Assembly (NCBI GenBank): GCA_902533625.1
Contig: CACAMI010000008.1
Coordinates: 1 to 64,000, forward strand
DNA from: an uncultured Alphaproteobacteria bacterium
GTDB lineage: Bacteria; Pseudomonadota; Alphaproteobacteria; Rhodobacterales; Rhodobacteraceae
Direction of reading: 5' to 3'
Length of the DNA: 64,000 nt
The notes beneath the pieces are model-generated. The model had not been told where the DNA came from and did no database searches. It worked only from the letters and a program-made list of their open reading frames with translations. Positions 1 to 64,000 of this stretch are shown here, piece after piece. Position 1 is the stretch's first letter. Each line of letters starts with the position of its first letter. A program made the position numbers and the translations under genes.

Positions 1-1
1 T

Positions 2-523
2 GACGGCTTAAAGACAGGCTATACGAAAGAGGCAGGTTACGGTTTTATTGGTGCAGTAGAAGAAAATGGGAGGAGAGTCACATTTATTTTGACTGGACTA
101 AGCTCAGTAAAGCAACGATTTAAAGAGGCAGATAAGATGGCCAAATGGGCCCTAAGAGACTTCAATATCTTCACTTTAGCCAACGCAGGAGATGTATTTA
201 TTAATTTGCCCGTCTGGATTGGATCCGAAAATTCTGTAAACCTTGAAGTATCTGAAGCAATTAAAGTGCTTGCTCCAGCTTACTCACAGTCAAGATTTAA
301 TGCAATGATTGTAACAAAATCTCCCTTGTCTGCGCCCATAAAAAAAGGCGAGGTTCTAGGTGAATTGATAATAGATGTTCCTAGATCAGATGACATCAAC
401 CAATTCAAGAAGGTATCCTTTCCTTTGGTAGCAAGCCAGGAAATTGCAAGTGGTGGTATCATTTCGAGGTCTAAAGCGGCACTAACAAAGATTTATTCTC
501 TTTTATTTGGAATGGACAATTAA
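2..523 (+). CDS. D-alanyl-D-alanine carboxypeptidase, C-terminal part
   Basis: This is the 3' part of a penicillin-binding-protein-5-type D,D-carboxypeptidase (peptidase S11), which trims the terminal D-Ala from peptidoglycan stem peptides in the periplasm. The open frame runs in from the left edge and begins with DGLKTGYTKEAGYG, which holds the KTG motif that closes the S11 active site. The SxxK and SxN motifs lie outside the window. The remaining C-terminal part resembles the beta-rich PBP5 C-terminal domain, with a hydrophobic segment near the end (IYSLLFGM) that may be a membrane anchor. It ends 2 nt before tmk, so the two are probably cotranscribed. The apparent internal start at 89 is only a TTG inside the frame. 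Confidence 0.9.
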   Translation, partial: DGLKTGYTKEAGYGFIGAVEENGRRVTFILTGLSSVKQRFKEADKMAKWALRDFNIFTLANAGDVFINLPVWIGSENSVNLEVSEAIKVLAPAYSQSRFNAMIVTKSPLSAPIKKGEVLGELIIDVPRSDDINQFKKVSFPLVASQEIASGGIISRSKAALTKIYSLLFGMDN

Positions 524-525
524 AA

Positions 526-1155
526 GTGAGAGGCCTGTTTATTACTTTTGAAGGCATTGACGGATCGGGGAAAACTACCCAAATAAATCACTTCGAAAAA
601 TATATAGCTGACAGTGGAATTGACTATATAAAAACTAGAGAACCAGGAGGTTCTAAAGGGGCCGAAGAAATAAGATCATTACTGGTAAAGGGAAAAACAT
701 CTAGGTGGTCTCCAGAAACAGAAATTTTGCTTTTCTTTGCATCCCGTAGGGACCATATGGAGAAAACTATTACGCCCGCTCTTGAAGCTGGAAAGATAGT
801 GATTTGTGATAGATTCACTGATTCTTCCAGAATTTATCAAGGTTTAGCCAGATCTGGAGCTGTTTCAAAAGTTGATGAACTCCATAAAATGATGATTGGC
901 TTAGAACCAGATCTGACTTTCATCTTAGACATTGAGCCTAGGTTGGCTCTAAAGCGTGGCTTGGCCCGAATGTCTGGAGAAGATAGATTTGAGGATTTTG
1001 GTGAAGAATTTCAGAAAAAAGCACGGAAAGGATTTCTAAAACTTTCCAAAGAATTTCCTATTAGATGTAAATTAATTAATGCAGATAGAGAACCTTCAAA
1101 GATTTCCAAAGATATAATAAATCAATACAAAAACTTAGCTCAGGCTAAAATTTGA
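526..1155 (+). CDS. tmk: thymidylate kinase
   Basis: Cytoplasmic dTMP kinase, which phosphorylates dTMP to dTDP for DNA synthesis. At 209 aa it has normal family length. Residues 10-18 are the P-loop GIDGSGKTT, residues 38-42 give REPGG, the DRF motif (ICDRFTDSS) lies near residue 94, and a LID-like segment RMSGEDRFED follows near residue 147. The start is GTG, 2 nt after the carboxypeptidase stop. This dac-tmk-holB-tatD order is a familiar alphaproteobacterial housekeeping string, which supports the call. Confidence 0.97.
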   Translation: MRGLFITFEGIDGSGKTTQINHFEKYIADSGIDYIKTREPGGSKGAEEIRSLLVKGKTSRWSPETEILLFFASRRDHMEKTITPALEAGKIVICDRFTDSSRIYQGLARSGAVSKVDELHKMMIGLEPDLTFILDIEPRLALKRGLARMSGEDRFEDFGEEFQKKARKGFLKLSKEFPIRCKLINADREPSKISKDIINQYKNLAQAKI

Positions 1156-1170
1156 AAAAAGGGTAAAAAA

Positions 1171-2208
1171 ATAGAAACAACGCTACAACCGTCCGGCCAG
1201 CTGCATGGACATGAAAAGCCTATTGAACAACTGGTAAAATATTATAATACAAGAAAGGTGCCTCAAAGTATTATTTTTTCCGGACCTAAGGGCATTGGAA
1301 AATCCAAACTTGCCTTAACATTCTCTGAACAGCTTCTGCAAGATAAGAAGTCTATCACATCTCATGACTTACTCTCTAATTTTGACACAAGTTCTAACTC
1401 CAAAAAAGTATATATTTGCAAAAGAGAATTTGATGAGGCAACTAATAAATACAAATCTGCAATTAGCATAGACCAAATAAGAAAAATGAAAGAGTTTTTT
1501 TCCTTATCTCAAACAGAATATAATTGGAGAATTGCAATAATTGATGCAGCTGATGAAATGAATGAATCCAGTTCCAATGCAATCTTAAAGCTACTTGAAG
1601 AACCCCCAAATAAATCAATAATAATACTAATCAGCCACAATTATTATAGCCTCAAATCAACCATAATCTCTCGGTGCCAAAAAATTACATTAAGACCATT
1701 AAATGAGAATGAAATGGGTAAATTTCTCAGCAAAGAAGTTAACAATCAACAAGAGATTAATCTAATCTCATCCTTATCTGAAGGAATTCCTTCACTTGCT
1801 TTAAGCTTAACTAATGAAGAAACACTGAACACTTATAACCGATTAATTGATTTAGTTAGTAATACAGAAAATTCTACCCAATCTCAAATTTTTGATTTAA
1901 TCGAATCTCAGAAATCTGGAAATCAGAGTGAAGCAAGTTTAGATCTCATTGATCTAATATTGATTTTAATTCGTAGGGTAATTAGAAGCTTGCTAAATGA
2001 TGAAGAATTAATAACCAATGATATAGAAAGTCAAATGTTCGGAAAAATTGTTGATCAAAGCAACATGACAATAATTTTGGCAGAACTTTACCTAGATTTG
2101 GAACAAACAATAGCCAGAGCCAAAAGGGTAAATATTGAAAAGGCTGATATATCTTTGAATTGCCTCACTAAGCTCAAAACAGTCTTTAGGGGAAAAATAT
2201 GTCTATAA
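1171..2208 (+). CDS. holB: DNA polymerase III delta' subunit (probable AUA start)
   Basis: Clamp-loader delta' subunit, an AAA+ protein that helps load the beta clamp. The Walker A motif GPKGIGKS lies at about residues 38-45. The alphaproteobacterial HolB blocks ISIDQIRKMKEFF, IAIIDAADEMN, NAILKLLEEPP and SRCQKITLRPL are all clear. The first ATG/GTG/TTG in frame is the GTG at 1258, but the frame is open back to the tmk stop and encodes the conserved LHGHEKPIEQL block just upstream. A GGG Shine-Dalgarno core at 1161-1163 sits 7 nt before an ATA at 1171, giving a 345-residue protein of normal length. I therefore favour ATA 1171; CTG at 1201 is the alternative. The 3' end overlaps tatD by 10 nt. 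Confidence 0.9.
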   Translation: METTLQPSGQLHGHEKPIEQLVKYYNTRKVPQSIIFSGPKGIGKSKLALTFSEQLLQDKKSITSHDLLSNFDTSSNSKKVYICKREFDEATNKYKSAISIDQIRKMKEFFSLSQTEYNWRIAIIDAADEMNESSSNAILKLLEEPPNKSIIILISHNYYSLKSTIISRCQKITLRPLNENEMGKFLSKEVNNQQEINLISSLSEGIPSLALSLTNEETLNTYNRLIDLVSNTENSTQSQIFDLIESQKSGNQSEASLDLIDLILILIRRVIRSLLNDEELITNDIESQMFGKIVDQSNMTIILAELYLDLEQTIARAKRVNIEKADISLNCLTKLKTVFRGKICL

Positions 2209-2996
2209 TCTTACCAGAAATTGTAGACAGCCACTGCCATTTAGATTTTCCTGAACTACTAAAAGACATAGATAATGTGGTATTTAGAGCGAAAAGAAGA
2301 GGGGTATGCAAGTTTGTAACTATTTGCACCAAAGAAGAAGATCTAGAAAAAGTGATAAGCTTGGCAGAAAGTTTCAAAGAGATATATTTCGCTTTTGGAT
2401 TACATCCCATGAATGTTTCAGACTCAAGTAAAATCTCTTTAGAATCTTTGCTAGAAGCCGCAAAGCACCCAAAAATGATAGGTATTGGAGAAACTGGACT
2501 CGACTACTACTACACAGTGGAAACAAAAGAGCTGCAAATTGAAAGTTTAATAACCCATATAGTAGCGGCACGGAAAACGAACCTTCCCCTTATAATCCAT
2601 TCAAGAAGCGCCGATGAAGATATGGAGAATATTCTTGTAGCAGAATTTGACAGGGAACCCTTTAAGTGTGTAATGCACTGCTTTTCTTCGGGAGAAAAAT
2701 TGGCTAGAGTTACTACTGAGCTTGGATTTTACTTATCTATGTCAGGCATAGTTACCTTTCCAAAAAGCGAAGATCTTCGAAAAATTTTTTCTAAAATAGA
2801 TAAAAATCGTATACTATTAGAAACCGATAGTCCATATTTAGCGCCTGTACCAAACAGAGGTAAAAAAAACGAACCGGCATTTACAGCTGATACTGCAAAA
2901 GTTGGAGCAGAGATTTTTAAGCTAAACGAATATGACTTTCGGCGATTAACAACTGAAAACTTCTACAACCTTTTTGAAAAAGTAGGAAAACCGTAG
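2199..2996 (+). CDS. tatD: TatD family metal-dependent hydrolase / DNase
   Basis: TatD-type TIM-barrel hydrolase, a family with metal-dependent nuclease activity. Metal-ligand motifs are in order: DSHCHLDF near the N-terminus, GIGETGLDYYY around residue 90, IIHSR around residue 131, MHCFSSG around residue 158 and LLETDSPYLAP around residue 207. At 265 aa it has typical length. The ATG lies within the end of holB (10-nt overlap), so the genes are translationally coupled. Its physiological substrate cannot be told from sequence. Confidence 0.93.
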   Translation: MSIILPEIVDSHCHLDFPELLKDIDNVVFRAKRRGVCKFVTICTKEEDLEKVISLAESFKEIYFAFGLHPMNVSDSSKISLESLLEAAKHPKMIGIGETGLDYYYTVETKELQIESLITHIVAARKTNLPLIIHSRSADEDMENILVAEFDREPFKCVMHCFSSGEKLARVTTELGFYLSMSGIVTFPKSEDLRKIFSKIDKNRILLETDSPYLAPVPNRGKKNEPAFTADTAKVGAEIFKLNEYDFRRLTTENFYNLFEKVGKP

Positions 2997-2997
2997 C

Positions 2998-3798
2998 TTG
3001 GATAAAATGTTATTTACAGTGCTGGGATGTGGAGCTTCAGGTGGAGTGCCTAGGCTTGGAAATAATTGGGGTGCATGTGATCCAAAAAATATTAGAAATC
3101 ACAGGCTTAGATGTTCCTTATTAGTTGAAAAAAAAATGAATTCAAAAAAGACAGTAGCTCTTATTGATACTGGGCCAGACATGAGAAAGCAGCTTCTTAA
3201 AGCAAAAGTGGAAGACCTTGACGGAATAATCTACACCCACTCTCATGCTGACCATGTGCACGGAATTGATGATCTAAGAATGCTGGTATATAAGCGCCGC
3301 GCACGTCTCCCCGTATATGCTGATGAAACAACAAGTAAAAGGCTAAAGGAGGGGTTTGGCTATATATTTAGCCAACCAAAAGGCAGCAACTATCCCGCCA
3401 TACTTGACTTAAAAAAACTTAATAAACCAACTAAAATAAATGGTCCTGCTGGGGACATTATCTTTGAACCATTGGAAGTAAAGCATGGCGAAACTGATGC
3501 ATTAGGGTTTAAGATTGGAAATTTGGCTTATATACCAGACGTTTCAGAAATCTATAAAGAAACTTGGGAGAAAATTTTAGGCATTGATACCCTAATTATC
3601 GATGCCTTAAGATATGATCCTCACCCTTCGCATAGTCACGTGTCCCAAACCCTTGAGTGGATAGAAATGTTAAAACCAAAAAAAACTTATCTTATAAATC
3701 TAAATATCGAACTTGATTACGAAAAATTATCTCGTGAAATTCCTGAAAATGTTTCTGTATGCTATGATATGTTAAGGATAACTCAGAAAATCATATGA
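2998..3798 (+). CDS. MBL-fold metallo-hydrolase, PhnP-like
   Basis: Metallo-beta-lactamase-fold hydrolase that commonly follows tatD in Alphaproteobacteria. Residues 81-86 are HSHADH, the binuclear zinc motif, followed by the later ligands (KHGE, YIPDVSE, HPSHSH). The N-terminal GCGASGGVPRLGN block resembles PhnP and related phosphodiesterases, so a phosphodiester substrate is plausible but not shown. The longest frame begins with a TTG at 2998, 1 nt after the tatD stop; the ATG at 3007 (MLFTVLG) is an equally good start. It overlaps the next gene by 4 nt (ATGA), indicating an operon. Confidence 0.88.
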   Translation: MDKMLFTVLGCGASGGVPRLGNNWGACDPKNIRNHRLRCSLLVEKKMNSKKTVALIDTGPDMRKQLLKAKVEDLDGIIYTHSHADHVHGIDDLRMLVYKRRARLPVYADETTSKRLKEGFGYIFSQPKGSNYPAILDLKKLNKPTKINGPAGDIIFEPLEVKHGETDALGFKIGNLAYIPDVSEIYKETWEKILGIDTLIIDALRYDPHPSHSHVSQTLEWIEMLKPKKTYLINLNIELDYEKLSREIPENVSVCYDMLRITQKII

Positions 3799-4736
3799 TT
3801 TTTACTATCCTTGAAATTGTAGCACCTGTTTTTATACTTATAATCATAGGGTACTTAGCGGCTCATCTAAAAATAATAGATGGGAAAGTTGGCAATGGAA
3901 TAACAAAATTTGCACAACAAATTGCCCTACCATGCCTTCTTTTTATAAATATTGCTGAAATTAATTTATCTGAAGCATCACCTGTAGCAATGCTCTGGAG
4001 TTATTATATTGGGGCATCCTGTTGTATGTTGATTGGAACAAGTGTCGCATACTTCATCTTTAAATTAAGTCCCCAAGACTCAGTAGTATTGGGATTCTGT
4101 GCACTTTTCTCTAATGCACTACTACTCGGCCTTCCTATAACAGAGCGAGCTTTTGGTGAAAGTAACCTTGCAGGAAACTATTCGATAATAGCGTTACAGG
4201 CCCCATTTTGTTATCTCCTAGGGATCACTGTTATGGAATTAGTATCAATTGAAAAAAGTACCTTTTATGAAATATTCAAAAAAATATTAAAAAATATCAT
4301 TTCAAATGCTCTCTTTATAGGTATCGCACTTGGGGCGGCCTTTAATTTAGGAAATTTAACATTACCAACATCACTTCAAGAACCTGTAAATTTACTAGCA
4401 ACCGCCGCGATACCTACAGCCCTATTTGGACTTGGTGTAGTTCTCCATCAATACAAATTAGTGAACAATATTAAAGAAGTATGTTCAATAAGTTTAATCT
4501 CACTATTTTTACACCCTGCGCTAGTATACTTTTTTGCTACAAATGTTTACGAAGTCTCAGAAGTAAATTTAAGGAGTGCACTAATAACCGCGGCGATGGC
4601 TCCAGGAGTTAACGCCTATCTATTTAGTGTTCTTTATAATAGGGAGAGTCCACTTGTAGCCAGCACTATCCTTTTTTCCACAATCCTTGCTATTTTTACT
4701 TCGTCAGTCTGGCTATTATTTCTTGGAACAACTTAG
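3795..4736 (+). CDS. AEC family transporter
   Basis: Inner-membrane carrier of the auxin-efflux-carrier family, usually exporting or exchanging organic acids or small amphipathic molecules. The 313-residue protein is almost wholly hydrophobic, with about ten predicted membrane segments. It has the typical AEC start (LEIVAPVFILIIIGYLAA) and the conserved ALPCLLF-like and NALLLGLPI segments in the N-terminal half. It is coupled by a 4-nt overlap to the MBL hydrolase and ends the left-hand operon. The downstream 57 nt hold only short inverted repeats before the convergent methyltransferase gene. Confidence 0.88.
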   Translation: MIFTILEIVAPVFILIIIGYLAAHLKIIDGKVGNGITKFAQQIALPCLLFINIAEINLSEASPVAMLWSYYIGASCCMLIGTSVAYFIFKLSPQDSVVLGFCALFSNALLLGLPITERAFGESNLAGNYSIIALQAPFCYLLGITVMELVSIEKSTFYEIFKKILKNIISNALFIGIALGAAFNLGNLTLPTSLQEPVNLLATAAIPTALFGLGVVLHQYKLVNNIKEVCSISLISLFLHPALVYFFATNVYEVSEVNLRSALITAAMAPGVNAYLFSVLYNRESPLVASTILFSTILAIFTSSVWLLFLGTT

Positions 4737-4793
4737 GAAAGATTATAGCACTTAAAACCACAATTATTGTGATCACTAAATGTGATTACAAAA

Positions 4794-5936
4794 TTAAACC
4801 TTCTCGATTTCCATTACTATATGTATATAATCCATTGCATGACCATCAGGATTGCAAGCCACCTCATTTTCATAATTCTCATAAAAGCTGTCAACAATCT
4901 GATCTATTTCCCCCGGATCTCTTCCAACTAGTGCTGTGCGAAATACCGTTTCTGACCAACTCCTTGTGGTGGGAATCAGACTTTTTGCGTACTCGGATGG
5001 TGTCATAGTATTTTTTTTGGTCTCGTAATTTTCTCGGTAAGGGCATTTTGTTAATCTTGTTGAGCAAGAATTTAATCTGAGTCCCACTTTTTCTACCAAA
5101 CTATTACTTTCAGAGAATGGCCGGCAGAACTCCTCTACGGTCCTATAATGTTGAGGAAAAGTTGCAGATACATATTCTTCCTCATTTATTATTCCGTTTT
5201 TTAGGTGCCCATACCAATGATCACGAAACTTTTCAAACATTGAGTGACCTCCAGTATTGCCTAAATATTGGCCCTTTTCATCTATACCAAAATTTATGCA
5301 TATAAATTTTCCACCAGACATAAGTTCCTTTCCTCTAGCCAATAAAATTGACTCCCAATCATTAAGTGCCTGTTCCTCAAATTTCATCCTTTCACCAGAA
5401 TCTGCACCCACCATATGAACATGATCCTTAATTTGGCACGGTTTCTCAGATACATAGTGCATTGCAGTTGCCGAAAAACCCAAGCTTAAGGTCTCACTGG
5501 GCATAAGCTGCTTGTGAAAACCGGTACCACATCCATGGACAAATATATCATCAAACTTATCCTGATAGGCGAGCTCAGAATTTTTGCCCATTCCCTGCAT
5601 GGATTTGAACAAAGTGGAAAAGTCATTGGATGCCAAGTCCGTATAAATCATCTCTATAGGCCGATTATCCCCACTCTCTCGAATTAATTGCACAACATTA
5701 TACCAAAGCTCCTGGCTGGTTCCTCCATCAGCGCATCCAAAATCTGCAAACCTCAATATTTCTGACTTTGGAAGGCTATTTAGTGCCCTTTCTAATAATT
5801 TCTGAGTTGCATCAATAGCTATCTTCGCCCCAGCTGTTTTCTGAGAATAATACCCCGAACCCCTCATTGCTAACACAGACTGAGTATTTAAATTTTCTCC
5901 ATTTTTTTTCTGCATAGTAAAGTCTTCCAAAGTCAT
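4794..5936 (-). CDS. SABATH-type SAM-dependent carboxyl methyltransferase
   Basis: Cytoplasmic S-adenosylmethionine-dependent methyltransferase with the layout of the SABATH family (Methyltransf_7), which in plants methylates carboxyl groups of small acids such as salicylate or jasmonate. Features seen are an N-terminal MRGSGYYSQ stretch (like the substrate/SAM-binding region), the SAM motif ADFGCADGG near residues 64-72, IYTDLASNDF, the family segment LGFSATAMHYVS, and a long all-alpha insertion with FRDHWYGHL. I chose ATG 5936 (380 aa) over the longer frame from 5996 because AGGA lies 9 nt upstream and the extra 20 residues look like intergenic translation. It is transcribed divergently from an NTF2-like gene. 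The acid substrate is unknown. Confidence 0.85.
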   Translation of the reverse strand: MTLEDFTMQKKNGENLNTQSVLAMRGSGYYSQKTAGAKIAIDATQKLLERALNSLPKSEILRFADFGCADGGTSQELWYNVVQLIRESGDNRPIEMIYTDLASNDFSTLFKSMQGMGKNSELAYQDKFDDIFVHGCGTGFHKQLMPSETLSLGFSATAMHYVSEKPCQIKDHVHMVGADSGERMKFEEQALNDWESILLARGKELMSGGKFICINFGIDEKGQYLGNTGGHSMFEKFRDHWYGHLKNGIINEEEYVSATFPQHYRTVEEFCRPFSESNSLVEKVGLRLNSCSTRLTKCPYRENYETKKNTMTPSEYAKSLIPTTRSWSETVFRTALVGRDPGEIDQIVDSFYENYENEVACNPDGHAMDYIHIVMEIEKV

Positions 5937-6011
5937 TGAATTTATTCCTAAATTGGCTTTAAAATAACCATATAAAATGACAGTGTTCAATTGCAAAATC
6001 AGGAATCATAA

Positions 6012-6386
6012 ATGAATAAGGATAAGAAAAAAATAGAGCACACAATTCAAACCTATTATGACAGCATGTATTTTTCAAATGGAGACTTGGTAAGAAAAAT
6101 TTTTCATCAAGACGCTAAAATTACTGGATACTTAAACAACAAACTACTCAGACAGTCCGTCGAGGATTTTGCGTCCTTTGTTGAGCATCAAAAGCCATCA
6201 CCAAAAGAAAAAGAAGACAAAATTATTTTAGAAATCCTCTCAATGGACATAGAAAAAACAACAGCTGTTGCTAAAGTAAGAGATAATTATCTAGGAATGA
6301 TTTTTATTGACACTCTTTCCTTAATAAAAATAGGAAACAACTGGCAAATCTATAATAAACTATTTGAAGTGGACGAAAAGGCCTAA
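6012..6386 (+). CDS. NTF2-like / lumazine-binding-like protein
   Basis: Small (124 aa) protein of the nuclear transport factor 2-like fold, closest in pattern to the putative lumazine-binding group. It has an N-terminal helix (IEHTIQTYYDSMYFSNGD), a central FHQDAKITGY turn and a C-terminal strand DTLSLIKIGNNWQIYNKLFEV, which is a classic NTF2-like ending. Proteins of this fold bind or transform small hydrophobic ligands, but the ligand here is unknown. It is divergent from the SABATH methyltransferase (75-nt gap), so a shared promoter region and a linked role are possible. Confidence 0.75.
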   Translation: MNKDKKKIEHTIQTYYDSMYFSNGDLVRKIFHQDAKITGYLNNKLLRQSVEDFASFVEHQKPSPKEKEDKIILEILSMDIEKTTAVAKVRDNYLGMIFIDTLSLIKIGNNWQIYNKLFEVDEKA

Positions 6387-6404
6387 CTTGACAGATAGGA
6401 CTTT

Positions 6405-6695
6405 CTAAGAGGAATGTATAACTTTTGTCTCGTACGCGATTTCCTTAGGAGCCAAAGAATTGGGCAAGCGTGATTGTGCCGAAAGAAATTTTCGAACCTC
6501 ATTCATATGGTCTTTATCCTTATATTCCCAAACTGAAACCACCTGATTTGGCTGTGAAATGCTTTGAGATATGGTAAACTTTGCATCAAGACTAGCTTTG
6601 TTTAAACCATCCTTGGTGTTTGCCCCTATAGAAAGAAATAATTCTGCATGCTCTAAATTTTGAAAAGTTCGTACCGTAACTCTTATAATTGCCAT
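6405..6695 (-). CDS. small ABM-like (ferredoxin-fold) protein, subfamily C
   Basis: A 96-residue protein of the dimeric alpha/beta-barrel type. The hallmark is a central strand with an aromatic/charged turn (VVSVWEYKDKDHM) in the middle of the chain, as in antibiotic-biosynthesis-monooxygenase-like and NIPSNAP-like proteins. The start has a good ribosome site (GAGGT, 6 nt spacing). The C-terminal half resembles the protein at 27028-27372: both have PNxxxxxWxxKxKxH followed by LAPK, so they are probably paralogs. It follows two other small genes on the same strand. No function can be assigned. Confidence 0.65.
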   Translation of the reverse strand: MAIIRVTVRTFQNLEHAELFLSIGANTKDGLNKASLDAKFTISQSISQPNQVVSVWEYKDKDHMNEVRKFLSAQSRLPNSLAPKEIAYETKVIHSS

Positions 6696-6735
6696 TAGTA
6701 TACCTCAAAAAAAATATAGTTTAATATTAAACTAA

Positions 6736-6993
6736 CTATTCTCCACTCTCACCTTCAATAATGGCAACTTTAGCCATAGCTTGCTCTTTTAACCCCTGCA
6801 TAGCTTTTAAAACCTCAATTTTTTGGCCAGCTTCTTCTTTGTTAGGAAAAGTTTCTAATATAAATCCACTATTATCAGTAGACTTAAAAAGACGTCGTGT
6901 GTTTTGACCTTCTTCGTAAGATTTTGCCACAGCTTCAACCACTGACCACAAGGAAGGCGCCAAGAGAGTAAAGGTGATTAGCCTCCCATACAT
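6736..6993 (-). CDS. small ABM-like protein, subfamily B
   Basis: An 85-residue protein of unknown function. Its middle and end (LFKSTDNSGFILETF, then KEEAGQKIEVL and VAIIEGE) align without gaps to the protein at 19547-19837 (IFKMSSNSGFVVSRF, KIEADKIMSIM, IKLIEGP), so the two are paralogs. Predicted strands and helices alternate as in a single ferredoxin-like domain. The ATG overlaps the stop of the upstream GYD-like gene by 1 nt (TAATG), so the two are translationally coupled. Confidence 0.65.
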   Translation of the reverse strand: MYGRLITFTLLAPSLWSVVEAVAKSYEEGQNTRRLFKSTDNSGFILETFPNKEEAGQKIEVLKAMQGLKEQAMAKVAIIEGESGE

Positions 6994-7343
6994 TAACCGT
7001 CCCCCGCAAGCTGCATAGACGTAACATATGAATTAACACCATCATGTGCTTTTTCATAAATTTTCTTATATTCATGTGACTCATATGCTCTAGACCAATG
7101 CATACTATCCCAAGTACCTGAAGAAAATACTACAGCCGAAAGTGCTTCAACATCAGAATCATTTTCAGCCTCTACTATGCTAAAAAAATTGAAACTCTCA
7201 CTACTTGTAAATAAAAACTCCCTAATCTTTATATTAAACTGATCAAGCATAGGCTTTACAACATCTATTCTATTTTGAGGTTTACTAACCATGCCGGACG
7301 CATATTCTGAATTACTTCGTCCGTATACAATATAAGTTTTCAT
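6993..7343 (-). CDS. GYD domain-like protein
   Basis: A 116-residue protein resembling GYD-domain proteins, small soluble proteins with a ferredoxin-like fold and no firmly known reaction. It begins with a strand (MKTYIVYGRSN), has an NRIDVVKPMLDQFN helix, and then a FNFFSIVEAENDSDVEALSAVVFSSGTW-type pattern, where the family usually has a tyrosine-aspartate turn and a residue pair after the second strand. The ribosome site is GGAG, 8 nt before ATG. It heads a three-gene minus-strand group of small ferredoxin-like proteins ending at 6405. Confidence 0.6.
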   Translation of the reverse strand: MKTYIVYGRSNSEYASGMVSKPQNRIDVVKPMLDQFNIKIREFLFTSSESFNFFSIVEAENDSDVEALSAVVFSSGTWDSMHWSRAYESHEYKKIYEKAHDGVNSYVTSMQLAGDG

Positions 7344-7575
7344 TTAAAATACTCCATCCAAAAATTTGCTATTTAAAATTAGTTCAATTTTAATATCTAA
7401 AACTTTTTTATATACTTAAAAAGGTTTAAATTAAGATTAACCAATTTCCTTAACCATTTAGACATCAATACTAATAACTATGCAAATAAAGATTCCAATT
7501 AAAAATAGTTGCTTTATGGATTAGAAGCATCAATTTACCACAGTTGAAACATAAACTTTAATAAAGGAATTAAGC

Positions 7576-8757
7576 ATCACTCAAAACACTAAAATATCCA
7601 AGCAGGTCTTGATAATTATTTTCGCTCAATTGCTTGGAACATCACTATGGTTTAGCCCTAATAGCGTTATGCCCCAGGTAACAGAAGTCTGGGGTTTGGC
7701 CACTCATGATGTAGGCCTCCTGACAAACTCTGTTCAATTTGGCTTTATTTTAGGAACCTTAAGCTTTGTTTTGCTGGGTTTTTCTGATAAATACGACCCT
7801 AGTAAAATAATCTTTGCTTGCTGCCTAATTGGCGCCTTTACAAATTTATTAATAATACTAGAGCCGAAGAACTTTCAGATCATTTTATTTACCAGAATTG
7901 TCGTAGGCTTTTCCTTGGCAGGCATTTACCCAATAGGGATGAAGCTTATTATTACCTGGTCAAAAACTTCGACCTCCACAAATTTAGGCTTGCTCGTTGG
8001 AATGCTAACTCTGGGCACTGCTCTCCCACATTTAATAAGGATGCTAGGAGTTAGCTTTGATTGGAAAGCCACTATATTAGTTACCTCTATTCTTTCTAGC
8101 GCAGGAGGCATACTAATTCTAATGTTGGGCTCAGGTCCATATCTAAGAACCTCAGTATATAAAAATTTACCCCTACTAAAAAATTTGAGGCAATTAATCT
8201 ATAAAAAAGATTATATTTCGTCAGCCTTGGGGTATTTTGGACATATGTGGGAACTCTATGCCTTTTGGGCTTGTGTGCCATTTTTCTTATTAAGCATTCT
8301 ACGGAACCCTTCTATGGAGCAGATTGCCGGTTTTTCATTCTTGATTATTGGCATTGGATGCATAGGGTGCTTTCTTTCTGGAATGATGTCACAAAAATAT
8401 GGCAGTCCAATTATTGCCGCATTGAGCTTGCTCATCTCTGGTTTGATATGTTTATTATATCCCATTCTACCTCCCAACCTAATTTCATTAAAACTTACTT
8501 TTCTCATTTTGTGGGGCTTTTTTGTTATTTCAGATTCACCACTTTATTCGTCCATTTCGGCCCAAGCTGCACCAAAAGATCTAGTTGGGACAGCCTTGGT
8601 AACTCAAAATTGTATAGGGTTTTCCATCAGCATTATCTCTATTTTCATTTCAACATATCTATTCCCACTTATCGGAGAAAGGATTGCTTGGATTCTTTTG
8701 CCGGGACCTTTAATAGGATTAATTTACTTTTATAGATTAATAGGAAAGAAGTACTAA
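7576..8757 (+). CDS. MFS transporter (probable AUC start)
   Basis: Major facilitator superfamily inner-membrane transporter, substrate unknown. It has about twelve hydrophobic segments; the first carries GTSLWFSPNSVMPQ, and a later GIYPIGMKL segment is typical of a drug/metabolite-like MFS group. The usual start codons give only a TTG at 7609, which cuts directly into membrane segment 1 and has no ribosome site. An in-frame ATC at 7576 lies 7 nt after AAGGA (7564-7568) and adds an 11-residue polar leader before the first membrane segment. I therefore favour ATC (393 aa). About 36 nt separate it from the thioesterase gene, suggesting cotranscription. Confidence 0.82.
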   Translation: MTQNTKISKQVLIIIFAQLLGTSLWFSPNSVMPQVTEVWGLATHDVGLLTNSVQFGFILGTLSFVLLGFSDKYDPSKIIFACCLIGAFTNLLIILEPKNFQIILFTRIVVGFSLAGIYPIGMKLIITWSKTSTSTNLGLLVGMLTLGTALPHLIRMLGVSFDWKATILVTSILSSAGGILILMLGSGPYLRTSVYKNLPLLKNLRQLIYKKDYISSALGYFGHMWELYAFWACVPFFLLSILRNPSMEQIAGFSFLIIGIGCIGCFLSGMMSQKYGSPIIAALSLLISGLICLLYPILPPNLISLKLTFLILWGFFVISDSPLYSSISAQAAPKDLVGTALVTQNCIGFSISIISIFISTYLFPLIGERIAWILLPGPLIGLIYFYRLIGKKY

Positions 8758-8793
8758 ATTGATTAGACTAATATTGTAGAGTTAGAAAGAAGA

Positions 8794-9237
8794 TTGCAAA
8801 TGAAAAGAAAAACTGCAGAAGACATTATTAATTCCTTCAATAATCAAAAATTCATGAAATTCTTGAATGCCGAGGTTTCTATTAAAGAGCCAGGCAAGTG
8901 CCAAATATCTATTCAGCAGGGAGAAAATCTAACACAGCAGCATGGACTGTTTCATGGAGGTGTTATCTCTACTTTAGCCGACAACTCAGCAGCTTTTGCT
9001 GCCACCTCTCTAATGGAAAAAAATAGGGAACCTCTAACAATAGAATGCAAAGTAAATTTTATTGATATAGCAGATGGAGAAACACTATGGGCTGAGGGAG
9101 AGGTTTTATCCGCCGGCAAAAGGATTTTTCACGCCGAATCAAAAGTTTACACAAGTGTAGCAGGTGCGGTTAAATTATGTGCTGTTGCATTAGTAACCAT
9201 TAAATCAACGTTAAGAGTGGAAGAAATATCGCCTTAA
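8794..9237 (+). CDS. PaaI family hotdog-fold thioesterase
   Basis: Cytoplasmic acyl-CoA thioesterase of the PaaI/hotdog type. The family signature HGGVISTLADNSAAFAA is present at about residues 53-69, within a 147-residue chain of normal size. The conserved HGG-loop and acidic residue on the long helix supply the catalytic site in relatives. The TTG at 8794 or the ATG at 8800 could be the start; the ATG sits after an AGAAGA sequence. It follows the MFS gene and probably shares its transcript. The substrate is not predictable. Confidence 0.9.
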   Translation: MQMKRKTAEDIINSFNNQKFMKFLNAEVSIKEPGKCQISIQQGENLTQQHGLFHGGVISTLADNSAAFAATSLMEKNREPLTIECKVNFIDIADGETLWAEGEVLSAGKRIFHAESKVYTSVAGAVKLCAVALVTIKSTLRVEEISP

Positions 9238-9240
9238 TAA

Positions 9241-9369
9241 TTATTTGATATCGTTTTTTTGTTTGTCAATTTTGTTTCTTTTAATCGGCAATCTGGAAAG
9301 AAAAAAAAATACCAGCACACCAATTAAAATTAATGCTCCCTCTAAAAGAACTAGAAATTCACCGCCCAA
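9241..9369 (-). CDS. small single-pass membrane protein (42 aa)
   Basis: A short gene with strong signals. A perfect AGGAGG lies 6 nt upstream of a TTG start at 9369, and the product is 42 aa. It has one hydrophobic segment (FLVLLEGALILIGVLVFFFL) followed by a basic, polar tail (SRLPIKRNKIDKQKND). The stop is immediately next to the end of the convergent thioesterase gene. The shape (short acidic N-terminus, one membrane span, Arg/Lys-rich tail) recalls small uncharacterised membrane proteins common in Rhodobacterales. Function unknown. Confidence 0.6.
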   Translation of the reverse strand: MGGEFLVLLEGALILIGVLVFFFLSRLPIKRNKIDKQKNDIK

Positions 9370-9532
9370 AATTGACCTCCTCAGTAAAAACAATTTAATT
9401 TAAAATTCTTTTTTTGTATAATAGAAAATATTGGTTTAGGTTTGCAAACAGTTGAAGAAATCTAAGAACAATAAATGTACCTCGAATTAGAAACCAATGA
9501 GGCTTCGATATTTTTAAATTTCTAATAGAAAA

Positions 9533-10528
9533 ATGAATGAATCCCGCTATGGAAATCGTGATGAGCGTAATCACTACCGACCTTTTAAGCGCGTAGATTA
9601 CCCACCTCTATTCGTCTGGCCTCTTCAACCTATAAAAGGACTTCGATGGATTTTTTCTATACCCGGATACTTTTTTCCATGGAATATGATCTACGTACTT
9701 ACAGGGATCAGTGCTTGGTACTTATTATCCCCACCTTTAGAAAACTTCTCCAAAATTACCTTAGAAAATATAAGCCTTTTATTCATGAGGAATTCTAGCT
9801 TTGTAGCTATCTATTTTGGCGCATTCCATGTCCGGTTATATATTCAAAAGAAACAAGGAACAGCATTCAAATTTAATCCTAATTGGCCAAATATAAAAAG
9901 TAAAAAGTTTATGCTTGGAAATCAAAACTTAGACAATATTATTTGGACATTCGGAAGCGGAGTTGTAATTTGGACTTTACTAGAAGTTGGCATTCTGTGG
10001 CTCGCGGCAAACAATATACTAAATGTAATTTCTCCAACCGATAGACCATATTACTTTATTTTTATGATCCTAACTGTTCATTTGTGGCGCGATATTCATT
10101 TTTACCTCATTCATCGATTCATTCACTGCGGACCCTTATACCGACATGCCCACTATATTCATCATAAGAATAATAACCCTGGTCCTTGGTCAGGGCTTGC
10201 AATGCACCCAACAGAGCATATTTTTTATTTTTCGTGTGTATTCTTTTACCTAATTTTTCCTTTCCATCCAGCATTTGCAGTTGTAACCCTTGTGCATGCT
10301 GGTCTAAGCCCAGCACCGGGTCACGCAGGCTTTGAGCGCATGATTTTAAAAAATGCTGACTTTGATATTGATGCACATGCCCATTACCTCCATCACAAGC
10401 ACTTTGAGTGTAACTACGCCGATGGAATTCTTCCTTTGGACAGATGGTTTGGCACCTTTCACGATGGAAGTCTGGAAGCACAGGAAAAAATGAAAAAACG
10501 CCTAAAGGAACAGGCAGTGAGAAAATAG
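9533..10528 (+). CDS. sterol desaturase / fatty acid hydroxylase family protein
   Basis: Integral membrane di-iron oxygenase of the fatty-acid-hydroxylase superfamily, which hydroxylates or desaturates lipids or carotenoids. The histidine clusters that bind the two irons are intact: HFYLIHRFIH near residues 189-198, HAHYIHHK near residue 204, HPTEH near residue 225 and HAHYLHHKHFE near residue 283. Several membrane segments precede and separate them. The length of 331 aa is normal. It stands alone, with a 295-nt gap upstream holding the small minus-strand gene. The lipid substrate is not predictable. Confidence 0.92.
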   Translation: MNESRYGNRDERNHYRPFKRVDYPPLFVWPLQPIKGLRWIFSIPGYFFPWNMIYVLTGISAWYLLSPPLENFSKITLENISLLFMRNSSFVAIYFGAFHVRLYIQKKQGTAFKFNPNWPNIKSKKFMLGNQNLDNIIWTFGSGVVIWTLLEVGILWLAANNILNVISPTDRPYYFIFMILTVHLWRDIHFYLIHRFIHCGPLYRHAHYIHHKNNNPGPWSGLAMHPTEHIFYFSCVFFYLIFPFHPAFAVVTLVHAGLSPAPGHAGFERMILKNADFDIDAHAHYLHHKHFECNYADGILPLDRWFGTFHDGSLEAQEKMKKRLKEQAVRK

Positions 10529-10563
10529 ACTAATGCAGTTTGATCTATAAGTTAAGGTTAAAA

Positions 10564-10914
10564 TTAATTGGCTGATAGACCAAAATAGGAAACAAGAATG
10601 TGCGTAAAGTAGGCTAAAAGTAAAGTTACAATAATTGAAATTATCATAGATCCATAAAAACCAACTCTCTCTAACAGGAAAGGAAAAATTAAAAACATAG
10701 GGAGAGTTGGGATCACATAAAAAAGAGTGAATAACGCATGATTACCTATTTTTTTTTCTGGAACTCCTTCGAAATACATCCAAAATAAGACAAATAATGT
10801 AACCAAAGGCATTGCTGCTATGAACCCACCAAGCAAGTCATTTCTTTTTGCAATTTCAGAAATTAAAACAATCAAACCGGCCGTAATTAATAATTTTATA
10901 CCCATATATATCAT
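10564..10914 (-). CDS. DUF3147 family membrane protein
   Basis: A 116-residue inner-membrane protein with four hydrophobic segments. The pattern LIVLISEIAKRNDLLGGFIAAMPLVTLFVLFWMY is characteristic of DUF3147, a small family of unknown function. The stop lies opposite the end of the convergent desaturase gene. Its start overlaps the stop of the upstream GFA gene by 1 nt, so the two minus-strand genes form an operon. Confidence 0.8.
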   Translation of the reverse strand: MIYMGIKLLITAGLIVLISEIAKRNDLLGGFIAAMPLVTLFVLFWMYFEGVPEKKIGNHALFTLFYVIPTLPMFLIFPFLLERVGFYGSMIISIIVTLLLAYFTHILVSYFGLSAN

Positions 10915-11384
10915 TAAGCCCCCCCGGATCCCCTTTTTGAAGTATCATCAATGTTAACCTCTTGATGATATTTCGTAGTTTCGTATCTTTTAGAAATTTC
11001 TGTTTCAAAAAAATTTGCCTTAGTCCTCGTAAAAACTTCTACTGAGGGAGTACACCAGAATGTTGGAGGATCAAAAGTTCCAGCAGCTATTCCAATATTA
11101 CCGCCCGCCAATTCAGGCTTTAAAAAAACTGTAGATCCACAATTAATACAAAATTCGGTCAAAAAATAATGATCTGACTCAGTCTGAAACCTAAAAGATT
11201 TAACTTTACCCGAGACAATGTGAACGTTACTTTTATGAAAATAAATATTCAGCCCAAAGGCTGAACCTGTCCTACACTGACAATATCTACAATGGCATAT
11301 GCCATTTAATAGTGGCTCACCCCGTACTTCATATCTAACTTGACCGCAGAGGCAGCCTCCAATATGGACAATATCTGAAACCAC
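10914..11384 (-). CDS. GFA family zinc protein
   Basis: Member of the GFA (glutathione-dependent formaldehyde-activating enzyme) family. The two zinc-binding blocks are complete: CLCGQVRYE and CHCRYCQCRTGS near the N-terminus, then CINCGS near residue 87. At 156 aa it has normal length. Such proteins bind zinc through these cysteines; most, including this one, have no proven reaction. It is translationally coupled to the downstream DUF3147 gene. A second GFA gene lies at 14282-14731. Confidence 0.85.
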   Translation of the reverse strand: MVSDIVHIGGCLCGQVRYEVRGEPLLNGICHCRYCQCRTGSAFGLNIYFHKSNVHIVSGKVKSFRFQTESDHYFLTEFCINCGSTVFLKPELAGGNIGIAAGTFDPPTFWCTPSVEVFTRTKANFFETEISKRYETTKYHQEVNIDDTSKRGSGGA

Positions 11385-11722
11385 TAGTTTAAACCCTCGG
11401 AAATTTGCTAGTATAAGGATAGAGAGTTTTTAAATCATTTAAAGTTTTTTATCCTAAAACAATAAACAAAAGTTTTTAGCCGACATTTAACTATGCATCC
11501 ATTTACTAATATTTCTACTTTTGAGTAAAAACTAATGTGGTTTTTATATTCCCAATCCAATGCTTTATTCAATTAAACACTAGACCTATTATGCTACTTA
11601 GAGTTTAAGCATATTTTAAGGTATCAACAAAAAAATAGCATTAATCCGACAAGTCCCTTATAAGCTTCAACATGAAAGAAAAGGGGTGAAGCTTATTTCT
11701 TGTAACTAGAGTGCTTCCCTTG
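11385..11722. other. non-coding stretch with one hairpin
   Basis: A 338-nt AT-rich gap between the GFA gene start and the GST gene end. I see no open frame of note. The only structure is a perfect 10-bp inverted repeat, ATAAGCTTCA at 11660-11669 and TGAAGCTTAT at 11687-11696, with a 17-nt loop, 26 nt beyond the GST stop. It could be a weak terminator or 3'-end stabiliser for the GST transcript, but it lacks a clear U tract on the minus strand. Confidence 0.5.
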
Positions 11723-12439
11723 TTAGATAGGACACTCTGAAAACTTTGAACCTACAGCTTTTATAACTTCGTCAATTTTTCCAACTTCATCGCAGATACT
11801 TTGAATGTTAGGGTATTTTTCAAATGGGTCTCCACCAACCTCGTCTCGCAGAATACCAAAGCCACCCGTATTTTGAACAGTGCGCACACATGTGAACAGA
11901 AAAATATCAGCATAAGAGCAATCTGAACCATTAAGGAACGGTTTTGAAGTATTGGAATGCTCCAAATGTTTTTCAAGAAGTTTAGCTCTATTATTATGAA
12001 GTGTGGTAAGATTCTTTATACCCATTTCCTTACCACCATCAGCCAGAGTATCTGTTAATCGTAGATTTCTCCAAAACGGTTCATTATGGCCAGTAATAAT
12101 GTCGTGAAATGGCGAAAGAACAAAGGAATAATAGTCCTGACACCAAGCCCAGTACATGGCTACCAACGCAGCTTCCTCTGTATTTCTTGGAGTAAGACGG
12201 CCTTCATATTTTGTTACCAAATATTGAACTATAGCCATAGAGTCATTTAACTCAAGTCCATTCGAATGGTCTTTCATCCATGGGACTGTACCGAAAGGTG
12301 CCTCTGTGTCCTTATCAAAATCTTCCCCCATAGGTTTAGACATCATCACGTTAACTTTAATCCCGTGCATACCACAAATAATATTAATCTGTTCTCCACG
12401 GCCTACAATTGGAAGATAGGCTAAATCAATTTCTGGCAT
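11723..12439 (-). CDS. glutathione S-transferase family protein
   Basis: Cytoplasmic GST-like protein of 238 aa. The N-terminal thioredoxin-like half contains VGRGEQINIICGMHGI, TVPWMKD (the cis-proline motif) and ELNDSMAIVQYL, which corresponds to the glutathione gamma-glutamyl-binding EsxAI block. The helical C-terminal half follows and includes NGSDCSYADIFLF, the N-capping aspartate motif. Overall the chain resembles sigma/mu-like GSTs. AAGGAG precedes the ATG by 5 nt. It is a single-gene unit and the substrate is unknown. Confidence 0.87.
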   Translation of the reverse strand: MPEIDLAYLPIVGRGEQINIICGMHGIKVNVMMSKPMGEDFDKDTEAPFGTVPWMKDHSNGLELNDSMAIVQYLVTKYEGRLTPRNTEEAALVAMYWAWCQDYYSFVLSPFHDIITGHNEPFWRNLRLTDTLADGGKEMGIKNLTTLHNNRAKLLEKHLEHSNTSKPFLNGSDCSYADIFLFTCVRTVQNTGGFGILRDEVGGDPFEKYPNIQSICDEVGKIDEVIKAVGSKFSECPI

Positions 12440-12728
12440 CTCTACTCCTTTAACTGGTTAATATTTAAAGTATAGTACAACCTAGACAAAGTTCAAATTG
12501 AAAAAATTTATCAGAATGTTTCAATATGTGCATTTTTCTATTGGACTGACAGATTAATCTCTACAATCCACCCTCAAATTTTAATCCAAACCGATGTCTC
12601 ATGTGCATTATCAAAAAATAATCTTAAAAGTGAATGACAGATTTCAAAAATTTAAAACCTTTCCGAAAGACATAGGAGGATTTGGGGAAACTTTGGAAGA
12701 ATAAATTTGATCCTACTTAATTTTGATC

Positions 12729-13133
12729 CTACTGATCAGAAATTCTTAGCTTCAACCTAACTAGTTGGTTACGTTCCTCTGTATCCGACAACTGCCAGCC
12801 AGAAGCAATAAGACGCTCTGAATATTGCCTATTATACAAAAAAGACATAACAAGCCAAAAAAGGCCGAAAGTTATGAAAGACAAGATAGCGTGCAATAGG
12901 CCTACAACAATTTCTCCTCTGAAAATTGGAACAAAAAATCCAAAAAAGAAGTAAGTCCACGAATATCCCACAAATATTGGTTTATTTAACTTTGATTCTG
13001 GGTGTATCGACTTTACCTTCTTCTGAAAGCCCATAACCAAAGAACCAATAATTAACGGTGAGAGATAAACGAAAATTATAACTGCAATTACAATTATTTC
13101 TACATTTGATCCGTAATACAATATTTGTCCCAA
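12729..13133 (-). CDS. small membrane protein, HrgC/DUF2628-like
   Basis: A 134-residue inner-membrane protein with three to four hydrophobic stretches. The segment GYSWTYFFFGFFVPIFRGE followed by an FITFGLFWLVMSF span and a NRQYSERLIASGW tail resembles the HrgC/DUF2628 type of small membrane proteins. Function is unknown. The gene starts 7 nt after the stop of the adenylate cyclase gene and is very likely cotranscribed with it, so a role linked to that signalling protein is possible. Confidence 0.6.
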   Translation of the reverse strand: MGQILYYGSNVEIIVIAVIIFVYLSPLIIGSLVMGFQKKVKSIHPESKLNKPIFVGYSWTYFFFGFFVPIFRGEIVVGLLHAILSFITFGLFWLVMSFLYNRQYSERLIASGWQLSDTEERNQLVRLKLRISDQ

Positions 13134-13140
13134 CCCTCTT

Positions 13141-14097
13141 TTACTTTACTGATGACTCTAACCCCTTAAGGGCAGACTTTATCTCGTTTAATTCTGCCTC
13201 AGTGATTAAATTTTTGTTAATATTAATTTCAAAACCTCCACCGCTTAAGTTTAAATTATTCTCTTTAACGGGATCTGTAAATTCTACTTCGTAAAATTTA
13301 ATTTTCCTTAGAAGTCCTTTGACATCTATTTCTCTGGGCTCTTTGAAACTAAAAAGAGATTTAACAAGCAAAAATGTATCCTCAGAAACCAATATGGAGC
13401 CAGGAGCTGCAGCCCCTTCTAACCTTGAAGCCAAATTTACGGCAGCCCCGACAGCCGTATAGTCAAGCCTATCCTCACTTCCAAAATTTCCAACAGTACA
13501 AAACCCAGTATTAATTCCTATTCTGATTTGAAGGTCATTTTTTAATCCAAAGCTCTTACCCCAATACCCAATCAATTCGTTCATTTTCTTTTGCATCGCC
13601 ACTGCCATTTCAACGCACTTTCTTGCGTCCTGCTCTATACCTAAACTATCAGGGTCTCCAAAAAATATCATAACTGCATCTCCGATATACTTATCTATTG
13701 TACCGCCATGCTCTAAAGCTATGTTGGACATTTCGTTTAGATAGAAATTCAAAAGATTCGTAATTTCTTCGGATTCAAGTTCATCCGATATCGACGTAAA
13801 CCCTACGATATCAGAGAAGAAAACAGTGAGTTTTTTCCTATTGCTTTTAACCTCAGCATTTTGTTTTCCACTAAAAATTTGTTCGTGTATTTGAGGAGAT
13901 AGATATTTAGCCAATTGATTTGAAATTGCTTCAACTTCCTTTGATTTTTTTTCAACCTCTTCCTTTGCTTCGTCAGCTATTTTTTTTTGGACTACCAACT
14001 GATCAGCTAAAGATTTTCGCAAATTAGCTTCGAGCTTAAGTTTAGCAACTTCTCTTTTTAAGGTTTTTAGCTCATCAATTTCTTGATTCTCAGTCAT
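13141..14097 (-). CDS. adenylate/guanylate cyclase with N-terminal coiled coil
   Basis: Class III nucleotide cyclase making cyclic AMP (or GMP). Roughly the first 85 residues are charged and heptad-like, predicting a coiled coil. The catalytic domain follows with the metal aspartates in VFFSDIVGFTSISDE and YIGDAVMIFFGD, the substrate segment RLDYTAVGAAVN and the transition-state Asn/Arg pair in VNLASRLEG, so it looks active. No membrane segment is seen; it is probably soluble or membrane-associated through a partner. The longest frame begins at TTG 14118, but ATG 14097 (MTENQEIDEL) with an AGAAGA 10 nt upstream is preferred (318 aa). It is followed at 7 nt by the small membrane protein gene. 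Confidence 0.92.
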   Translation of the reverse strand: MTENQEIDELKTLKREVAKLKLEANLRKSLADQLVVQKKIADEAKEEVEKKSKEVEAISNQLAKYLSPQIHEQIFSGKQNAEVKSNRKKLTVFFSDIVGFTSISDELESEEITNLLNFYLNEMSNIALEHGGTIDKYIGDAVMIFFGDPDSLGIEQDARKCVEMAVAMQKKMNELIGYWGKSFGLKNDLQIRIGINTGFCTVGNFGSEDRLDYTAVGAAVNLASRLEGAAAPGSILVSEDTFLLVKSLFSFKEPREIDVKGLLRKIKFYEVEFTDPVKENNLNLSGGGFEININKNLITEAELNEIKSALKGLESSVK

Positions 14098-14281
14098 TAA
14101 CAAAAATTCTTCTAGCAAAGTACAAATTAACGAATTTATTATTCATCTGAATAAAGTAAACTATTAATACTATGCCTTGCAATATATAACATCTAATTAC
14201 TCACCCACTAATGCAGTTTACCTGAGCCAGCGATTGAGTTACATTAGCAGTCAAAGAAATTTAAGCTCTAAGGGAGGAATG

Positions 14282-14731
14282 ATGTCCTACTCAGGAAACT
14301 GCTCATGCAAAGAAATTAGTTTTAGTTTTGATCTTGACCCCATGATGCATTTTATGTGTCACTGCACAGACTGTCAGGTGATGTTTAATGGCTCTTTTGA
14401 GGGCTATGCTATATCTGAAGACGAATTAAAAATAGAAGGGACCCTTTCAAACTTCACATATGCCGGTGGTAGTGGGTTAAGCCTACATGTTAAATACTGC
14501 GGAAAATGTAGTACGAAGATATATACCAAGCCAGATATTCTTCAGGGCATGATTTATGTTCCCGCTGGTCTTCTAAGGGAACAAATTGAGTTTAAGCCAA
14601 AGGTAGAAATTTGGGCAGGGTCACGACCATCCTGGACAAACAAACCATCTACTTTGGTAGAATCTTATGACGAAAATGGGACTATAGAACGGATCACAAG
14701 CTTGCTAGAAAACTTAGATCAAAGAGTATAG
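14282..14731 (+). CDS. GFA family zinc protein
   Basis: Second GFA-family member in the window. Zinc-ligand cysteines are seen in GNCSCKEISFSF, HCTDCQVMF and YCGKCSTKIY, in the usual spacing. The frame is open from 14177, but the first 35 residues look like intergenic translation. A GGGAGG at 14272-14277 followed by tandem ATGs at 14279 and 14282 marks the start; I chose 14282 (149 aa), a normal family length. Function is unknown beyond zinc binding. It runs convergently into the MazG-like gene. Confidence 0.82.
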   Translation: MSYSGNCSCKEISFSFDLDPMMHFMCHCTDCQVMFNGSFEGYAISEDELKIEGTLSNFTYAGGSGLSLHVKYCGKCSTKIYTKPDILQGMIYVPAGLLREQIEFKPKVEIWAGSRPSWTNKPSTLVESYDENGTIERITSLLENLDQRV

Positions 14732-14734
14732 AAA

Positions 14735-15067
14735 CTATCTTTTATCACCACTTCCCTTAATCTTGTTTTCATTCTTGCGAGCAGATAATTTCTCCAAATT
14801 TTCATTGGCAATGCTATCTAGATCAAACCCAAGATCAGCCGCTAAGGCGGCACAATACCACATCACATCTCCTATTTCTGAAGCAATACTCTCTCTCCAA
14901 TCTTTAGGCATATTATCCACGCCGTCCCTAAAAACTTTCTTCACTTTATTTGCCACTTCCCCCGCTTCACCAACCAGACCTAATGCCGGATACATAATTT
15001 TGTATTTTTCGGGGTAAATAGCTGTTTTTACAGCACTATTCTGGTACTTATTCATATCCATATTCAT
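14735..15067 (-). CDS. MazG-like nucleotide pyrophosphohydrolase
   Basis: Small (110 aa) all-alpha NTP pyrophosphohydrolase of the MazG/MazG-like superfamily, which hydrolyses non-canonical or excess (d)NTPs to monophosphates. The metal-binding pattern is clear: GLVGEAGEVANKVKK for the first ExxE pair and SEIGDVMWYCAAL for the ExxD pair, within four predicted helices. Start choices are closely spaced (M1, M3 or M5). It lies 3 nt downstream of the ABM-like gene at 15071 on the same strand, so they are likely cotranscribed. Confidence 0.87.
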   Translation of the reverse strand: MNMDMNKYQNSAVKTAIYPEKYKIMYPALGLVGEAGEVANKVKKVFRDGVDNMPKDWRESIASEIGDVMWYCAALAADLGFDLDSIANENLEKLSARKNENKIKGSGDKR

Positions 15068-15070
15068 CCC

Positions 15071-15427
15071 TCAATTCAAATTTAATTCATCAGAATCAAG
15101 CAAAGTAATTGCTCGACTGGTAGTTAGAATAACGTTTATTTTGCTAAAGAATTTTCTATGCTCTTCTTTTTCAAAATGTTTATCCATAAGCGCCTGACAC
15201 TCTTTAAATGCCTCAGTATCTCTGTACTCATAAATCTGAGACAAAGTGAATTTACCTTCTTTATTCCATATTCTATTCAAGCGCCAACGAATTAAACCTT
15301 TAGTCTTTAAAAGGGACACATATTCCGAAGCATATTTTTCCCAGTAACTTATAAAAAACTCAAGCTCTGCCTCAGTGGAAAGGTCCATTACAGTATAACT
15401 AACCAATTTCGCATTACTGCTATCCAT
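15071..15427 (-). CDS. small ABM/NIPSNAP-like protein, subfamily A
   Basis: A 118-residue protein with a ferredoxin-like pattern: an opening strand LVSYTVMDLS, a helix, then GLIRWRLNRIWNKEGKFTLS, IYEYRDTEAFKECQ and a final strand. The blocks RIWNKEG and EYRDxxAFKECQ recur in the proteins at 37172 and 39752, which are clear paralogs. The fold is shared by small oxygenases and by NIPSNAP-type proteins, but no catalytic residue is established, so I assign no reaction. AAGGAG lies 5 nt before the ATG. It precedes the MazG-like gene in a two-gene unit. Confidence 0.7.
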   Translation of the reverse strand: MDSSNAKLVSYTVMDLSTEAELEFFISYWEKYASEYVSLLKTKGLIRWRLNRIWNKEGKFTLSQIYEYRDTEAFKECQALMDKHFEKEEHRKFFSKINVILTTSRAITLLDSDELNLN

Positions 15428-15489
15428 ACTAACTCCTTACAATATATTTTTCTTAAAAAGATCTAAAGAATTTTTTTAACACTAAGCTT

Positions 15490-16353
15490 TTACTTTGCCC
15501 TCCACTCCCTAAAAGCAACAATAATGGAACCAAAAATTATTATGAAAGCTCCTATATAACTTATTTTGTCCGGTAGTGAATTGAAAATAATTAAATCAAG
15601 AGAAATAACAAAAATAAGTGTGGTATAAAAAAATGGCATAAGAAAACTAGTTTCAGCGCCTTTAAGTGACTTAATAAAGCAAAACTGGCCTGTTAACATA
15701 AATATCCCAATTGTCAGTAGAACACTTAATTCTAAGAAACCAGGTAACACAAAAAACAATGGAACCACAAGTGTACCAATGCACATTGCAAGGAAATTGT
15801 TTAAAATCAGAATAGTAAAAACCGAATCTTTTCCAGATAATATCTTTATGCAGATAATTTCTAAGCCCATTATCAGAGCTCCAAAAAGGCAAAGCAATGC
15901 AACGGGATCAACACTTAAATCCAAAGATGGCCGTAATAATAAAAGGCCACCGGAGAAAGAAAATAATGCGGCTCCCCATCTAATTAACCCTACTTTCTCT
16001 TTAAATATTAATGCGGCAAAAATCATAGCAAAAATAGGATTAAGAAAAGTTAAAGCAGTGGCATCACTTACAGGTATATATAAAATGGAAGTAAATAAAA
16101 TTGACACTCCTACCCAACCAAAAATAGAGCGAAGAAGATGTAATTTTACGTTTGAAAATTTTACTTTGGGCTTAAAAATATACCAAAAAAAAACTAACAA
16201 AATAAATGAAAAGAGAAATCTAGCGTGAGCGATCTGGAGAGGATGTACTCCATCACCAAAAACATTAGTTCCTAAACTTTTTGTCAATATAGCAGCACAA
16301 GCAAAGCAAAAAGAAGCCCCCAGCATTAGAAATATTGAAGATGGATTTGCCAT
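15490..16353 (-). CDS. DMT superfamily (EamA) transporter
   Basis: Inner-membrane drug/metabolite transporter with two EamA repeats and about ten membrane segments. The first repeat ends with PVSDATALTFLNPIFAMIFA, a typical EamA signature, followed by a short cytoplasmic loop with FKEKVGLIRW. The longest frame begins at a TTG (16368); I prefer the ATG at 16353 (MANPSSIFLML), giving 287 aa, the usual length. Single-gene unit. The substrate, often an amino acid or small metabolite to be exported, is not predictable. Confidence 0.87.
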   Translation of the reverse strand: MANPSSIFLMLGASFCFACAAILTKSLGTNVFGDGVHPLQIAHARFLFSFILLVFFWYIFKPKVKFSNVKLHLLRSIFGWVGVSILFTSILYIPVSDATALTFLNPIFAMIFAALIFKEKVGLIRWGAALFSFSGGLLLLRPSLDLSVDPVALLCLFGALIMGLEIICIKILSGKDSVFTILILNNFLAMCIGTLVVPLFFVLPGFLELSVLLTIGIFMLTGQFCFIKSLKGAETSFLMPFFYTTLIFVISLDLIIFNSLPDKISYIGAFIIIFGSIIVAFREWRAK

Positions 16354-16522
16354 AACTGTAATTACCAAAATCAGATTGCAGAATGATTGTTTTTGTTAAA
16401 AAGAAAATTTTCTTATCTTGATAAATCTATTAAGATTCAATCGTATCGTCTAATCCAAAGAAATTTTACTTTAATTTGACCTATATTGGAATGCAAAATA
16501 AAATAACTTTCAGATATACAGA

Positions 16523-17260
16523 TTGGATCACAAAATTAAGTACAATTATAAAAATCTTGAAAATGAAATTGCGCTCATATTAGAAGCTAAAGTATCTGAA
16601 GATTGGAGATGTAATATTTGGCACGTACGTGGAAGTGAAAGGGATCTAATTATTGACACAGGTCTTGGCCTATGGCCAATTACTAAAGATATTTTCCAAA
16701 TTTCTGAAAGACCTGTAATTGCCTTATGTACGCACAGTCACCATGATCATGCTGGAGGCTTGAGCCAGTTTGAAACAAAAGCAGGACATCCAGCAGAGAA
16801 AAATATCTTTGCCAACCCCACAAGGCAATCAACAGTTGCAAACCTAATAAAGCCAGAACACCTTATAGAAAAGCCTTATGAAGCTTTTGACATCGAGAAA
16901 TGGTGCATGAATCCGGCACCAATAACAAATTTAGTCCAAGAAGGAGATGTAATTGATCTAGGCAATAGATATTTAAAAGTACTCCACTTCCCCGGACATT
17001 CTCCTGGATCTATCGGTCTTTGGGAAGAAAAAACTGGAATAATGTTTACCGGAGATACTCTTTATGATGGAGTTCTCTATGACCATTTATATCATTCTGT
17101 ACCAGAAATATTCAAAGAAAGCCTTTTTCGGCTTAGAGAATTTCCAATTGATAGAATTCATGCTGGACATGGTTCAAGTTTTGGAAAAGAAAAAATGAAT
17201 ATAATAATAGATGAGTATATGAGTGGAAAACGAAGTATGTTGTGCCCTAGCCAGGGATAA
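16523..17260 (+). CDS. MBL-fold metallo-hydrolase
   Basis: Soluble metallo-beta-lactamase-fold hydrolase of 245 aa. The metal motif THSHHDHAGG lies near residues 71-80, with later ligands in LHFPGHSPGS, FTGDTLYDG and HAGHGSSFG. The group resembles glyoxalase-II-like hydrolases of unknown substrate. The start is uncertain: the TTG at 16523 has no evident ribosome site, and no better codon exists upstream in frame. It stands alone, and the gap downstream holds two hairpins. Confidence 0.87.
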   Translation: MDHKIKYNYKNLENEIALILEAKVSEDWRCNIWHVRGSERDLIIDTGLGLWPITKDIFQISERPVIALCTHSHHDHAGGLSQFETKAGHPAEKNIFANPTRQSTVANLIKPEHLIEKPYEAFDIEKWCMNPAPITNLVQEGDVIDLGNRYLKVLHFPGHSPGSIGLWEEKTGIMFTGDTLYDGVLYDHLYHSVPEIFKESLFRLREFPIDRIHAGHGSSFGKEKMNIIIDEYMSGKRSMLCPSQG

Positions 17261-17314
17261 AACTGACCCGAACACAAGAAAAAGAATTAATTATATAAAA
17301 ATTAACGTTAAGTA

Positions 17315-17409
17315 TTGACATTTATTACTGTTTTAGTAAGGTTTTACCTGAGTATTATACTCAGATATCTAAACCTACTTTCCGACTGCTGCTAAAAGTG
17401 GCAGTCGGA
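17315..17409 (+). promoter_or_regulatory. promoter-like box plus two strong hairpins (structured leader or terminator)
   Basis: A TTGACA box lies at 17315-17320. It is followed by a nested inverted repeat: CTGAGTAT (17348-17355) and ATACTCAG (17357-17364) inside AGGTTT (17339-17344) and AAACCT (17371-17376). A second 9-bp stem follows, TCCGACTGC (17381-17389) and GCAGTCGGA (17401-17409). The 178 nt after the second stem lead to the DUF2652 gene at 17587. The structures could form a folded 5' leader for that gene or end the transcript of the upstream MBL gene; neither stem has a clear U tract. The rest of the 326-nt gap shows nothing else. Confidence 0.45.
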
Positions 17410-17586
17410 TATCAATATTAAAAAAATAATTCCTGGAATTATATGCATTTAATATAGGCAATTGTATTTTCTTATTTTTTGCTTAAAGTTTTTTTAGCTT
17501 TACTACTTATTAATAAAAACACTTTTTTATATTACAGGCAGGCAAGAAGCCTTCTTTTAAAAATTTTGCAATATGAGGAAAAAGAA

Positions 17587-18315
17587 ATGTCTAATAAAGG
17601 TTACTTCTTAATTGCTGATATTAGTGGTTACACAGAGTTTGTAAAACTTCATAACATGCAAAAAAAACCTCTCTTTGGAAAAATTATTGCGAAAAATTTT
17701 GAAAATCACGCCTCAGTAATAATTTCAGATCTTCTTGAATCCGTAATTGATGCCATTGAACCAGTAATGAAATTAAATAAGCTAGAAGGTGATGCAGCTT
17801 TTTTTTACACTCACGAAACAGAAGCTAAATATCAATCAGACGAAATAATTAAAGTGATGGAAAAAGCAAATCAGGCTTTCTACAAAAAGGCGTCTGAGCT
17901 AGTTTTTGTCCAAGCTTGCGGATGTGAGCCATGCTCTCAATCAAAGAATCTTAAGCTAAAGATAGTTGCCCATCGTGGAAATTTTATTATCCAGAATATT
18001 CGTAATTTTGAAGAGATATCAGGGGAAGCCATAATACTTACTCATCGGTTATTAAAGAATAATTTGACTAGTAATGAGTATTGGTTGGTTACCAAAGAAT
18101 TTTCTAATAACCTTAGCAAAGAACAAAAGAGAAGATTTTCTACCTCTTCTCACACCTTAGAAAATTTTGGAAATTTGAAATTGGATCACATCAAATTTAA
18201 CACTGGAGATCCGGTTAATGAGGAAATAACTCGAAGGTCAAGGGTGATTAATTGGCTTTCACAAGCTTCCTATTTCGCAAAATCTACAATGAGGCGCACG
18301 GCTAGACGCAGTTAA
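17587..18315 (+). CDS. DUF2652 protein (degenerate nucleotide-cyclase fold)
   Basis: A 242-residue protein of the DUF2652 type. It begins with FLIADISGYTEFV, which mirrors the first metal-binding block of class III cyclases, and later has KLEGDAAFFYT (second aspartate block) and GEAIILTHRLLKN, where active cyclases have a VNxAxR pattern. The transition-state Asn is therefore missing and catalysis is doubtful. The start is ATG 17587, with GAGGA 7 nt upstream; the longer frame from 17479 is rejected. A polar, basic tail ends the protein (SRVINWLSQASYF, TMRRTARRS). A regulatory or binding role is inferred. Confidence 0.75.
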   Translation: MSNKGYFLIADISGYTEFVKLHNMQKKPLFGKIIAKNFENHASVIISDLLESVIDAIEPVMKLNKLEGDAAFFYTHETEAKYQSDEIIKVMEKANQAFYKKASELVFVQACGCEPCSQSKNLKLKIVAHRGNFIIQNIRNFEEISGEAIILTHRLLKNNLTSNEYWLVTKEFSNNLSKEQKRRFSTSSHTLENFGNLKLDHIKFNTGDPVNEEITRRSRVINWLSQASYFAKSTMRRTARRS

Positions 18316-18502
18316 GGACTTAATTTTAGCTCAAGACGATGCCAATTCATTAAGCCAACCAAATAAACTTCAATGCAAAAAAAACGGCCTGTTTTGACGG
18401 AAATGAACCCCCTAATAACGACATATAAAGTACGCAAAACGAATAGACCGAATCAAATTTATAAACAATTCTAATTTCTCCTTTAAATTTTTTGGCTAAA
18501 GA

Positions 18503-19447
18503 ATGCAAAACGATAATCGCCTTGGAATCATATTAATAATTATAGGCATGTCTTTCTTTGCCGTACAGGACATTCTAATTAAGAGCATGGCTCCCGAGGC
18601 TTCCCTAATGCAAATTTTGTTTTTTCGGGGCTTGATTGGAACATTGCTTTTAACAATATTTTTTTATTTTACTGGCAGGAAAATTAATTTCTCTTCGAAG
18701 TTTCCTTTCATCGCAATTCTTAGAGGCTTTCTATTTTTTCTAGGTTTTACATCCTATTATATTTCGTTGACCCTAATTCCATTAGCAGAAGCAACTAGTC
18801 TTTTCTTCATATCACCTTTTTTTATGACAATTTTTTCTAAATTTATTTTAAAAAATGATGTAGGCCTATATAGAATTTCCGCGATATTTGTTGGATTTCT
18901 AGGAATATTACTAATTATTAAACCAAACTTTTCTGAATTTAACTGGGCAATGATACTGCCAATCTTCTGTGCCGCTACGTATTCCTTATCTATGATACTT
19001 GCAAAATTAACAAGCAATTCAGATAGTTCATTTCAACAAACTACTCATATTTATGTAAGCAACTTTATTTTTGCAGCCATATTCTCGCTCATAGCTATCA
19101 ATTTTTTTCCAAATGTTGAAGGAAATTCGGGCATTGCCTTTTTAGTTAGATCGTTTGATTTTAGTAATTATTTATTTTTAATATACATCGTTATAATATC
19201 TGTCTTTGGAACGATTGGAATTCTTTGTCTGATTATGGCTTATAGGATCGGATCGCCTGCCGCCAACTCACCTTGCGAATATATCTTTTTAATTTACGCC
19301 TTATTAATTGGATATTTTTTATTTAATGAAGTACCCGACATGCTTTCACTCTTCGGAATGCTACTTATCACTTTAAGCGGAATTTATATCTTTATCCGTG
19401 AAGGGGTAAAAAAATCAGAAATAGCTACCGAAACAAGATTAAGATAA
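18503..19447 (+). CDS. DMT superfamily (EamA) transporter
   Basis: Inner-membrane transporter of 314 aa with ten predicted spans in two EamA repeats. It starts with GIILIIIGMSFFAVQDILIKSM, and PLAEATSLFFISPFFMTIFS is the typical end of the first repeat; the second repeat contains a SPAANSPCEYIFLIYALLIGY-like ending. These proteins move small metabolites or drugs; the substrate is unknown. The 187-nt gap upstream contains nothing I can identify. It is a single-gene unit. Confidence 0.88.
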   Translation: MQNDNRLGIILIIIGMSFFAVQDILIKSMAPEASLMQILFFRGLIGTLLLTIFFYFTGRKINFSSKFPFIAILRGFLFFLGFTSYYISLTLIPLAEATSLFFISPFFMTIFSKFILKNDVGLYRISAIFVGFLGILLIIKPNFSEFNWAMILPIFCAATYSLSMILAKLTSNSDSSFQQTTHIYVSNFIFAAIFSLIAINFFPNVEGNSGIAFLVRSFDFSNYLFLIYIVIISVFGTIGILCLIMAYRIGSPAANSPCEYIFLIYALLIGYFLFNEVPDMLSLFGMLLITLSGIYIFIREGVKKSEIATETRLR

Positions 19448-19546
19448 ATTTAAAGCTTATACTTTAAATTTAGTCAGCTAACACTCACGCATATTAAGCA
19501 ACTCACACAGATTTTTTAAAACCAGAACCACCAAAACCTAAAATGA

Positions 19547-19837
19547 TTATTGCTTTTTAATACCATTAAATATTCTAGGACCTTCGATTAATTTGATTTT
19601 GGTATCCCCCATAATTTCAGTTAATTCATCTCTCATGATACTCATGATTTTATCAGCTTCTATTTTTGAGTTAAATCGCGAGACAACAAAACCAGAATTA
19701 GAAGACATCTTAAATATTTCTCCACTAATTTGACCTGCCTCTATGTTTCTCGGAAGCATCTTATGTTCTAAAAATGATATAAACATATCAAACTTGATAT
19801 CTGAAGTAGAGGAAAATTCTGCTACCCTTACATACAT
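19547..19837 (-). CDS. small ABM-like protein, subfamily B
   Basis: A 96-residue protein of unknown function. IFKMSSNSGFVVSRFNSKIEADK and the closing KIKLIEGPR align to the protein at 6736-6993 without gaps, defining a small paralogous subfamily. The alternation of strands and helices suggests one ferredoxin-like domain. The ribosome site AAGGTGG lies 7 nt before the ATG. It is a singleton, convergent with the DMT gene. Confidence 0.62.
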   Translation of the reverse strand: MYVRVAEFSSTSDIKFDMFISFLEHKMLPRNIEAGQISGEIFKMSSNSGFVVSRFNSKIEADKIMSIMRDELTEIMGDTKIKLIEGPRIFNGIKKQ

Positions 19838-20150
19838 CTGGAAACCACCTTAAATAATTTAAAACTTAACTTTAGACTCTGCCTTCTAAGTAGAGAGCAA
19901 GTCAACATTTATCACTTTTCAATTACTAAAGAGTAAATTCTGGAAAGCCAAATCCCAATTTTGCTAATACTTAATCGCCCTTAAATTGCCTATTAGGACG
20001 GCATGATCAGTATCAAACCATTTAACAAGTGCAAGGGAAAAAATTATAAAGATTAGAACAGATTGACCATGATCTGTGCGAGCCTATTTAGCGACCAACC
20101 TTAAATTATCTTTGCAAGAAAGATACCAACCTATACTGATCTTTCCTGGC
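19838..20150. other. non-coding gap
   Basis: A 313-nt AT-rich gap between the small ABM-like gene and the end of the Sel1-repeat gene. I see no open frame with a ribosome site, no repeat shared with the rest of the window and no clear terminator. Confidence 0.5.
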
Positions 20151-20666
20151 TTAACACTTTGGATGATTGAGATAACAATATTGATACGGTAAAGCAAACT
20201 GAGCATCCCTATAACCTTTATCCGCAGCTAGCTTCCACCAAACTTGTGCTAAGTCCGTATGTATTGGCACCCCATAACCATTCCAGTACATATTTCCTAT
20301 CATATATTGTGCATAGGTGTTTTTATTGATTGCAGCTTTTTGATACCAATTAAAAGCTGTTTCATAATCCTTTTCCGCCCCCCAGCCATTAAAATATAAC
20401 CCCGCTATATCAGCTTGCGCATAAGAAAATCCATCTTTTGCCATTGGCAACCAAATATTATAAGCGGATCGATAATCTTTGGCCGAGTATGCATCTAAGC
20501 CCTTCAAATACTTCAATAGAATTTTATGTAAACTATCCTGCCAATAAACTTCTACATTAGAACGCTTTAAATCTTGTTCACTGAATAGATTTTCATTAGC
20601 CTCAACAACTGAAGTAAATAAGACTAAAAAAAATCCAAATACTAACGTTCTGCAAAATTCTTTCAT
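20151..20666 (-). CDS. secreted Sel1-repeat protein
   Basis: A 171-residue exported protein. The first 23 residues form a signal peptide (a basic start, a hydrophobic core VFGFFLVLFTSVV, then EANEN). The mature part has consecutive Sel1-like repeats, with AQADIAGLYFNGWGAEKDYETAF and AQYMIGNMYWNGYGVPIHTDLAQ-type units. Sel1 repeats are helical pairs that mediate protein-protein contacts, often in envelope processes. A pair of cysteines near the end (YCYLNHPKC) could form a disulfide. The ATG directly abuts the stop of the SMR gene, so it ends a four-gene unit. Confidence 0.85.
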   Translation of the reverse strand: MKEFCRTLVFGFFLVLFTSVVEANENLFSEQDLKRSNVEVYWQDSLHKILLKYLKGLDAYSAKDYRSAYNIWLPMAKDGFSYAQADIAGLYFNGWGAEKDYETAFNWYQKAAINKNTYAQYMIGNMYWNGYGVPIHTDLAQVWWKLAADKGYRDAQFALPYQYCYLNHPKC

Positions 20667-20990
20667 TTATAAAGCTTTTGAATAACTATTCACTAGGATC
20701 ACACCCACTACTATTAAAGCCAAACCTAAGATTGCCTGCCATTGAAGAGATTGCCCGAAAAATAAAAAACTTGCCACAGTTATCAGAAGTACGCCTAGAC
20801 CAGCCCAACATGCATAAACAATAGCTATCGGCATCTCTTTCATTGGAAAGGTCAGAAGATAAAAGGAGGCGGAGTAGGCAATTAGTAAGCCCAAAACGGG
20901 CATAACCTTTGTAAAATTATTTGTTAGCGGTAACAGCATTGTACCAATCACCTCACACAAAATTGCCCCAGCCAAAAATAGATAGTTCAT
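20667..20990 (-). CDS. SMR family small multidrug-resistance transporter
   Basis: Four-span inner-membrane transporter of the EmrE/SMR family, working as a dimer that exchanges protons for cationic compounds. The essential glutamate of the first span is in LAGAILCEVIGT (about residue 13), and YACWAGLGVLLI corresponds to the EmrE YAIWSGLG loop. At 107 aa it has standard length. It starts 1 nt after the YaiI-like gene and abuts the Sel1 gene. Confidence 0.92.
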   Translation of the reverse strand: MNYLFLAGAILCEVIGTMLLPLTNNFTKVMPVLGLLIAYSASFYLLTFPMKEMPIAIVYACWAGLGVLLITVASFLFFGQSLQWQAILGLALIVVGVILVNSYSKAL

Positions 20991-20991
20991 A

Positions 20992-21453
20992 TTATTCCTT
21001 AAGAAGACGTAATTTTCTTTTTATTTCAGTTTCTAGCACATTCAAAAAATTTGACCTATCTCGGTTAGAAAATTCTTTCCCTCGCCCTTTGTAAAAGGGA
21101 TCTGCACTTCTCATTTCAGTCATTAAATTTCGATTTGCTAATACTGATCCGATATTTGAATGATCTAATTTTGTTCCATCTGGCTTAATAACTGTGGCTC
21201 CATTTTTTATACATTTGTCAGCAAGAGGAATATCACTGGTAATAACAAGATCATTTGGATCAGCTCTTTTGGCAATCCAATCGTCTGCGACATCAAGACC
21301 GTCAGCAACAATCTGAAGAGATATCAGAGAGTGAGGGTGCGGTCGAATTCCTCCATTCGAGACCACTAGAACCTGAGTAGCATTTCTTATTGCAACTTTA
21401 TAAACCTGTTCTTTTACTGGGCAGGCATCAGCATCTATATAAATCTTACTCAT
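20992..21453 (-). CDS. YaiI/YqxD family protein (DUF188)
   Basis: A 153-residue cytoplasmic protein of the UPF0178/DUF188 family, a PIN-like fold of unknown function. The acidic motifs are seen: YIDADACPVKEQVY at the start, DDWIAKRADPNDLVITSDIPLADKCI in the middle, and the FSNRDRSNFLNVLE ending that typifies the family. The conserved aspartates suggest metal binding. It sits between a cupin gene and the SMR gene in a compact minus-strand unit. Confidence 0.92.
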   Translation of the reverse strand: MSKIYIDADACPVKEQVYKVAIRNATQVLVVSNGGIRPHPHSLISLQIVADGLDVADDWIAKRADPNDLVITSDIPLADKCIKNGATVIKPDGTKLDHSNIGSVLANRNLMTEMRSADPFYKGRGKEFSNRDRSNFLNVLETEIKRKLRLLKE

Positions 21454-21493
21454 GTATTTTTGCCTTTACCTTTACTATTAATTGTCTAAAAAA

Positions 21494-21859
21494 CTATAGA
21501 GACACGGTTTGAAATTTAGCTGGATTTGTAATTTCAATTAGCTCTAAATCCTCAGAGTGCTCTATCTCTCGATGATGAATTCCAGGAGGTTGATAAACAC
21601 TGTCTCCTTTATTAAAAGTAAAAACACCCTCCCCCTTATATTCAAATTTTACCCAACCCTCTAAAATATAAACCATTTGGAATTTAAGTCGATGATAATG
21701 CCAATCCCCTTTTGGATGTTCTCCTGGGATAGCCTTAATTACGTTAGCCCCAAAATCACCTGATGTTGCCTCACCTATTCCAAGACTTCTATACTTAAAG
21801 AATCCTCGCAATCCAGAATCAAAATTGCTACCTTTAGCTCTAGATATTGTAAATTTCAT
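21494..21859 (-). CDS. cupin domain protein
   Basis: A single-domain cupin of 121 aa. Cupin motif 1 is in GDWHYHRLKFQMVYILEGWVKF, where the usual glutamate position is occupied by glutamine, and motif 2 is GDSVYQPPGIHHREI. The two histidines and the terminal histidine could bind a metal. Such small cupins can be isomerases, dioxygenases or ligand sensors; the role here is unknown. AGGGG lies upstream of the ATG. It heads the unit cupin, YaiI, SMR, Sel1. Confidence 0.85.
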   Translation of the reverse strand: MKFTISRAKGSNFDSGLRGFFKYRSLGIGEATSGDFGANVIKAIPGEHPKGDWHYHRLKFQMVYILEGWVKFEYKGEGVFTFNKGDSVYQPPGIHHREIEHSEDLELIEITNPAKFQTVSL

Positions 21860-22019
21860 TTGATACCCCTTTTATAGAAAACTTAAAATTTAATTAATAA
21901 AGAATAACTTTTACTGACACAAGAAAAGTGGCAACTAATAAAGGACCCTATTTTTATCTTAGAAGAAATTTTATATATCTTGCTATAATTAATCTACAAT
22001 TCAAAATTAAGAGATAATA

Positions 22020-22979
22020 ATGCCTAAAACACTAACTAACCCCCCAAAAAGAGGATTCCAGAGCTTCCATGACTTTCCAATAGTAAATGATTTGGATAAC
22101 TTTAAAGCTGATATAGCTATTATAGGAATCCCGTTTGGTGACCCTTACTCTATGGGAGAAGCTAGTAATGATCAATCTAATGCTCCTACGCATATAAGAA
22201 GATTTTGCGAGCGTGCTTTAAGAGGGCTAGATAGATTTGATTTTGATATCGGCGGTAAACTTTTAAATGATCAAGATATTAAAGTAGTAGATTGCGGCGA
22301 TGTAATCGGAGAGGCAAAAGATATATCTGGAAACCATCTTCGATCTGAGCAAGCTGTAAGAAAAATCTTAAATGCAGGTGCTTTACCCATTATTCTAGGT
22401 GGAGATCATGCAATTCCAATACCTGTATTTAGAGCTCTCGAAAATCACGGACCAATCACATTAATCCAGGTCGATGCACATATTGATTGGAGAGATACTT
22501 TCCATGGAGTTACCCAAGGTCTTTCAAGTGTAATAAGGAGGGCATCGGAAATGAATCACATTAATGAAATATATCAAATCGGACTTAGATCTGCTGGCAG
22601 TGCACGGCCAGAAGAGGTTGAAGCTGCGTTAAATTATGGAGCAAATCTTATTTCTGATATGGAACTTCAAGATGTTGGTATGCAGGAAATTTTGGATAGA
22701 ATTCCGGATAAGCAAAACTACTACCTTACTATAGATGCAGATGGTGTAGACCCAACAATCATGCCTGCTGTCGCCGGACCAGCACCAGGAGGAGTGAGTT
22801 ATTCTCAAATGAGAAAATTGATCCAAGGCCTTGTTAAGAAGGGTAAGGTTTTAGGAATGGATATAGTTGAGATAACCCCCTGTAAGGATATAAATGGAAT
22901 TACAGCCATTACAGCCGGCAGATTCATATGTAATTTGATAGGCAGTGCGGTAAGAGCTGGATATTTTAATAATAACTAA
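22020..22979 (+). CDS. agmatinase / ureohydrolase family protein
   Basis: Manganese-dependent ureohydrolase of the arginase/agmatinase family, which cleaves a guanidino group to urea. The metal-binding blocks are intact: GGDHAIPIP near residue 125, VDAHIDWRD near residue 149, and the DADGVDP triad near residue 239. At 319 aa it matches agmatinase-type enzymes. The exact substrate (agmatine, guanidinobutyrate or guanidinopropionate) cannot be told. It is a single-gene unit with its own upstream region. Confidence 0.9.
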   Translation: MPKTLTNPPKRGFQSFHDFPIVNDLDNFKADIAIIGIPFGDPYSMGEASNDQSNAPTHIRRFCERALRGLDRFDFDIGGKLLNDQDIKVVDCGDVIGEAKDISGNHLRSEQAVRKILNAGALPIILGGDHAIPIPVFRALENHGPITLIQVDAHIDWRDTFHGVTQGLSSVIRRASEMNHINEIYQIGLRSAGSARPEEVEAALNYGANLISDMELQDVGMQEILDRIPDKQNYYLTIDADGVDPTIMPAVAGPAPGGVSYSQMRKLIQGLVKKGKVLGMDIVEITPCKDINGITAITAGRFICNLIGSAVRAGYFNNN

Positions 22980-23022
22980 AATGCATCATAAGAAATCTTC
23001 ATGAAAAAGTTTTAAAATAGCT

Positions 23023-23316
23023 ATGAAAAGATATTTATTACTATTCGTTTTTATTGCTTTTCCAGCCTTAGCTGAGTCAGAAATAAATGGAACTGACAGC
23101 ACTCTGATACTAACCGGGAAAAAAGCAATCACCTCTTTTCTTAGAGATAATGAGGTAATTACGGGAGCGCCCAAATGGTCTTATCAAGTCAAAGGAACTC
23201 ATCACCCATGGGCCTTAATTATAAAATCTGAAAAAGGAATATATAATTGTTATCTTACTTTTAAAAAAACCTCACTAAAAGATATGACTTGTGATCTTTA
23301 TTTGTATATGGATTAG
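23023..23316 (+). CDS. small secreted protein
   Basis: A 97-residue protein with a clear signal peptide (MKRYLLLFVFIAFPALA, cleavage probably after ALA) and no recognised domain. The mature part is about 80 residues with two cysteines (NCYL and TCDLY) that could pair in the periplasm, and a KWSYQVKGTHHPWALIIKSEKG stretch that looks beta-rich. It begins 43 nt after the ureohydrolase and may share its transcript. Function unknown. Confidence 0.65.
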   Translation: MKRYLLLFVFIAFPALAESEINGTDSTLILTGKKAITSFLRDNEVITGAPKWSYQVKGTHHPWALIIKSEKGIYNCYLTFKKTSLKDMTCDLYLYMD

Positions 23317-23339
23317 CTATAGCAGTCATATATATAGAG

Positions 23340-23828
23340 TTAAGAGCGGCACCTCCTTTTATTATAAATTATATCAGCTGATTCCCATCCGCTTATAACT
23401 TTCCATTGCTTAGAACCTATTTCACCAATTGAATAACGCCACTGCCATTCTTTTTTTTCTGTTTCAGAATTAAGCACCTTAGATAAAATTTGAAAGTTCA
23501 TTTCCTTAGTCTTAAAATTCCATATGAAGCTCTTTCTTCTGCCATTCATCCAATTAGGTAGATACATACTGCAACTAACTACAAAATCATGGATTTTTAT
23601 TGTTCCATGAGTTTCCATGTCACTACAAATCTGTAACCAACCCTTCTTTCCTCTAATGTATGCTTTATCTAACCCACCTTCAGCATTCTTCTCATATTTT
23701 AACAAAACATCCCCATTATAATTCCCCTGGAAACTATGCTTGCAGGTCATCCTAATTTCATCAGCAAATATAGCGGACCCAAAAATTACTGGCAAAAAAA
23801 TAATTATAAATGCAATTAACTTTCTCAT
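23340..23828 (-). CDS. secreted protein of unknown function
   Basis: A 162-residue exported protein. Residues 1-22 are a signal peptide (LIAFIIIFLPVIFGSAIFA, cut before DEIRM). The mature chain is beta-rich with four cysteines (MTCKH, QICSD, VSCSM, RRCRS) that may form two disulfides. No domain is recognised. It is convergent with the small secreted gene at 23023, and the two stops are 23 nt apart. A 408-nt non-coding stretch lies upstream. Confidence 0.65.
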   Translation of the reverse strand: MRKLIAFIIIFLPVIFGSAIFADEIRMTCKHSFQGNYNGDVLLKYEKNAEGGLDKAYIRGKKGWLQICSDMETHGTIKIHDFVVSCSMYLPNWMNGRRKSFIWNFKTKEMNFQILSKVLNSETEKKEWQWRYSIGEIGSKQWKVISGWESADIIYNKRRCRS

Positions 23829-24236
23829 ATGGCAGACTTACCTTAAATCTCAATACTTTACTTTTTTGCTATCTATTCCAATCAAACATATTGAGGCATC
23901 TATTGTTCAGGCGTAGACTTAATCCATACCGTTATCTGCATTAGAAATTGACTCATTCAATTTTTCAATTCCAGATCTAATGAGCATTAATTCCACCTTA
24001 ATATCTTCCTATGACAAAAATATTAATAAAATACACTACTAACACAAATTTTTTCAGAAAAACAGTTTGGTCGAAATTATCCTAGCAATTAACATACGGT
24101 ATTAAAATTACTCTGAAAGATCAAAATAAGCACTACAAACTAAAATATGTGGATTACAGTAAGCAAAATTTCAAATCAAAGTTGCTAAAATTATATGTCA
24201 CTTAAGATTTTCGTTAAGTTAGCCAGAAGAATTAAC
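23829..24236. other. non-coding gap
   Basis: A 408-nt AT-rich stretch between the secreted-protein gene start and the MFS gene end. I see only a 22-codon minus-strand frame (ATG after AGGTGG, ending near 23927), too short to call. No repeat or convincing terminator is visible. Confidence 0.5.
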
Positions 24237-25412
24237 TTAGGTTTTATTTTTATAATTATAAACCGATAGCAAAAATGCTATTGCGCACAAAAGATTTACT
24301 AATATGAGGCAAACAAGAAAACTTTCATCACCACCCAAGCTTATTACAATAGCCCCTACAATACCTCCCGACGACATCTGCATAGCGCCTGCAACACCAG
24401 TTGCGGTTCCTGAATTGCTACCTGTAGCGGACACACCACCAATAATACAATTAGCAACAGTAAACCCATTTCCAAGACCAAATACTATAATAGGCAATGA
24501 TATATACAAAGGATTTAAAAAACTATTCAAATGCATGAAAAGTATTGAAAGATAAGACATCAAGGAAAGCAGACAACCAATGATAATTAATTTTTCAATT
24601 CCGAAAACTGCTGCATAATATTTATTTAATATATTACCAGCAAAGTAACCTAAGCCAGTAAAAGAAAGCCAAAAGCCAAATTCCAATGGAGAAACTCCTA
24701 GTCTTGCAAATTCATAAGGCATAAATCCAAATGATGAAAAGAAAATTCCCACTAGAATAGAACTAATAAATGTAAGAATTAAAAACTTAGAATTCTTTAA
24801 TACCACTAAATAAGAATTAGAAATTTTCTCAAAATTCAATCTTTTTATTTTATCTATCTTTGTTTCAGGAATTTGGATCAAAGCACAGATAAAGATGATA
24901 AAGCCAAATAGAACAAAAATGTACATTATTCCAACCCAGCCAATAGTTTCAGCAATAAAGCCACCCAAAATTAAAGAAATTAGCGGAAAAATAACCATAA
25001 TGGCAGTTACTAATGATAATTTTTCGGCGGCCTCAGTCTTTTCAAAACTATCTGTAATTATTACACGAGCCATTGACATACATGCGGCAGCGCCCAATCC
25101 TTGAATTACCCTTAAAAATAATAAAGAAAGAATATTAGGTGAAAAAATTGAAATTATACTTGAAGCAGCAAATAAAAATCCACCCATAAGCAGGATCGGC
25201 CTCCTGCCATATCTGTCGGAAAATGTACCAAAAATTAATTGTCCTAACCCAGCAGCAATCATATAGTATGTTAATACTAATTGGACAGTTTCAGCTGAAA
25301 CATTAAAATCATTTTTTATAATTAAAATTGACGGGGTAATAAGACCCATCCCAACCACAACGGAAGCATTTGCAAGGGCCAGGATATATATTATAAAATT
25401 ATTGTCTTTCAA
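24237..25412 (-). CDS. MFS drug-resistance transporter, Bcr/CflA type
   Basis: Proton-driven inner-membrane efflux transporter of the Bcr/CflA group of the major facilitator superfamily. It has twelve predicted spans in 391 aa. The loop between spans 2 and 3 has the MFS motif GTFSDRYGRRPILLMG, and the fourth span carries the VIQGLGAAACMSMARVIITD pattern typical of 12-span drug exporters. Its ATG overlaps the end of the RhlE gene by 4 nt, an unusual coupling of an RNA helicase with a transporter. Confidence 0.9.
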   Translation of the reverse strand: MKDNNFIIYILALANASVVVGMGLITPSILIIKNDFNVSAETVQLVLTYYMIAAGLGQLIFGTFSDRYGRRPILLMGGFLFAASSIISIFSPNILSLLFLRVIQGLGAAACMSMARVIITDSFEKTEAAEKLSLVTAIMVIFPLISLILGGFIAETIGWVGIMYIFVLFGFIIFICALIQIPETKIDKIKRLNFEKISNSYLVVLKNSKFLILTFISSILVGIFFSSFGFMPYEFARLGVSPLEFGFWLSFTGLGYFAGNILNKYYAAVFGIEKLIIIGCLLSLMSYLSILFMHLNSFLNPLYISLPIIVFGLGNGFTVANCIIGGVSATGSNSGTATGVAGAMQMSSGGIVGAIVISLGGDESFLVCLILVNLLCAIAFLLSVYNYKNKT

Positions 25413-26698
25413 AACCTTTTAGCCTTTCTTTTTTTTGCCCCATTCTTCCTTTTATATTTAACAGAATTTTTTTTAATATCTTTGCTGTCTTTTGATTGCT
25501 TTGAAGAGTTATTTACCTTGGTATTATTCTTTTCTAAAGATTTACTTGCCCTAAGATTAGTACTTTTAAAAGGTGTTCCATCAGACTTAAATGCAGGAAT
25601 ATTTGATTTAATTAATTTTTCAATTGCTCGCAGGTATTTAAGTTCTGAACTTGAGCAAAATGAAATAGCATCACCAGAAGCTCCAGCTCGTGCAGTTCGT
25701 CCTATTCTATGCACATAGCTTTCAGGACTTTCAGGTAAATCAAAATTGACCACTAATTTTACACCTGGAACATCAATTCCTCTAGCTGCAATATCTGTTG
25801 CGATAAGAGCTGGGCAAGATCCATTTTTAAAATTTAATAATGCCTTTTGTCTTTGGTTTTGTGATTTATTTCCATGAATGGTGTCTATATTAAGACCCTC
25901 TTTGGATAAATTCTTAACAATCTTATCAGCGCCATGCTTGGTTCGCACAAACACCAAGACTCTAGACCCTGACCTATCAGTAATGATTTTTTTTAGAACA
26001 TCTGTTTTGTGAAGACGGTCTAGCATTATAATTTTCTGTTTGATTTTCTCTATGGGTTTTGAGACCACGGAAACTCCAACCTCAATAGGCTGTCTCATGA
26101 AATTTTTAGTTAGATCTTTTATCTGATCTGACATGGTAGCTGAGAAAAGCAATGTTTGACGGCCTTTAGGAGTAACAGTCAAAATTCTTTTTATGGAAGG
26201 TAAAAACCCTATATCTAGCATTTGATCCGCCTCATCTAACACAGCAAAATCAATATGACTTAAATCTATCGTAGTTTTTTGAAGATGATCCTCTATGCGG
26301 CCAGGTGTACCAATAATGATATCAGACCCTTTTCGTAAATCCTTAAATTGTCTGGCTATCGGCACCCCACCAACTACCACACATGTCTTAAGATTAGCAA
26401 AAGATGCAAAAAACTTAGCCTCCTCACCAATCTGCAGTGCTAGCTCTCGCGTTGGAGCTAATACAAGCATCTTAACCTTCCTAAATTTTCCAACACGTTC
26501 TTTTTCATATAAAAGACTTATCAACGGCAGAATAAAAGCTGCAGTCTTACCTGTTCCAGTCTGAGCTAACCCAATTAAATCCCTTCTTTTCAAGATGATA
26601 GGAATAGATTTAACCTGTATCGGTGTAGGAGCATTAAACCCCTTCTTGTCTAATGCTTTAACAAGAGGTTTAATTAGGCCAAAAGATTTAAATTCCAA
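25409..26698 (-). CDS. rhlE: DEAD-box RNA helicase, RhlE type
   Basis: ATP-dependent RNA helicase acting in ribosome assembly or RNA turnover. The helicase motifs are in order: Q-motif FNAPTPIQ, motif I AQTGTGKT (about residues 45-52), Ia PTRELA, Ib TPGRI, motif II DEAD, motif III SAT, motif V ATDIAARGIDVP and motif VI HRIGRTARAG. A Lys/Ser-rich low-complexity tail of about 55 residues ends in basic repeats (KRKNGAKKRKAKRF), as in RhlE proteins. At 429 aa it has a typical size. The downstream MFS gene is translationally coupled. Confidence 0.94.
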   Translation of the reverse strand: MEFKSFGLIKPLVKALDKKGFNAPTPIQVKSIPIILKRRDLIGLAQTGTGKTAAFILPLISLLYEKERVGKFRKVKMLVLAPTRELALQIGEEAKFFASFANLKTCVVVGGVPIARQFKDLRKGSDIIIGTPGRIEDHLQKTTIDLSHIDFAVLDEADQMLDIGFLPSIKRILTVTPKGRQTLLFSATMSDQIKDLTKNFMRQPIEVGVSVVSKPIEKIKQKIIMLDRLHKTDVLKKIITDRSGSRVLVFVRTKHGADKIVKNLSKEGLNIDTIHGNKSQNQRQKALLNFKNGSCPALIATDIAARGIDVPGVKLVVNFDLPESPESYVHRIGRTARAGASGDAISFCSSSELKYLRAIEKLIKSNIPAFKSDGTPFKSTNLRASKSLEKNNTKVNNSSKQSKDSKDIKKNSVKYKRKNGAKKRKAKRF

Positions 26699-27027
26699 AT
26701 TTATTGATCCTTAATTTTCTTATTGCATATTTTTGATGGAAATATTTGATCAAATGCTAAATTGTATTACTCAATACAGTCTTAGTTTCTTAGATCACTA
26801 AAACAAAAAGTCAATCAAAGGATGTGTATTGCATTAGTATCAGAAACTTGGGTGTTGCACTTGCCATGTCAAAAAGCACACATGATCTACAACCGCATGC
26901 GAAGTCATTGGGTTTGCTCACTTAAATGTATCGGAAGCTCAGCAAACCAAGATGCCCAATTAAAGATTTACACCTCATCCCCTCCCTATTAATATAAATT
27001 AAGGTAAGGACACCTGAACGGGAAAGC
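26699..27027. other. non-coding gap with one imperfect hairpin
   Basis: A 329-nt region between the divergent rhlE and ABM-like genes, so both promoters must lie here. The visible structure is an imperfect inverted repeat, TTGGGTTTGCT near 26918-26928 and AGCAAACCAA near 26951-26960. It could be a folded leader or a small RNA, but nothing decides this. Confidence 0.4.
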
Positions 27028-27372
27028 ATGCTTAAAACAACAATAATCAATACTTTTGCTTCAGAAGATGATTGTGACATGTTTATAATGGTGCTTAAAC
27101 AACAATGGCCGAACTATATTGAAAAACTTCCAGAAAGCACTTTAGAAATTGTTAAAGATACTGAAACTCCAAACAGAATGTTGGCACTTTGGACATTTAA
27201 AGAGAAATCACATCAAAAGATTATACAAGACCTTGGGGAGAAAATAATAATCCCATACAGAGACAGACTAGCTCCTAAAACAGTTACCAATAATTGGGAG
27301 GTTGAGCATACATTAGCAATTGGAAAAAAAAATAGATCTCTAGAGACCCAAAATAAGAATCATAGGGGTTAA
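27028..27372 (+). CDS. small ABM-like protein, subfamily C
   Basis: A 114-residue protein. It has the ferredoxin-like pattern with a helix after the first strand (SEDDCDMFIMVLKQQW), a central strand RMLALWTFKEKSHQK, and the motif RLAPKTVTNNWEVEH. PNxxxxxWxxKxKxH and LAPK match the protein at 6405-6695, so these two form a subfamily. The tail (GKKNRSLETQNKNHRG) is polar and probably disordered. It is a singleton that converges on the asparaginase gene. No function assigned. Confidence 0.62.
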   Translation: MLKTTIINTFASEDDCDMFIMVLKQQWPNYIEKLPESTLEIVKDTETPNRMLALWTFKEKSHQKIIQDLGEKIIIPYRDRLAPKTVTNNWEVEHTLAIGKKNRSLETQNKNHRG

Positions 27373-27409
27373 TAGGATTCATCTCAGATATTTTAGCTCT
27401 GTTTAGCCG

Positions 27410-28453
27410 CTAAAAGGAAAGATTTTGAAGCGTTACATCGCCAACTTTTTTACCGGCCCAATTATTAATCTCAGGAAAGAAATAAGGCCTAACATCTTTT
27501 TTAATTATGTAACCAAGTGCTCTAAAAACTGCACCAAGAGCAACCTCTGCACCCCTTTTATTACCATCTCTTGTTTTTAGCATCAAACCAAGCTTAAATT
27601 CGTGAAAGGCTGCAGAATAGACACCCTCGGCTCCTACCTTAACCATAATTTTTTCCCTATATGCTTTATTAACAGCAGAGCAAGCACGGTTTCTTCCAGC
27701 AACGAAATAAGGATGGGCAGCAATACTTTTATTAAGCCTAAGACAGGCTTCTTTTGTTTCAACCGGCAAGTTACCACCGCCAGAAAATAAGGCGAACGCC
27801 CTGGCCCAATTTTTTAATGGAGCAAGATAAGCTGGCGCCCCACATCCATCAATCGCAGTAACATTTGAAAGCAAGTTTGAATCAGTCATTATCTGCAACT
27901 TCTCAAGAATTTTTTGCTGAGCCTCATGGTAAATCTCGGCATAATTATCCGTATTACCAGTCATCAGCTTGGCTAGAATCAACATGCCAGCATGTTTTCC
28001 ACTACAGTTATTATGCGTTTTGTGCGGTCTTTCTATTGTTCTAACTTGCTCAATCAAACTTTCTTGCTCCAATGACCAATGCGCACCGCAAATGAGGGCC
28101 TCAGGACTGATATCAAACTTTTTCAACAGAGTTTTTACTGCATTACTATGACTTTCCTCTCCATTGTGACTTGCACAAATAAGTGCAACTTCGGCAGCAG
28201 TGATAACCGGAAAATTACTCGCTTGATTAAGCATTTCAATAAGGGCAATTGCCTGTAATGGCTTCATTGCAGAGCGAGGAAAAATTTTACTACTATAACT
28301 GCCCATACCAAAATGAACCTCACCATATGCGTCACAAACTACAATATCTACTTCATGAATACTTTCAGCCACACCATTACGATTAACTAGAACACGTAAA
28401 GGTTCATCAGAAATGAAAGGTAAAGCCTTCATTTTCTTATATGCCGTCATCAC
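27410..28453 (-). CDS. L-asparaginase II family protein
   Basis: Cytoplasmic amidohydrolase of the asparaginase II family (the rhizobial AsnA-type group), thought to hydrolyse asparagine to aspartate and ammonia. Seen are the N-terminal LVNRNGVAESIHEV block, PRSAMKPLQAIAL, CASHNGEESHSNAV, NNCSGKHAGML and the AIDGCGAPAYLAPLKNWARAF block. At 347 aa it matches the family length. The ATG overlaps the stop of the upstream membrane-protein gene by 4 nt, so it is the third gene of a unit beginning at 30054. It ends 37 nt from the convergent ABM-like gene. Confidence 0.88.
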   Translation of the reverse strand: MMTAYKKMKALPFISDEPLRVLVNRNGVAESIHEVDIVVCDAYGEVHFGMGSYSSKIFPRSAMKPLQAIALIEMLNQASNFPVITAAEVALICASHNGEESHSNAVKTLLKKFDISPEALICGAHWSLEQESLIEQVRTIERPHKTHNNCSGKHAGMLILAKLMTGNTDNYAEIYHEAQQKILEKLQIMTDSNLLSNVTAIDGCGAPAYLAPLKNWARAFALFSGGGNLPVETKEACLRLNKSIAAHPYFVAGRNRACSAVNKAYREKIMVKVGAEGVYSAAFHEFKLGLMLKTRDGNKRGAEVALGAVFRALGYIIKKDVRPYFFPEINNWAGKKVGDVTLQNLSF

Positions 28454-28851
28454 ACTTTTCCCTTCGTTGGACTTTTAATTTTTACGTGTGGGTAGCATAA
28501 CAGCAACACACCACCAACTATAAAAACAATTGCAAAAAATGCTGAAAACCCAATGGGCAAAATATTATAAATCAACTCTAAGCTAACAAGCTCATCAGAA
28601 ATATAGTAATCCACACAATCGTCAACGCCACCATCATAGGACCATCGGGAATTATCCTCCATCAAGTCACATTCAACACTTGCTTCTGCAAATGTTAAGC
28701 CACCTAATATTGGAAATATTTTTTCACCAAATATTATTAGGAGATACAAGCAGGCAAATAAACCTAAGGTAATGAGTAGCATACCTGCCACTAAAGTTGA
28801 CGGTATTAGTGAATTGGAAATTATGAGAAGAAATGTCTTAAGTTCTTTCAT
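28450..28851 (-). CDS. membrane protein of unknown function
   Basis: A 133-residue protein with an N-terminal span (GMLLITLGLFACLYLLIIF), a periplasm-facing loop of about 45 residues containing two cysteines (VECDL and DDCVDY), and a C-terminal span (FSAFFAIVFIVGGVLLLCY). No family is recognised. It lies 12 nt after the nuclease-like fusion gene and overlaps the asparaginase start, so the three are cotranscribed. The acidic loop could bind metal or interact with a periplasmic partner, but that is inference. Confidence 0.6.
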   Translation of the reverse strand: MKELKTFLLIISNSLIPSTLVAGMLLITLGLFACLYLLIIFGEKIFPILGGLTFAEASVECDLMEDNSRWSYDGGVDDCVDYYISDELVSLELIYNILPIGFSAFFAIVFIVGGVLLLCYPHVKIKSPTKGKV

Positions 28852-28863
28852 AGCGCTACTAAT

Positions 28864-30054
28864 CTATCTACAATAATTTGGCAAATCTAACTGCTTACTC
28901 GCTTGAGTTTCAAACTTTTTGTAATGCCCACCAGAATAATTTTTACAATCTCTGGCACAACCTGACTCAACTATTAGTCTGTTTAAATCTTCCTGTACTC
29001 CTTTGTTCATAAGAAAGCACTCTCCCACTTCTCTGTTATAAGTCATTTTTCCACTCATGTAGCAGATAACTTCTGATGACTTTCTTATAATAGAAGCAAC
29101 CTCACGCTTACAAGAATTGTATGTAGGCTTACCTCGCTCATCTGCTGATATACCATTCAGCCTTACTCTATCGCTACCCACATCAATCGTGTCAGCATCA
29201 ACTATATTTACGGAGTATGGAGAAGCACTAATCACTCTTACATATGAGTTTCTCGGCTTTTCATCACTAACTGCGAGAAGCATCCTGGTAGATGGCTTTT
29301 TGTTGAATTTAGCTTCTTTTATATCCTCTAGTATTGCTTTCTTGTAAGAAACTATATCATTCTCAATCATGTAATTCTTAACAGCTAGGAACGTAGCATT
29401 TCCAAAAAGACCATCAATGGTTGAGTAATATCCATACTCTTTCAAACCTAACTGAATATCCATTCTATCTTCCAAGCTGTAGCTTATAAAGTCGGAACGC
29501 ACTCCCTCTCTGAACTCCTTTTTCTCTCCTCCTATCTGAAGGTTTGTTACAAACTCAAATGCTCTATTAAAGACAGATGTGTCTTTATTAATCTGAAAGA
29601 CCAGAAGTATTAAGAGCAGAACAATGAGTACCACAACCTCCAAAGCTTTTAAGACGATATCTGCTCTTTGCCTACGCATAACGTAATAGAGGAAATACAA
29701 TATAAATAGAGCGACAACAGATATGCCTATGTTCCAATACATATCTACAAAAGGCATATACGCATCAGAAACTAGTGACATCAGTTGAAAAAACAAAATA
29801 GAAAAGACAGCGAAAAACCTAGCTGTTTCACTAATAAAACCTAGTTGCAGTTTTAGAAAAATATAAGGGTCATTGTAGTAGAGGATAAGAGCTAATGCTA
29901 TTACACCAAACAATACATAAGTGAAATAACCAAAAACCTGACTAGCCTTTCGCCTACTATTACTGCTTAAAGGATTAGCTTTACTTAATCTGCTCCGTAT
30001 ATTCTTCAGACGTTTCTCTGTTGGTCTAGCCCATATGTTGTCTTCATCTTGCAC
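28864..30054 (-). CDS. membrane protein with peptidoglycan-binding-like and SNase-like domains
   Basis: An unusual 396-residue fusion. About four membrane segments lie in the first 165 residues. A peptidoglycan-binding-1-like helical segment follows (DIQLGLKEYGYYSTIDGLFG, ATFLAVKNYM). After a linker with KKPSTRMLLAV comes a staphylococcal-nuclease-like barrel (NIVDADTIDVGSDRVRLNGI, SADERG) ending in a cysteine-rich tail. In the SNase fold the first Asp/Thr block and the RLxGI strand are visible, but the usual second arginine and glutamate are not obvious, so activity is doubtful. It heads the operon with a small membrane protein and asparaginase II. No homolog with this domain order is known to me. 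Confidence 0.6.
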   Translation of the reverse strand: MQDEDNIWARPTEKRLKNIRSRLSKANPLSSNSRRKASQVFGYFTYVLFGVIALALILYYNDPYIFLKLQLGFISETARFFAVFSILFFQLMSLVSDAYMPFVDMYWNIGISVVALFILYFLYYVMRRQRADIVLKALEVVVLIVLLLILLVFQINKDTSVFNRAFEFVTNLQIGGEKKEFREGVRSDFISYSLEDRMDIQLGLKEYGYYSTIDGLFGNATFLAVKNYMIENDIVSYKKAILEDIKEAKFNKKPSTRMLLAVSDEKPRNSYVRVISASPYSVNIVDADTIDVGSDRVRLNGISADERGKPTYNSCKREVASIIRKSSEVICYMSGKMTYNREVGECFLMNKGVQEDLNRLIVESGCARDCKNYSGGHYKKFETQASKQLDLPNYCR

Positions 30055-30137
30055 AGGAGTTCTTCTCTCTAATCAATAGATAAGGTTGCTCACAATGATG
30101 AAATGGTAAAACGAAATCATTTGTTAGACAAGGATTA

Positions 30138-30250
30138 GAAAATGTACCTGTTGACACAGCGCCTAGATCACATAAAGTGCTTATATTGCTGACTTTTATT
30201 TGATATGTGGTGTATGTGTGAAGCACTGAACTGCCTCTTGACCGCACCAT
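30138..30250 (-). repeat. repeat R1 copy a (begins with a tRNA-Leu 3'-end-like segment)
   Basis: Read on the minus strand from 30250, this stretch starts ATGGTGCGG, matching the plus-strand sequence at the 3' end of the tRNA-Leu gene near 40.24 kb. It continues for about 110 bp and matches 36304-36417 (plus strand) with about 16 differences and no gaps (about 86% identity by eye). Most codon changes between the copies would alter the amino acid, so it is not a conserved gene. It abuts repeat F copy b. Confidence 0.8.
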
Positions 30251-30320
30251 GATTTCGCATAACAAATTGAAATGTAAATATAAATTTTAAAACAGACGAT
30301 TGGTGTGAAAGAAATGAGCG
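30243..30320 (-). repeat. repeat F copy b (tRNA-Leu downstream flank)
   Basis: On the minus strand this matches the flank downstream of the tRNA-Leu gene (40166-40245 plus strand) nearly base for base over about 75 bp, including TTTCTTTCACACCAATCGTC, ACATTTCAATT and TTATGCGAAAT. Its complement supplies the upstream region and the first codons of the ABM-like gene that begins at 30305. Direction relative to the tRNA copy is inverted. Confidence 0.8.
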
Positions 30321-30643
30321 AAAACCAGTCTAAAAACTTTGTAACTGTGGGCTTAATAAGTTTTCCGTCTAGAGTGCAATACGATTTGTGGTATGAGAAA
30401 TATATCACGTTTTATTCTCCTAAAGCAGTTGAGTTTTTAAAAGAAAATGGACAATTAAGCCAGTCAGCGAACTTAATTGACGAAGACAACGACTTAATGC
30501 GAGTTGCTATTATTTGGACTTATAGAGATAAAAGTGCCTATGAAGCATGTCAAAAGTTTCACAGTCAGTGGGCAAAAATTGGAGGTGACTTTATTGGGAA
30601 AGCATCTTTTTATCGCGGTGAACAAATATGGGGATTTTGTTAG
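30305..30643 (+). CDS. small ABM-like protein (related to subfamily A)
   Basis: A 112-residue protein of ferredoxin-like pattern. The late block AIIWTYRDKSAYEACQKFHSQW matches the EYRDxxAFKECQ block of the proteins at 15071 and 37172, while the RIWNK motif is replaced by NLIDEDNDLMRV. Two starts are possible: GTG 30305 (MKEMSENQSK) or ATG 30314. The GTG is favoured by the repeat comparison, because two other copies of the upstream repeat begin with the same GTG-(A/G)AA-GAA codons. Function unknown. It is convergent with the DUF924 gene. Confidence 0.6.
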   Translation: MKEMSENQSKNFVTVGLISFPSRVQYDLWYEKYITFYSPKAVEFLKENGQLSQSANLIDEDNDLMRVAIIWTYRDKSAYEACQKFHSQWAKIGGDFIGKASFYRGEQIWGFC

Positions 30644-30697
30644 CAAATATAATTCTGGGGCAAAGAAACAGATGGAGCTTTCTAGAGCAACTGATCT

Positions 30698-31447
30698 TCA
30701 TTTGATATTCTGATCAACCGAAAGCTTACCTCCTGCCCATATTGGCAAATTTTCTTTATCTGCTAACCATACTTCTTCTTCTGCTGTATTAATTCTTCCA
30801 AACTCCAAATTTCTTTGAGGATAACGACCAAACTTTTCTAAAACTTGTCTATGCTGATCTACAGCTTTTTTGTTCCTGCCCTCAAACAAACTAAAATGAG
30901 GATAAGCATCGATAGCCATATCAATTATCTCGCAAGCGCGCACGAGATCAGAGATATTTTCAGAATGGGCTAAGGCCCAGGGTAGGAGATATAAAAGCGC
31001 AGGAGGTAATTTTAAAGTTTCTTCTATTTTATCTGTTCTCACTAAATCTCGGACTAACTCCCGGCCTATGTAATCAAACGAAAAAGCCTCAGCTGTTCCT
31101 CTAAAACATGAGCGTGACAGTTGATCTGCCAATAAGACCCTTGCAATCTGACCTTCAATAGTAAACCATTCATCTTCAATTAAAGTTGGTGGATCAGATT
31201 TTAATTCTCGAATAACAGAAGAAAAAGGCTGACATAGCGCGTCTAAAGCAGTTCCACTTCTAAACCAGATACCTAGAAGAGGTTCTACTATTTCATCAGT
31301 ATAAAGACCCTTTTTAGCTTCCGGATCGCTAATGTCACAACCGCACATGTAATTTAAAACACTTTGTGGCGCTCGTGGATTTTCCACAGCTTTAAGTACT
31401 GCAGGTATTCTACTGAATTTTTTAGGGGTCAAATCTTGAAATGACAT
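30698..31447 (-). CDS. DUF924 family protein
   Basis: A 249-residue all-helical cytoplasmic protein of the DUF924 family, whose function is unknown; the fold is TPR-like. Family blocks seen: GIWFRSGTALDALCQPF, ARVLLADQLSRSCFRGTAEAFSFD (the usual QLSRNxFRGTxxAF), LLPWALAHSENI, HRQVLEKFGRYPQRN and FGRINTAEE. The C-terminus extends slightly beyond the usual end. The ATG lies 2 nt after the stop of a 46-aa small gene, and the NTF2-like gene is further upstream, so the three form a unit. Confidence 0.9.
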   Translation of the reverse strand: MSFQDLTPKKFSRIPAVLKAVENPRAPQSVLNYMCGCDISDPEAKKGLYTDEIVEPLLGIWFRSGTALDALCQPFSSVIRELKSDPPTLIEDEWFTIEGQIARVLLADQLSRSCFRGTAEAFSFDYIGRELVRDLVRTDKIEETLKLPPALLYLLPWALAHSENISDLVRACEIIDMAIDAYPHFSLFEGRNKKAVDQHRQVLEKFGRYPQRNLEFGRINTAEEEVWLADKENLPIWAGGKLSVDQNIK

Positions 31448-31449
31448 GA

Positions 31450-31590
31450 CTACTTATTTCTTTTTTTCTTCTTTACAGAGGTCCTGACTATCCCATATCT
31501 GTATTTAAGCCAATAAACGATGAATAGCTTCCATAGCGGATTGAACGCAAAAATTAAAAATTTGGCTAATGCAAAATAAAATCTACTCAT
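31450..31590 (-). CDS. small basic membrane protein (46 aa)
   Basis: A short frame fitted tightly between two genes on the same strand: 15 nt after the NTF2-like stop and 2 nt before the DUF924 start. The product begins MSRFYFALAKFLIFAFNPLW, a hydrophobic segment, and ends with a basic tail (KYRYGIVRTSVKKKKRNK). The tight packing is the main argument that it is real; the ribosome site is weak. It would be a single-span membrane peptide of unknown function. Confidence 0.5.
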   Translation of the reverse strand: MSRFYFALAKFLIFAFNPLWKLFIVYWLKYRYGIVRTSVKKKKRNK

Positions 31591-31605
31591 TTTTTATTAA
31601 CACTT

Positions 31606-31908
31606 TTAAACATTCCTATTCACCATCTCACGCCATAGCTTCTCATCTTTCCACAACTGAACATGCGTAACAACTAAATCATCAGACATATGTTGCCAAA
31701 CTAAGCTACTTTCATTTTCAAAAAGACATTTTGGCTCCAAAAGTGCCCAACCTGAGGCTATACTATCCCTAATATCCTTCACGAACTCATCGGAATTAAG
31801 CAACCCGAATTCACTAACGTACATGAAATCTTGATGCAGAAAACTCTTAAGTATCCCTGCATCTCCCTTTTCTGCAACACTTACAACTTTAAGATATTTT
31901 TCACCCAT
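31606..31908 (-). CDS. NTF2-like / SnoaL-like small protein
   Basis: A 100-residue protein with the NTF2-like pattern: a leading helix YLKVVSVAEKGDAGILKSFL, the turn HQDFMYVSEFG, a middle helix FVKDIRDSIASG, and paired strands SLVWQHMSDDLVVTHVQLWKD. NTF2-like proteins use a cone-shaped pocket for small ligands; no catalytic residue stands out. Upstream (31925-31969) lies a 14-codon frame MEENEKEIILFINR within repeat F copy c, which could act as a leader peptide. First gene of a three-gene unit with the 46-aa peptide and DUF924. Confidence 0.6.
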   Translation of the reverse strand: MGEKYLKVVSVAEKGDAGILKSFLHQDFMYVSEFGLLNSDEFVKDIRDSIASGWALLEPKCLFENESSLVWQHMSDDLVVTHVQLWKDEKLWREMVNRNV

Positions 31909-31943
31909 ATAAAATTCCTAGGACTTACCTATTGATAAATAAA

Positions 31944-32015
31944 ATTATTTCTTTTTCATTTTCTTCCACGCCAATCCCTCGCTATAAAATTTATAATTAC
32001 ATTTTAATTGATGTT
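31944..32015 (+). repeat. repeat F copy c (degenerate)
   Basis: This plus-strand stretch (TTTCTTTTTCATTTTCTTCC, then CGCCAATC, AAATTTATAATTACATTTTAATTG) aligns to the tRNA-Leu flank copy at 40166-40245 with scattered differences. On the complement it carries a 14-codon frame starting GTG at 31969, parallel to the codons that start the ABM-like gene at 30305. It lies just upstream of the NTF2-like gene at 31908. Confidence 0.6.
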
Positions 32016-32025
32016 GGTAAATTAA

Positions 32026-33354
32026 CTAAATGGAAACCTTAAAAAGAGTCCAATTACCTGGGATCCCCTTTAGTTCATGTTGGCCAAACTTTTTTAATTT
32101 TAATTCGGATCCAGAAATAAGATCTGCTAAACTTTTCGTAATAACGATATTGTTACCTTTATCAATGTCCATTACTCTGGACGCTATATTAACGGCCATG
32201 CCAGAAATATCTTCTCCCCTCCACTGAATATTTCCTAAGTGCAGACCACACCTAGACTCTATTCCCAAGAATTTAATAGCCCTTTTTACTTCAACTGCAC
32301 AAGTAATTCCTCTTACCGGCCCATCAAAAACTAGTAAAGCTCCATCACCAGTACTCTTAATATAGTTCCCAGAAAATTTTTCAGCCATTTCTTTAATAAT
32401 TACATCATGTTCATCAAGTATTTCACTCCATTTTTTGTCTCCAAATTCTGAGAGCTTAGACGTTGATTCAACAATATCTGTAAACAATATTGTAGCCAAT
32501 CTATCATTCTCTGTAGTTTGCAGTTGGTTTCTTAAGGATGATTTTTTAAAGAAAAAATCTAAATCATCAGCTAGTTGGTCTTCTAAGCCAAAGTAAGGTA
32601 AGTGCCCACCGGAAGAATATTCAATATATTTTGCATCAGGAATATGTTCTGCAATGTAACGGCCATTCTCCTTTGGCACTCGCTTATCATCTCTACTGTG
32701 GCAAACTAATGTTGGAGTTTTAATTTCTGGCAAAATTGCTCGGATATCTATTTTCATATTTGTCTCAATCATATTGGCTAAAGTTTTAGGGTTACAAGTC
32801 ATTCTTTCAAATTTACCCATAGCTTCCTTCATTTGAGGCATGACATGAGGGCACAATGAATAGCCAGATAGACCCTCACCCCAACTATCAATCCAATTAA
32901 ACTTTTCCTGTTCTTCGTTTTGAAACAAATAGTCTTTAGAATTTGTTACCCTTGGGAACCCTCCTAGGATCGCTACAGACTTTACATTTTCGGGATGACT
33001 GGCTGCATAAAAAAGCGCTATAGCAGCACCCTCAGATAGACCAAATAATGAAAAATTTTCAATACCTTCAGCGGTAATAACTGCTGTTATATCATCGGCT
33101 CTTGCTTCAATACCAGGCATTGAAGCATCTCTATCCGACATTCCTTGCCCTCGCTTATCAAAAATAATAACTTTAAAATTTTTACTTAAGTTTTCAAGCC
33201 ATTTTACATAACCCTTGATTTCTAAGGTTACTTCCAAATGGGATACAATTCCAGGCACATAAACCAAAACATTATCTGCCTCACCCCAAACTTGATAAGC
33301 GATACTTAGCTCTCCAATACTGGCGTATCTAATTTTTGGAAATACTTTTCTCAT
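32026..33354 (-). CDS. alpha/beta hydrolase fused to a class III adenylate cyclase
   Basis: A two-domain soluble protein of 442 aa. Residues about 1-270 are an alpha/beta hydrolase: VYVPGIVSHLE (oxyanion loop), the nucleophile elbow FGLSEGAAIA (Ser in GLSEG), HSRDDKRVP (Asp) and a GGHLPYFG histidine. Residues about 285-442 are a class III cyclase: ILFTDIVESTSK and KSTGDGALLVFDG (metal aspartates), and MAVNIASRVM (transition-state Asn and Arg), so both halves appear active. Hydrolase-cyclase fusions occur in some actinobacteria and proteobacteria and are thought to tie cyclic AMP to ligand hydrolysis or sensing. The ligand is unknown. Confidence 0.9.
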   Translation of the reverse strand: MRKVFPKIRYASIGELSIAYQVWGEADNVLVYVPGIVSHLEVTLEIKGYVKWLENLSKNFKVIIFDKRGQGMSDRDASMPGIEARADDITAVITAEGIENFSLFGLSEGAAIALFYAASHPENVKSVAILGGFPRVTNSKDYLFQNEEQEKFNWIDSWGEGLSGYSLCPHVMPQMKEAMGKFERMTCNPKTLANMIETNMKIDIRAILPEIKTPTLVCHSRDDKRVPKENGRYIAEHIPDAKYIEYSSGGHLPYFGLEDQLADDLDFFFKKSSLRNQLQTTENDRLATILFTDIVESTSKLSEFGDKKWSEILDEHDVIIKEMAEKFSGNYIKSTGDGALLVFDGPVRGITCAVEVKRAIKFLGIESRCGLHLGNIQWRGEDISGMAVNIASRVMDIDKGNNIVITKSLADLISGSELKLKKFGQHELKGIPGNWTLFKVSI

Positions 33355-33372
33355 TTAATTAACCAAACATTT

Positions 33373-33786
33373 TCACACATTAATTTTCATACACTGGAAT
33401 GCATTGACTATGGTGCGCTTACTATTATTTAGTGGATCTTTATCAGTGACGATTCCAAAAGTTTTGGAGTGAAAGCTATTGACCACAAGAAATTCATTAT
33501 TCCCCTTATTATCCTTCAAATCCTTTTCACATGAAATCTGATCATTATACCTCTTAAGGGGTGGATCATTCATATCATTGTTCACCATCTTATACGCCAT
33601 CTCAACCCCTGAAAATTCTATACTCCCTTCAGGCTGAGCAACAGCAATCTGATAAAATACTATTATCCAGTATGAGGCCTCGGTCTCTGAAATATTTAGC
33701 AACATTCGTGTTGACGGCTTTTCAGCAAATGCCGAACCAGAAAAAAGGTTAAAACAAATAATTAATGTAGATATCATACGCATCAT
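33373..33786 (-). CDS. secreted protein with KPSTRMLL motif
   Basis: A 137-residue exported protein. It begins with a signal peptide (MRMISTLIICFNLFSGSAFA, cleaved before EKPST). The mature N-terminus, EKPSTRMLLNISETEA, has an eight-residue identity to the linker of the nuclease-like fusion at 28864-30054 (KKPSTRMLLAVSDEKP). The rest is beta-rich with two cysteines (ISCEKD and FQCMK). No family is recognised. It ends 18 nt before the start of the hydrolase-cyclase gene and is probably cotranscribed with it. Confidence 0.65.
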   Translation of the reverse strand: MMRMISTLIICFNLFSGSAFAEKPSTRMLLNISETEASYWIIVFYQIAVAQPEGSIEFSGVEMAYKMVNNDMNDPPLKRYNDQISCEKDLKDNKGNNEFLVVNSFHSKTFGIVTDKDPLNNSKRTIVNAFQCMKINV

Positions 33787-33794
33787 TGTATTTT

Positions 33795-34046
33795 CTATAC
33801 TAAGCCTATTAATTTCATAGCATCATATTTTTCTCTTAGAGTTTCCTCAAAAACTTCTTCAAACTCATTAGACTCCTTTAATTCCTGCTCAAAACACCAC
33901 AGACACAAAGTTACAGTTATATTCCTACTTATTTCTATAAACTTTACTGGAATAGGTTCAGAATATTCAGGGTGCGGATTTAATGATCTTTTGCACCAGC
34001 TGCATTTAGCCGTTTCTAATCCATAAATAGTTCTATAATTTTTCAT
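33795..34046 (-). CDS. small protein with two CxxC pairs
   Basis: An 83-residue soluble protein of unknown function. CSWC (residues 15-18) and CLWC (about residues 48-51) form two CxxC pairs separated by about 30 residues, as in a zinc ribbon, with a helical acidic C-terminus (ELKESNEFEEVFEETLREKY). Zinc binding is inferred. It lies 8 nt upstream of the secreted-protein gene on the same strand. Confidence 0.55.
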   Translation of the reverse strand: MKNYRTIYGLETAKCSWCKRSLNPHPEYSEPIPVKFIEISRNITVTLCLWCFEQELKESNEFEEVFEETLREKYDAMKLIGLV

Positions 34047-34075
34047 CTATGACACTAGTAAACTGGTGATCTGGA

Positions 34076-34285
34076 TCATACTATTGGAATAATACTTTCA
34101 AAAAATATCTTAAATGAAAAAATGCTAACCAATAACACAATAGATATTACCAGCCCATATAGATAAATTTTCTTCGTCAAATCTTTTGAGCGTTCTTTAA
34201 TCGAAACATCACTTTTCCCAAAAACATTTTCAAAGGAATTTTGTAACTCTGCTTTATCATCCCTATTCATACGACTAAATGACAT
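34076..34285 (-). CDS. small membrane protein (69 aa)
   Basis: A 69-residue protein with a charged, helical N-terminal half (NRDDKAELQNSFENVFGKSD) and one C-terminal membrane span (LYGLVISIVLLVSIFSFKIFF). No family is recognised. It heads a string of small minus-strand genes running down to the hydrolase-cyclase fusion, with about 30 nt to the CxxC gene. It may be a tail-anchored protein; function unknown. Confidence 0.5.
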   Translation of the reverse strand: MSFSRMNRDDKAELQNSFENVFGKSDVSIKERSKDLTKKIYLYGLVISIVLLVSIFSFKIFFESIIPIV

Positions 34286-34432
34286 TTAATTTTTTCCTGA
34301 GTTAAATATTTCGTAATTAAACTACTTTTTAAAGATCATACAATGTTCGTCAAGCTTTTGTCTGACTGACTTCGCATCGGAAAGAACGGTAGAAAGCGAT
34401 TTGGTCTTTAAACTAAAGCTAATCCTAGAGGC

Positions 34433-34492
34433 TGAGTAAAATTGTCTCAAGTCAGCAGGAATAGGTCTGCCAAAGTAGCAAATCCCACCCCC
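34433..34492 (+). repeat. repeat R2 copy a
   Basis: About 60 bp beginning TGAGTAAAATTGTCTCAAGT and ending AAATCCCACCCC, repeated at 36146-36205 in the same direction. The first 31 bases are identical and the rest similar. It lies in the 357-nt gap at 34286-34642, which has no gene. Confidence 0.75.
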
Positions 34493-34497
34493 AATAC

Positions 34498-34529
34498 AGT
34501 TTAAATGATTCAGCCAGAGTGATGCAGTT
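34498..34529 (+). repeat. repeat R3 copy a
   Basis: A 32-bp sequence beginning AGTTTAAATGATTCAGCCAG and ending GTGATGCAGTT, identical at 37019-37050 in the same direction. It directly follows repeat R2 copy a, whereas copy b stands about 800 bp away from R2 copy b. Confidence 0.75.
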
Positions 34530-34642
34530 TGGCTATAACTAATCTCATCATCGCCTTCTAGTCAAAGCTACAACCTATTGAAATTAATAACTAGCTACAT
34601 ACATAGAGATCTACCAAAACTAGAAGCAGTAGGGAAAACATT

Positions 34643-35026
34643 ATGAGCATGGAATTATACTATCTCGTCCTTTTCGCGTTACTTATAGTAGCGACTATTT
34701 TAATCCAACAGTTAGCAAGCGTTTTTAGTGAGGGGTTACTACCACTTTTTGGTTCCCGGGAAGATATAAAATTCACGGGTCTAACAGGTAGACTTGAGAG
34801 GGCCATTATTAACTCCGTGATTGCTATGTCAGTAATGGCTCCAACGGTTTTAGCCTTGCACTTAACGAATGCAAGCACCGGTGGCACAGTACTGGCAATG
34901 CAAATTTTTTTAATATCTCGGCTACTATATATATTTTCGTACGCCTTTAGCATCTTTGGATTGCGCTCGGGAGCCTGGGTATCAGGGCTCCTTTGCAACC
35001 TATGGTTATTCTTTGCGCTGATATGA
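34643..35026 (+). CDS. MAPEG family membrane protein
   Basis: A 127-residue inner-membrane protein of the MAPEG superfamily (membrane-associated proteins in eicosanoid and glutathione metabolism). Four predicted spans, GLTGRLERAIINSVIAM for the family arginine/asparagine block, and ISRLLYIFSYAFSIFGLRSGAW near the end fit the family. Bacterial members are often glutathione-linked or of unknown role. It is separated by 123 nt from the deacetylase-like gene that follows. Confidence 0.8.
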   Translation: MSMELYYLVLFALLIVATILIQQLASVFSEGLLPLFGSREDIKFTGLTGRLERAIINSVIAMSVMAPTVLALHLTNASTGGTVLAMQIFLISRLLYIFSYAFSIFGLRSGAWVSGLLCNLWLFFALI

Positions 35027-35149
35027 GCACTATAGATTTAATTGGGAGTGGTGGAAGCTTAGCTGTAAATGATTAAATTAATGCTCTTAATGGCGAGCGG
35101 CCCATCATCTGTTCTAGAGAGACATAAATCCTAAAAAAAAGGGGATCTA

Positions 35150-36070
35150 ATGGGCAGTAAGATCAGCTTCATTTATCATCCTAAGTATGACATACCGTTA
35201 CCCGTACCTCATCGTTTCACATCTTCAAAGTTTTCCGATCTTTTTCAAGAGCTGAAAATAACGGGTTTAATAGGAAATTCTGTCGTACTGACGCCCACTT
35301 TTGCTACAGTAGCGGATCTGTCGATAATACATAATCCAGATTATATTGCTAAATTTGAGTCAGGTAATTTATCTTCCGATGAATTAAGAAGGCTGGGGCT
35401 GCCATGGACCAAGGAATTAGTTGAGAGATCATTTCTAGCAGTCAACGGCACATACTTAACAGCCATTGAGGCGCTGAGAAATGGAGTCGCTTGTCACCTG
35501 GCTGGTGGCACCCATCACTCGCATTATGATTTTGGATCTGGCTTTTGCGTGTTCAATGACATGGCTTTCGCCGCAGTCCAGCTTTTAAATCAAAGGAGAA
35601 TCAAAAGAATACTTATCTTTGACTGTGATGTACATCAAGGGGATGGAACAGCAGCGATCTTGGAAAATAACTCTAATGTGTTCACTTGCTCTATCCATTG
35701 CAGGAAAAACTTTCCCGCCAGAAAAATGAAAAGCGATTTAGATATTGAACTTGATGACAATCTTGGAAATAAAGATTACTTGCGAATTCTTCGCAATACT
35801 CTGAAAAATTGCACAAGTAGGTTTTTTCCAGACCTAGTAATATACGATGCAGGGGTTGATGTCTCCCAGACCGATAAGCTTGGACGATTAAAACTAGATA
35901 TTGATGGCATTTATGAACGCGACTTCTGTGTTCTTGAATATTTTAAAAACCTGTCCATCCCTGTTGCTACTGTGATTGGAGGAGGATATTCTGGTGACCC
36001 TAAAGAACTAGCAAGGCGGCACTCTCAGGTGTTTCACGCAGCCCAAAACCTACATGGTTTTACTAAATAA
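35150..36070 (+). CDS. histone deacetylase-like amidohydrolase
   Basis: Zinc-dependent amidohydrolase of the histone-deacetylase superfamily, whose bacterial members act on acetyl-polyamines or acetylated proteins. Motifs seen: HPKYDIPLP at the start, LAGGTHHSHYDFGSGFCVFND (catalytic His pair), FDCDVHQGDGT (zinc Asp and His), IYDAGVDVSQTDKLGRL (zinc Asp) and GGGYS (the family's transition-state glycine/tyrosine loop). At 306 aa it is a normal length. GGGGATCT precedes the ATG. It is the last gene before a 1.1 kb non-coding stretch. Confidence 0.88.
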   Translation: MGSKISFIYHPKYDIPLPVPHRFTSSKFSDLFQELKITGLIGNSVVLTPTFATVADLSIIHNPDYIAKFESGNLSSDELRRLGLPWTKELVERSFLAVNGTYLTAIEALRNGVACHLAGGTHHSHYDFGSGFCVFNDMAFAAVQLLNQRRIKRILIFDCDVHQGDGTAAILENNSNVFTCSIHCRKNFPARKMKSDLDIELDDNLGNKDYLRILRNTLKNCTSRFFPDLVIYDAGVDVSQTDKLGRLKLDIDGIYERDFCVLEYFKNLSIPVATVIGGGYSGDPKELARRHSQVFHAAQNLHGFTK

Positions 36071-36145
36071 TTTAGGATCTCTCAAGAGGCACGGTTTTTG
36101 GTAGTTGAAGGTTGTTTTTTGGATCGTTATCAATTTATTTTAAGT

Positions 36146-36205
36146 TGAGTAAAATTGTCTCAAGTCAGCAGGAATACATCTTATAAAGTAATAAATCCCA
36201 CCCCT
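36146..36205 (+). repeat. repeat R2 copy b
   Basis: Second copy of the sequence beginning TGAGTAAAATTGTCTCAAGT found at 34433-34492; the opening 31 bases are identical and the CCCACCCC end is retained. Confidence 0.75.
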
Positions 36206-36303
36206 GTTATAAACATGCAACTCATCAGAACTGTTCATCACTTTGTACATCACCTGTGCTGTTTCACCAAATAGTGCATACAAATCAATGTGTTAGATTG
36301 TGT

Positions 36304-36417
36304 GATGGTGAGGCTGAGAAGTAGTTCAGTGCTTCACACATGCACCACACACCAAATGAAAGTCAGCAATATAAACACTTTATGTGATCCAGACTATGTG
36401 TCAACAGGCACATTTTC
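36304..36417 (+). repeat. repeat R1 copy b (begins with a tRNA-Leu 3'-end-like segment)
   Basis: Starts GATGGTGAGGCTGAGAAG, which differs by one base from the plus-strand sequence across the 3' end of the tRNA-Leu gene (40241-40258). It then continues into the 95-bp unit shared with 30138-30250, in the opposite direction. The tRNA gene itself does not contain the 95-bp part. Confidence 0.8.
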
Positions 36418-36621
36418 TTTCACACTTTCTTTCACAGTTAGAATGAACACCCCCATGCGAGGGCCACTGGGTATGCCTACGTAGTATATACATCTGATGC
36501 GCAACAGATCAGTGTGCAGGCATGTTAACCAGTGGCAGTTAAGGTGGTGTCACTTAGCCTGGTACAGTTATGATGTCATAACACCTAGGGTGTGCCTCTA
36601 AATGACTCTGAGAGACTCAAA

Positions 36622-36687
36622 ATGGGGTGCTAGAGACTCAATAGATGTGTGTCATAGTGTTAAAGGAGTCAGTTCAAGTGTTTGAGT
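36622..36687 (+). repeat. repeat R4 copy a
   Basis: About 66 bp starting ATGGGGTGCTAGAGACTCAA and ending near GGAGTCAGTTCAAGTG, repeated at 39623-39687 in the same direction with few changes. It contains GACTC and GAGTC pentamers in inverted arrangement. Confidence 0.75.
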
Positions 36688-37018
36688 CTGTGTGAGCTGT
36701 TTTTAGGGGGGTGAAAAAGTTTTATCCAGTTCTATTGAATATGAAGCATAAACACTTACATGATATAACATGAAAAATATAGTATATATAATAATAGAAG
36801 TACTAGAATATTACACTACTCCCATTATACGGACTTTCATGCAAGATGAACCTAAAAGAGTGCCTATAAAAGTGGTTCACGAGAATGATAGAAGGAAAGC
36901 TCCCTACCCACCTACTCGTCTGTAAGATCTAGAGTTTTTAAAAAGTAGTTATCCGGCTCAAGTTTTGAACAAGGTTTAGCTTTCTATAAATCATAGGTTA
37001 ACAACGCTACCCCAGTAG

Positions 37019-37050
37019 AGTTTAAATGATTCAGCCAGAGTGATGCAGTT
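37019..37050 (+). repeat. repeat R3 copy b
   Basis: Identical copy of the 32-bp sequence at 34498-34529 (AGTTTAAATGATTCAGCCAG and so on), same direction. Confidence 0.75.
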
Positions 37051-37171
37051 AGTTGGTTAGTTGCAATAAATGCTATTACGATGTATTGGCTCAGTCGCCC
37101 CTAAGGAAGTTTTTAGACTATCATTGTATGGAATTTTTAAAATTTTTATATCTAAAAGCCCAAATTAGTCG

Positions 37172-37498
37172 CTAGTCGGAAAGAACATTATTATCTAACA
37201 CAATACCACGGTTAGCAAATATTTTTGCAGGCGTTTCTGGGTTTAATCTCTCTATTTCTTGCCATATCGGCTGACATTCTTTGTAAGCTTTTTCATCACG
37301 ATATTCAAAAATAAACCCCAACCTATAAACGCCCTCTTTATTCCATATGCGAAGCATTGCATGCCGTATCATACCCTTCTTTTTTAACTCTGGAAGATAT
37401 TTGGACTTTTGCTCATTATTCCAACGCATAATAGTTATCTCCATATCATTCTTGGAACTAAAATCTACTGTGGAGTAATTTACAATTGTTGCTGGCGT
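37172..37498 (-). CDS. small ABM/NIPSNAP-like protein, subfamily A
   Basis: A 108-residue protein, one of three close paralogs. Blocks: IVNYSTVDFSSKNDMEI, KKKGMIRHAMLRIWNKEGVY, LGFIFEYRDEKAYKECQ, and a final strand NRGIVLDNN. These match the proteins at 15071 (RIWNKEG, EYRDTEAFKECQ) and 39752 (RIWNKGD, LGILFEY). The frame extends to a GTG at 37528, but the paralogs begin a few residues before the first strand, so I prefer ATG 37498, with AGGAG about 13 nt upstream. No catalytic residue is recognised. Confidence 0.7.
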   Translation of the reverse strand, partial: TPATIVNYSTVDFSSKNDMEITIMRWNNEQKSKYLPELKKKGMIRHAMLRIWNKEGVYRLGFIFEYRDEKAYKECQPIWQEIERLNPETPAKIFANRGIVLDNNVLSD

Positions 37499-37725
37499 CA
37501 TCTTTACTACTAAACTCCTAAAACTCACTAAATAGCTTAACCGAACTAATTTTAATTGGAAACTAGATAAATGGGATCAATTGACTAAACTGTAACCCAA
37601 AAGTTTACCTATCCACCATCACTTACCATGTACTAGTAACCGATATTTTTACTATGAAAAATATCAAAAATATTTTACAAGAATTATAGTTTATAATTTG
37701 AACTTATGATAAAGAGGAAAACTTG

Positions 37726-38016
37726 ATGAAATATATCGTTAATACTGTTTGGAAACACGACAACACCATAAAGTGGGAAAAAATGCAGGAAGCAATGGAT
37801 CAATTAAATAAACAAGGATCTCCTGCTGAGGAAGTATTTTGGTTTGCAATTGATGAAAATGCTCACGGAGCAGTAAGTGTTTTTCCTTCTGAAGAAAGTT
37901 ATAGAGAATATAAGGAAAAATTAAATGAAATGAGAAAAGATTCATCATCAGAGATGAATATTTCCATGACATTTGAAGCACGTGGATTGGTTCGTGTTAC
38001 CAAGACTGGAGCTTAA
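37726..38016 (+). CDS. small ABM-like protein
   Basis: A 96-residue protein, probably one ferredoxin-like domain. It opens with MKYIVNTVWKHDNTIKWEKM, has a middle strand AHGAVSVFPSEESYREYKEKL and a final strand ISMTFEARGLVRVTK. AGGA lies 7 nt before the ATG at 37726; the codon before it (TTG 37723) is an alternative. It resembles subfamily B only loosely. Single-gene unit in the accessory region; function unknown. Confidence 0.58.
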   Translation: MKYIVNTVWKHDNTIKWEKMQEAMDQLNKQGSPAEEVFWFAIDENAHGAVSVFPSEESYREYKEKLNEMRKDSSSEMNISMTFEARGLVRVTKTGA

Positions 38017-38233
38017 ACCTTTGACCTCTTAATGCGATATAAAAAAAAATTTTTTCTATAAGTTAAGGCTCAATGAAAATGTAACAGAGTAGTCGTATGA
38101 AGAAAGACAACAAATGCACAGGTTACCAGTGAAGACCAGAATACTTTTGAACATCCCTTAAGTTTTATAATCGTAGCTTTGAATATAGAGATTGGGGCCA
38201 GCCACTAAAAGTTTAGTGCTGACCCTTTAAAAA

Positions 38234-38854
38234 TTAATACCAACCGACTATCCAAGCACTCTCTAAATGACCTAAATCAGCTGCCTTACTAACAATTTTC
38301 TGAAATTCGTCTGACATTCCTATGCTATCAAAAGATTGACCTACTTCCTTAAAAGTCTTAGATCCATAACCAACCATTACCCTGCTCATATTTTCTCCAG
38401 TGACTGGTACCCATGCTGTGACATTAACATTCATCTTTTCTCCCATCTTCGCCACCTGAGGGATCATTTCTAAGGCTTCTGATAATTTATTTCGCTTCAT
38501 ATTGTAAAGCCGGAAAAGCGTAAATTTATAAGAGTCATCTAGCTCACCGTAAACTTTTCTCAACATGTTCATGGGAAGAATTATGTCAGATGCTGGATTC
38601 GTTTGAATTCGCCTTATTATTTTTTTAAACCCTGGGTCTTCCCAACCACTTTCAATTTTAGCGGTGGCATCAGAAAAATTCTCATACATTGAAACCCAAG
38701 ATAGTGAACCCGCAGTCGCTCCAAAAAGCTCCTTATTTACAGAGCAATCATTCCCAAGAGACTTCCAATATTCACTGTTTTCAAGCATATTTTGTAAGCA
38801 TAATGAGTACTTTCCTTGATGAGGCATTACTGTTGTAACGGTACAAATTGTCAT
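38234..38854 (-). CDS. protein with two tandem ABM/NIPSNAP-like domains
   Basis: A 206-residue protein in which two halves look alike. Each begins with a strand and a long helix (HQGKYSLCLQNMLENSEYW and RNKLSEALEMIPQVAKMGEKM), has a central strand (SLSWVSMYENFSD and SRVMVGYGSKTFKEVGQ) and ends with a helix (DPGFKKIIRRIQ and DEFQKIVSKAADLG). This is the arrangement of double NIPSNAP-type proteins. It is a two-domain relative of the single-domain genes in this window. Function unknown; single-gene unit. Confidence 0.6.
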   Translation of the reverse strand: MTICTVTTVMPHQGKYSLCLQNMLENSEYWKSLGNDCSVNKELFGATAGSLSWVSMYENFSDATAKIESGWEDPGFKKIIRRIQTNPASDIILPMNMLRKVYGELDDSYKFTLFRLYNMKRNKLSEALEMIPQVAKMGEKMNVNVTAWVPVTGENMSRVMVGYGSKTFKEVGQSFDSIGMSDEFQKIVSKAADLGHLESAWIVGWY

Positions 38855-38950
38855 ATCATTTCCTTTCCTAGATTAATTGGCAATTGGACACTTTTGACAT
38901 TATTCTTTACATTGTAAATGCAAAGTTCTTTTTCTGAACGTTACATGAAT

Positions 38951-38979
38951 TTAAATGAGGAGTTCCTTCATGGTATAAT
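38951..38979 (+). promoter_or_regulatory. extended -10 promoter upstream of the 39054 gene
   Basis: TATAAT at 38974-38979 is preceded by TGG, giving an extended -10 element, with a weak -35 (TTAAAT, 38951-38956) at 17-bp spacing. It lies 75 nt upstream of the ATG at 39054, whose ribosome site is AAAGGAAAG. It is the clearest sigma70-type promoter I see in the accessory region. Confidence 0.5.
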
Positions 38980-39053
38980 ACCATCTTCTAAATTCCCATT
39001 CTCAACTAACTGATTTTTATATTTAAAATCTTCTATACAAAAAGGAAAGTTTA

Positions 39054-39551
39054 ATGGACGGAAATATTCCTCTTTTTAATAATGAATTCATTATTGCTAC
39101 TTTGAACCTAGAACAAAGAATACTCAATTTTAAAAACCTCAAGCATGAGTCTAAAAACACCATAGGAGTCTGTCAGCGCTATTTTCGTTCTAGTTTGACT
39201 AGAAGGCTAATCGGGAATGAAATTTTAGCCAATACAATTGAAGGAAAATGGTCAACGCAAGCTAGGATTAGAAAGAATTTTGGACTAAGCAAAGGCCAAG
39301 TATCTTCCATCTTTAATGATTGTGTTCAAGCAGAGTGGTTTGTCGTACAAGATAAAATGAAAAGAAAATCTAAGCAACCTCACTATCAGGCAGCGAAGAT
39401 ACTGATTAAGTCTGTTGAAATCTATCAGAGGTACATTTGGCAGGATTTTGAAACAGAAACGCTAAAAACTTTCTTAGAACATTTTGTTTCAAATAGTAAA
39501 CTTGCAACATCAGTTGTTCATAAAGAAATTTTCACACCTACAAAACTTTAG
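39054..39551 (+). CDS. putative winged-helix DNA-binding protein
   Basis: A 165-residue protein with no recognised family by eye. The centre suggests a helix-turn-helix: STQARIRKNFGLSKGQVSSIFNDCVQAEWF, where GLSKGQVSSIF fits a turn and recognition helix, followed by a basic wing (DKMKRKSKQPHYQ). The N-terminal part is helical and has a single cysteine. A MarR-like or mobile-element-type regulator is possible. It has its own extended -10 promoter, and repeat R4b follows 71 nt after its stop. Confidence 0.5.
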   Translation: MDGNIPLFNNEFIIATLNLEQRILNFKNLKHESKNTIGVCQRYFRSSLTRRLIGNEILANTIEGKWSTQARIRKNFGLSKGQVSSIFNDCVQAEWFVVQDKMKRKSKQPHYQAAKILIKSVEIYQRYIWQDFETETLKTFLEHFVSNSKLATSVVHKEIFTPTKL

Positions 39552-39622
39552 AAGGACTTTCATGTAAGAAGATCTAACCAGAAAAAGGCATTAAACTGGA
39601 TTGGGATCAGCGAAGTCTGTAG

Positions 39623-39687
39623 ATGGGGTGCTAGAGACTCAATAGATGTGTGTCATAGGGTTAAGGAGTCAGTTTAGGTGGATGAGT
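39623..39687 (+). repeat. repeat R4 copy b
   Basis: Second copy of the sequence starting ATGGGGTGCTAGAGACTCAA at 36622-36687, same direction, between the putative DNA-binding gene and the ABM-like gene at 39752. Confidence 0.75.
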
Positions 39688-39751
39688 AAGATTTGACTAA
39701 TTAAATATTAAATTATATTAAATTTACGATTATAAAATATGGAAGATTACT

Positions 39752-40075
39752 ATGTCTGCACTTATCAATTATACTACTATTGCCTTTACAACAGAATTTG
39801 AAATGAAGGAGATGATAAAGCATCTTGATGCTACTAGTAAAGTATGGGCACCTGAAATGAAAAAACGTGGTTTAAAACGTTTTGTTTGTACTCGCATTTG
39901 GAACAAAGGTGATACATTTAAATTGGGGATTTTATTTGAATACGATACAAAAGAAGCATTTCAAAATACCATTGAGTATTTAGATGAACATTTTAATAAA
40001 CTTCCTAAAACAAAAGAATTGATGACTATGGCAAAAATGGAAGGAAGCCGAGGCATTGCAGTTTTTGAAGTATAA
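39752..40075 (+). CDS. small ABM/NIPSNAP-like protein, subfamily A
   Basis: A 107-residue protein, third member of subfamily A. Blocks: LINYTTIAFTTEFEM, KKRGLKRFVCTRIWNKGDTF, LGILFEYDTKEAFQNT, with the closing strand GSRGIAVFEV. RIWNK and FEY are shared with 15071 and 37172, but the CQ pair after the helix is lost. GGAAG lies upstream of the ATG. It is the last gene before the tRNA-Leu. Function unknown. Confidence 0.7.
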   Translation: MSALINYTTIAFTTEFEMKEMIKHLDATSKVWAPEMKKRGLKRFVCTRIWNKGDTFKLGILFEYDTKEAFQNTIEYLDEHFNKLPKTKELMTMAKMEGSRGIAVFEV

Positions 40076-40160
40076 GTATCTTCTAGTTCGTTAAACTCAA
40101 TTGTGTCCATGATGACGAACGTAATAGTACTAATTATCAAGTTTCATCAAATAGACTAAG

Positions 40161-40187
40161 TTAAATTTCTTTCTCATTTTCTTTCAC
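40161..40187 (-). pseudogene. relic gene start downstream of tRNA-Leu
   Basis: On the minus strand, GTG at 40187 begins a nine-codon frame MKENEKEI ending at 40161. The bases from the tRNA 3' end through this GTG match those that lead into the intact ABM-like gene at 30305 (MKEMSENQSK). The simplest reading is that a related gene once followed the tRNA here and only its start remains. The call rests on a very short match. Confidence 0.35.
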
Positions 40188-40245
40188 ACCAATCGTCTGT
40201 TGCACAATTTATGCTTACATTTCAATTGGTTATGCGAAATGATGG
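40166..40245 (+). repeat. repeat F copy a (downstream flank of tRNA-Leu)
   Basis: This is the sequence directly downstream of the minus-strand tRNA-Leu gene. It recurs inverted at 30243-30320 (near identical) and, degenerate, at 31944-32015. It includes CTTTCACACCAATCGTCTGT and TTGGTTATGCGAAATGATGG. Confidence 0.8.
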
Positions 40246-40329
40246 TGCGGCTGAGAAGACTCGAACTTCCACGGGTTTTACCCCACAGCGACCTCAACGC
40301 TGCGCGTCTACCAGTTCCGCCACAGCCGC
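40243..40329 (-). tRNA. tRNA-Leu (anticodon GAG)
   Basis: Class II tRNA of 87 nt including an encoded CCA. The acceptor arms GCGGCTG and CAGCCGC pair, followed by the discriminator A. The anticodon arm CAGCG-TTGAGGT-CGCTG gives anticodon GAG, and the long variable arm typical of tRNA-Leu and the T-loop GTTCGAGTC are present. Its 3' end and flank are partly duplicated at 30.2 and 36.3 kb, so it is a probable integration target. Confidence 0.95.
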
Positions 40330-40435
40330 AATCCATTTTTAGTACCATTAGCTTATTATTTTGTATAGATAGATAAATTAAAAAATTGTAACTTAGAAAA
40401 GCTTATTAACTATAAAATAATATTGAGACTACTTT

Positions 40436-41053
40436 ATGATTGAATGGCAGACCTTTGATAGTTTTATGAACTACGAGCAATCCATATCAAAAATGGAATC
40501 TACTGTAAAAAAAATTATTTGTGGAGAAGCACAGCAGCAAGTCTGGCTACTAGAATACAGCCCGTTATTTACTGCCGGGACATCTTCAAAAACTCATGAT
40601 TTGATAAAAAAAGACCAGTTTCCAATTTACTCTGTAAAAAGAGGTGGCCAATACACCTATCACGGACCTGGTCAAAGGGTAATATATCCACTTCTAAATC
40701 TAAAACACTATAAGATGGATGTGCGCCATTATGTTTGGCTACTAGAAAAATGGATAATAGACACCGTTGCTGAATGCGGAATTCAATGCGAACGCCAAGA
40801 TAAAAGGGTTGGTATTTGGACTTCAAACAATGGCAAAAAAGAGAAAATTGCAGCTATTGGCGTAAGAGTTACCAAGTGGATTTCGTCACATGGTATTTCA
40901 GTAAATATCAATCCCAACTTATCACATTATGAAGGTATTATCCCCTGTGGAATAAAGGATCAGGGGGTCACATCACTTTCAAAGCTAGGGGTAAATATAT
41001 CCTTTAGTGAGTTCGACCAAGTATTGAAAAGGCAGTTTTTTAAAAATTTTTAA
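40436..41053 (+). CDS. lipB: octanoyltransferase LipB
   Basis: Lipoyl(octanoyl) transferase, which moves octanoyl groups from acyl carrier protein to apo-enzymes such as pyruvate dehydrogenase E2 in lipoate synthesis. Motifs: SVKRGGQYTYHGPGQRVIYP (the RGGxxTxHxPGQ block), KIAAIGVRVTKW (the conserved lysine) and EGIIPCGIKDQGVTSL (the catalytic cysteine). At 205 aa it is normal. The last codons lie within a perfect 30-nt palindrome at 41032-41061. Confidence 0.96.
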   Translation: MIEWQTFDSFMNYEQSISKMESTVKKIICGEAQQQVWLLEYSPLFTAGTSSKTHDLIKKDQFPIYSVKRGGQYTYHGPGQRVIYPLLNLKHYKMDVRHYVWLLEKWIIDTVAECGIQCERQDKRVGIWTSNNGKKEKIAAIGVRVTKWISSHGISVNINPNLSHYEGIIPCGIKDQGVTSLSKLGVNISFSEFDQVLKRQFFKNF

Positions 41054-41061
41054 AAAACTGC
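41032..41061 (+). terminator. AT-rich palindrome at the lipB end
   Basis: A perfect palindrome, GCAG followed by six T, an A/T core, and six A followed by CTGC. It spans the lipB stop and could form a hairpin with A/T-rich ends. It lacks a clear U tract, so use as an intrinsic terminator between lipB and ctaD is uncertain. Confidence 0.35.
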
Positions 41062-41149
41062 TACATGCGTCCTTCTCGCGCATTGAAAGTTTCTTTAAAA
41101 TTGTTATGTTCTAATCACATAATATTAGATACTTACAGGAATAGTTAAA

Positions 41150-42790
41150 ATGGCAGATGCTACGTTATCTCATGACAACCATCACAAAGTTGGCTTTTTT
41201 ACCAGGTGGTTTATGTCTACAAATCACAAAGATATAGGAATATTATATATTTTTACTGCCGCACTTTTTGGCTTTATAGCTGTTGCATTTACAGTTTACA
41301 TGAGACTTGAGCTTATGGAGCCAGGCGTTCAGTACATGTTACTTGATGGTGAGCCGAATGGTCACCTTTGGAATGTAATGATAACCGGGCACGGGATACT
41401 AATGATGTTTTTTGTTGTGATTCCGGCACTCTTTGGGGGTTTTGGTAACTACTTTATGCCATTAATGATTGGGGCCCCAGATATGGCATTCCCAAGGATG
41501 AACAATCTTTCTTATTGGCTTTTTGTAGCCGGAGCATCCTTAGCAGTTGCGTCCCTTTTAGCTCCTGGAGGAAATGGGCAACTTGGCTCTGGCGTTGGAT
41601 GGGTGCTATACGCACCACTTTCTACTTCTGAGGCTGGAATGTCGATGGATTTAGCTATTTTTGCCATCCATTTATCAGGAGCTTCCTCAATTTTAAGCGC
41701 TATTAACATGATTACGACTTTTTTAAATATGAGAGCTCCCGGAATGTCGATGATGAAGGTGCCTCTATTTCCCTGGTCAATTCTTATTACAGCTTTCTTA
41801 ATTTTACTATCCTTGCCAGTGTTGGCTGGCGCAATAACCATGCTGCTCACAGATCGAAACTTTGGAACCACCTTCTTTGATGCTTCTGGTGGTGGTGATC
41901 CTGTATTGTACCAACATCTTCTTTGGTTTTTTGGGCATCCAGAAGTATATATGATTGTGGTGCCTGGTTTTGGCATTGTAAGCCATGTCATATCTACTTT
42001 CTCTAAAAAGCCAATTTTTGGTTATGTTCCAATGGTATGGGCGATGATAGCAATAGGAGCCCTCGGATTTGTTGTTTGGGCCCACCATATGTATACAGTT
42101 GGCATGTCAGTTACACAACAAGCATACTTTATGCTTGCTACGATGGTTATTGCAGTACCCACTGGAGTAAAGATTTTTTCCTGGATAGCGACAATGTGGG
42201 GAGGATCAATAGAGTTCAAAACCCCAATGCTTTGGGCTGTAGGGTTCATATTTTTATTTACAGTAGGTGGGGTTACCGGAATTGTTTTAGCACAAGCAGG
42301 TATAGATAGAGCTTATCATGATACCTATTATGTTGTTGCACATTTTCATTATGTTATGTCATTAGGAGCCGTTTTTTGTATTTTTGCCGGCATATATTAT
42401 TGGATTGGAAAAATGTCTGGCAGACAATATCCTGAATGGGCTGGAAAATTACACTTTTGGGCCATGTTTATTGGTTCCAATATAACATTTTTCCCACAAC
42501 ATTTTTTGGGCAGACAAGGAATGCCAAGAAGGTACATAGACTACCCTGAGCAGTTTGCACTTTGGAATTATGTATCTTCAATAGGAGCATTCATATCTTT
42601 TGGATCATTTTTGTTTTTCTTTGGTATTATTTTTTATACACTAATGTGGGGCAGGAAAGTTGAAGAAGTTGCCTACTGGGGTGAACACGCAGATACCTTA
42701 GAGTGGACTTTACCAAACCCTCCTCCAGAGCATACCTTTGAAACTTTACCAACAAAAGATATGTGGGAAAAAGAACCGGAATATCACTAA
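41150..42790 (+). CDS. ctaD: cytochrome c oxidase subunit I
   Basis: Catalytic subunit of the aa3-type terminal oxidase in the inner membrane, with twelve spans in 546 aa. Metal ligands are visible: [13 protein letters not shown] (heme a His), [17 protein letters not shown] (CuB His and the cross-linked Tyr), [11 protein letters not shown] (CuB His pair) and [12 protein letters not shown] (heme His pair). [10 protein letters not shown] is also conserved. AGGA lies upstream of the ATG. Subunits II and III are not in the window; the DUF2244 gene follows at 18 nt. Confidence 0.98.
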
Positions 42791-42808
42791 TCTTGGAAAG
42801 TTCTTTAT

Positions 42809-43300
42809 ATGAAAGAGTGTAGGAACAAAAATAACGATTTTTACCAAATGGAACTTTGGCCTAACAGATCTTTTGAAATCAAAAACATAAAATTTCTGTT
42901 TGGCATATTATGCATTGGATTTGCAGTGCCAATATTACCATTCTTTGGATCCAGCATGGGGACACTTTTACTGCTATTTTCTGTGGCCACACTGATAGCA
43001 TTTTCTTCACTATTCATTCAAAGCTATTCTGGCGGAAATTTAAAGGAAATAGTAAGAATCGATCCAAAAGAGATTTCAGTTATACGTATCGAAGCTAACG
43101 GTAACAAAATTTCTTGGAAAGCTAATAGCTACTGGGCAAGGGTAAAGTTATACCCAGAAGGGCAAATAGTAGAAAATTATTTGACCCTTGTTGGAGGAAA
43201 TAGAGAGATTGAATTAGGCTCCTTCTTAAGCCCAGAAGAAAGAACTTTAGTGAGGGTGAAAATTGAAAATATTCTCAGAAAAATTAAATCTCCTGTTTGA
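42809..43300 (+). CDS. DUF2244 family membrane protein
   Basis: A 163-residue protein of the DUF2244 family. Two close spans (FLFGILCIGFAVPILPFFG and GTLLLLFSVATLIAFSSLFI) follow a short N-terminal strand with YQMELWPNRSFEI, and a beta-rich domain with SWKANSYWARVKLYPE follows. DUF2244 genes commonly sit near cytochrome oxidase genes in Alphaproteobacteria, and here it follows ctaD, so an oxidase-assembly role is inferred only from neighbourhood. Confidence 0.85.
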   Translation: MKECRNKNNDFYQMELWPNRSFEIKNIKFLFGILCIGFAVPILPFFGSSMGTLLLLFSVATLIAFSSLFIQSYSGGNLKEIVRIDPKEISVIRIEANGNKISWKANSYWARVKLYPEGQIVENYLTLVGGNREIELGSFLSPEERTLVRVKIENILRKIKSPV

Positions 43301-43371
43301 CCTAATAATTATTTATTGAATTATTACGTTTCTTTTACTAACTTCCGTTGTAATAATCAGGGATGATTTAG

Positions 43372-44211
43372 ATGAAATATTTTCCATTAATATATGAAAA
43401 TAAAGAAGCTTGGCTTTTCAGTAAAACCAAAAAAATAACACTTATCGGCATGTCTGGGTTAGGCAAAACCTTTATATCCCACATTTTACATGTCAAGCAT
43501 GGTTGGCTTCATTATTCGGTAGATTTCAGAATTGGTTCTAATTATTTACGTGAATCTATTTTTGAGACCTGTGGAAAAACAAACATTTCCTTAAATGAAA
43601 GAAGCTTTTCCATCAAGGACCTATCTTTACTATCTAAATATCTAGGAAAACCAGGAAATCCGTCTGCCAATGGCTTAGATTTTTCTGAATATATGAAAAG
43701 ACAAAACGAGCATCGAGCTGCAGAAATATCTTCTATGCTGGACATTCCCGATTATATAAATACACACCTAAAAGCTCCAAAAACTAATTTCGTATGCGAC
43801 ACTTCTGGTTCATTATGTGAAATAGTTGACCCCCAGGACCCAAAGGATCCAATTCTATCCAGGATTGCTGAGCAGACACTAATCATATTAATTAAAGAAA
43901 CAGATTCCGAAATGACCAAATTAAAGGACCGGTTCAAAAAAGAACCTAAACCTATGTATTATAAGGAAGATTTTTTAAAGAAGACATGGAGAGATTTTTG
44001 TATCCAAAAAAATATTAGTGGTAACCAAGTTGACCCTGATGAATTTTCCTTATATGGCTTTGAAAAACTCATTTCTCACAGACGACCAATCTATGATTTG
44101 ATAGCTAAAAACTGGGGTATAGAAATTCCTTTTACTGAAATAAGTAAAATTAAATCTGCTTCCGATCTAAATAAACTAATTTATCAATTCTTACCTGAAA
44201 CGAAAGACTGA
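43372..44211 (+). CDS. P-loop ATPase of unknown function
   Basis: A 279-residue soluble protein with a Walker A motif [15 protein letters not shown] near residues 23-37. The order of blocks ([58 protein letters not shown]) resembles an uncharacterised alphaproteobacterial ATPase group that I know only by its pattern. It contains a distinct helical C-terminal domain ([23 protein letters not shown]). It precedes metA by 7 nt and may be cotranscribed with it. No function assigned. Confidence 0.7.
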
Positions 44212-44218
44212 ATCTATC

Positions 44219-45139
44219 ATGCCAATAAAGATACCAGAAAGCCTACCTGCCAAAAAGACACTAATGAATGAAGGCGTAATGGTAATGTCCGATTTGGATG
44301 CTGATCGGCAGGATATTCGACCATTAAAGATAGGCCTATTAAATCTTATGCCACAAAAAATTCAAACTGAAACCCAATTTGCAAGGCTTATTGGAGCAAC
44401 TCCCCTCCAAATTGAATTTAGCTTAATTAATGTCAGTACTTATAAGGGTAGAAATACTTCTGAGCAGCATATGGATTCCTTTTACAGGCCATTCACCTCA
44501 CTAAAAGAGGAAAAGTTTGATGGGCTGATAATAACAGGAGCGCCAATAGAGCATCTTGATTTTAATGAAGTGAAATACTGGAATGAATTAATTGAAATTT
44601 TTGAATGGACAAAAACAAATGTTTTCTCCACTCTAGCGGTCTGTTGGGGAGCAATGGCTATGCTGAAATATTTTCACGGCATTGAAAAATACAAGTTGCC
44701 TGAAAAGGCTTTTGGGTGTTTTCGTCACAACAACTTGAGACCTAGCTCTCCATACCTTAGAGGTTTTTCTGATGACTTCATAATACCCGTCAGCCGATGG
44801 ACAGAAATAAGGAGTGAAGATATTTCAACTAACGACAATCTTGATCTACTAATTACTTCACAAGAGGTAGGTCCATGCCTAGTTTCAGAAAAAAGGACTA
44901 AGAACCTGTATATTTTTAATCACCTTGAATATGACAGCCTTACGCTAAAAAACGAGTATGACCGAGATGTATCTGAAAATATATCAACTAGTATACCAAA
45001 AAATTATTTTCCAGATGATGATGCGAATAAAACACCAGAGAATCGGTGGAGAAGTCATGCCCACCTACTATATGGAAATTGGATAAACGAGATATACCAA
45101 GACACCCCTTATGACATTTCAAATATTGGGAAACTATAA
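44219..45139 (+). CDS. metA: homoserine O-acyltransferase MetA
   Basis: Cytoplasmic homoserine O-acyltransferase that activates homoserine for methionine synthesis. Motifs: [46 protein letters not shown] (nucleophile Cys in AVCWGA), ISVSR-like PVSRWTEI and [13 protein letters not shown] (catalytic His and Glu). At 306 aa it is typical. Many alphaproteobacterial members use acetyl-CoA rather than succinyl-CoA, so acyl specificity is not settled by sequence. It is followed at 12 nt by an alpha/beta hydrolase gene. Confidence 0.95.
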
Positions 45140-45151
45140 AGGAAAAATCAT

Positions 45152-46015
45152 ATGAAAGACTATGATTTTGTCCAAAAAATTGCCACTGATCCAAGTGGTA
45201 CATTAAGTTATGTCGAATCCAATAGGAACTCTATGAAGCCCAAAACAATTTTACTTATTCATGGGATCAGTGCGAACTGGCGAGACTGGAAAACTTCTAT
45301 GTTAGATGAAATATCAATGCTAGGTTATAGAACTATAGCAATTGATAGACCTGGAATGGGTGAATCTAATCGAAGATCTGAGGTAATTTCATTAGAGGAT
45401 CAAGCATCTCTAATAATGAGAATTATCAGATTACTTGACTCTAAGCCTCTACTGATAATGGGACACAGCTATGGAGGATCTCTTGCTCTGAAGATGGCAT
45501 TAAATTATCAAAATGATATAAGTGGTCTGATTTTATTAGCAGCGCCAACACATCCTTGGATTGGGGGATTAGGCCTACTTTATGACATTCTAGGATTTCC
45601 ACTATTCACAAAAATTGGAACAAAATTTATTTCATTATATAAGCCCGAAAGACTAATAAGTTCTACCCTAATTGATATTTTTTGCCCTCAGAAAATTCCT
45701 ACTAATTATCGAGAAGAACTGAATATAGGATTAACATTACGGCAAAAATCTTTGGAATGGATAATTAAAGATGCAAAAATGCTGAAAGCATCTTTAGCTA
45801 AAATGTCTGAAAATTATAAACACCTAAATATTCCAATTGAAATATTTCATGGAACTAGTGATAAAATCGTACCCTTTGAACTTCATGCTAAAAATTTTCA
45901 TGAAAAGGTTTTTTCATCTAAACTTACAAAACTGAAAGGCATTGGACATATGCCTCATCATTTTAGAAGGAATATCATCTTGCAATCAATAGTTTCACTC
46001 CTAGTTAAAAGGTAA
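45152..46015 (+). CDS. alpha/beta hydrolase
   Basis: A 287-residue serine hydrolase. Blocks: LLIHGISANWRDW (oxyanion HG), AIDRPGMGES, the nucleophile elbow MGHSYGGSLA (Ser in GHSYG near residue 112), and HGTSDKIVPF plus GIGHMPHHF (Asp and His). The membrane is not implied. Its proximity to metA suggests cotranscription only. Substrate unknown. Confidence 0.9.
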   Translation: MKDYDFVQKIATDPSGTLSYVESNRNSMKPKTILLIHGISANWRDWKTSMLDEISMLGYRTIAIDRPGMGESNRRSEVISLEDQASLIMRIIRLLDSKPLLIMGHSYGGSLALKMALNYQNDISGLILLAAPTHPWIGGLGLLYDILGFPLFTKIGTKFISLYKPERLISSTLIDIFCPQKIPTNYREELNIGLTLRQKSLEWIIKDAKMLKASLAKMSENYKHLNIPIEIFHGTSDKIVPFELHAKNFHEKVFSSKLTKLKGIGHMPHHFRRNIILQSIVSLLVKR

Positions 46016-46097
46016 ATTTCAAATATTTTTAGTATTGAATTTAAATTGCCCAGTCGATAAAGTTCACATATATGAGATTCCTAGATGAGTCAGTAAA

Positions 46098-46892
46098 TTG
46101 ATGAAACACAGTCTTCCAATAAGTCCACAGTTTTATTTAACTGGAAGGCAACCATGCCCATATATAGAAGGTGTTTTTGAAAAAAAACTATTTACCACTC
46201 TTGACGGACAACAGGCACAATCACTGAACGATTCACTTTCTAAACAAGGATTTCGCAGATCTCAAAGCATTATCTACCGCCCTAACTGCCAAAACTGCAC
46301 TCAATGTCGATCTGTTAGAATTTTGGTGGAAAATTATTCTTTTTCAAAATCCGAAAAGAGAATATTAAGGAAAAATAGAAATATAAAGAGATACCAGTGC
46401 GCACCATTGGCAACAGAGGATCAATATGAACTGTTTTCAAAATATTTGAATCAAAGGCATAGTGGCGGAGGCATGTCAGAGATGGATTCCTTTGAGTTTT
46501 CCTCAATGATTGAAGAGAGTAATGTGCATACAAAGCTTTATGAATACTACGATAAAAATGATAAGCTTATAGCTGTTGCCATCACTGATATAATTTCAGA
46601 TGGGCTGTCTATGGTCTATTCATTCTTTGATGTTGGTTTTCCAAAGAAAAGCCTTGGAAAATTTATGATCCTTGACCACATTGAAATTGCTAAGGAAATC
46701 GGTTTAAAGCACTTATACTTAGGGTACCTAATTGAAGACAGTCCAAAAATGAGGTACAAGGCCCAATTCTCCCCATTAGAATATTTTGCGAATGGCAAAT
46801 GGCAAATCTATGGCGAAACCTCCAAAAATGAAACCGAAAACTTAAGTGAGCTTGTTACTCAACTTAATCCGATCTTACTACCTGAATCATAA
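46098..46892 (+). CDS. bpt: aspartate/glutamate leucyltransferase
   Basis: Leucyl-tRNA-protein transferase of the Bpt type, which attaches leucine to proteins with N-terminal Asp or Glu, marking them for ClpS/ClpAP degradation (N-end rule). It has the CPYI, YRPNCQNCTQCRSVRI cysteine cluster in the N-terminal half and the TDIISDGLSMVYSFFDV and KHLYLGYLIEDSPKMRYKAQF segments in the C-terminal half. At 264 aa it is slightly longer than usual. The start is TTG 46098 or ATG 46101. Confidence 0.92.
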   Translation: MMKHSLPISPQFYLTGRQPCPYIEGVFEKKLFTTLDGQQAQSLNDSLSKQGFRRSQSIIYRPNCQNCTQCRSVRILVENYSFSKSEKRILRKNRNIKRYQCAPLATEDQYELFSKYLNQRHSGGGMSEMDSFEFSSMIEESNVHTKLYEYYDKNDKLIAVAITDIISDGLSMVYSFFDVGFPKKSLGKFMILDHIEIAKEIGLKHLYLGYLIEDSPKMRYKAQFSPLEYFANGKWQIYGETSKNETENLSELVTQLNPILLPES

Positions 46893-46931
46893 AAAGACCT
46901 CGACTAGATATTTAACTGAATCAATACTAAG

Positions 46932-49574
46932 TTAAAAACTAAGAGAAATGTCTTGGTGCCCTGACTTGCAACGAGATATTCTGGGTACTAAGAACCGAGG
47001 CAATCTTTCTTGACCCCTTAAGCCGATATGAGAGGCAGTATCATTTTGGAATTCAATCAGCGCAGGTATGATTTTCGGCATGGCATCTTTCCGCCATAAA
47101 ATCTCATTTTCAAGTAGTACTGATGCCTGACCTAATAAATCTGAAGCCTCATCAAAATTTTCTTTTTTAAATTGTTTGCGGGCTTTACTCAACAGCGATT
47201 TAATGCCATTTGCACCCGCTACCGTGCTTAATTTCTTGGAGGTAGCTTTAATTAACTCTTGCTTGGCCTCGTTGTCCAAATTATCAATTTTTGATAAGAG
47301 CTCATCAAAATCACCTTTAAATCTTTCAAACTCGCCTCCAGAAGAAATCAACTTGATTGATTCTGAAATTCCTTCATACGAATCATCCATAGCTCGACGG
47401 AACTTTCTTTGTGCCTTGATCAAATTCTTTAATTTTTCTTGATAGGCTTTGGAAACTGTCTCCCATTCAGACGGGATTGAACTTATTAATTCAACCATTT
47501 GGGTTTCAGAAACCAATACTTCCTCCTCAATGTGATCCAAAGTAGCTTGATCATCTGCAACCTGTTTTTCTCTCTTTAACCTTTTTATCTTTTTTTCAAT
47601 TTTTCTTACTTCTCGTTGAACTATTCTTACTTCCCCATGTTTAACTGAGTATTCGATTGTTGCGTCATCCACAGTCTTTTGTGCAACATTAACATCATAA
47701 AAACTTGGTAAAACTAAAAATGCATTTTCTTGAGCTTCAAGAATTTTGGATCCTATCTTATCTGGCATAATTGAGTAATCAATCTCAGAGAGCCTTTGAA
47801 TAGAAAGGTTTATATTATCACTTTCAGCAACAAGTACTTCTGCCAAATAGTTCTCTACACAATACTGTAATCTTGGGTTCATAGGCGGAGGCGCATTGAA
47901 AGATGACAAATAAAAGCGGTTTGGAAGATAATTTACCAAAGGTGGGAAAGATCCTACTATAACTAAAGCTATGAGTTGTAATATAATAAAAGGTACCACC
48001 CCTTTATAAATATCAATCGTTTTGATTGCTTTCGAAGCCACGCCCCTTAAATAGAACAATGCAAATCCAAAGGGTGGTGTGAGAAAGCTAGTTTGAATAT
48101 TTACTCCAATCATTACTCCTAACCAAACTGCAGTGATATTTGCGCTAGGGTCAGCCAATAAGATTGGAGCTACGATTGGAACAACAACCACTGCTATTTC
48201 AATAAAATCAAGAAAGAAGCCCAAAACAAAAATCACAGCCATGACAACTATGAACTGCGACCAAAATCCTCCAGGTAGGCTCTGCAAAAAATCCTTCACG
48301 TATTCTTCACCACCAAATCCACGGAAAGCAGCTGTAAGCATCGCTGCACCCAGCAAAATGATAAATACCATAGAAGTAGTTTTACATGTTTCAATCATTA
48401 CTTCTCTCAAAGTATTATCTGACACAAAGGTTCTCCAGGTTGACCATCCAATAGCGATTACTAATAGAGCAGTTGCACACAACGCAAAAAGGACAGGTAG
48501 ATAGTTTTGTGTTACTGCCAAATTCTTAACATTCAAGTCATAAAAATTAATAAGTGCTAGAATTGCCAGAATTGACCCTAGCGCAAGAGCCGCCGGATAA
48601 AGGGCGCCTTTCTTCTCCTCATATAATTTGTAACCTGCCATTATTGTTGCACCTACCGCTCCTATTGCGCCAGCCTGATTCACTGTTGCTACACCCGTAA
48701 TTATTGAGCCTAAAACCAGAAAAATAAGTACCAAAGGTGGAACTAATGAAAATAACACCTTAGAAAAAAATTCCCTAGTAAAACCCAAAGGATTTGGTAC
48801 AGCTGGAGCCATAGCGGGTCTAATGAAAGCGGTAATCAGAATATAAGTGAAATAAACCAAGACCAGCACTATGCCAGGTAAAAAGGCCCCTAAAAACATA
48901 TCTCCCGCGGAGGTTGAAGTTACATCTAATGCAGAGGGCATCGTAAATTCACCTGTTGCTGCCTTGTATTGAGCCTGCCGCATGGCAGAAGCTTGATCAG
49001 ACGCTGATCCAAGTTGATCTGCGAGAATAATTAAAACAATTGAAGGTGGAATAATTTGACCCAAAGTTCCAGAAGCACATATCGTACCGGAGGCAAGAGA
49101 AGGAGAGTACTTATTACGCATCATTGAAGGTAACGAAATTAACCCCATTGCCACGACAGTCGCACCTACAATTCCAGTTGTTGCCGCAAGTAGAGCTCCC
49201 ACAAAAACTACAGAAATTCCTAATCCGCCAGGCACTGGCCCAAAAAGTCCAGCCATGGTCATTAGTAAATCTTCTGCTATACGAGATCGTTGCAGCATAA
49301 TCCCCATAAATATGAAAAGTGGAATCGCAATAAGGGTATCACGCTCAAAATCGTAATAGATTGCTCTGAAATTCATGACGCCAGCAGAGAGCCATTCAAC
49401 TGGCCCATCCTGAGCAAAAAATGCTTTTACGTCACCGAAAAAAAGTAACCCAGTGACGGCAGCCAAGCCAATAGTTAATATTGCAGATCCAGGAAGAGCA
49501 AAGGCAACTGGGAATCCAAAGGCCAGTGTCCCCATCATGACAATAAATAAAAGAATTAAAAAATATAACTCCAT
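46932..49574 (-). CDS. TRAP transporter large permease with long C-terminal extension
   Basis: DctM-type permease of a tripartite ATP-independent periplasmic transporter, driven by ion gradients. The first about 565 residues are membrane spans with typical blocks (ATTGIVGATVVAMG, ASGTLGQIIPPSI, FLTPPFGFALFYLRG). The last about 315 residues are unusual: they are soluble, with a strongly predicted coiled coil near 645-720 (REVRKIEKKIKRLKREKQ) and further helices. A normal DctM ends soon after its last span, so the whole protein at 880 aa is about twice as long. It starts 1 nt after dctQ. The cargo is likely an organic acid, given the binding protein. Confidence 0.9.
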   Translation of the reverse strand: MELYFLILLFIVMMGTLAFGFPVAFALPGSAILTIGLAAVTGLLFFGDVKAFFAQDGPVEWLSAGVMNFRAIYYDFERDTLIAIPLFIFMGIMLQRSRIAEDLLMTMAGLFGPVPGGLGISVVFVGALLAATTGIVGATVVAMGLISLPSMMRNKYSPSLASGTICASGTLGQIIPPSIVLIILADQLGSASDQASAMRQAQYKAATGEFTMPSALDVTSTSAGDMFLGAFLPGIVLVLVYFTYILITAFIRPAMAPAVPNPLGFTREFFSKVLFSLVPPLVLIFLVLGSIITGVATVNQAGAIGAVGATIMAGYKLYEEKKGALYPAALALGSILAILALINFYDLNVKNLAVTQNYLPVLFALCATALLVIAIGWSTWRTFVSDNTLREVMIETCKTTSMVFIILLGAAMLTAAFRGFGGEEYVKDFLQSLPGGFWSQFIVVMAVIFVLGFFLDFIEIAVVVVPIVAPILLADPSANITAVWLGVMIGVNIQTSFLTPPFGFALFYLRGVASKAIKTIDIYKGVVPFIILQLIALVIVGSFPPLVNYLPNRFYLSSFNAPPPMNPRLQYCVENYLAEVLVAESDNINLSIQRLSEIDYSIMPDKIGSKILEAQENAFLVLPSFYDVNVAQKTVDDATIEYSVKHGEVRIVQREVRKIEKKIKRLKREKQVADDQATLDHIEEEVLVSETQMVELISSIPSEWETVSKAYQEKLKNLIKAQRKFRRAMDDSYEGISESIKLISSGGEFERFKGDFDELLSKIDNLDNEAKQELIKATSKKLSTVAGANGIKSLLSKARKQFKKENFDEASDLLGQASVLLENEILWRKDAMPKIIPALIEFQNDTASHIGLRGQERLPRFLVPRISRCKSGHQDISLSF

Positions 49575-49575
49575 C

Positions 49576-50583
49576 TTATTTAACTTGCTCCACTTCTATA
49601 TTTTCAGTAGCCTCGTCTCGTTGTTCGAGGCTATTCATGTACCTAATAATATAGTTTGAAAACTGAAAAAGCATTGAAAGTGCAAATATTATTAAAAAGC
49701 CAGACATCAAATACTTTACATACATGCCAAATCCTTGCTGAGTAACTTCAAAATTCAGTAGAGCCAAATTAAAGGGCGATGACTGATTCCATAACCCTCT
49801 TATTAATACAACCCAACACAGTGGAATTCCCAGAATTAAGGAACCAAAGATATTTACATAGGATTTACTTTTTTCGCTAAAATTTGCATATATAACATCA
49901 ACTCGAACATGGCCTTCATGGACAAGAGTGTAGGCACTAGAAAATAAAAATAATCCCGCATACCAAAATCTTACGAGATCCCCCATAAAAGCTTGCTCAT
50001 AAGAAAAAATAAACCTGGTTATTACAATTAGCAATTCACCAAATACAATAAGTAGAGCCAACCATATGAAATCAATTCCGCGCCTGTAAGCTGCTATTAT
50101 TGTTCCAATTAGCAACAGAGGTAAATGGACAAATGTGCCTCTGAAAGCTGGCTTTCCAAGAGATAGTGCTAGATCTTCACCAACAATATTTGGCAAAAGT
50201 CCTTCAATTCTGACGAAAGAAATGAAGGAGTCAACTATTCCAATAAACATAACTGACCAAAATGCAGCCGCTACAATTATCTCCGAACAAGCATTTAATA
50301 AATTTTCGTCTCTCTGCCCAGATCTATTTAAAATAATTATAATTGGAACTAATATAGCTCCGATATAAGAGCACACCTGTAGTAGGCCAAAGGCATAGTC
50401 CCTAGATGAATATTGACTTTGAACAGGCTCAAAAAGATTTGCTCCCAATAATGCTAAAGTTCCAGAAACTCCAGGTAAATCAAAAATAAAAGTTAAAAAA
50501 TTATTACATACAAATGCTGCACCCAAAAATGCACTTGCTAGCGCAATATAGTGCAAAATATTCATATAGGGTAGAGCCTTCAT
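49576..50583 (-). CDS. TRAP transporter small permease
   Basis: DctQ-type small permease, the partner of DctM in the inner membrane. It has more spans than the usual four: about eight hydrophobic segments in 335 aa, as in the large-form small permeases that pair with bigger DctM proteins. The segment RFWYAGLFLFSSAYTLVHEGHVRVDVIYANF carries the DctQ family signature (H-V-R-V-D). It lies 80 nt after dctP, separated by a strong hairpin, and 1 nt before the large permease. Confidence 0.88.
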   Translation of the reverse strand: MKALPYMNILHYIALASAFLGAAFVCNNFLTFIFDLPGVSGTLALLGANLFEPVQSQYSSRDYAFGLLQVCSYIGAILVPIIIILNRSGQRDENLLNACSEIIVAAAFWSVMFIGIVDSFISFVRIEGLLPNIVGEDLALSLGKPAFRGTFVHLPLLLIGTIIAAYRRGIDFIWLALLIVFGELLIVITRFIFSYEQAFMGDLVRFWYAGLFLFSSAYTLVHEGHVRVDVIYANFSEKSKSYVNIFGSLILGIPLCWVVLIRGLWNQSSPFNLALLNFEVTQQGFGMYVKYLMSGFLIIFALSMLFQFSNYIIRYMNSLEQRDEATENIEVEQVK

Positions 50584-50603
50584 TGGATAACCTTAGGTCT
50601 TAT

Positions 50604-50641
50604 TTAAGTTGCAGAGCAAAGATTTTAGCCCTGCAACTTAA
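50604..50641 (-). terminator. intercistronic hairpin between dctP and dctQ
   Basis: An 11-bp perfect inverted repeat, TTAAGTTGCAG (50604-50614) and CTGCAACTTAA (50631-50641), with a 16-nt loop. On the transcribed minus strand it lies just after the dctP stop. Such stem-loops between the abundant binding-protein gene and the permease genes usually stabilise or partly end the mRNA, so that more binding protein is made. Confidence 0.6.
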
Positions 50642-50663
50642 TTTTTCTATGTAATTTTAGAGA

Positions 50664-51758
50664 TTAGATGCCACGAATTCTGTTACGCTGGTTTAGATAT
50701 TCTCCAGTGGTTGTTCCTAGCCAGCCACCAATATCCTTCATGCCTGCTTCGAAGCTTTCGTGAATTCTATTAGCTAGATCAGAATGGGCCCTTGCTTCCT
50801 CAAAAACCTCGTCTGCAGCTTCTGCCATCGCATCCCAAACATCATCATTGAAAGAGCGGACCTTAACACCATGGTCGTTGGTAAGTCTATTAAACGCAGC
50901 ACCAGATTTACCGTTATATTCACTCATCATCATTTCATTTTCAGCTGTCGCTGCTGCCTCTATACATGCCTTGTCACTATCTGAAAGATCTGACCACCAT
51001 TTGGCGTTAAAACCTGCAGCAATCATTGAACCTGGCTCATGCATTCCTGCTGTATAGTAGAACTTAGCAGCTTCATAAAATTTCATGATTTCATCGTTCC
51101 AAGCACCAACCCACTCTGTAGCATCTATGGCTCCAGAAACTAAGTTTTCGTAGATCTGCCCGCCAGGCACAGTCACTGGCGAACCACCAAGCTTTCCGAT
51201 AACATCTCCACCTAAACCTGGAATACGCATTTTCAAACCATTAAAGTCATCTGGAGAATTGATTTCTTTGTTAAACCAACCGCCAGCCTGTGTTCCAGTA
51301 TTTCCACACATTATAGACTTTAAGCCAAATTCACCTGCTAATTCATCCCATAACTCTTGACCTCCACCATAGCGGATCCAAGCATTAATTTCGTCATAAG
51401 TCATACCGAAAGGAACAGCGGTAAAATAAGCCCAGCCAGGATGTCTTCCTTTCCAGTAATAATCTGCAGCATGATATCCTTGTGCATTACCAGAAGCAAC
51501 TTCGTCAAAACTGTCGAAAGCACCCACTCTCTCATTAGCTGCATAATAGCTTACTTGAATACGGCCATCTGATAAATCTTGAATTTTCTGAGCATATCTT
51601 TGCGCCCCAGTTCCAAGACCTGGGAAATCCCTTCCCCAAGTGGCTACAATAGCCATCTCTATTCGCTCCTGAGCCACTGCCGGAGCAGCCAGAGTAGTTG
51701 CTGCCGCTGCACCAACACCTCCTAGGCCAGCTTTTGTAATAAAATCACGACGTTTCAT
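50664..51758 (-). CDS. TRAP transporter substrate-binding protein
   Basis: Periplasmic binding protein of the TRAP family, 364 aa. The N-terminus MKRRDFITKAG is a twin-arginine (Tat) signal, followed by a hydrophobic Ala-rich core and AQE at the cleavage region. The mature protein has IRIPGLGG-like LKMRIPGLGGDVIGKLGGSPVTVPGGQIYENL and GAIDATEWVGAWND, which match the TakP-like (keto acid or lactate) binding group, where an arginine contacts the substrate carboxylate. It is first in the transporter operon and precedes a hairpin. Confidence 0.94.
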   Translation of the reverse strand: MKRRDFITKAGLGGVGAAAATTLAAPAVAQERIEMAIVATWGRDFPGLGTGAQRYAQKIQDLSDGRIQVSYYAANERVGAFDSFDEVASGNAQGYHAADYYWKGRHPGWAYFTAVPFGMTYDEINAWIRYGGGQELWDELAGEFGLKSIMCGNTGTQAGGWFNKEINSPDDFNGLKMRIPGLGGDVIGKLGGSPVTVPGGQIYENLVSGAIDATEWVGAWNDEIMKFYEAAKFYYTAGMHEPGSMIAAGFNAKWWSDLSDSDKACIEAAATAENEMMMSEYNGKSGAAFNRLTNDHGVKVRSFNDDVWDAMAEAADEVFEEARAHSDLANRIHESFEAGMKDIGGWLGTTTGEYLNQRNRIRGI

Positions 51759-51934
51759 TTAATTCTCCCTTAATTTTTGTGTTTTGCCCTAAAAAAGGCA
51801 GACCCATAAGGTATAAAATAAATACTAAATAGGCAAGCAGAATAATAGATAGATTTATTCTAAAAATAAATTTTAGAGATAACCTTAAATAAAAATAATA
51901 ATTAGAATAAATATCTACATATTTGTCTATTTTG

Positions 51935-51964
51935 TTGACGATCATCTAGTATTCATTTTATATC
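51935..51964 (+). promoter_or_regulatory. candidate promoter of ilvB
   Basis: TTGACG (51935-51940) and TATATC (51959-51964) with an 18-bp spacer lie about 40 nt before the ilvB start. The same divergent region must also hold the dctP promoter. No leader peptide or attenuator is evident before ilvB. Confidence 0.4.
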
Positions 51965-52004
51965 ATGTTTATAATTTGCAACCTATAATAAAAGGGGTAA
52001 AAAT

Positions 52005-53756
52005 TTGCCGAATTTTACTGGAGCTGAGATCGTAATAAAATCTCTCTTGTCACAAGGTGTCGATACTGTTTTTGGCTATCCTGGCGGAGCTGTCCTCCCA
52101 ATTTACGATGAAATATTTAAAGAAAAACAAATTAAACATATTTTAGTCCGACATGAACAAGCCGCCGTTCATGCTGCTGAGGGGTATGCCAGATCAACAG
52201 GAAAGACAGGTGTGGTTCTTGTCACATCAGGACCGGGTGCTACAAACGCAGTTACAGGCATGACTGACGCATTAATGGACAGTATTCCTTTAGTTGTTTT
52301 AACAGGTCAGGTTCCAACATTCATGATTGGCAATGATGCATTTCAGGAAGCTGATACAGTTGGAATTACTCGTCCTTGCACCAAACATAATTGGCTAGTA
52401 AGAGACACCAATAAACTTGCCGAAACAATTCATAAAGCCTTTCATGTGGCTGCTAACGGTAGACCAGGACCGGTTTTAGTAGATATCCCTAAAGACGTTC
52501 AATTTGCTGATGGCATTTTCAAAGAACCTAAGGAAATAAAGAATACTTATCACGTAAGAAGGGTCAGACCGGATAATGCCTCTATTGAAGAAGTTTCCCA
52601 GGCTATAAGAAATGCAAAGAAACCAATGATATATTCTGGTGGGGGAGTAATTAACTCTGGGAAAAAGGCTTCCAATTTACTTAGAATGCTTGTATCCAAA
52701 ACAAACTTTCCTATTACCTCAACCTTAATGGGTTTGGGCTCTTATCCAGCTTCAGGAGAAAATTGGCTGGGCATGCTTGGTATGCACGGTACATATGAAG
52801 CAAACATGGCCATGCACGATTGCGATGTTTTAATTTGTATTGGAGCTCGTTTTGATGACAGGATAACCGGCCGCACAGATGCCTTCAGTCCAAATTCATA
52901 CAAAATACATATAGATATTGATCCTTCCTCTATAAATAAGAATATACAAGTAGATGTTCCATTAGTTTCAGATATAGAGATAGCTTTAAAAGAAATTATT
53001 AACACTTGGGAAAAGGGTGGCAGTGAGACCCAAAGGACCAGCATAAAGAAATGGTGGAGTAAAATTAGTGAGTGGAAAAATGTAAAATGCTTGGCATACA
53101 AACAAGCTGGAGAATTTATTAAACCCCAGTATGCTATTGATAGACTTGAGAAAATTACTTCAAAAATGGATAGATATATAACGACGGAAGTGGGCCAACA
53201 CCAAATGTGGGCGGCACAATACATGAAATTTGAAGAGCCAAATAGATGGATGACATCTGGAGGTCTAGGAACTATGGGCTATGGCTTCCCATCATCCATT
53301 GGGGTACAGATTGCTTATCCAAAATCACTTGTAATAAATGTTGCTGGAGAAGCTAGTTGGCTGATGAACATGCAAGAGCTTGGAACTGCAGTTCAATATG
53401 GGCTACCGGTAAAGCAGTTTATATTGAATAATGAGCGACTGGGAATGGTCAGACAGTGGCAAGAATTGTTACATGGAGAGAGATATTCACATAGTTGGTC
53501 TGAATCACTCCCAGATTTTGAAAAACTGGCTGATGCCTACGGCATTAAAGGTATTACCTGTAGCAACCCGAAATACCTAGATGATAGTATAGAAGAAATG
53601 GTTAACCATCCTGGTCCCGTAATTTTTAACTGTGTTGTTGAAAAGCATGAAAATTGCTTCCCGATGATCCCATCTGGCAAAGCACATAACGAAATGATTC
53701 TTGGTGAAATAGGAGAAAAAGATTCAGTGGATTCTGCCGGTGCAGTTTTAGTTTAG
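52005..53756 (+). CDS. ilvB: acetolactate synthase large subunit
   Basis: Thiamine-diphosphate enzyme that condenses two pyruvates (or pyruvate and 2-oxobutyrate) at the first step of branched-chain amino acid synthesis. Motifs: GYPGGAVLPIYD, VRHEQAAVHAAEGYARSTGK (the ThDP-activating glutamate), GPGATNAVTG, GQVPTFMIGNDAFQEAD and the C-terminal MNMQELGTAVQYGLPVK-type ThDP/Mg block. At 583 aa it is normal. The start is TTG 52005, with AGGGG (7 nt). It is followed by the regulatory subunit gene. Confidence 0.97.
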   Translation: MPNFTGAEIVIKSLLSQGVDTVFGYPGGAVLPIYDEIFKEKQIKHILVRHEQAAVHAAEGYARSTGKTGVVLVTSGPGATNAVTGMTDALMDSIPLVVLTGQVPTFMIGNDAFQEADTVGITRPCTKHNWLVRDTNKLAETIHKAFHVAANGRPGPVLVDIPKDVQFADGIFKEPKEIKNTYHVRRVRPDNASIEEVSQAIRNAKKPMIYSGGGVINSGKKASNLLRMLVSKTNFPITSTLMGLGSYPASGENWLGMLGMHGTYEANMAMHDCDVLICIGARFDDRITGRTDAFSPNSYKIHIDIDPSSINKNIQVDVPLVSDIEIALKEIINTWEKGGSETQRTSIKKWWSKISEWKNVKCLAYKQAGEFIKPQYAIDRLEKITSKMDRYITTEVGQHQMWAAQYMKFEEPNRWMTSGGLGTMGYGFPSSIGVQIAYPKSLVINVAGEASWLMNMQELGTAVQYGLPVKQFILNNERLGMVRQWQELLHGERYSHSWSESLPDFEKLADAYGIKGITCSNPKYLDDSIEEMVNHPGPVIFNCVVEKHENCFPMIPSGKAHNEMILGEIGEKDSVDSAGAVLV

Positions 53757-53782
53757 TATTTATTTTAATCATAGAAGAAAAA

Positions 53783-54343
53783 ATGACAGATCTTGATATA
53801 AAAAAGGGCTCGAATAATAAAAGTGCATATAATTTAAGAGACCCTTTAAGTGAATTAACTGAATCACACACACTTGCTGTTATGGTTGACAATGAATCTG
53901 GAGTCTTAGCTAGAGTAATAGGGTTATTTTCTGGCAGAGGCTACAACATAGACAGCTTAACAGTTGCTGAAGTTGACCATTCTGGAAAATTATCACGAAT
54001 TACTATTGTTACTAATGGGACGCCAGCTGTTATAGAACAAATAAAGGCCCAACTTGAACGAATGGTACCAGTCCACGCCGTGCATGATCTAACAGTGGAA
54101 GGAAGAACTATTGAAAGGGAGCTAGCCTTAATTAAGGTAGCAGGTAGCGGAGAAAAGCGAGTTGAAGCTTTGCGCTTAGCAGATGTATTTAGGGCCAATG
54201 TTGTCGATTCAACATTAAAAAGTTTTACTTTTGAAATTAAAGGAACTCCAGAAAAAATAGATGCCTTCTGTGATCTTATGAGGCCATTGGGCTTAAAAGA
54301 ACTAGCTAGAACCGGGGTAGCTGCGCTTTCCAGAGGTAAATAA
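53783..54343 (+). CDS. ilvN: acetolactate synthase small regulatory subunit
   Basis: Regulatory subunit of acetolactate synthase, conferring valine feedback inhibition. Residues about 29-100 form an ACT domain (HTLAVMVDNESGVLARVIGLFSGRGYNIDSLTV), followed by the C-terminal half with ELALIKV and FTFEIKGTPEKIDAFCDLM. At 186 aa it is a normal length. It lies 26 nt after ilvB in the same operon and its end faces the nrdJ stop (7-nt gap). Confidence 0.96.
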   Translation: MTDLDIKKGSNNKSAYNLRDPLSELTESHTLAVMVDNESGVLARVIGLFSGRGYNIDSLTVAEVDHSGKLSRITIVTNGTPAVIEQIKAQLERMVPVHAVHDLTVEGRTIERELALIKVAGSGEKRVEALRLADVFRANVVDSTLKSFTFEIKGTPEKIDAFCDLMRPLGLKELARTGVAALSRGK

Positions 54344-54350
54344 CAGTCTT

Positions 54351-57300
54351 TTAACTACAACCAGATGTTCCTCCACATGTATTGCATTTCATACAAGTTC
54401 CATTTCTAACCAAAGTAAAATTACCACATTCTCCACAAGGATCTCCTTCATAACCTTGTATTTTTGCCCTTTGTCTTGCATCGCTTTTTAAAACTTCCGT
54501 TGTTTCCATATTATTTGTAGCCACAGTTTCAGAAGATTGCAATTCATGGTCATGTTCCTGGCCTATCTCTGTTCTCATAGCTATTAGGTCGTCGGGCAGT
54601 CTATTTCTCAAATATCCTGAAGAAGATATCTTTCTTATCATATCCATTGAATCTTTTTGCTCATCTTCATTTTCGTTCTTTGAATACAGCTTACCTTCAT
54701 TTTCCCCCTGCCCAACATCATCAAAACTTTTTCCTTCAGGAATTACATGTGCTAAATCAGTTCTGTCTAAATACGATACAGCAAGCTCCCTAAATATATA
54801 ATCTAAAATGGAGGTAGCATTCTTAATAGAATCGTTACCTTGAACCATGCCAGCAGGCTCAAATCTTGTAAAAGTAAATGCTTCAACAAACTCTTCTAAG
54901 GGAACACCATATTGTAAACCTACTGATATCGCTATTGCGAAGTTATTCATCATAGCCCTAAATGCTGCTCCCTCCTTATGCATGTCTATGAAAATTTCTC
55001 CTAATGACCCATCTTTATATTCACCAGTTCTTAGATATACCTTATGGCCTCCAACTATAGCTTTTTGTGTATAGCCTTTACGTCTTTCAGGTAATTTCTC
55101 ACGCAATCTTTCAACCTCTGCTGCCACTATATTTTCAATTACTTTCTCAGCTACTGAAGCTTGCTGTACGGTAGTTTTTTCATTAGTTGGTGTATCCATA
55201 TCCTCATCTTCATCGATTAATGCTGACGATAAGGGCTGAGACAACTTAGATCCGTCTCTATAAAGAGCATTTGCCTTAACGCCCAGAGAATGACTTAATT
55301 CGTAAGCAGCTTTACAATCTTCAATTGAAGCGTCTTTAGGCATATTTATAGTTTTTGATATAGCTCCAGATATAAAGCTTTGCGCAGCAGCCATCATTAA
55401 TATATGGCTATTCACCGATAAAAATCTTTTACCTATTTTTCCACACGGGTTCGCACAATCAAATACACTATAATGATTTTTCTTTAACTCAGGAGCTCCT
55501 TCTAATGTCATTGTACCGCATATAAAATTATTTGCTTGATCTACTTCATCCTTTGAAAAACCTAAATGTTTTAGTAAGTCAAAGCTTGGATCCATTAATT
55601 TATCTTCAGGAACACCCAGTGTACCTGTGCAGAATTCCGTGCCCAAGGTCCATTGATTAAAGACAAACCTTATATCGAATGCCGAAGTAAGTGCCGATTC
55701 CACCTTATCTAATTCAGCTTTTCCAAATCCGTGACCTATTAAAGATTTTGCATTTATATGAGGTGAGTTATGCATGCTCCCATGCCCTACCGCATAACTT
55801 ATTATTTTTTCTATCTGATCTTCTTTATATCCCAAATTTAGCAATGCACTTGGTACTGAACGGTTAATTATTTTGAAATATCCACCGCCTGCCAATTTTT
55901 TAAATTTAACTAACGCAAAATCTGGCTCAATACCTGTAGTATCACAATCCATAACCAAACCTATAGTGCCAGTAGGAGCAATCACAGTTACTTGGGCATT
56001 TCTATACCCATACTTCTCTCCCAATTCTAGTGCTTCATTCCAAAGTTCATGAGCCTTGTTTATAAGCTTACCATCGGGACAATTATCGTGATCTAACCTT
56101 ACAGGTACCGTTTTCAGGCCTTCATACCCATTTGTCTCACCAAAAGCTGCTCTACGATGATTACGCATTATCCTGAGCATATGCTCACTATTCTTCAAGT
56201 AACCTAGAAATGGTCCTTGTTCCTTCGCCAGTTGGGCTGAAGTTGCATATGAGGCTCCAGTCATAATTGCTGTAATAGCTCCACAGAGAGCTCTGCCTTC
56301 AGTGCTATCATACCCATAACCCATATTCATCAAAAGTCCGCCAATATTGGCATAACCCAGCCCTAAAGTTCTAAATTTATAAGAAAGTTCAGCGATTTCT
56401 TTACTGGGAAATTGCGCCATTAAAACAGATATCTCTAGGGTTAAAGTCCAGAGCCTGGTGGCATGCTCAAAAGAACTGACATTAAATGTCCCACTTTCCA
56501 AAAATGTTAATAAATTCATAGACGCTAGATTGCAGGCTGTATCATCCAGAAACATATATTCTGAACACGGGTTTGAAGCTTTAATTTGCCCATCTTCAGG
56601 GCAAGTATGCCAGTCATTAATAGTATCATGAAATTGTATACCAGGATCTGCACAGGCCCAAGCAGCATGACCTATTTGATCCCAAAGATCTGCTGCCTTA
56701 ATCACTTTATCTACTTTTCCATCTGTTCGACGTAACAACTCCCAATCTGAATTATTCTTTACCGCCTGTAAAAACGCGTCAGTAACTCTCACTGAATTAT
56801 TAGAATTTTGGCCTGACACCGTCATATATGCTTCTGAATCCCAATCGGTATCATAAGTCGGAAATTCTATCGAAGAATACCCCTGTCGAGCATACTGTAG
56901 AATTCTGTTTATGTAAGTTTCTGGTATTAATGCTTTTTTTGCTGATTTTATTGCTGTTTTGAGACTTTCATTAACCTTTAAATCATATGCATCACTCTCT
57001 GATCCATCCCATGATTTAATTGCCAAAAATATTTGGTTAAGTTTTTGTTCATGAACCTTAGATCCTGCTACTAGTGAGGCTACTTTTTGTTCTTCAACTA
57101 CTTTCCAGTTCACAAAATCTTCTACATCTGGGTGATCTACATCGCAAATTACCATCTTTGCTGCTCTTCGTGTGGTTCCTCCTGATTTTATGGCACCCGC
57201 TGCTCTATCTCCTATTTTAAGAAAAGACATCAATCCTGATGAATTTCCTCCACCAGATAAATTCTCTCCTCCCCCTCTTAAATTTGAAAAATTTGTTCCT

Positions 57301-57992
57301 GTTCCAGAGCCGTATTTGAATAATCTTGCCTCCCTAACCCAAAGGTCCATTATTCCACCTTCATTAACTAAATCATCACTTATTGACTGAATAAAACACG
57401 CATGAGGTTGAGGATGTTCATAAGCTGTATTTGAGCTAACTAACTTTCCTGTTTTATAATCCACGTAATAATGACCTTGGCTAGGGCCATCAATTCCATA
57501 AGCCCAATGAAGCCCCGTATTAAACCATTGTGGTGAATTTGGTGCCGCCATTTGCGTAGCTAGCATAAATCTCATCTCTTCATAGTACGCTCTTGCATCA
57601 TCCTCTGTAGAAAAGTACCCACCTTTCCACCCCCAGTACGACCACGTTCCAGCCAAACGATCAAATACCTGCTTAGATGACGTTTCTCCTGTATAGCGCC
57701 GGTCCTTTGGCATTTTTAAAAGCAACTTTTCATCTGCCACTGACCTCCATAGAAACTCAGGGACTTCTTTTTCAGCTACTTTTTTCAGCCTTGCCGGCAC
57801 TCCTGCTTTACGAAAATACTTTTGGGCCAAAACATCAGACGCGACTTGGCTCCATGATTTAGGAACCTCAAAGTCTTTTAATGAGAATACAGTCGACCCA
57901 TCCGGATTCCTAATCTCAGATGAAGTTTTTATGAACTTTATCCTATCATAAGCATCTTTTTTATTTGATGTATATCTTCGAACAATTTTCAT
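54351..57992 (-). CDS. nrdJ: adenosylcobalamin-dependent ribonucleotide reductase (class II)
   Basis: Vitamin B12-dependent reductase of ribonucleotides, active with or without oxygen. It is 1213 aa, the alphaproteobacterial long form. Visible: [22 protein letters not shown], the [21 protein letters not shown] block (conserved Cys and the NxCxE-like core), [16 protein letters not shown]-like [19 protein letters not shown], and a C-terminal zinc-ribbon tail [23 protein letters not shown]. No class I nrdAB is in the window. Upstream there is a pair of NrdR-box-like sites at 58148 and 58179. Confidence 0.97.
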
Positions 57993-58418
57993 TTTGTACC
58001 TCTTCTCATTACCAATCTAAGTTCTTCCCTCTTAGAAAATCAATATACTTCAAGAACTGCTTTTTATTGCAGAACGTTTTTATAATTTGTAATCTCTAAT
58101 TTCTAGAACACTGCTTTTTTTGCCACCCCCGCTTATACGACTGATAAATACTACATCTTGTATCAACGACGAGTAGGAATACTATTTGAAGCATAAATAG
58201 GGTAAAGGTCAATCAAAATATTTATATTTTTTTTACTTTTTTTAATTGACCTTTATCATTTTTATTGAAACACCGATTCTATTTTTGATTCAATGAATGA
58301 AATATTATTAGTAACAGTTTGAAATAGATAACTTTTGTTATTTTTTTAGTGTACTCTAAATTTTTATTACTTAAATTGATCATTTTTGAAATTTAATAAA
58401 AATTAAGGAAGCGAGTCC
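57993..58418. other. divergent promoter region of nrdJ and the DMT gene
   Basis: A 426-nt AT-rich gap with no gene. It contains the NrdR-box-like pair (listed separately) and several T-rich runs around 58220-58260. No riboswitch-like fold is evident; a B12 riboswitch would need the B12 box GCCACTG, which I do not see. Confidence 0.5.
58148..58194 (-). promoter_or_regulatory. pair of NrdR-box-like sites
   Basis: ATACTACATCTTGTAT at 58148-58163 and ATACTATTTGAAGCAT at 58179-58194 start exactly 31 bp apart. The first matches the NrdR palindrome consensus acaCwAtATaTwGtgt at 12 of 16 positions and the second at 10 of 16. NrdR boxes normally come as pairs spaced by an integral number of helical turns (about 31-32 bp), so this pair, about 155-200 bp upstream of nrdJ, is a plausible dATP-responsive repressor site. 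Confidence 0.5.
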
Positions 58419-59306
58419 TTGAAAGACAAAATTGACTATGCAGGAGCAATTTCCTTGATTGGATTTTCTGGGCTTCTTGGAATCAATCAAGCCTTGATTA
58501 AAATAACAAATGAAGGCATTGACCCTATTTTTTCGGCTGGTATTAGATCCTTAATCGCTATGCTATTTCTTTTGGTCTGGATGATCTTATCTAGAAAGCC
58601 GATCGAACTTAAAGCTGGTACTATTTTACTGGGAATACTTACTGGTTTGATTTTTGCTCTAGAGTTTTTCTTACTATATATTGCGCTAGATCTCACAACA
58701 GTAGTTCGTAGCTCTATAATATTCTATTCAATGCCCGTATGGCTATCTGTTATTTCACATTTTTGGTTTAGAAACGATAAATTAACCAAAATTAAATCAC
58801 TAGGCTTGATACTCTCGGTCACGGGTGTAACATGGGCAATCTTATCTAATTCTTATTCTACGGGCTACGTACATATAATAGGTGATCTTTTAGCACTTGC
58901 TGCTTCAATCTTATGGGCTTTGATAGCAATAATTAGCAAAGGCACTAAATTTAACACCCTAAGTGCTGAAATGCAGCTACTATGGATGCTAGCTATCTCT
59001 TTTCCTGTTCTGACTCTATTGTCTTTAAGTTCCGACAGTTTGCTTAGAGACTTCAAAGATTATCATGCTATGATACTTCTTTTTCAAGCTTCAATAGTTG
59101 TGGCAGGAGGTTTTGTGTTTTGGTTTTGGCTACTCTCAATCTATCCTGCGTCTGGAGTTGCAAGCTTTGCATTCCTAGCTCCAATTTTTGGAATTTTTTT
59201 CGGATTTATCATTTTAAAGGAGACAATTAATAAGAGTTTCTTGGTTTCAGCTCTTTTAGTTATAGTAGGAATTTTTCTGGTAAATTATAACAGAAAGCGA
59301 ACTTAA
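58419..59306 (+). CDS. DMT superfamily (EamA) transporter
   Basis: Ten-span inner-membrane transporter of 295 aa with two EamA repeats. It has the PVWLSVISHFWF repeat-1 segment and, near the end, SGVASFAFLAPIFGIFFGFIILKE, the typical EamA second-repeat ending. It is the third such transporter in the window. The start is TTG 58419 with AAGGA upstream. Its end overlaps the end of the convergent M24 gene by 4 nt. Substrate unknown. Confidence 0.9.
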   Translation: MKDKIDYAGAISLIGFSGLLGINQALIKITNEGIDPIFSAGIRSLIAMLFLLVWMILSRKPIELKAGTILLGILTGLIFALEFFLLYIALDLTTVVRSSIIFYSMPVWLSVISHFWFRNDKLTKIKSLGLILSVTGVTWAILSNSYSTGYVHIIGDLLALAASILWALIAIISKGTKFNTLSAEMQLLWMLAISFPVLTLLSLSSDSLLRDFKDYHAMILLFQASIVVAGGFVFWFWLLSIYPASGVASFAFLAPIFGIFFGFIILKETINKSFLVSALLVIVGIFLVNYNRKRT

Positions 59307-60406
59307 TCTATAACAAACAATTCTCGGCTCAAGCCGGAAAGTATACGTGGACCGTTTTTTGAAAGATAAACAACTTCTTCCAACCTTACTCCAAAATCTC
59401 CAGGCATGTAAATTCCCGGCTCTATCGTAAATACCATCCCTTCCGCCAATATGACTTCTGAAGAGCTTGTAATATATGGAGGCTCATGAATTTCCAACCC
59501 TAAGCCATGACCTGTGCGGTGAACAAAATATTCACCAAAACCAGCTATTTCAATCACTTTTCTTGCTGCATTATCAATTTCTGAAGCTGCTTTTCCAATA
59601 GCTGCCTTATCAAGTGCTGCCTGCAAAGCTTCCTCTACTACATTATGTATGAATAAATATCTATCTGATGGTTCCCCAATATGGATCATTCGAGTCATAT
59701 CACTGAAATATTCTCCAAAAACACCACCGATATCTATAATTACTGGCTTACCTTTTTCTAGAATATCCTGACAGCTATGGTGGTGAGGAAACGCAGCATT
59801 ATTTCCTGATGCAACAAGCGAAAAAGCAGGCCTTGCGCCTTGCTCATGAAAAGCTTGATTTATAATTGCACTCACCTCCAATTCAGAAATCTTAGGAGAA
59901 ATTTTTTCTAATGCAGCCTTCATTGAATTATCGGCTACCAATGCACTTTTCTTTAGCTTCTGATATTCACACTCAGTCTTCAACATCCTCAAATACCCTA
60001 CCGTTGATTTAGAAAAAGTAATAAGTGTTTTGGGAAGTGTGTCTTGTATCAAATATAAGAAGTCTGCTCGCATTGTCTCATCAACTGCAATTTTAGAGCC
60101 CTCTGGCAGTGACATCTCAGAGACTAATTTCGTAAAGGCAGCGTTAGGGCCTTCTTCATCCTGCCAGGTATAGAATGAATAGTTTAGCTTTGACCTAAAC
60201 TGTTCTAAATTTAATGACGGCACTAAAAAAGATAAATCATTAAGGGACAAGCACGAAAAACATGGTCTTTCATCAGGAAGAGGATAAAAATCGAATAACC
60301 AAGCCATATGAGAACCGGGAGAAAGAACCAACATAGAAATTCCTTCCTTTACCATCCTTTCTCTAATTAATTTAATTTTTTGATCTAACACTATAAACAA
60401 ATCCAA
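59303..60406 (-). CDS. M24 family metallopeptidase (Xaa-Pro peptidase-like)
   Basis: Cytoplasmic aminopeptidase-P/prolidase-like enzyme of 367 aa with the pita-bread fold. The dinuclear metal ligands are in VIIDIGGVFGEYFSDMTR (two Asp), VHRTGHGLGLEIHE (His), FTIEPGIYM (Glu) and VRLEEVVYL (Glu). The N-terminal creatinase-like half has the DMTRM-free region with FLVPSLNLEQF. The frame starts at a TTG at 60406; no better start is evident. It is transcribed divergently from the NADP-oxidoreductase gene. Confidence 0.9.
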   Translation of the reverse strand: MDLFIVLDQKIKLIRERMVKEGISMLVLSPGSHMAWLFDFYPLPDERPCFSCLSLNDLSFLVPSLNLEQFRSKLNYSFYTWQDEEGPNAAFTKLVSEMSLPEGSKIAVDETMRADFLYLIQDTLPKTLITFSKSTVGYLRMLKTECEYQKLKKSALVADNSMKAALEKISPKISELEVSAIINQAFHEQGARPAFSLVASGNNAAFPHHHSCQDILEKGKPVIIDIGGVFGEYFSDMTRMIHIGEPSDRYLFIHNVVEEALQAALDKAAIGKAASEIDNAARKVIEIAGFGEYFVHRTGHGLGLEIHEPPYITSSSEVILAEGMVFTIEPGIYMPGDFGVRLEEVVYLSKNGPRILSGLSRELFVID

Positions 60407-60465
60407 ATTTAAACCGTTTAAGAGGTAACAATTTTTGTTTCATATTTTAACCTCCCTGAAAACTT

Positions 60466-60496
60466 AGCCGAGTTACTTTAACTCGGCTTTTATTTT
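60466..60496 (+). terminator. strong intrinsic terminator-like hairpin
   Basis: AGCCGAGTT (60466-60474) and AACTCGGCT (60480-60488) form a perfect 9-bp stem with a 5-nt loop, followed by TTTATTTTG on the plus strand. This is a textbook terminator shape, but it lies between two divergent genes and points toward the oxidoreductase gene at 60523, so it would stop plus-strand transcripts entering from upstream or attenuate that gene. Confidence 0.7.
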
Positions 60497-60522
60497 GTAT
60501 AGAGTTACGTAAGAGGTGCTGT

Positions 60523-61515
60523 TTGAAAAAAAATAAAGTAATAATCCTAAAAGATCTACCAAAATTTGCGCTTAATTCAGCATGCTTCACCACCGCAGAT
60601 AGACCTGTTAAGGAACCTATGCTGGGGGAAGTGTTAATTAAGGTAAAACTTATCTCTATTGACGCTGCAAATAGGGCTTGGTTAAATGGGCAAACATATA
60701 GACCCGCTGTCTCCGTTGGTGATATCATGCCGGCGTATGGCATTGGCGAAGTAGTTAAATCAAGAAGTAAGAATTTAAACAAAGGGGATCTGGTTTCTGG
60801 CGAACTAGAATGGAGTGAATATACAACGAAGCCTGCGAGTTTTTTAAAAAAAGCTGATGGTAATTATAATTTAACTGACCTTTTAACTTATAAGGGAATT
60901 GCAGGGTTAACGGCTTACCATGGCCTATTAAACATAGCCAAAATTGAACCAAAAGAAACTGTTCTTGTTTCCACCGCTGCAGGGTCGGTAGGAATATTTG
61001 CATGCCAAATTGCAAGAATATTAGGATGCAAAGTAATAGGCCTATCAAGTTCAGACGAAAAATGTGATTGGGTAGAAAAAAATTTGGGAATTAACAAATG
61101 TATAAACTATAAAGGCGAAAATTTTTCAAAAACTCTAAAAGAAATATGCCCTGAAGGAATTGATGTTTATTTTGATAACGTTGGAGGGAATTTATTAGAG
61201 CAAACGTTATACCGGATGAGATTAAAAGGGAGGGTAGTTTGCTGTGGTGTAATCAGTCAATACGATCAGGATACAACTACCTCTCCAAAGAATATACCAG
61301 GTGTGATCGTAACGAAGAGACTTAAGCTTGAAGGGTTCATTGTAATGGACTTTCAGAAAGAAAATTTCAAAGCTTTAGAGGACCTTTCTAAATGGTTTGA
61401 AGCAGGCCAGCTAAAAGTGTTCACGGAAGAATATAAAGGACTAGATAGTGCCCCCCTGGCACTAATTAATCTTCTGAAGGGTAAAAATTTAGGAAAAACA
61501 ATTATTAAAATATAA
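60523..61515 (+). CDS. NADP-dependent oxidoreductase (MDR family, zinc-free)
   Basis: Zinc-independent medium-chain reductase of the curcumin/2-alkenal reductase type, which uses NADPH to reduce activated double bonds. It is 330 aa. The cofactor-binding block VLVSTAAGSVGIFACQIAR and VYFDNVGGNLLEQTLYRMRLKGRVV-like segments match the family, and the N-terminal half has VSGELEWSEYTTKPAS. TTG 60523 has AGAGG 6 nt upstream. The SDR gene follows at 21 nt, suggesting a two-gene unit for reductive metabolism of a small molecule. Confidence 0.9.
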   Translation: MKKNKVIILKDLPKFALNSACFTTADRPVKEPMLGEVLIKVKLISIDAANRAWLNGQTYRPAVSVGDIMPAYGIGEVVKSRSKNLNKGDLVSGELEWSEYTTKPASFLKKADGNYNLTDLLTYKGIAGLTAYHGLLNIAKIEPKETVLVSTAAGSVGIFACQIARILGCKVIGLSSSDEKCDWVEKNLGINKCINYKGENFSKTLKEICPEGIDVYFDNVGGNLLEQTLYRMRLKGRVVCCGVISQYDQDTTTSPKNIPGVIVTKRLKLEGFIVMDFQKENFKALEDLSKWFEAGQLKVFTEEYKGLDSAPLALINLLKGKNLGKTIIKI

Positions 61516-61536
61516 AATAGTGATATAGGAGCATAA

Positions 61537-62280
61537 ATGGAATTAAAAAACAAGGTTGCACTGGTAACTGGTGGCAGTAGCGGAATAGGCGCTGAAACAG
61601 CTAAAATTCTTTCAAAAAATGGATGTAAAGTAGTTGTTGGCTATAATAGGGGCGAGAAACGTGCGAAAAATTTGATTAAGAAACTATATAACAACGGACA
61701 TAACATCGTAAAAATTGATCTACGTGACCAAAATTGTTCTGAGGTTGCAAAAAAGTTTATCAAAAAAACGTATGGTAAACTTGATTATTTAATTAATTCG
61801 GCCGGGTACACAGAGCCAATCAATCATGCAGACATATCTTCACTAACTCCTGAAAAATTTAATATGATAATAAACATAAATACAGGTGGAACTTACTCAA
61901 TAATAAGGACCTTTGTTCCGTTACTTAACCTTTCGAAATCAGCTACAATTGTAAATGTCTCCTCAGTTTCTGCTTTTACTGGATCTGGAAGCAATATTGC
62001 ATACTGTGCTGCAAAGGCTGCAATAGATACAATGACAATTTCTCTTGCAAGAGCATTAGGACCAAAAATTCGTCTTTTATCCGTTTCTCCAGCAGCCGTT
62101 GCTACAAATTTTGTTGAAGGCAGGACATTCGAAAATTTGAAAAATATAGCCAAGAAAACACCCTTAAAAAAAGTGATCAAACCAAAGGACGTTTCATTAG
62201 CAATATTAGCCTGCTTGACCCACCTGAAATCATCCACAGGAACCAGAATCATAGTAGATGGTGGCCATCACATAAAATAA
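61537..62280 (+). CDS. SDR family oxidoreductase
   Basis: Short-chain dehydrogenase/reductase of 247 aa. The Rossmann motif TGGSSGIGAE lies at about residues 11-20, NSAGYTEP is the NAG block (with a leading Ser), the Ser of the catalytic triad is in NVSSVSAFTGSGSNIAYCAAKAA, which also has YxxxK, and PAAVATNFVEGR follows. This layout is classical SDR; the substrate may be a keto acid or keto lipid but is unknown. AGGAG lies 5-6 nt before the ATG. Confidence 0.93.
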   Translation: MELKNKVALVTGGSSGIGAETAKILSKNGCKVVVGYNRGEKRAKNLIKKLYNNGHNIVKIDLRDQNCSEVAKKFIKKTYGKLDYLINSAGYTEPINHADISSLTPEKFNMIININTGGTYSIIRTFVPLLNLSKSATIVNVSSVSAFTGSGSNIAYCAAKAAIDTMTISLARALGPKIRLLSVSPAAVATNFVEGRTFENLKNIAKKTPLKKVIKPKDVSLAILACLTHLKSSTGTRIIVDGGHHIK

Positions 62281-62399
62281 TTTCAGTAAAAATGTCCCTC
62301 AGAACAATTAAATTATTAATTAGATTTACGACCTTGGTGTAAAATCAGTCATAAAAAACTAATTAGCAACTCAGTCTTTTAGCGTTAATATTCAAATAT

Positions 62400-62476
<77 letters not shown>

Positions 62477-62561
62477 ACATATAGGCTATCTAACCTGAAA
62501 AAACAGATTTGAAAAGGGCAAAATTAACTGAAAAGTATGTACTAAAATTAGATTAATTCAT

Positions 62562-63044
62562 CTATTCACTTTCTATATTGCAGTGGCTTATAGAATTTCC
62601 AACATTTATAAGATCTGAATTTTTTCCGAAGGATGGGACCTCAAGAACAAATTTAACAGGCCTATTGCTTGAATGTATTTCAAGGCTAAAGGGCTCTGCC
62701 TCTCGTACTATTTTCGTAATAATACCCAGTTCATCAACAAAAATTATATCCAGCCCAACTATAGTGTTTTTCATCCACATCTTGGCGTAATGAAGTCTGT
62801 CAAAAATAAATAACATGCCTCGGTTCGATGGTAAATATTTTCTATTCATCAGCCCCTTCTGTCTTTTGTAAACAGTATCAGCTATTTCTACCTTATATAG
62901 CAGTAATTTATTTGTAGTCACTATCTCTAGATTTTCTGGGTCACAAAAAGAGTCATCCGAAGCATTTAAGATATTCACATATATAAATAACCCTGAAAAA
63001 ACTGGCAAAGCAAACTTGCGCAAGCTGACAACAGACCAAATCAT
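62562..63044 (-). CDS. DUF192 family exported protein
   Basis: A 160-residue DUF192 protein with an N-terminal signal or anchor (LRKFALPVFSGLFIYVNIL). The mature domain has the family blocks QKGLMNRKYLPSNRGMLFIFD, AKMWMKNTIVGLDIIFVDELGII and KFVLEVPSFG. DUF192 proteins are periplasmic and of unknown function. It lies 85 nt from the tRNA-Pro gene and 122 nt downstream of pdxH on the same strand. Confidence 0.9.
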   Translation of the reverse strand: MIWSVVSLRKFALPVFSGLFIYVNILNASDDSFCDPENLEIVTTNKLLLYKVEIADTVYKRQKGLMNRKYLPSNRGMLFIFDRLHYAKMWMKNTIVGLDIIFVDELGIITKIVREAEPFSLEIHSSNRPVKFVLEVPSFGKNSDLINVGNSISHCNIESE

Positions 63045-63166
63045 TTAGACTTTCCAAAACTACGATTTATACAGATACACTAACCTTAACGAAACCAAAT
63101 CGCATATTTAAGCTTGTTTGGCAAAACCTAGATGAGTCCAAACATATTCATCATTCTTCCCACGGC

Positions 63167-63808
63167 TTATGGGTATAGTCTGCTAACAGTCCAGTTTTCC
63201 CCAATTTTTTCCCTCTGCCATCTAAATCTGTCATGTAATCTATATTTGCCATCTGCCCAAAACTCAACTTCAAATGGTATTAATTTAAAGCCACCCCAAA
63301 ATTTTGGTCTTTCAGGGTTGTTGCCCAATTTTTTCTTCAGATCTTCTATTTTATTATGTAACAAATTCTTATTAGGTAACATTTTGCTTTGCCTAGAAGC
63401 CCAGGCTCCATAACGGCTTTCCAAGGACCTTTCGCTGAAATATTGGTCAGCCAAATCTGAATCTTCCTTAAACACCTCACCGCGAACTCTGACCTGCCTA
63501 CGAAGTGTTTTCCAATGGTACAAAAAGGATGCCTTGTTGTTGTGTAAAATCTCAGATGCTTTTACTGATTCGTAGTTAGTAAAAAATACAAACCCATCAT
63601 CTAAAATTAACCTCATTAAGACCATTCTGACATTTGGAAAACCTAAAGAATCTACTGTAGAAAGTGCAACGGCATCAGGATCATTGGGCTCAACCGCTTT
63701 AGCTTCTAGAAACCACTTTCTTACAATTTCTATAGGCTCTAAGCCATCAAAAATTTCTTTTCTAAGTTCTTCCATACTATTTTCTTTCGGTGCCTTTGTG
63801 ATAAACAT
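63167..63808 (-). CDS. pdxH: pyridoxamine 5'-phosphate oxidase
   Basis: FMN-dependent oxidase that makes pyridoxal 5'-phosphate from pyridoxamine or pyridoxine phosphate. Motifs: VRMVLMRLILDDGFVFFTNYES (FMN contacts), FLYHWKTLRRQVRVRGEV, FSERSLESRYGAWASRQS and the C-terminal VEFWADGKYRLHDRFRWQR block with the RLHDR signature. At 213 aa it is normal. It is divergent from fabI, a frequent alphaproteobacterial arrangement. Confidence 0.96.
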   Translation of the reverse strand: MFITKAPKENSMEELRKEIFDGLEPIEIVRKWFLEAKAVEPNDPDAVALSTVDSLGFPNVRMVLMRLILDDGFVFFTNYESVKASEILHNNKASFLYHWKTLRRQVRVRGEVFKEDSDLADQYFSERSLESRYGAWASRQSKMLPNKNLLHNKIEDLKKKLGNNPERPKFWGGFKLIPFEVEFWADGKYRLHDRFRWQREKIGENWTVSRLYP

Positions 63809-63905
63809 GTATTTATATTAGTAATTGCACTTGAAGCAACAAAAAGATTTTCGTATCACTTAGCCAGGCTTAACTTTATAGTTTACCAAAGCAAGGAAAT
63901 AAAAG

Positions 63906-64000
63906 ATGGACATAATGAAGGATAAAAAAGGGTTAATTTTGGGACTCGCAAATGAGAGATCGATAGCGTGGGGAATCGCCAAAGCTTGCAGAGAGGCAGG
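63906..64000 (+). CDS. fabI: enoyl-ACP reductase, N-terminal part
   Basis: The first 31 codons of NADH-dependent enoyl-acyl carrier protein reductase (fatty acid synthesis), cut by the right edge of the window. MDIMKDKKGLILGLANERSI matches the FabI start (GLIxGxAN), and AWGIAKACREA continues the Rossmann region with the SIAWGIAKA signature. AAGGAA precedes the ATG. Divergent from pdxH with a 97-nt gap. Confidence 0.92.
   Translation, partial: MDIMKDKKGLILGLANERSIAWGIAKACREA

Follow-up and report, generated by a model that had tools for sequence, protein, structure and literature searches.

The DNA analyzed here (the window, 64,000 nucleotides in all) comes from the genome of an uncultured ocean bacterium, and about ten small genes for similar barrel proteins are seen in it. 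All 11 ORFs named in the preliminary description were found in place, the one at 37726 being part of ORF 37723-38016. By family, the window holds four DUF6974 genes (subfamily A), two genes of the 2OD4 family (B), two DUF6974-related genes (C) and one GYD-like gene. The genes are as follows, with G033 a congener and G090 and the SAR116-family G548 further genomes:

6405..6695, minus strand: subfamily C protein that closes the GYD-B-C run; C profile 95% to the DUF6974 profile; G033 orthologue 64%
6736..6993, minus strand: subfamily B protein (2OD4 family); orthologues in G033 (79%), G090 (52%) and G548 (57%)
6993..7343, minus strand: GYD-like protein that opens the GYD-B-C run; PF08734 26.4 bits, below cut-off
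15071..15427, minus strand: DUF6974 protein; PF22388 51.6 bits
19547..19837, minus strand: subfamily B protein (2OD4 family); a SAR116 gene matches it at 64%
27028..27372, plus strand: subfamily C protein; 28-31% to SAR116-family relatives
30305..30643, plus strand: divergent DUF6974 gene, ATG 30314, directly behind a leader copy; PF22388 31.1 bits; 75-78% to SAR116-family genes likewise preceded by leader-like sequence
37172..37528, minus strand: canonical DUF6974 gene, modelled from ATG 37501; PF22388 75.0 bits
37726..38016, plus strand: small gene D; G033 orthologue 57%
38234..38854, minus strand: 206-aa protein T, possibly with two domains and possibly 2PGC-like; 2PGC is the top profile match (E 1.1); paralogue at G000:C3
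39752..40075, plus strand: DUF6974 gene, 2OD6 group; PF22388 47.1 bits; 88.8% (protein) and 88.5% (DNA, over 381 bp) to G548

The three paralogous subfamilies proposed earlier were borne out. All four A members exceed the gathering score of Pfam DUF6974 (PF22388, 26 bits), a family for which our literature search found no paper using the name, and no Pfam family was above cut-off for subfamilies B and C, 38234 or 37726. Scores against NIPSNAP (PF07978, gathering 22.3 bits) stayed below the cut-off for 6405 (12.8 bits), 38234 (14.6) and the 38234 paralogue (19.5), as did that of 6993 against GYD (PF08734, gathering 31.4 bits); the G090 orthologue of 6993 (L094:1755-2108) reached 31.9 bits. The subfamily motifs hold, with two exceptions in A: 39752 lacks the second motif, reading EYDTKEAFQNT, and 30305 lacks RIWNK. 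Within the set, phmmer joined the A members at E 5e-22 to 2e-5, except 30305 with 39752 (not significant, 0.15-0.25), the B pair at ~2e-7 and the C pair at ~2e-6. Across subfamilies, the best match (C 6405 to A 30305, ~1e-3) is marginal because the unrelated small ORF 33795 scores 0.006 against 27028. Profile-profile comparison linked A with C at 95%, and a further family, E, with C at 69%, with B at 56% and with A at 48%, the highest true control being 2.4% in 378 comparisons; this profile evidence makes subfamily C a homologue of DUF6974. The subfamily B profile (six sequences), searched in place of single window proteins, matched 2OD4 at E 7.8e-11 over 88 of 92 profile positions, and on sequence we assign subfamily B to the 2OD4 family.

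The AlphaFold2 monomer of 37172 (pLDDT 88.1) has a ferredoxin-like fold and superposes on 2OD6 with Z 15.9 and rmsd 1.2 over 102 residues; subfamily A is homologous to 2OD6 (1e-23) and 2OP5 (1e-22). The preliminary description, which gave all 11 proteins this fold, stands as an observation for the ORFs, for most motifs and for the fold of A (37172 model and 2OD6/2OP5 homology) and B (2OD4 homology), with C added by profile homology; for 37726 and 38234 the fold is no more than putative. There was no significant Pfam or PDB match to 37726. The single-sequence model of 38234 reached a pLDDT of only 36.3, and its match to 2PGC, collinear over ~148 residues, was tied with an unrelated chain. The genes are mostly singletons, as had been said, apart from the three-gene run 6405-6736-6993, which is conserved in a congener and looks stably inherited.

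Genome-wide searches recovered five A genes, two B, two C, three of family E and two of the 38234 type in this genome (1.85 Mb, 74.65% complete; the genomes compared are likewise incomplete), which falls short of the dozens of copies expected for an expansion. The earlier remark that homologues are unusually many was correct, with a DUF6974 copy number far above that of nearly all other sampled Alphaproteobacteria. Counting this genome each time, DUF6974 was found in 2 of 385 sampled genomes of the class and in 4 of 149 genomes of its own family (three over cut-off); in the SAR116 family it was found in 33 of 61 genomes, 24 of them with at least two matches and up to 12.

Such numbers could arise by local expansion, with tandem duplication in this lineage and later drift apart within the region. 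Four of the five DUF6974 genes found in this genome, both B genes and both C genes lie within 34 kb, tandem DUF6974 genes are known in G548:C20, and 37172 forms one clade (93/93) with the copy on contig C4 of the same genome, a pair that may stem from duplication within the lineage. However, 15071, 37172 and 39752 fall into different groups of the tree, each with members from other genomes, an indication against a single clade of window copies; the genes closest to 39752 and 30305 belong to SAR116-family genomes rather than to the window, and the G033 copies are spread over three contigs (C1, C4 and C45). Local expansion is very unlikely. Several window copies are also absent at syntenic sites of G033, the one congener examined: no such ORF lies there between the orthologues of both neighbours of 15071, and 19547 has no match on G033:C4. 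The lineage-specific expansion put forward earlier was half right, in copy number and in the 37172/C4 clade, and otherwise found no support, given the separate tree groups, the nearest relatives elsewhere, the still higher copy number in the SAR116 family and the syntenic absences; the subfamilies, the fold of A and B (with C by homology) and the copy number are what remains of that interpretation.

The G548 relative of 39752 adjoins a DUF6538 recombinase near the same tRNA-Leu(GAG)-lipB site. The lipB genes beside this tRNA are 45.9% identical between the window and G548, and the similarity of 39752 (88.8%) next to a lipB at only 46% shows a recent transfer of 39752 between families. When 270 ORFs of this genome were compared with 519 kb of SAR116 DNA, 50 matched (median 32%), and the three most similar were the window genes 39752 (88.8%), 30305 (74.8%) and 19547 (63.7%), the next being at 56%; this ranking under-samples other genes, since the SAR116 DNA is enriched for barrel-family genes. 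A search for a phage or plasmid carrier found none.

Of the 11 genes, 5 sit in an island of 10 kb that has tRNA-Leu(GAG) at its end; the island also contains repeated copies of the tRNA 3' end with leader, and remnants of DUF6538 tyrosine recombinases:

30137..30250, no strand assigned: outer-arm repeat with an inverted copy (114 nt, 86%) at 36305-36418
30239..30314, plus strand: attachment/leader copy (73 nt, 90%), tRNA-Leu 3'-end-like CCGCACCA plus ~60 nt, reaching into the 30305 start; inverted relative to the copy at the tRNA, tRNA 3'-end part degenerate
31947..32022, minus strand: leader copy in degenerate form, lying upstream of the small gene 31606-31908 and matching 40165-40240 at 75% over 76 nt
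34337..34529, minus strand: DUF6538 tyrosine-recombinase remnant (tblastn; protein match 34337-34495); DNA repeats at 36146-36204 and 37010-37050
36303..36436, minus strand: tRNA-Leu 3'-end copy (15/16 nt at 36306-36321) plus leader-like flank, from repeat comparison
40130..40177, minus strand: remnant of a recombinase gene start, MRKKFN..., broken off by a stop after 15 codons; the G548 recombinase begins MRKKY (comparison by eye)
40178..40258, minus strand: attachment/leader at the tRNA (tRNA 3' end plus leader), from repeat comparison
40243..40329, minus strand: tRNA-Leu(GAG), island boundary adjoining lipB; same tRNA-lipB neighbourhood in G548

With a border tRNA and repeated tRNA 3' ends, this is a tRNA-bordered island. 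Its tyrosine recombinase is present as remnants, none intact, and in six regions of G033 and SAR116 examined frame by frame every recombinase was split, truncated or interrupted. When intact, these DUF6538 recombinases would have brought genes in by recombining at the end of the tRNA. The six genes outside the island (6405-27028) have no leader-motif match.

Facing leader pairs were compared at four loci (window 30239/40258, G033:C4, G548:C2 and G548:C20), and in all four a DUF6538 recombinase gene or remnant lies behind one copy. Behind the other leader there is a DUF6974 gene in three, directly in the window and G548:C20 and ~70 nt behind a truncated leader in G548:C2; in G033:C4, a perfect 95-bp inverted repeat encloses the recombinase only. 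Ten recombinase-like segments occur in 7 of 24 DUF6974-bearing SAR116 stretches (244 kb), compared with none in 17 control SAR116 stretches (204 kb), a difference (Fisher p 0.03) for which the DUF6974-bearing stretches were chosen by hand out of search tables; several share a genome, so they are less independent than the test assumes. The DUF6538-type recombinase was absent from the remaining 17 of the 24 stretches, from the C4 stretch of this genome, from two further G033 and three G090 stretches with DUF6974, and from 72 sampled kb of contig G548:C8, which carries a DUF6974 pair.

These arrangements might be read as a mobile expression slot, formed by the tRNA 3' end and a 60-80-nt leader ending at the start codon, with the recombinase as an integron-like capture/inversion system and DUF6974 as part of the element's equipment. 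Recombination between facing copies would then invert the segment and exchange the ORF behind the tRNA, and small genes, one at a time and in many cases DUF6974, would come under tRNA read-through transcription; we regard this as unlikely. An integron, with the leader copies as degenerate attC sites and the DUF6974 genes as ordinary cassettes, is highly improbable: single-ORF units do adjoin repeated sites and tyrosine recombinases, but the repeat is a tRNA-Leu 3' end plus a leader abutting start codons, its copies occur in both orientations, and the recombinases are DUF6538-type. It is also unlikely that the proteins act as cofactor-free, ABM-like monooxygenases in a single pathway and are kept by selection in a metabolic region where the tRNA island is incidental. 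The Foldseek/VIA neighbours of the 37172 model after 2OD6/2OP5 include IsdG/IsdI, SnoaB, ActVA-Orf6 and LsrG, and some relatives adjoin Rieske- or VOC-like genes (labelled by eye). A common fold is no proof of function, however; none of the 11 proteins matched Pfam ABM (PF03992) at E 1, the neighbours of the window copies are mutually unrelated, and several copies are missing at the congener's syntenic sites.

Considering all the above results, the window probably carries accessory genes for small ferredoxin-like proteins of the dimeric alpha+beta-barrel type, drawn from a pool common to planktonic Alphaproteobacteria. The diverged paralogous families would form a pool spanning SAR116 and this Rhodobacterales-like lineage, with gain and loss mainly one gene at a time and partly via the tRNA-Leu(GAG) island, an insertion hot spot by which some of the genes have apparently moved between distantly related ocean bacteria. 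The proteins may be dimers whose barrel binds, and perhaps oxidises or isomerises, hydrophobic acids such as oxo-fatty acids, a weaker suggestion made because 2OD6 is listed with 10-oxohexadecanoic acid in Table 2 of PMC2954221, a ligand that may be an expression-host artefact. Orphan marine structures would thereby gain a genomic home, as accessory genes of patchy occurrence in planktonic Alphaproteobacteria that have been moved between families and are partly housed at this hot spot, and their purpose becomes testable through ligand (possibly an oxo-fatty acid) and carrier (the DUF6538 recombinase). Among the five crystal structures from novel Global Ocean Sampling families that PMC2557142 reports as solved, three have sequence relatives inside this single window.

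The closest known proteins are 2OD6 and 2OP5 (DUF6974; JCSG, uncultured marine organism), which share sequence family, fold and length with the window genes and do not differ in kind; 39752 groups with 2OD6 (95/88) and a G033 copy with 2OP5. Similarly, 2OD4 (JCSG, uncultured marine organism) resembles subfamily B by profile (E 8e-11). ABM/IsdG monooxygenases, NIPSNAP, GYD and Dabb have the fold in common with the window proteins (Z 9.4-11.5 among the matches listed), 6993 being near GYD; in contrast, no window protein passes a sequence cut-off for these families, and only the G090 orthologue of 6993 passes that for GYD. Compared on tRNA and recombinase hallmarks alone, the island is similar to tycheposons and, as described in PMC10872708, to the additive fGI of Methylophilaceae with recurring tRNA 3'-end repeats, sharing a border tRNA, a tyrosine recombinase (here remnants), tRNA-end repeats and variable cargo. 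It differs from them in its tRNA-Leu(GAG), its DUF6538-type recombinase, its facing repeat copies with a leader ending at the start codon and its recurrent DUF6974 cargo.

All eleven small ORFs of the preliminary description, named here by their start coordinates (6405, 6736, 6993, 15071, 19547, 27028, 30305, 37172, 37726, 38234 and 39752), were confirmed as described. The source genome, assembled into 72 contigs of 1.85 Mb in all and 74.65% complete, carries the window as the opening 64 kb of contig C8; its lineage is probably a planktonic relative of the Rhodobacterales. The four members of subfamily A passed the Pfam cut-off (26 bits) for DUF6974, with 51.6 bits for 15071, 31.1 for 30305, 75.0 for 37172 and 47.1 for 39752. 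The GYD-like 6993 scored 26.4 bits against Pfam GYD, under the 31.4-bit cut-off, and its orthologue in a Paracoccaceae family-mate (G090) passed with 31.9 bits. Subfamilies B (6736, 19547) and C (6405, 27028), 37726 and the possible two-domain protein 38234 had no Pfam family above cut-off, and an NCBIfam scan of ten of the proteins (all but 37726) returned nothing useful. Within the set, phmmer joined A with A, B with B and C with C; the link between 6405 (C) and 30305 (A) was marginal (about 1e-3), and the match between 30305 and 39752 was not significant. Profile-profile comparison, with controls and with members added from other genomes, linked A with C (95%), and family E, an additional family found in this analysis outside the window, with C (69%), B (56%) and A (48%); the link between GYD and the C-terminal half of 38234 stood at 26%. 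True control comparisons, 378 in number (396 less 18 involving two families that were B and C members), reached 2.4% at most, many controls being two-sequence profiles, some built on antisense ORFs. The three paralogous subfamilies proposed earlier were supported; the direct A-B value was only 2.8%, and 37726 joined none of the families tested (best 3.5%). A possible extra barrel-type ORF lies by a paralogue of 38234 on contig C3 of the source genome (L044:98-445 and 1299-1919), with a weak E-profile match (0.016).

The AlphaFold2 model of 37172, made with 13 relatives, had the order E-H-E-E-H-E (pLDDT 88.1, pTM 0.78). Its closest solved structures were 2OP5 and 2OD6, each from an uncultured marine organism (Foldseek E 4e-11 and 2e-9), with Z 15.9 and 1.2 A across 102 residues against 2OD6, and ABM/IsdG types and 2OD4 came next at Z 11.5-9.4 among the matches listed. 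Against PDB sequences, the A profile matched 2OD6 at 1.1e-23 and 2OP5 at 1.1e-22, and the B profile matched 2OD4 at 7.8e-11; searches with C, E, 37726, 6993, 39054 and 38234 alone gave no significant match. The top PDB match of the 38234 profile, 2PGC, was weak (E 1.1), and the single-sequence AlphaFold model of 38234 (pLDDT 36.3) was not usable. A ferredoxin-like fold, suggested earlier for the whole set, is supported for A and B and, by homology to A, for C, but not for 37726 and 38234. PMC2557142 names 2OD5, 2OD4, 2OD6, 2OP5 and 2PGC as structures determined for novel metagenomic families. Among solved structures 2OD6 is the nearest relative of 39752; Table 2 of PMC2954221 gives 10-oxohexadecanoic acid for it among ligands unique to structural-genomics entries, and the centre that solved it states that unidentified density is labelled as unknown ligand. 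Considering this ligand and the fold, binding of hydrophobic acids is our best-supported guess for DUF6974 proteins, and cofactor-free oxidation by them would be possible. Literature searches found no paper naming DUF6974 or DUF6538, and none on expansions and paralogues of marine dimeric alpha+beta barrels or on dimeric ferredoxin-like proteins from Global Ocean Sampling.

The copies had been read as a lineage-specific expansion, and a local burst was not supported: those in the window fall in different tree groups with members from other genomes, and several are absent at the syntenic stretch of a congener, G033. A maximum-likelihood tree was built from 32 proteins; of its 29 inner branches, 12 had the stated support and 12 were open. 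In it 39752 grouped with 2OD6 (95/88), one G033 copy grouped with 2OP5 (97/80), 15071 joined two SAR116 copies and one from G033 (93/86), and a Paracoccaceae copy joined a SAR116 copy (100/100). Gene 37172 and its G033 orthologue (99/99) sat in a clade of six rows (93/93), together with a copy from contig C4 of the source genome and G033, Paracoccaceae and AG-453-K15 copies; 30305, on a very long branch, was unplaced. Most of a 60 kb stretch of contig C4 of G033 is syntenic with the window, inverted, and the GYD-B-C run (6993-6736-6405) is kept there. On this syntenic stretch, 19547, 27028, 30305 and 38234 had no match at E 1e-4, and 15071, 37172 and 39752 matched just a distant paralogue at 28-32%. 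At the 15071 site, the G033 orthologues of both neighbours adjoin with no such ORF between them, and an 87% orthologue of 37172 sits on a different G033 contig. Recent local tandem duplication as the main account was rejected on the tree and the nearest relatives in other genomes. One operon or one pathway was likewise rejected, in agreement with the earlier remark that the genes are not one operon, since their neighbours are unrelated and presence and absence vary between genomes. Beside the GYD-B-C run, 4794-5996 (-) encodes a SAM-dependent carboxyl methyltransferase (PF03492, 117 bits), whose family is known chiefly from plants.

No genome showed the dozens of copies that an expansion had been expected to give. 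The whole source genome holds five DUF6974 genes (four in the window), two each of B and C (all in the window), three of E (none in the window), two of the 38234 type (one in the window) and one Pfam ABM gene, outside the window at a contig end; among 10 genomes searched, the 38234 type was present in the source genome only. With the source genome counted, DUF6974 occurred in 4 of 149 family genomes at E 0.01 (three above cut-off) and 2 of 385 class genomes at E 0.001. At E 0.001 it occurred in 33 of 61 genomes of the family to which the SAR116 genome G536 belongs, 24 of them with at least two matches (106 in total, maximum 12 in G548, a few matches being pieces of one broken gene), and in none of 14 control genomes. 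A DUF6974 gene on contig C9 of G090 (L013/L014) is disrupted by frame changes. Both congeners keep a run of family E, nucleosidase-like, VOC-like and DUF6974 genes (L037:7866-10249 and L032:7991-9758; nucleosidase and VOC labels by eye).

The nearest relatives of two window copies lie in the SAR116 family. Gene 39752 is 88.8% identical in protein to a G548 gene and 88.5% in DNA across 381 bp, the DNA match (39702-40080) running from about 50 nt upstream of the gene to 5 nt beyond the stop. Gene 30305 is 75-78% identical to G578 and G574 genes, with a DNA match that begins close to the start codon and ends close to the stop. Of 270 ORFs of the source genome, 50 matched 519 kb of SAR116 DNA, the most similar being 39752 (88.8%), 30305 (74.8%) and 19547 (63.7%), followed by one at 56% (median 32%); because this DNA is enriched for DUF6974 neighbourhoods, transferred genes of other kinds are under-sampled. 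Carriage of DUF6974 by phages or plasmids was rejected: 37172-like members gave 48 pattern matches in IMG/VR, none confirmed, and were not found in searches of phages or of plasmids.

Both 39752 and 30305 lie in an island of about 10 kb that ends at tRNA-Leu(GAG), where a unit made of the tRNA 3' end and a leader of about 60-80 nt ending at a start codon is repeated.

Features of the island and its border in the window
30239-30314, inverted: copy of tRNA 3' end and leader, 90% across 73 nt, running into the 30305 start
31947-32022: copy of part of the leader, 75%
34337-34495: recombinase remnant
36146-36204 and 37010-37050: DNA repeats of the recombinase-remnant region 34337-34495
36303-36321: copy of the tRNA 3' end
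40243-40329: tRNA-Leu(GAG), adjoining 39752
from 40436: lipB, after tRNA-Leu(GAG)

A truncated recombinase start also follows the tRNA in the window. In G548, lipB (45.9% identical to window lipB) lies about 1 kb past tRNA-Leu(GAG), and the side away from lipB carries, 3-4 kb off, the relative of 39752 and a recombinase of the DUF6538 type, besides a second DUF6974 gene and, at 13 kb, a GYD-B pair. In G033, tRNA-Leu(GAG) is followed by a recombinase broken into two ORFs, and a perfect 95-bp inverted repeat of the tRNA-Leu end and leader (L029:752-846 and 1997-2091) encloses only the DUF6538 recombinase region. None of six regions viewed frame by frame (L029, L054, L116, L118, L122, L135) held an intact recombinase; all were split, truncated or interrupted.

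The island also holds a Histone-deacetylase-domain gene (35150-36070, +, 186 bits; 50% identical to a SAR116-family gene) and an alpha/beta hydrolase fused with an adenylate/guanylate cyclase domain (32026-33354, -). Behind the degenerate leader copy, a small SnoaL/NTF2-like gene (31606-31908, -; label by eye, without Pfam match) has an orthologue in G033, and in SAR116 L057 a distant relative of it lies next to DUF6974. A dispersed, MITE-like repeat of about 65 bp occurs at 36622-36687 and 39623-39687 (91% between copies) and in G033 at L029:2376-2437, 6287-6337, 9200-9266 and 10313-10367, there with inverted GAGTCTGTATGGGCTGTT-like ends.

Ten DUF6538-type recombinase segments were present in 7 of 24 DUF6974-bearing SAR116 stretches (244 kb; chosen by hand, several of them belonging to a single genome) and none in 17 SAR116 control stretches (204 kb; Fisher p 0.03). 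The window and contig C4 of G033 (60 kb) held one each; there were none in 207 kb of other source-genome DNA (one stretch with a DUF6974 gene), in the remaining stretches of G033 (27 kb bearing DUF6974 and 24 kb of control) or in G090 (54 kb with DUF6974, 12 kb control). Within 427 kb of G548, C2 held one segment, beside DUF6974; C20 held four, along with four DUF6974 genes; and C6 held one, at a distance of 12 kb from a DUF6974 gene. The sampled parts of C1, C3, C4, C5, C7 and C8 had none, though C8 has two DUF6974 genes. The leader motif GATTGGTRTGNAANAAA, built from island copies and not matched by G033's own leader, was found three times in the window, always inside the island, and seven times in 4 of the 24 SAR116 DUF6974-bearing stretches, with none in 207 kb of source-genome, 204 kb of SAR116 control, 111 kb of G033 and 66 kb of G090 DNA. 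Leader-like sequence (one of four queries, at least 45 nt; a fifth, 'L054_int?', a guess, was left out of the counts) precedes 5 of 73 distinct DUF6974 proteins, namely 30305, the two relatives that it has in the SAR116 family, one protein on C20 of G548 and one on C2, a partly circular test because the four queries come from loci within the tested set. Among 434 ORFs used for comparison, all with 150 codons or more, three are the recombinases themselves, and two others follow leader-like sequence, one acetyltransferase-like (label by eye).

Our literature search found no paper on SAR116 genomic islands with a tyrosine recombinase at a tRNA. The window island is of the general kind of the tRNA-bordered flexible islands (tycheposons, additive fGI of Methylophilaceae) covered in an excerpt of PMC10872708. 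Unlike the islands of that excerpt, it has facing leader copies ending at start codons and DUF6974 as recurrent cargo.
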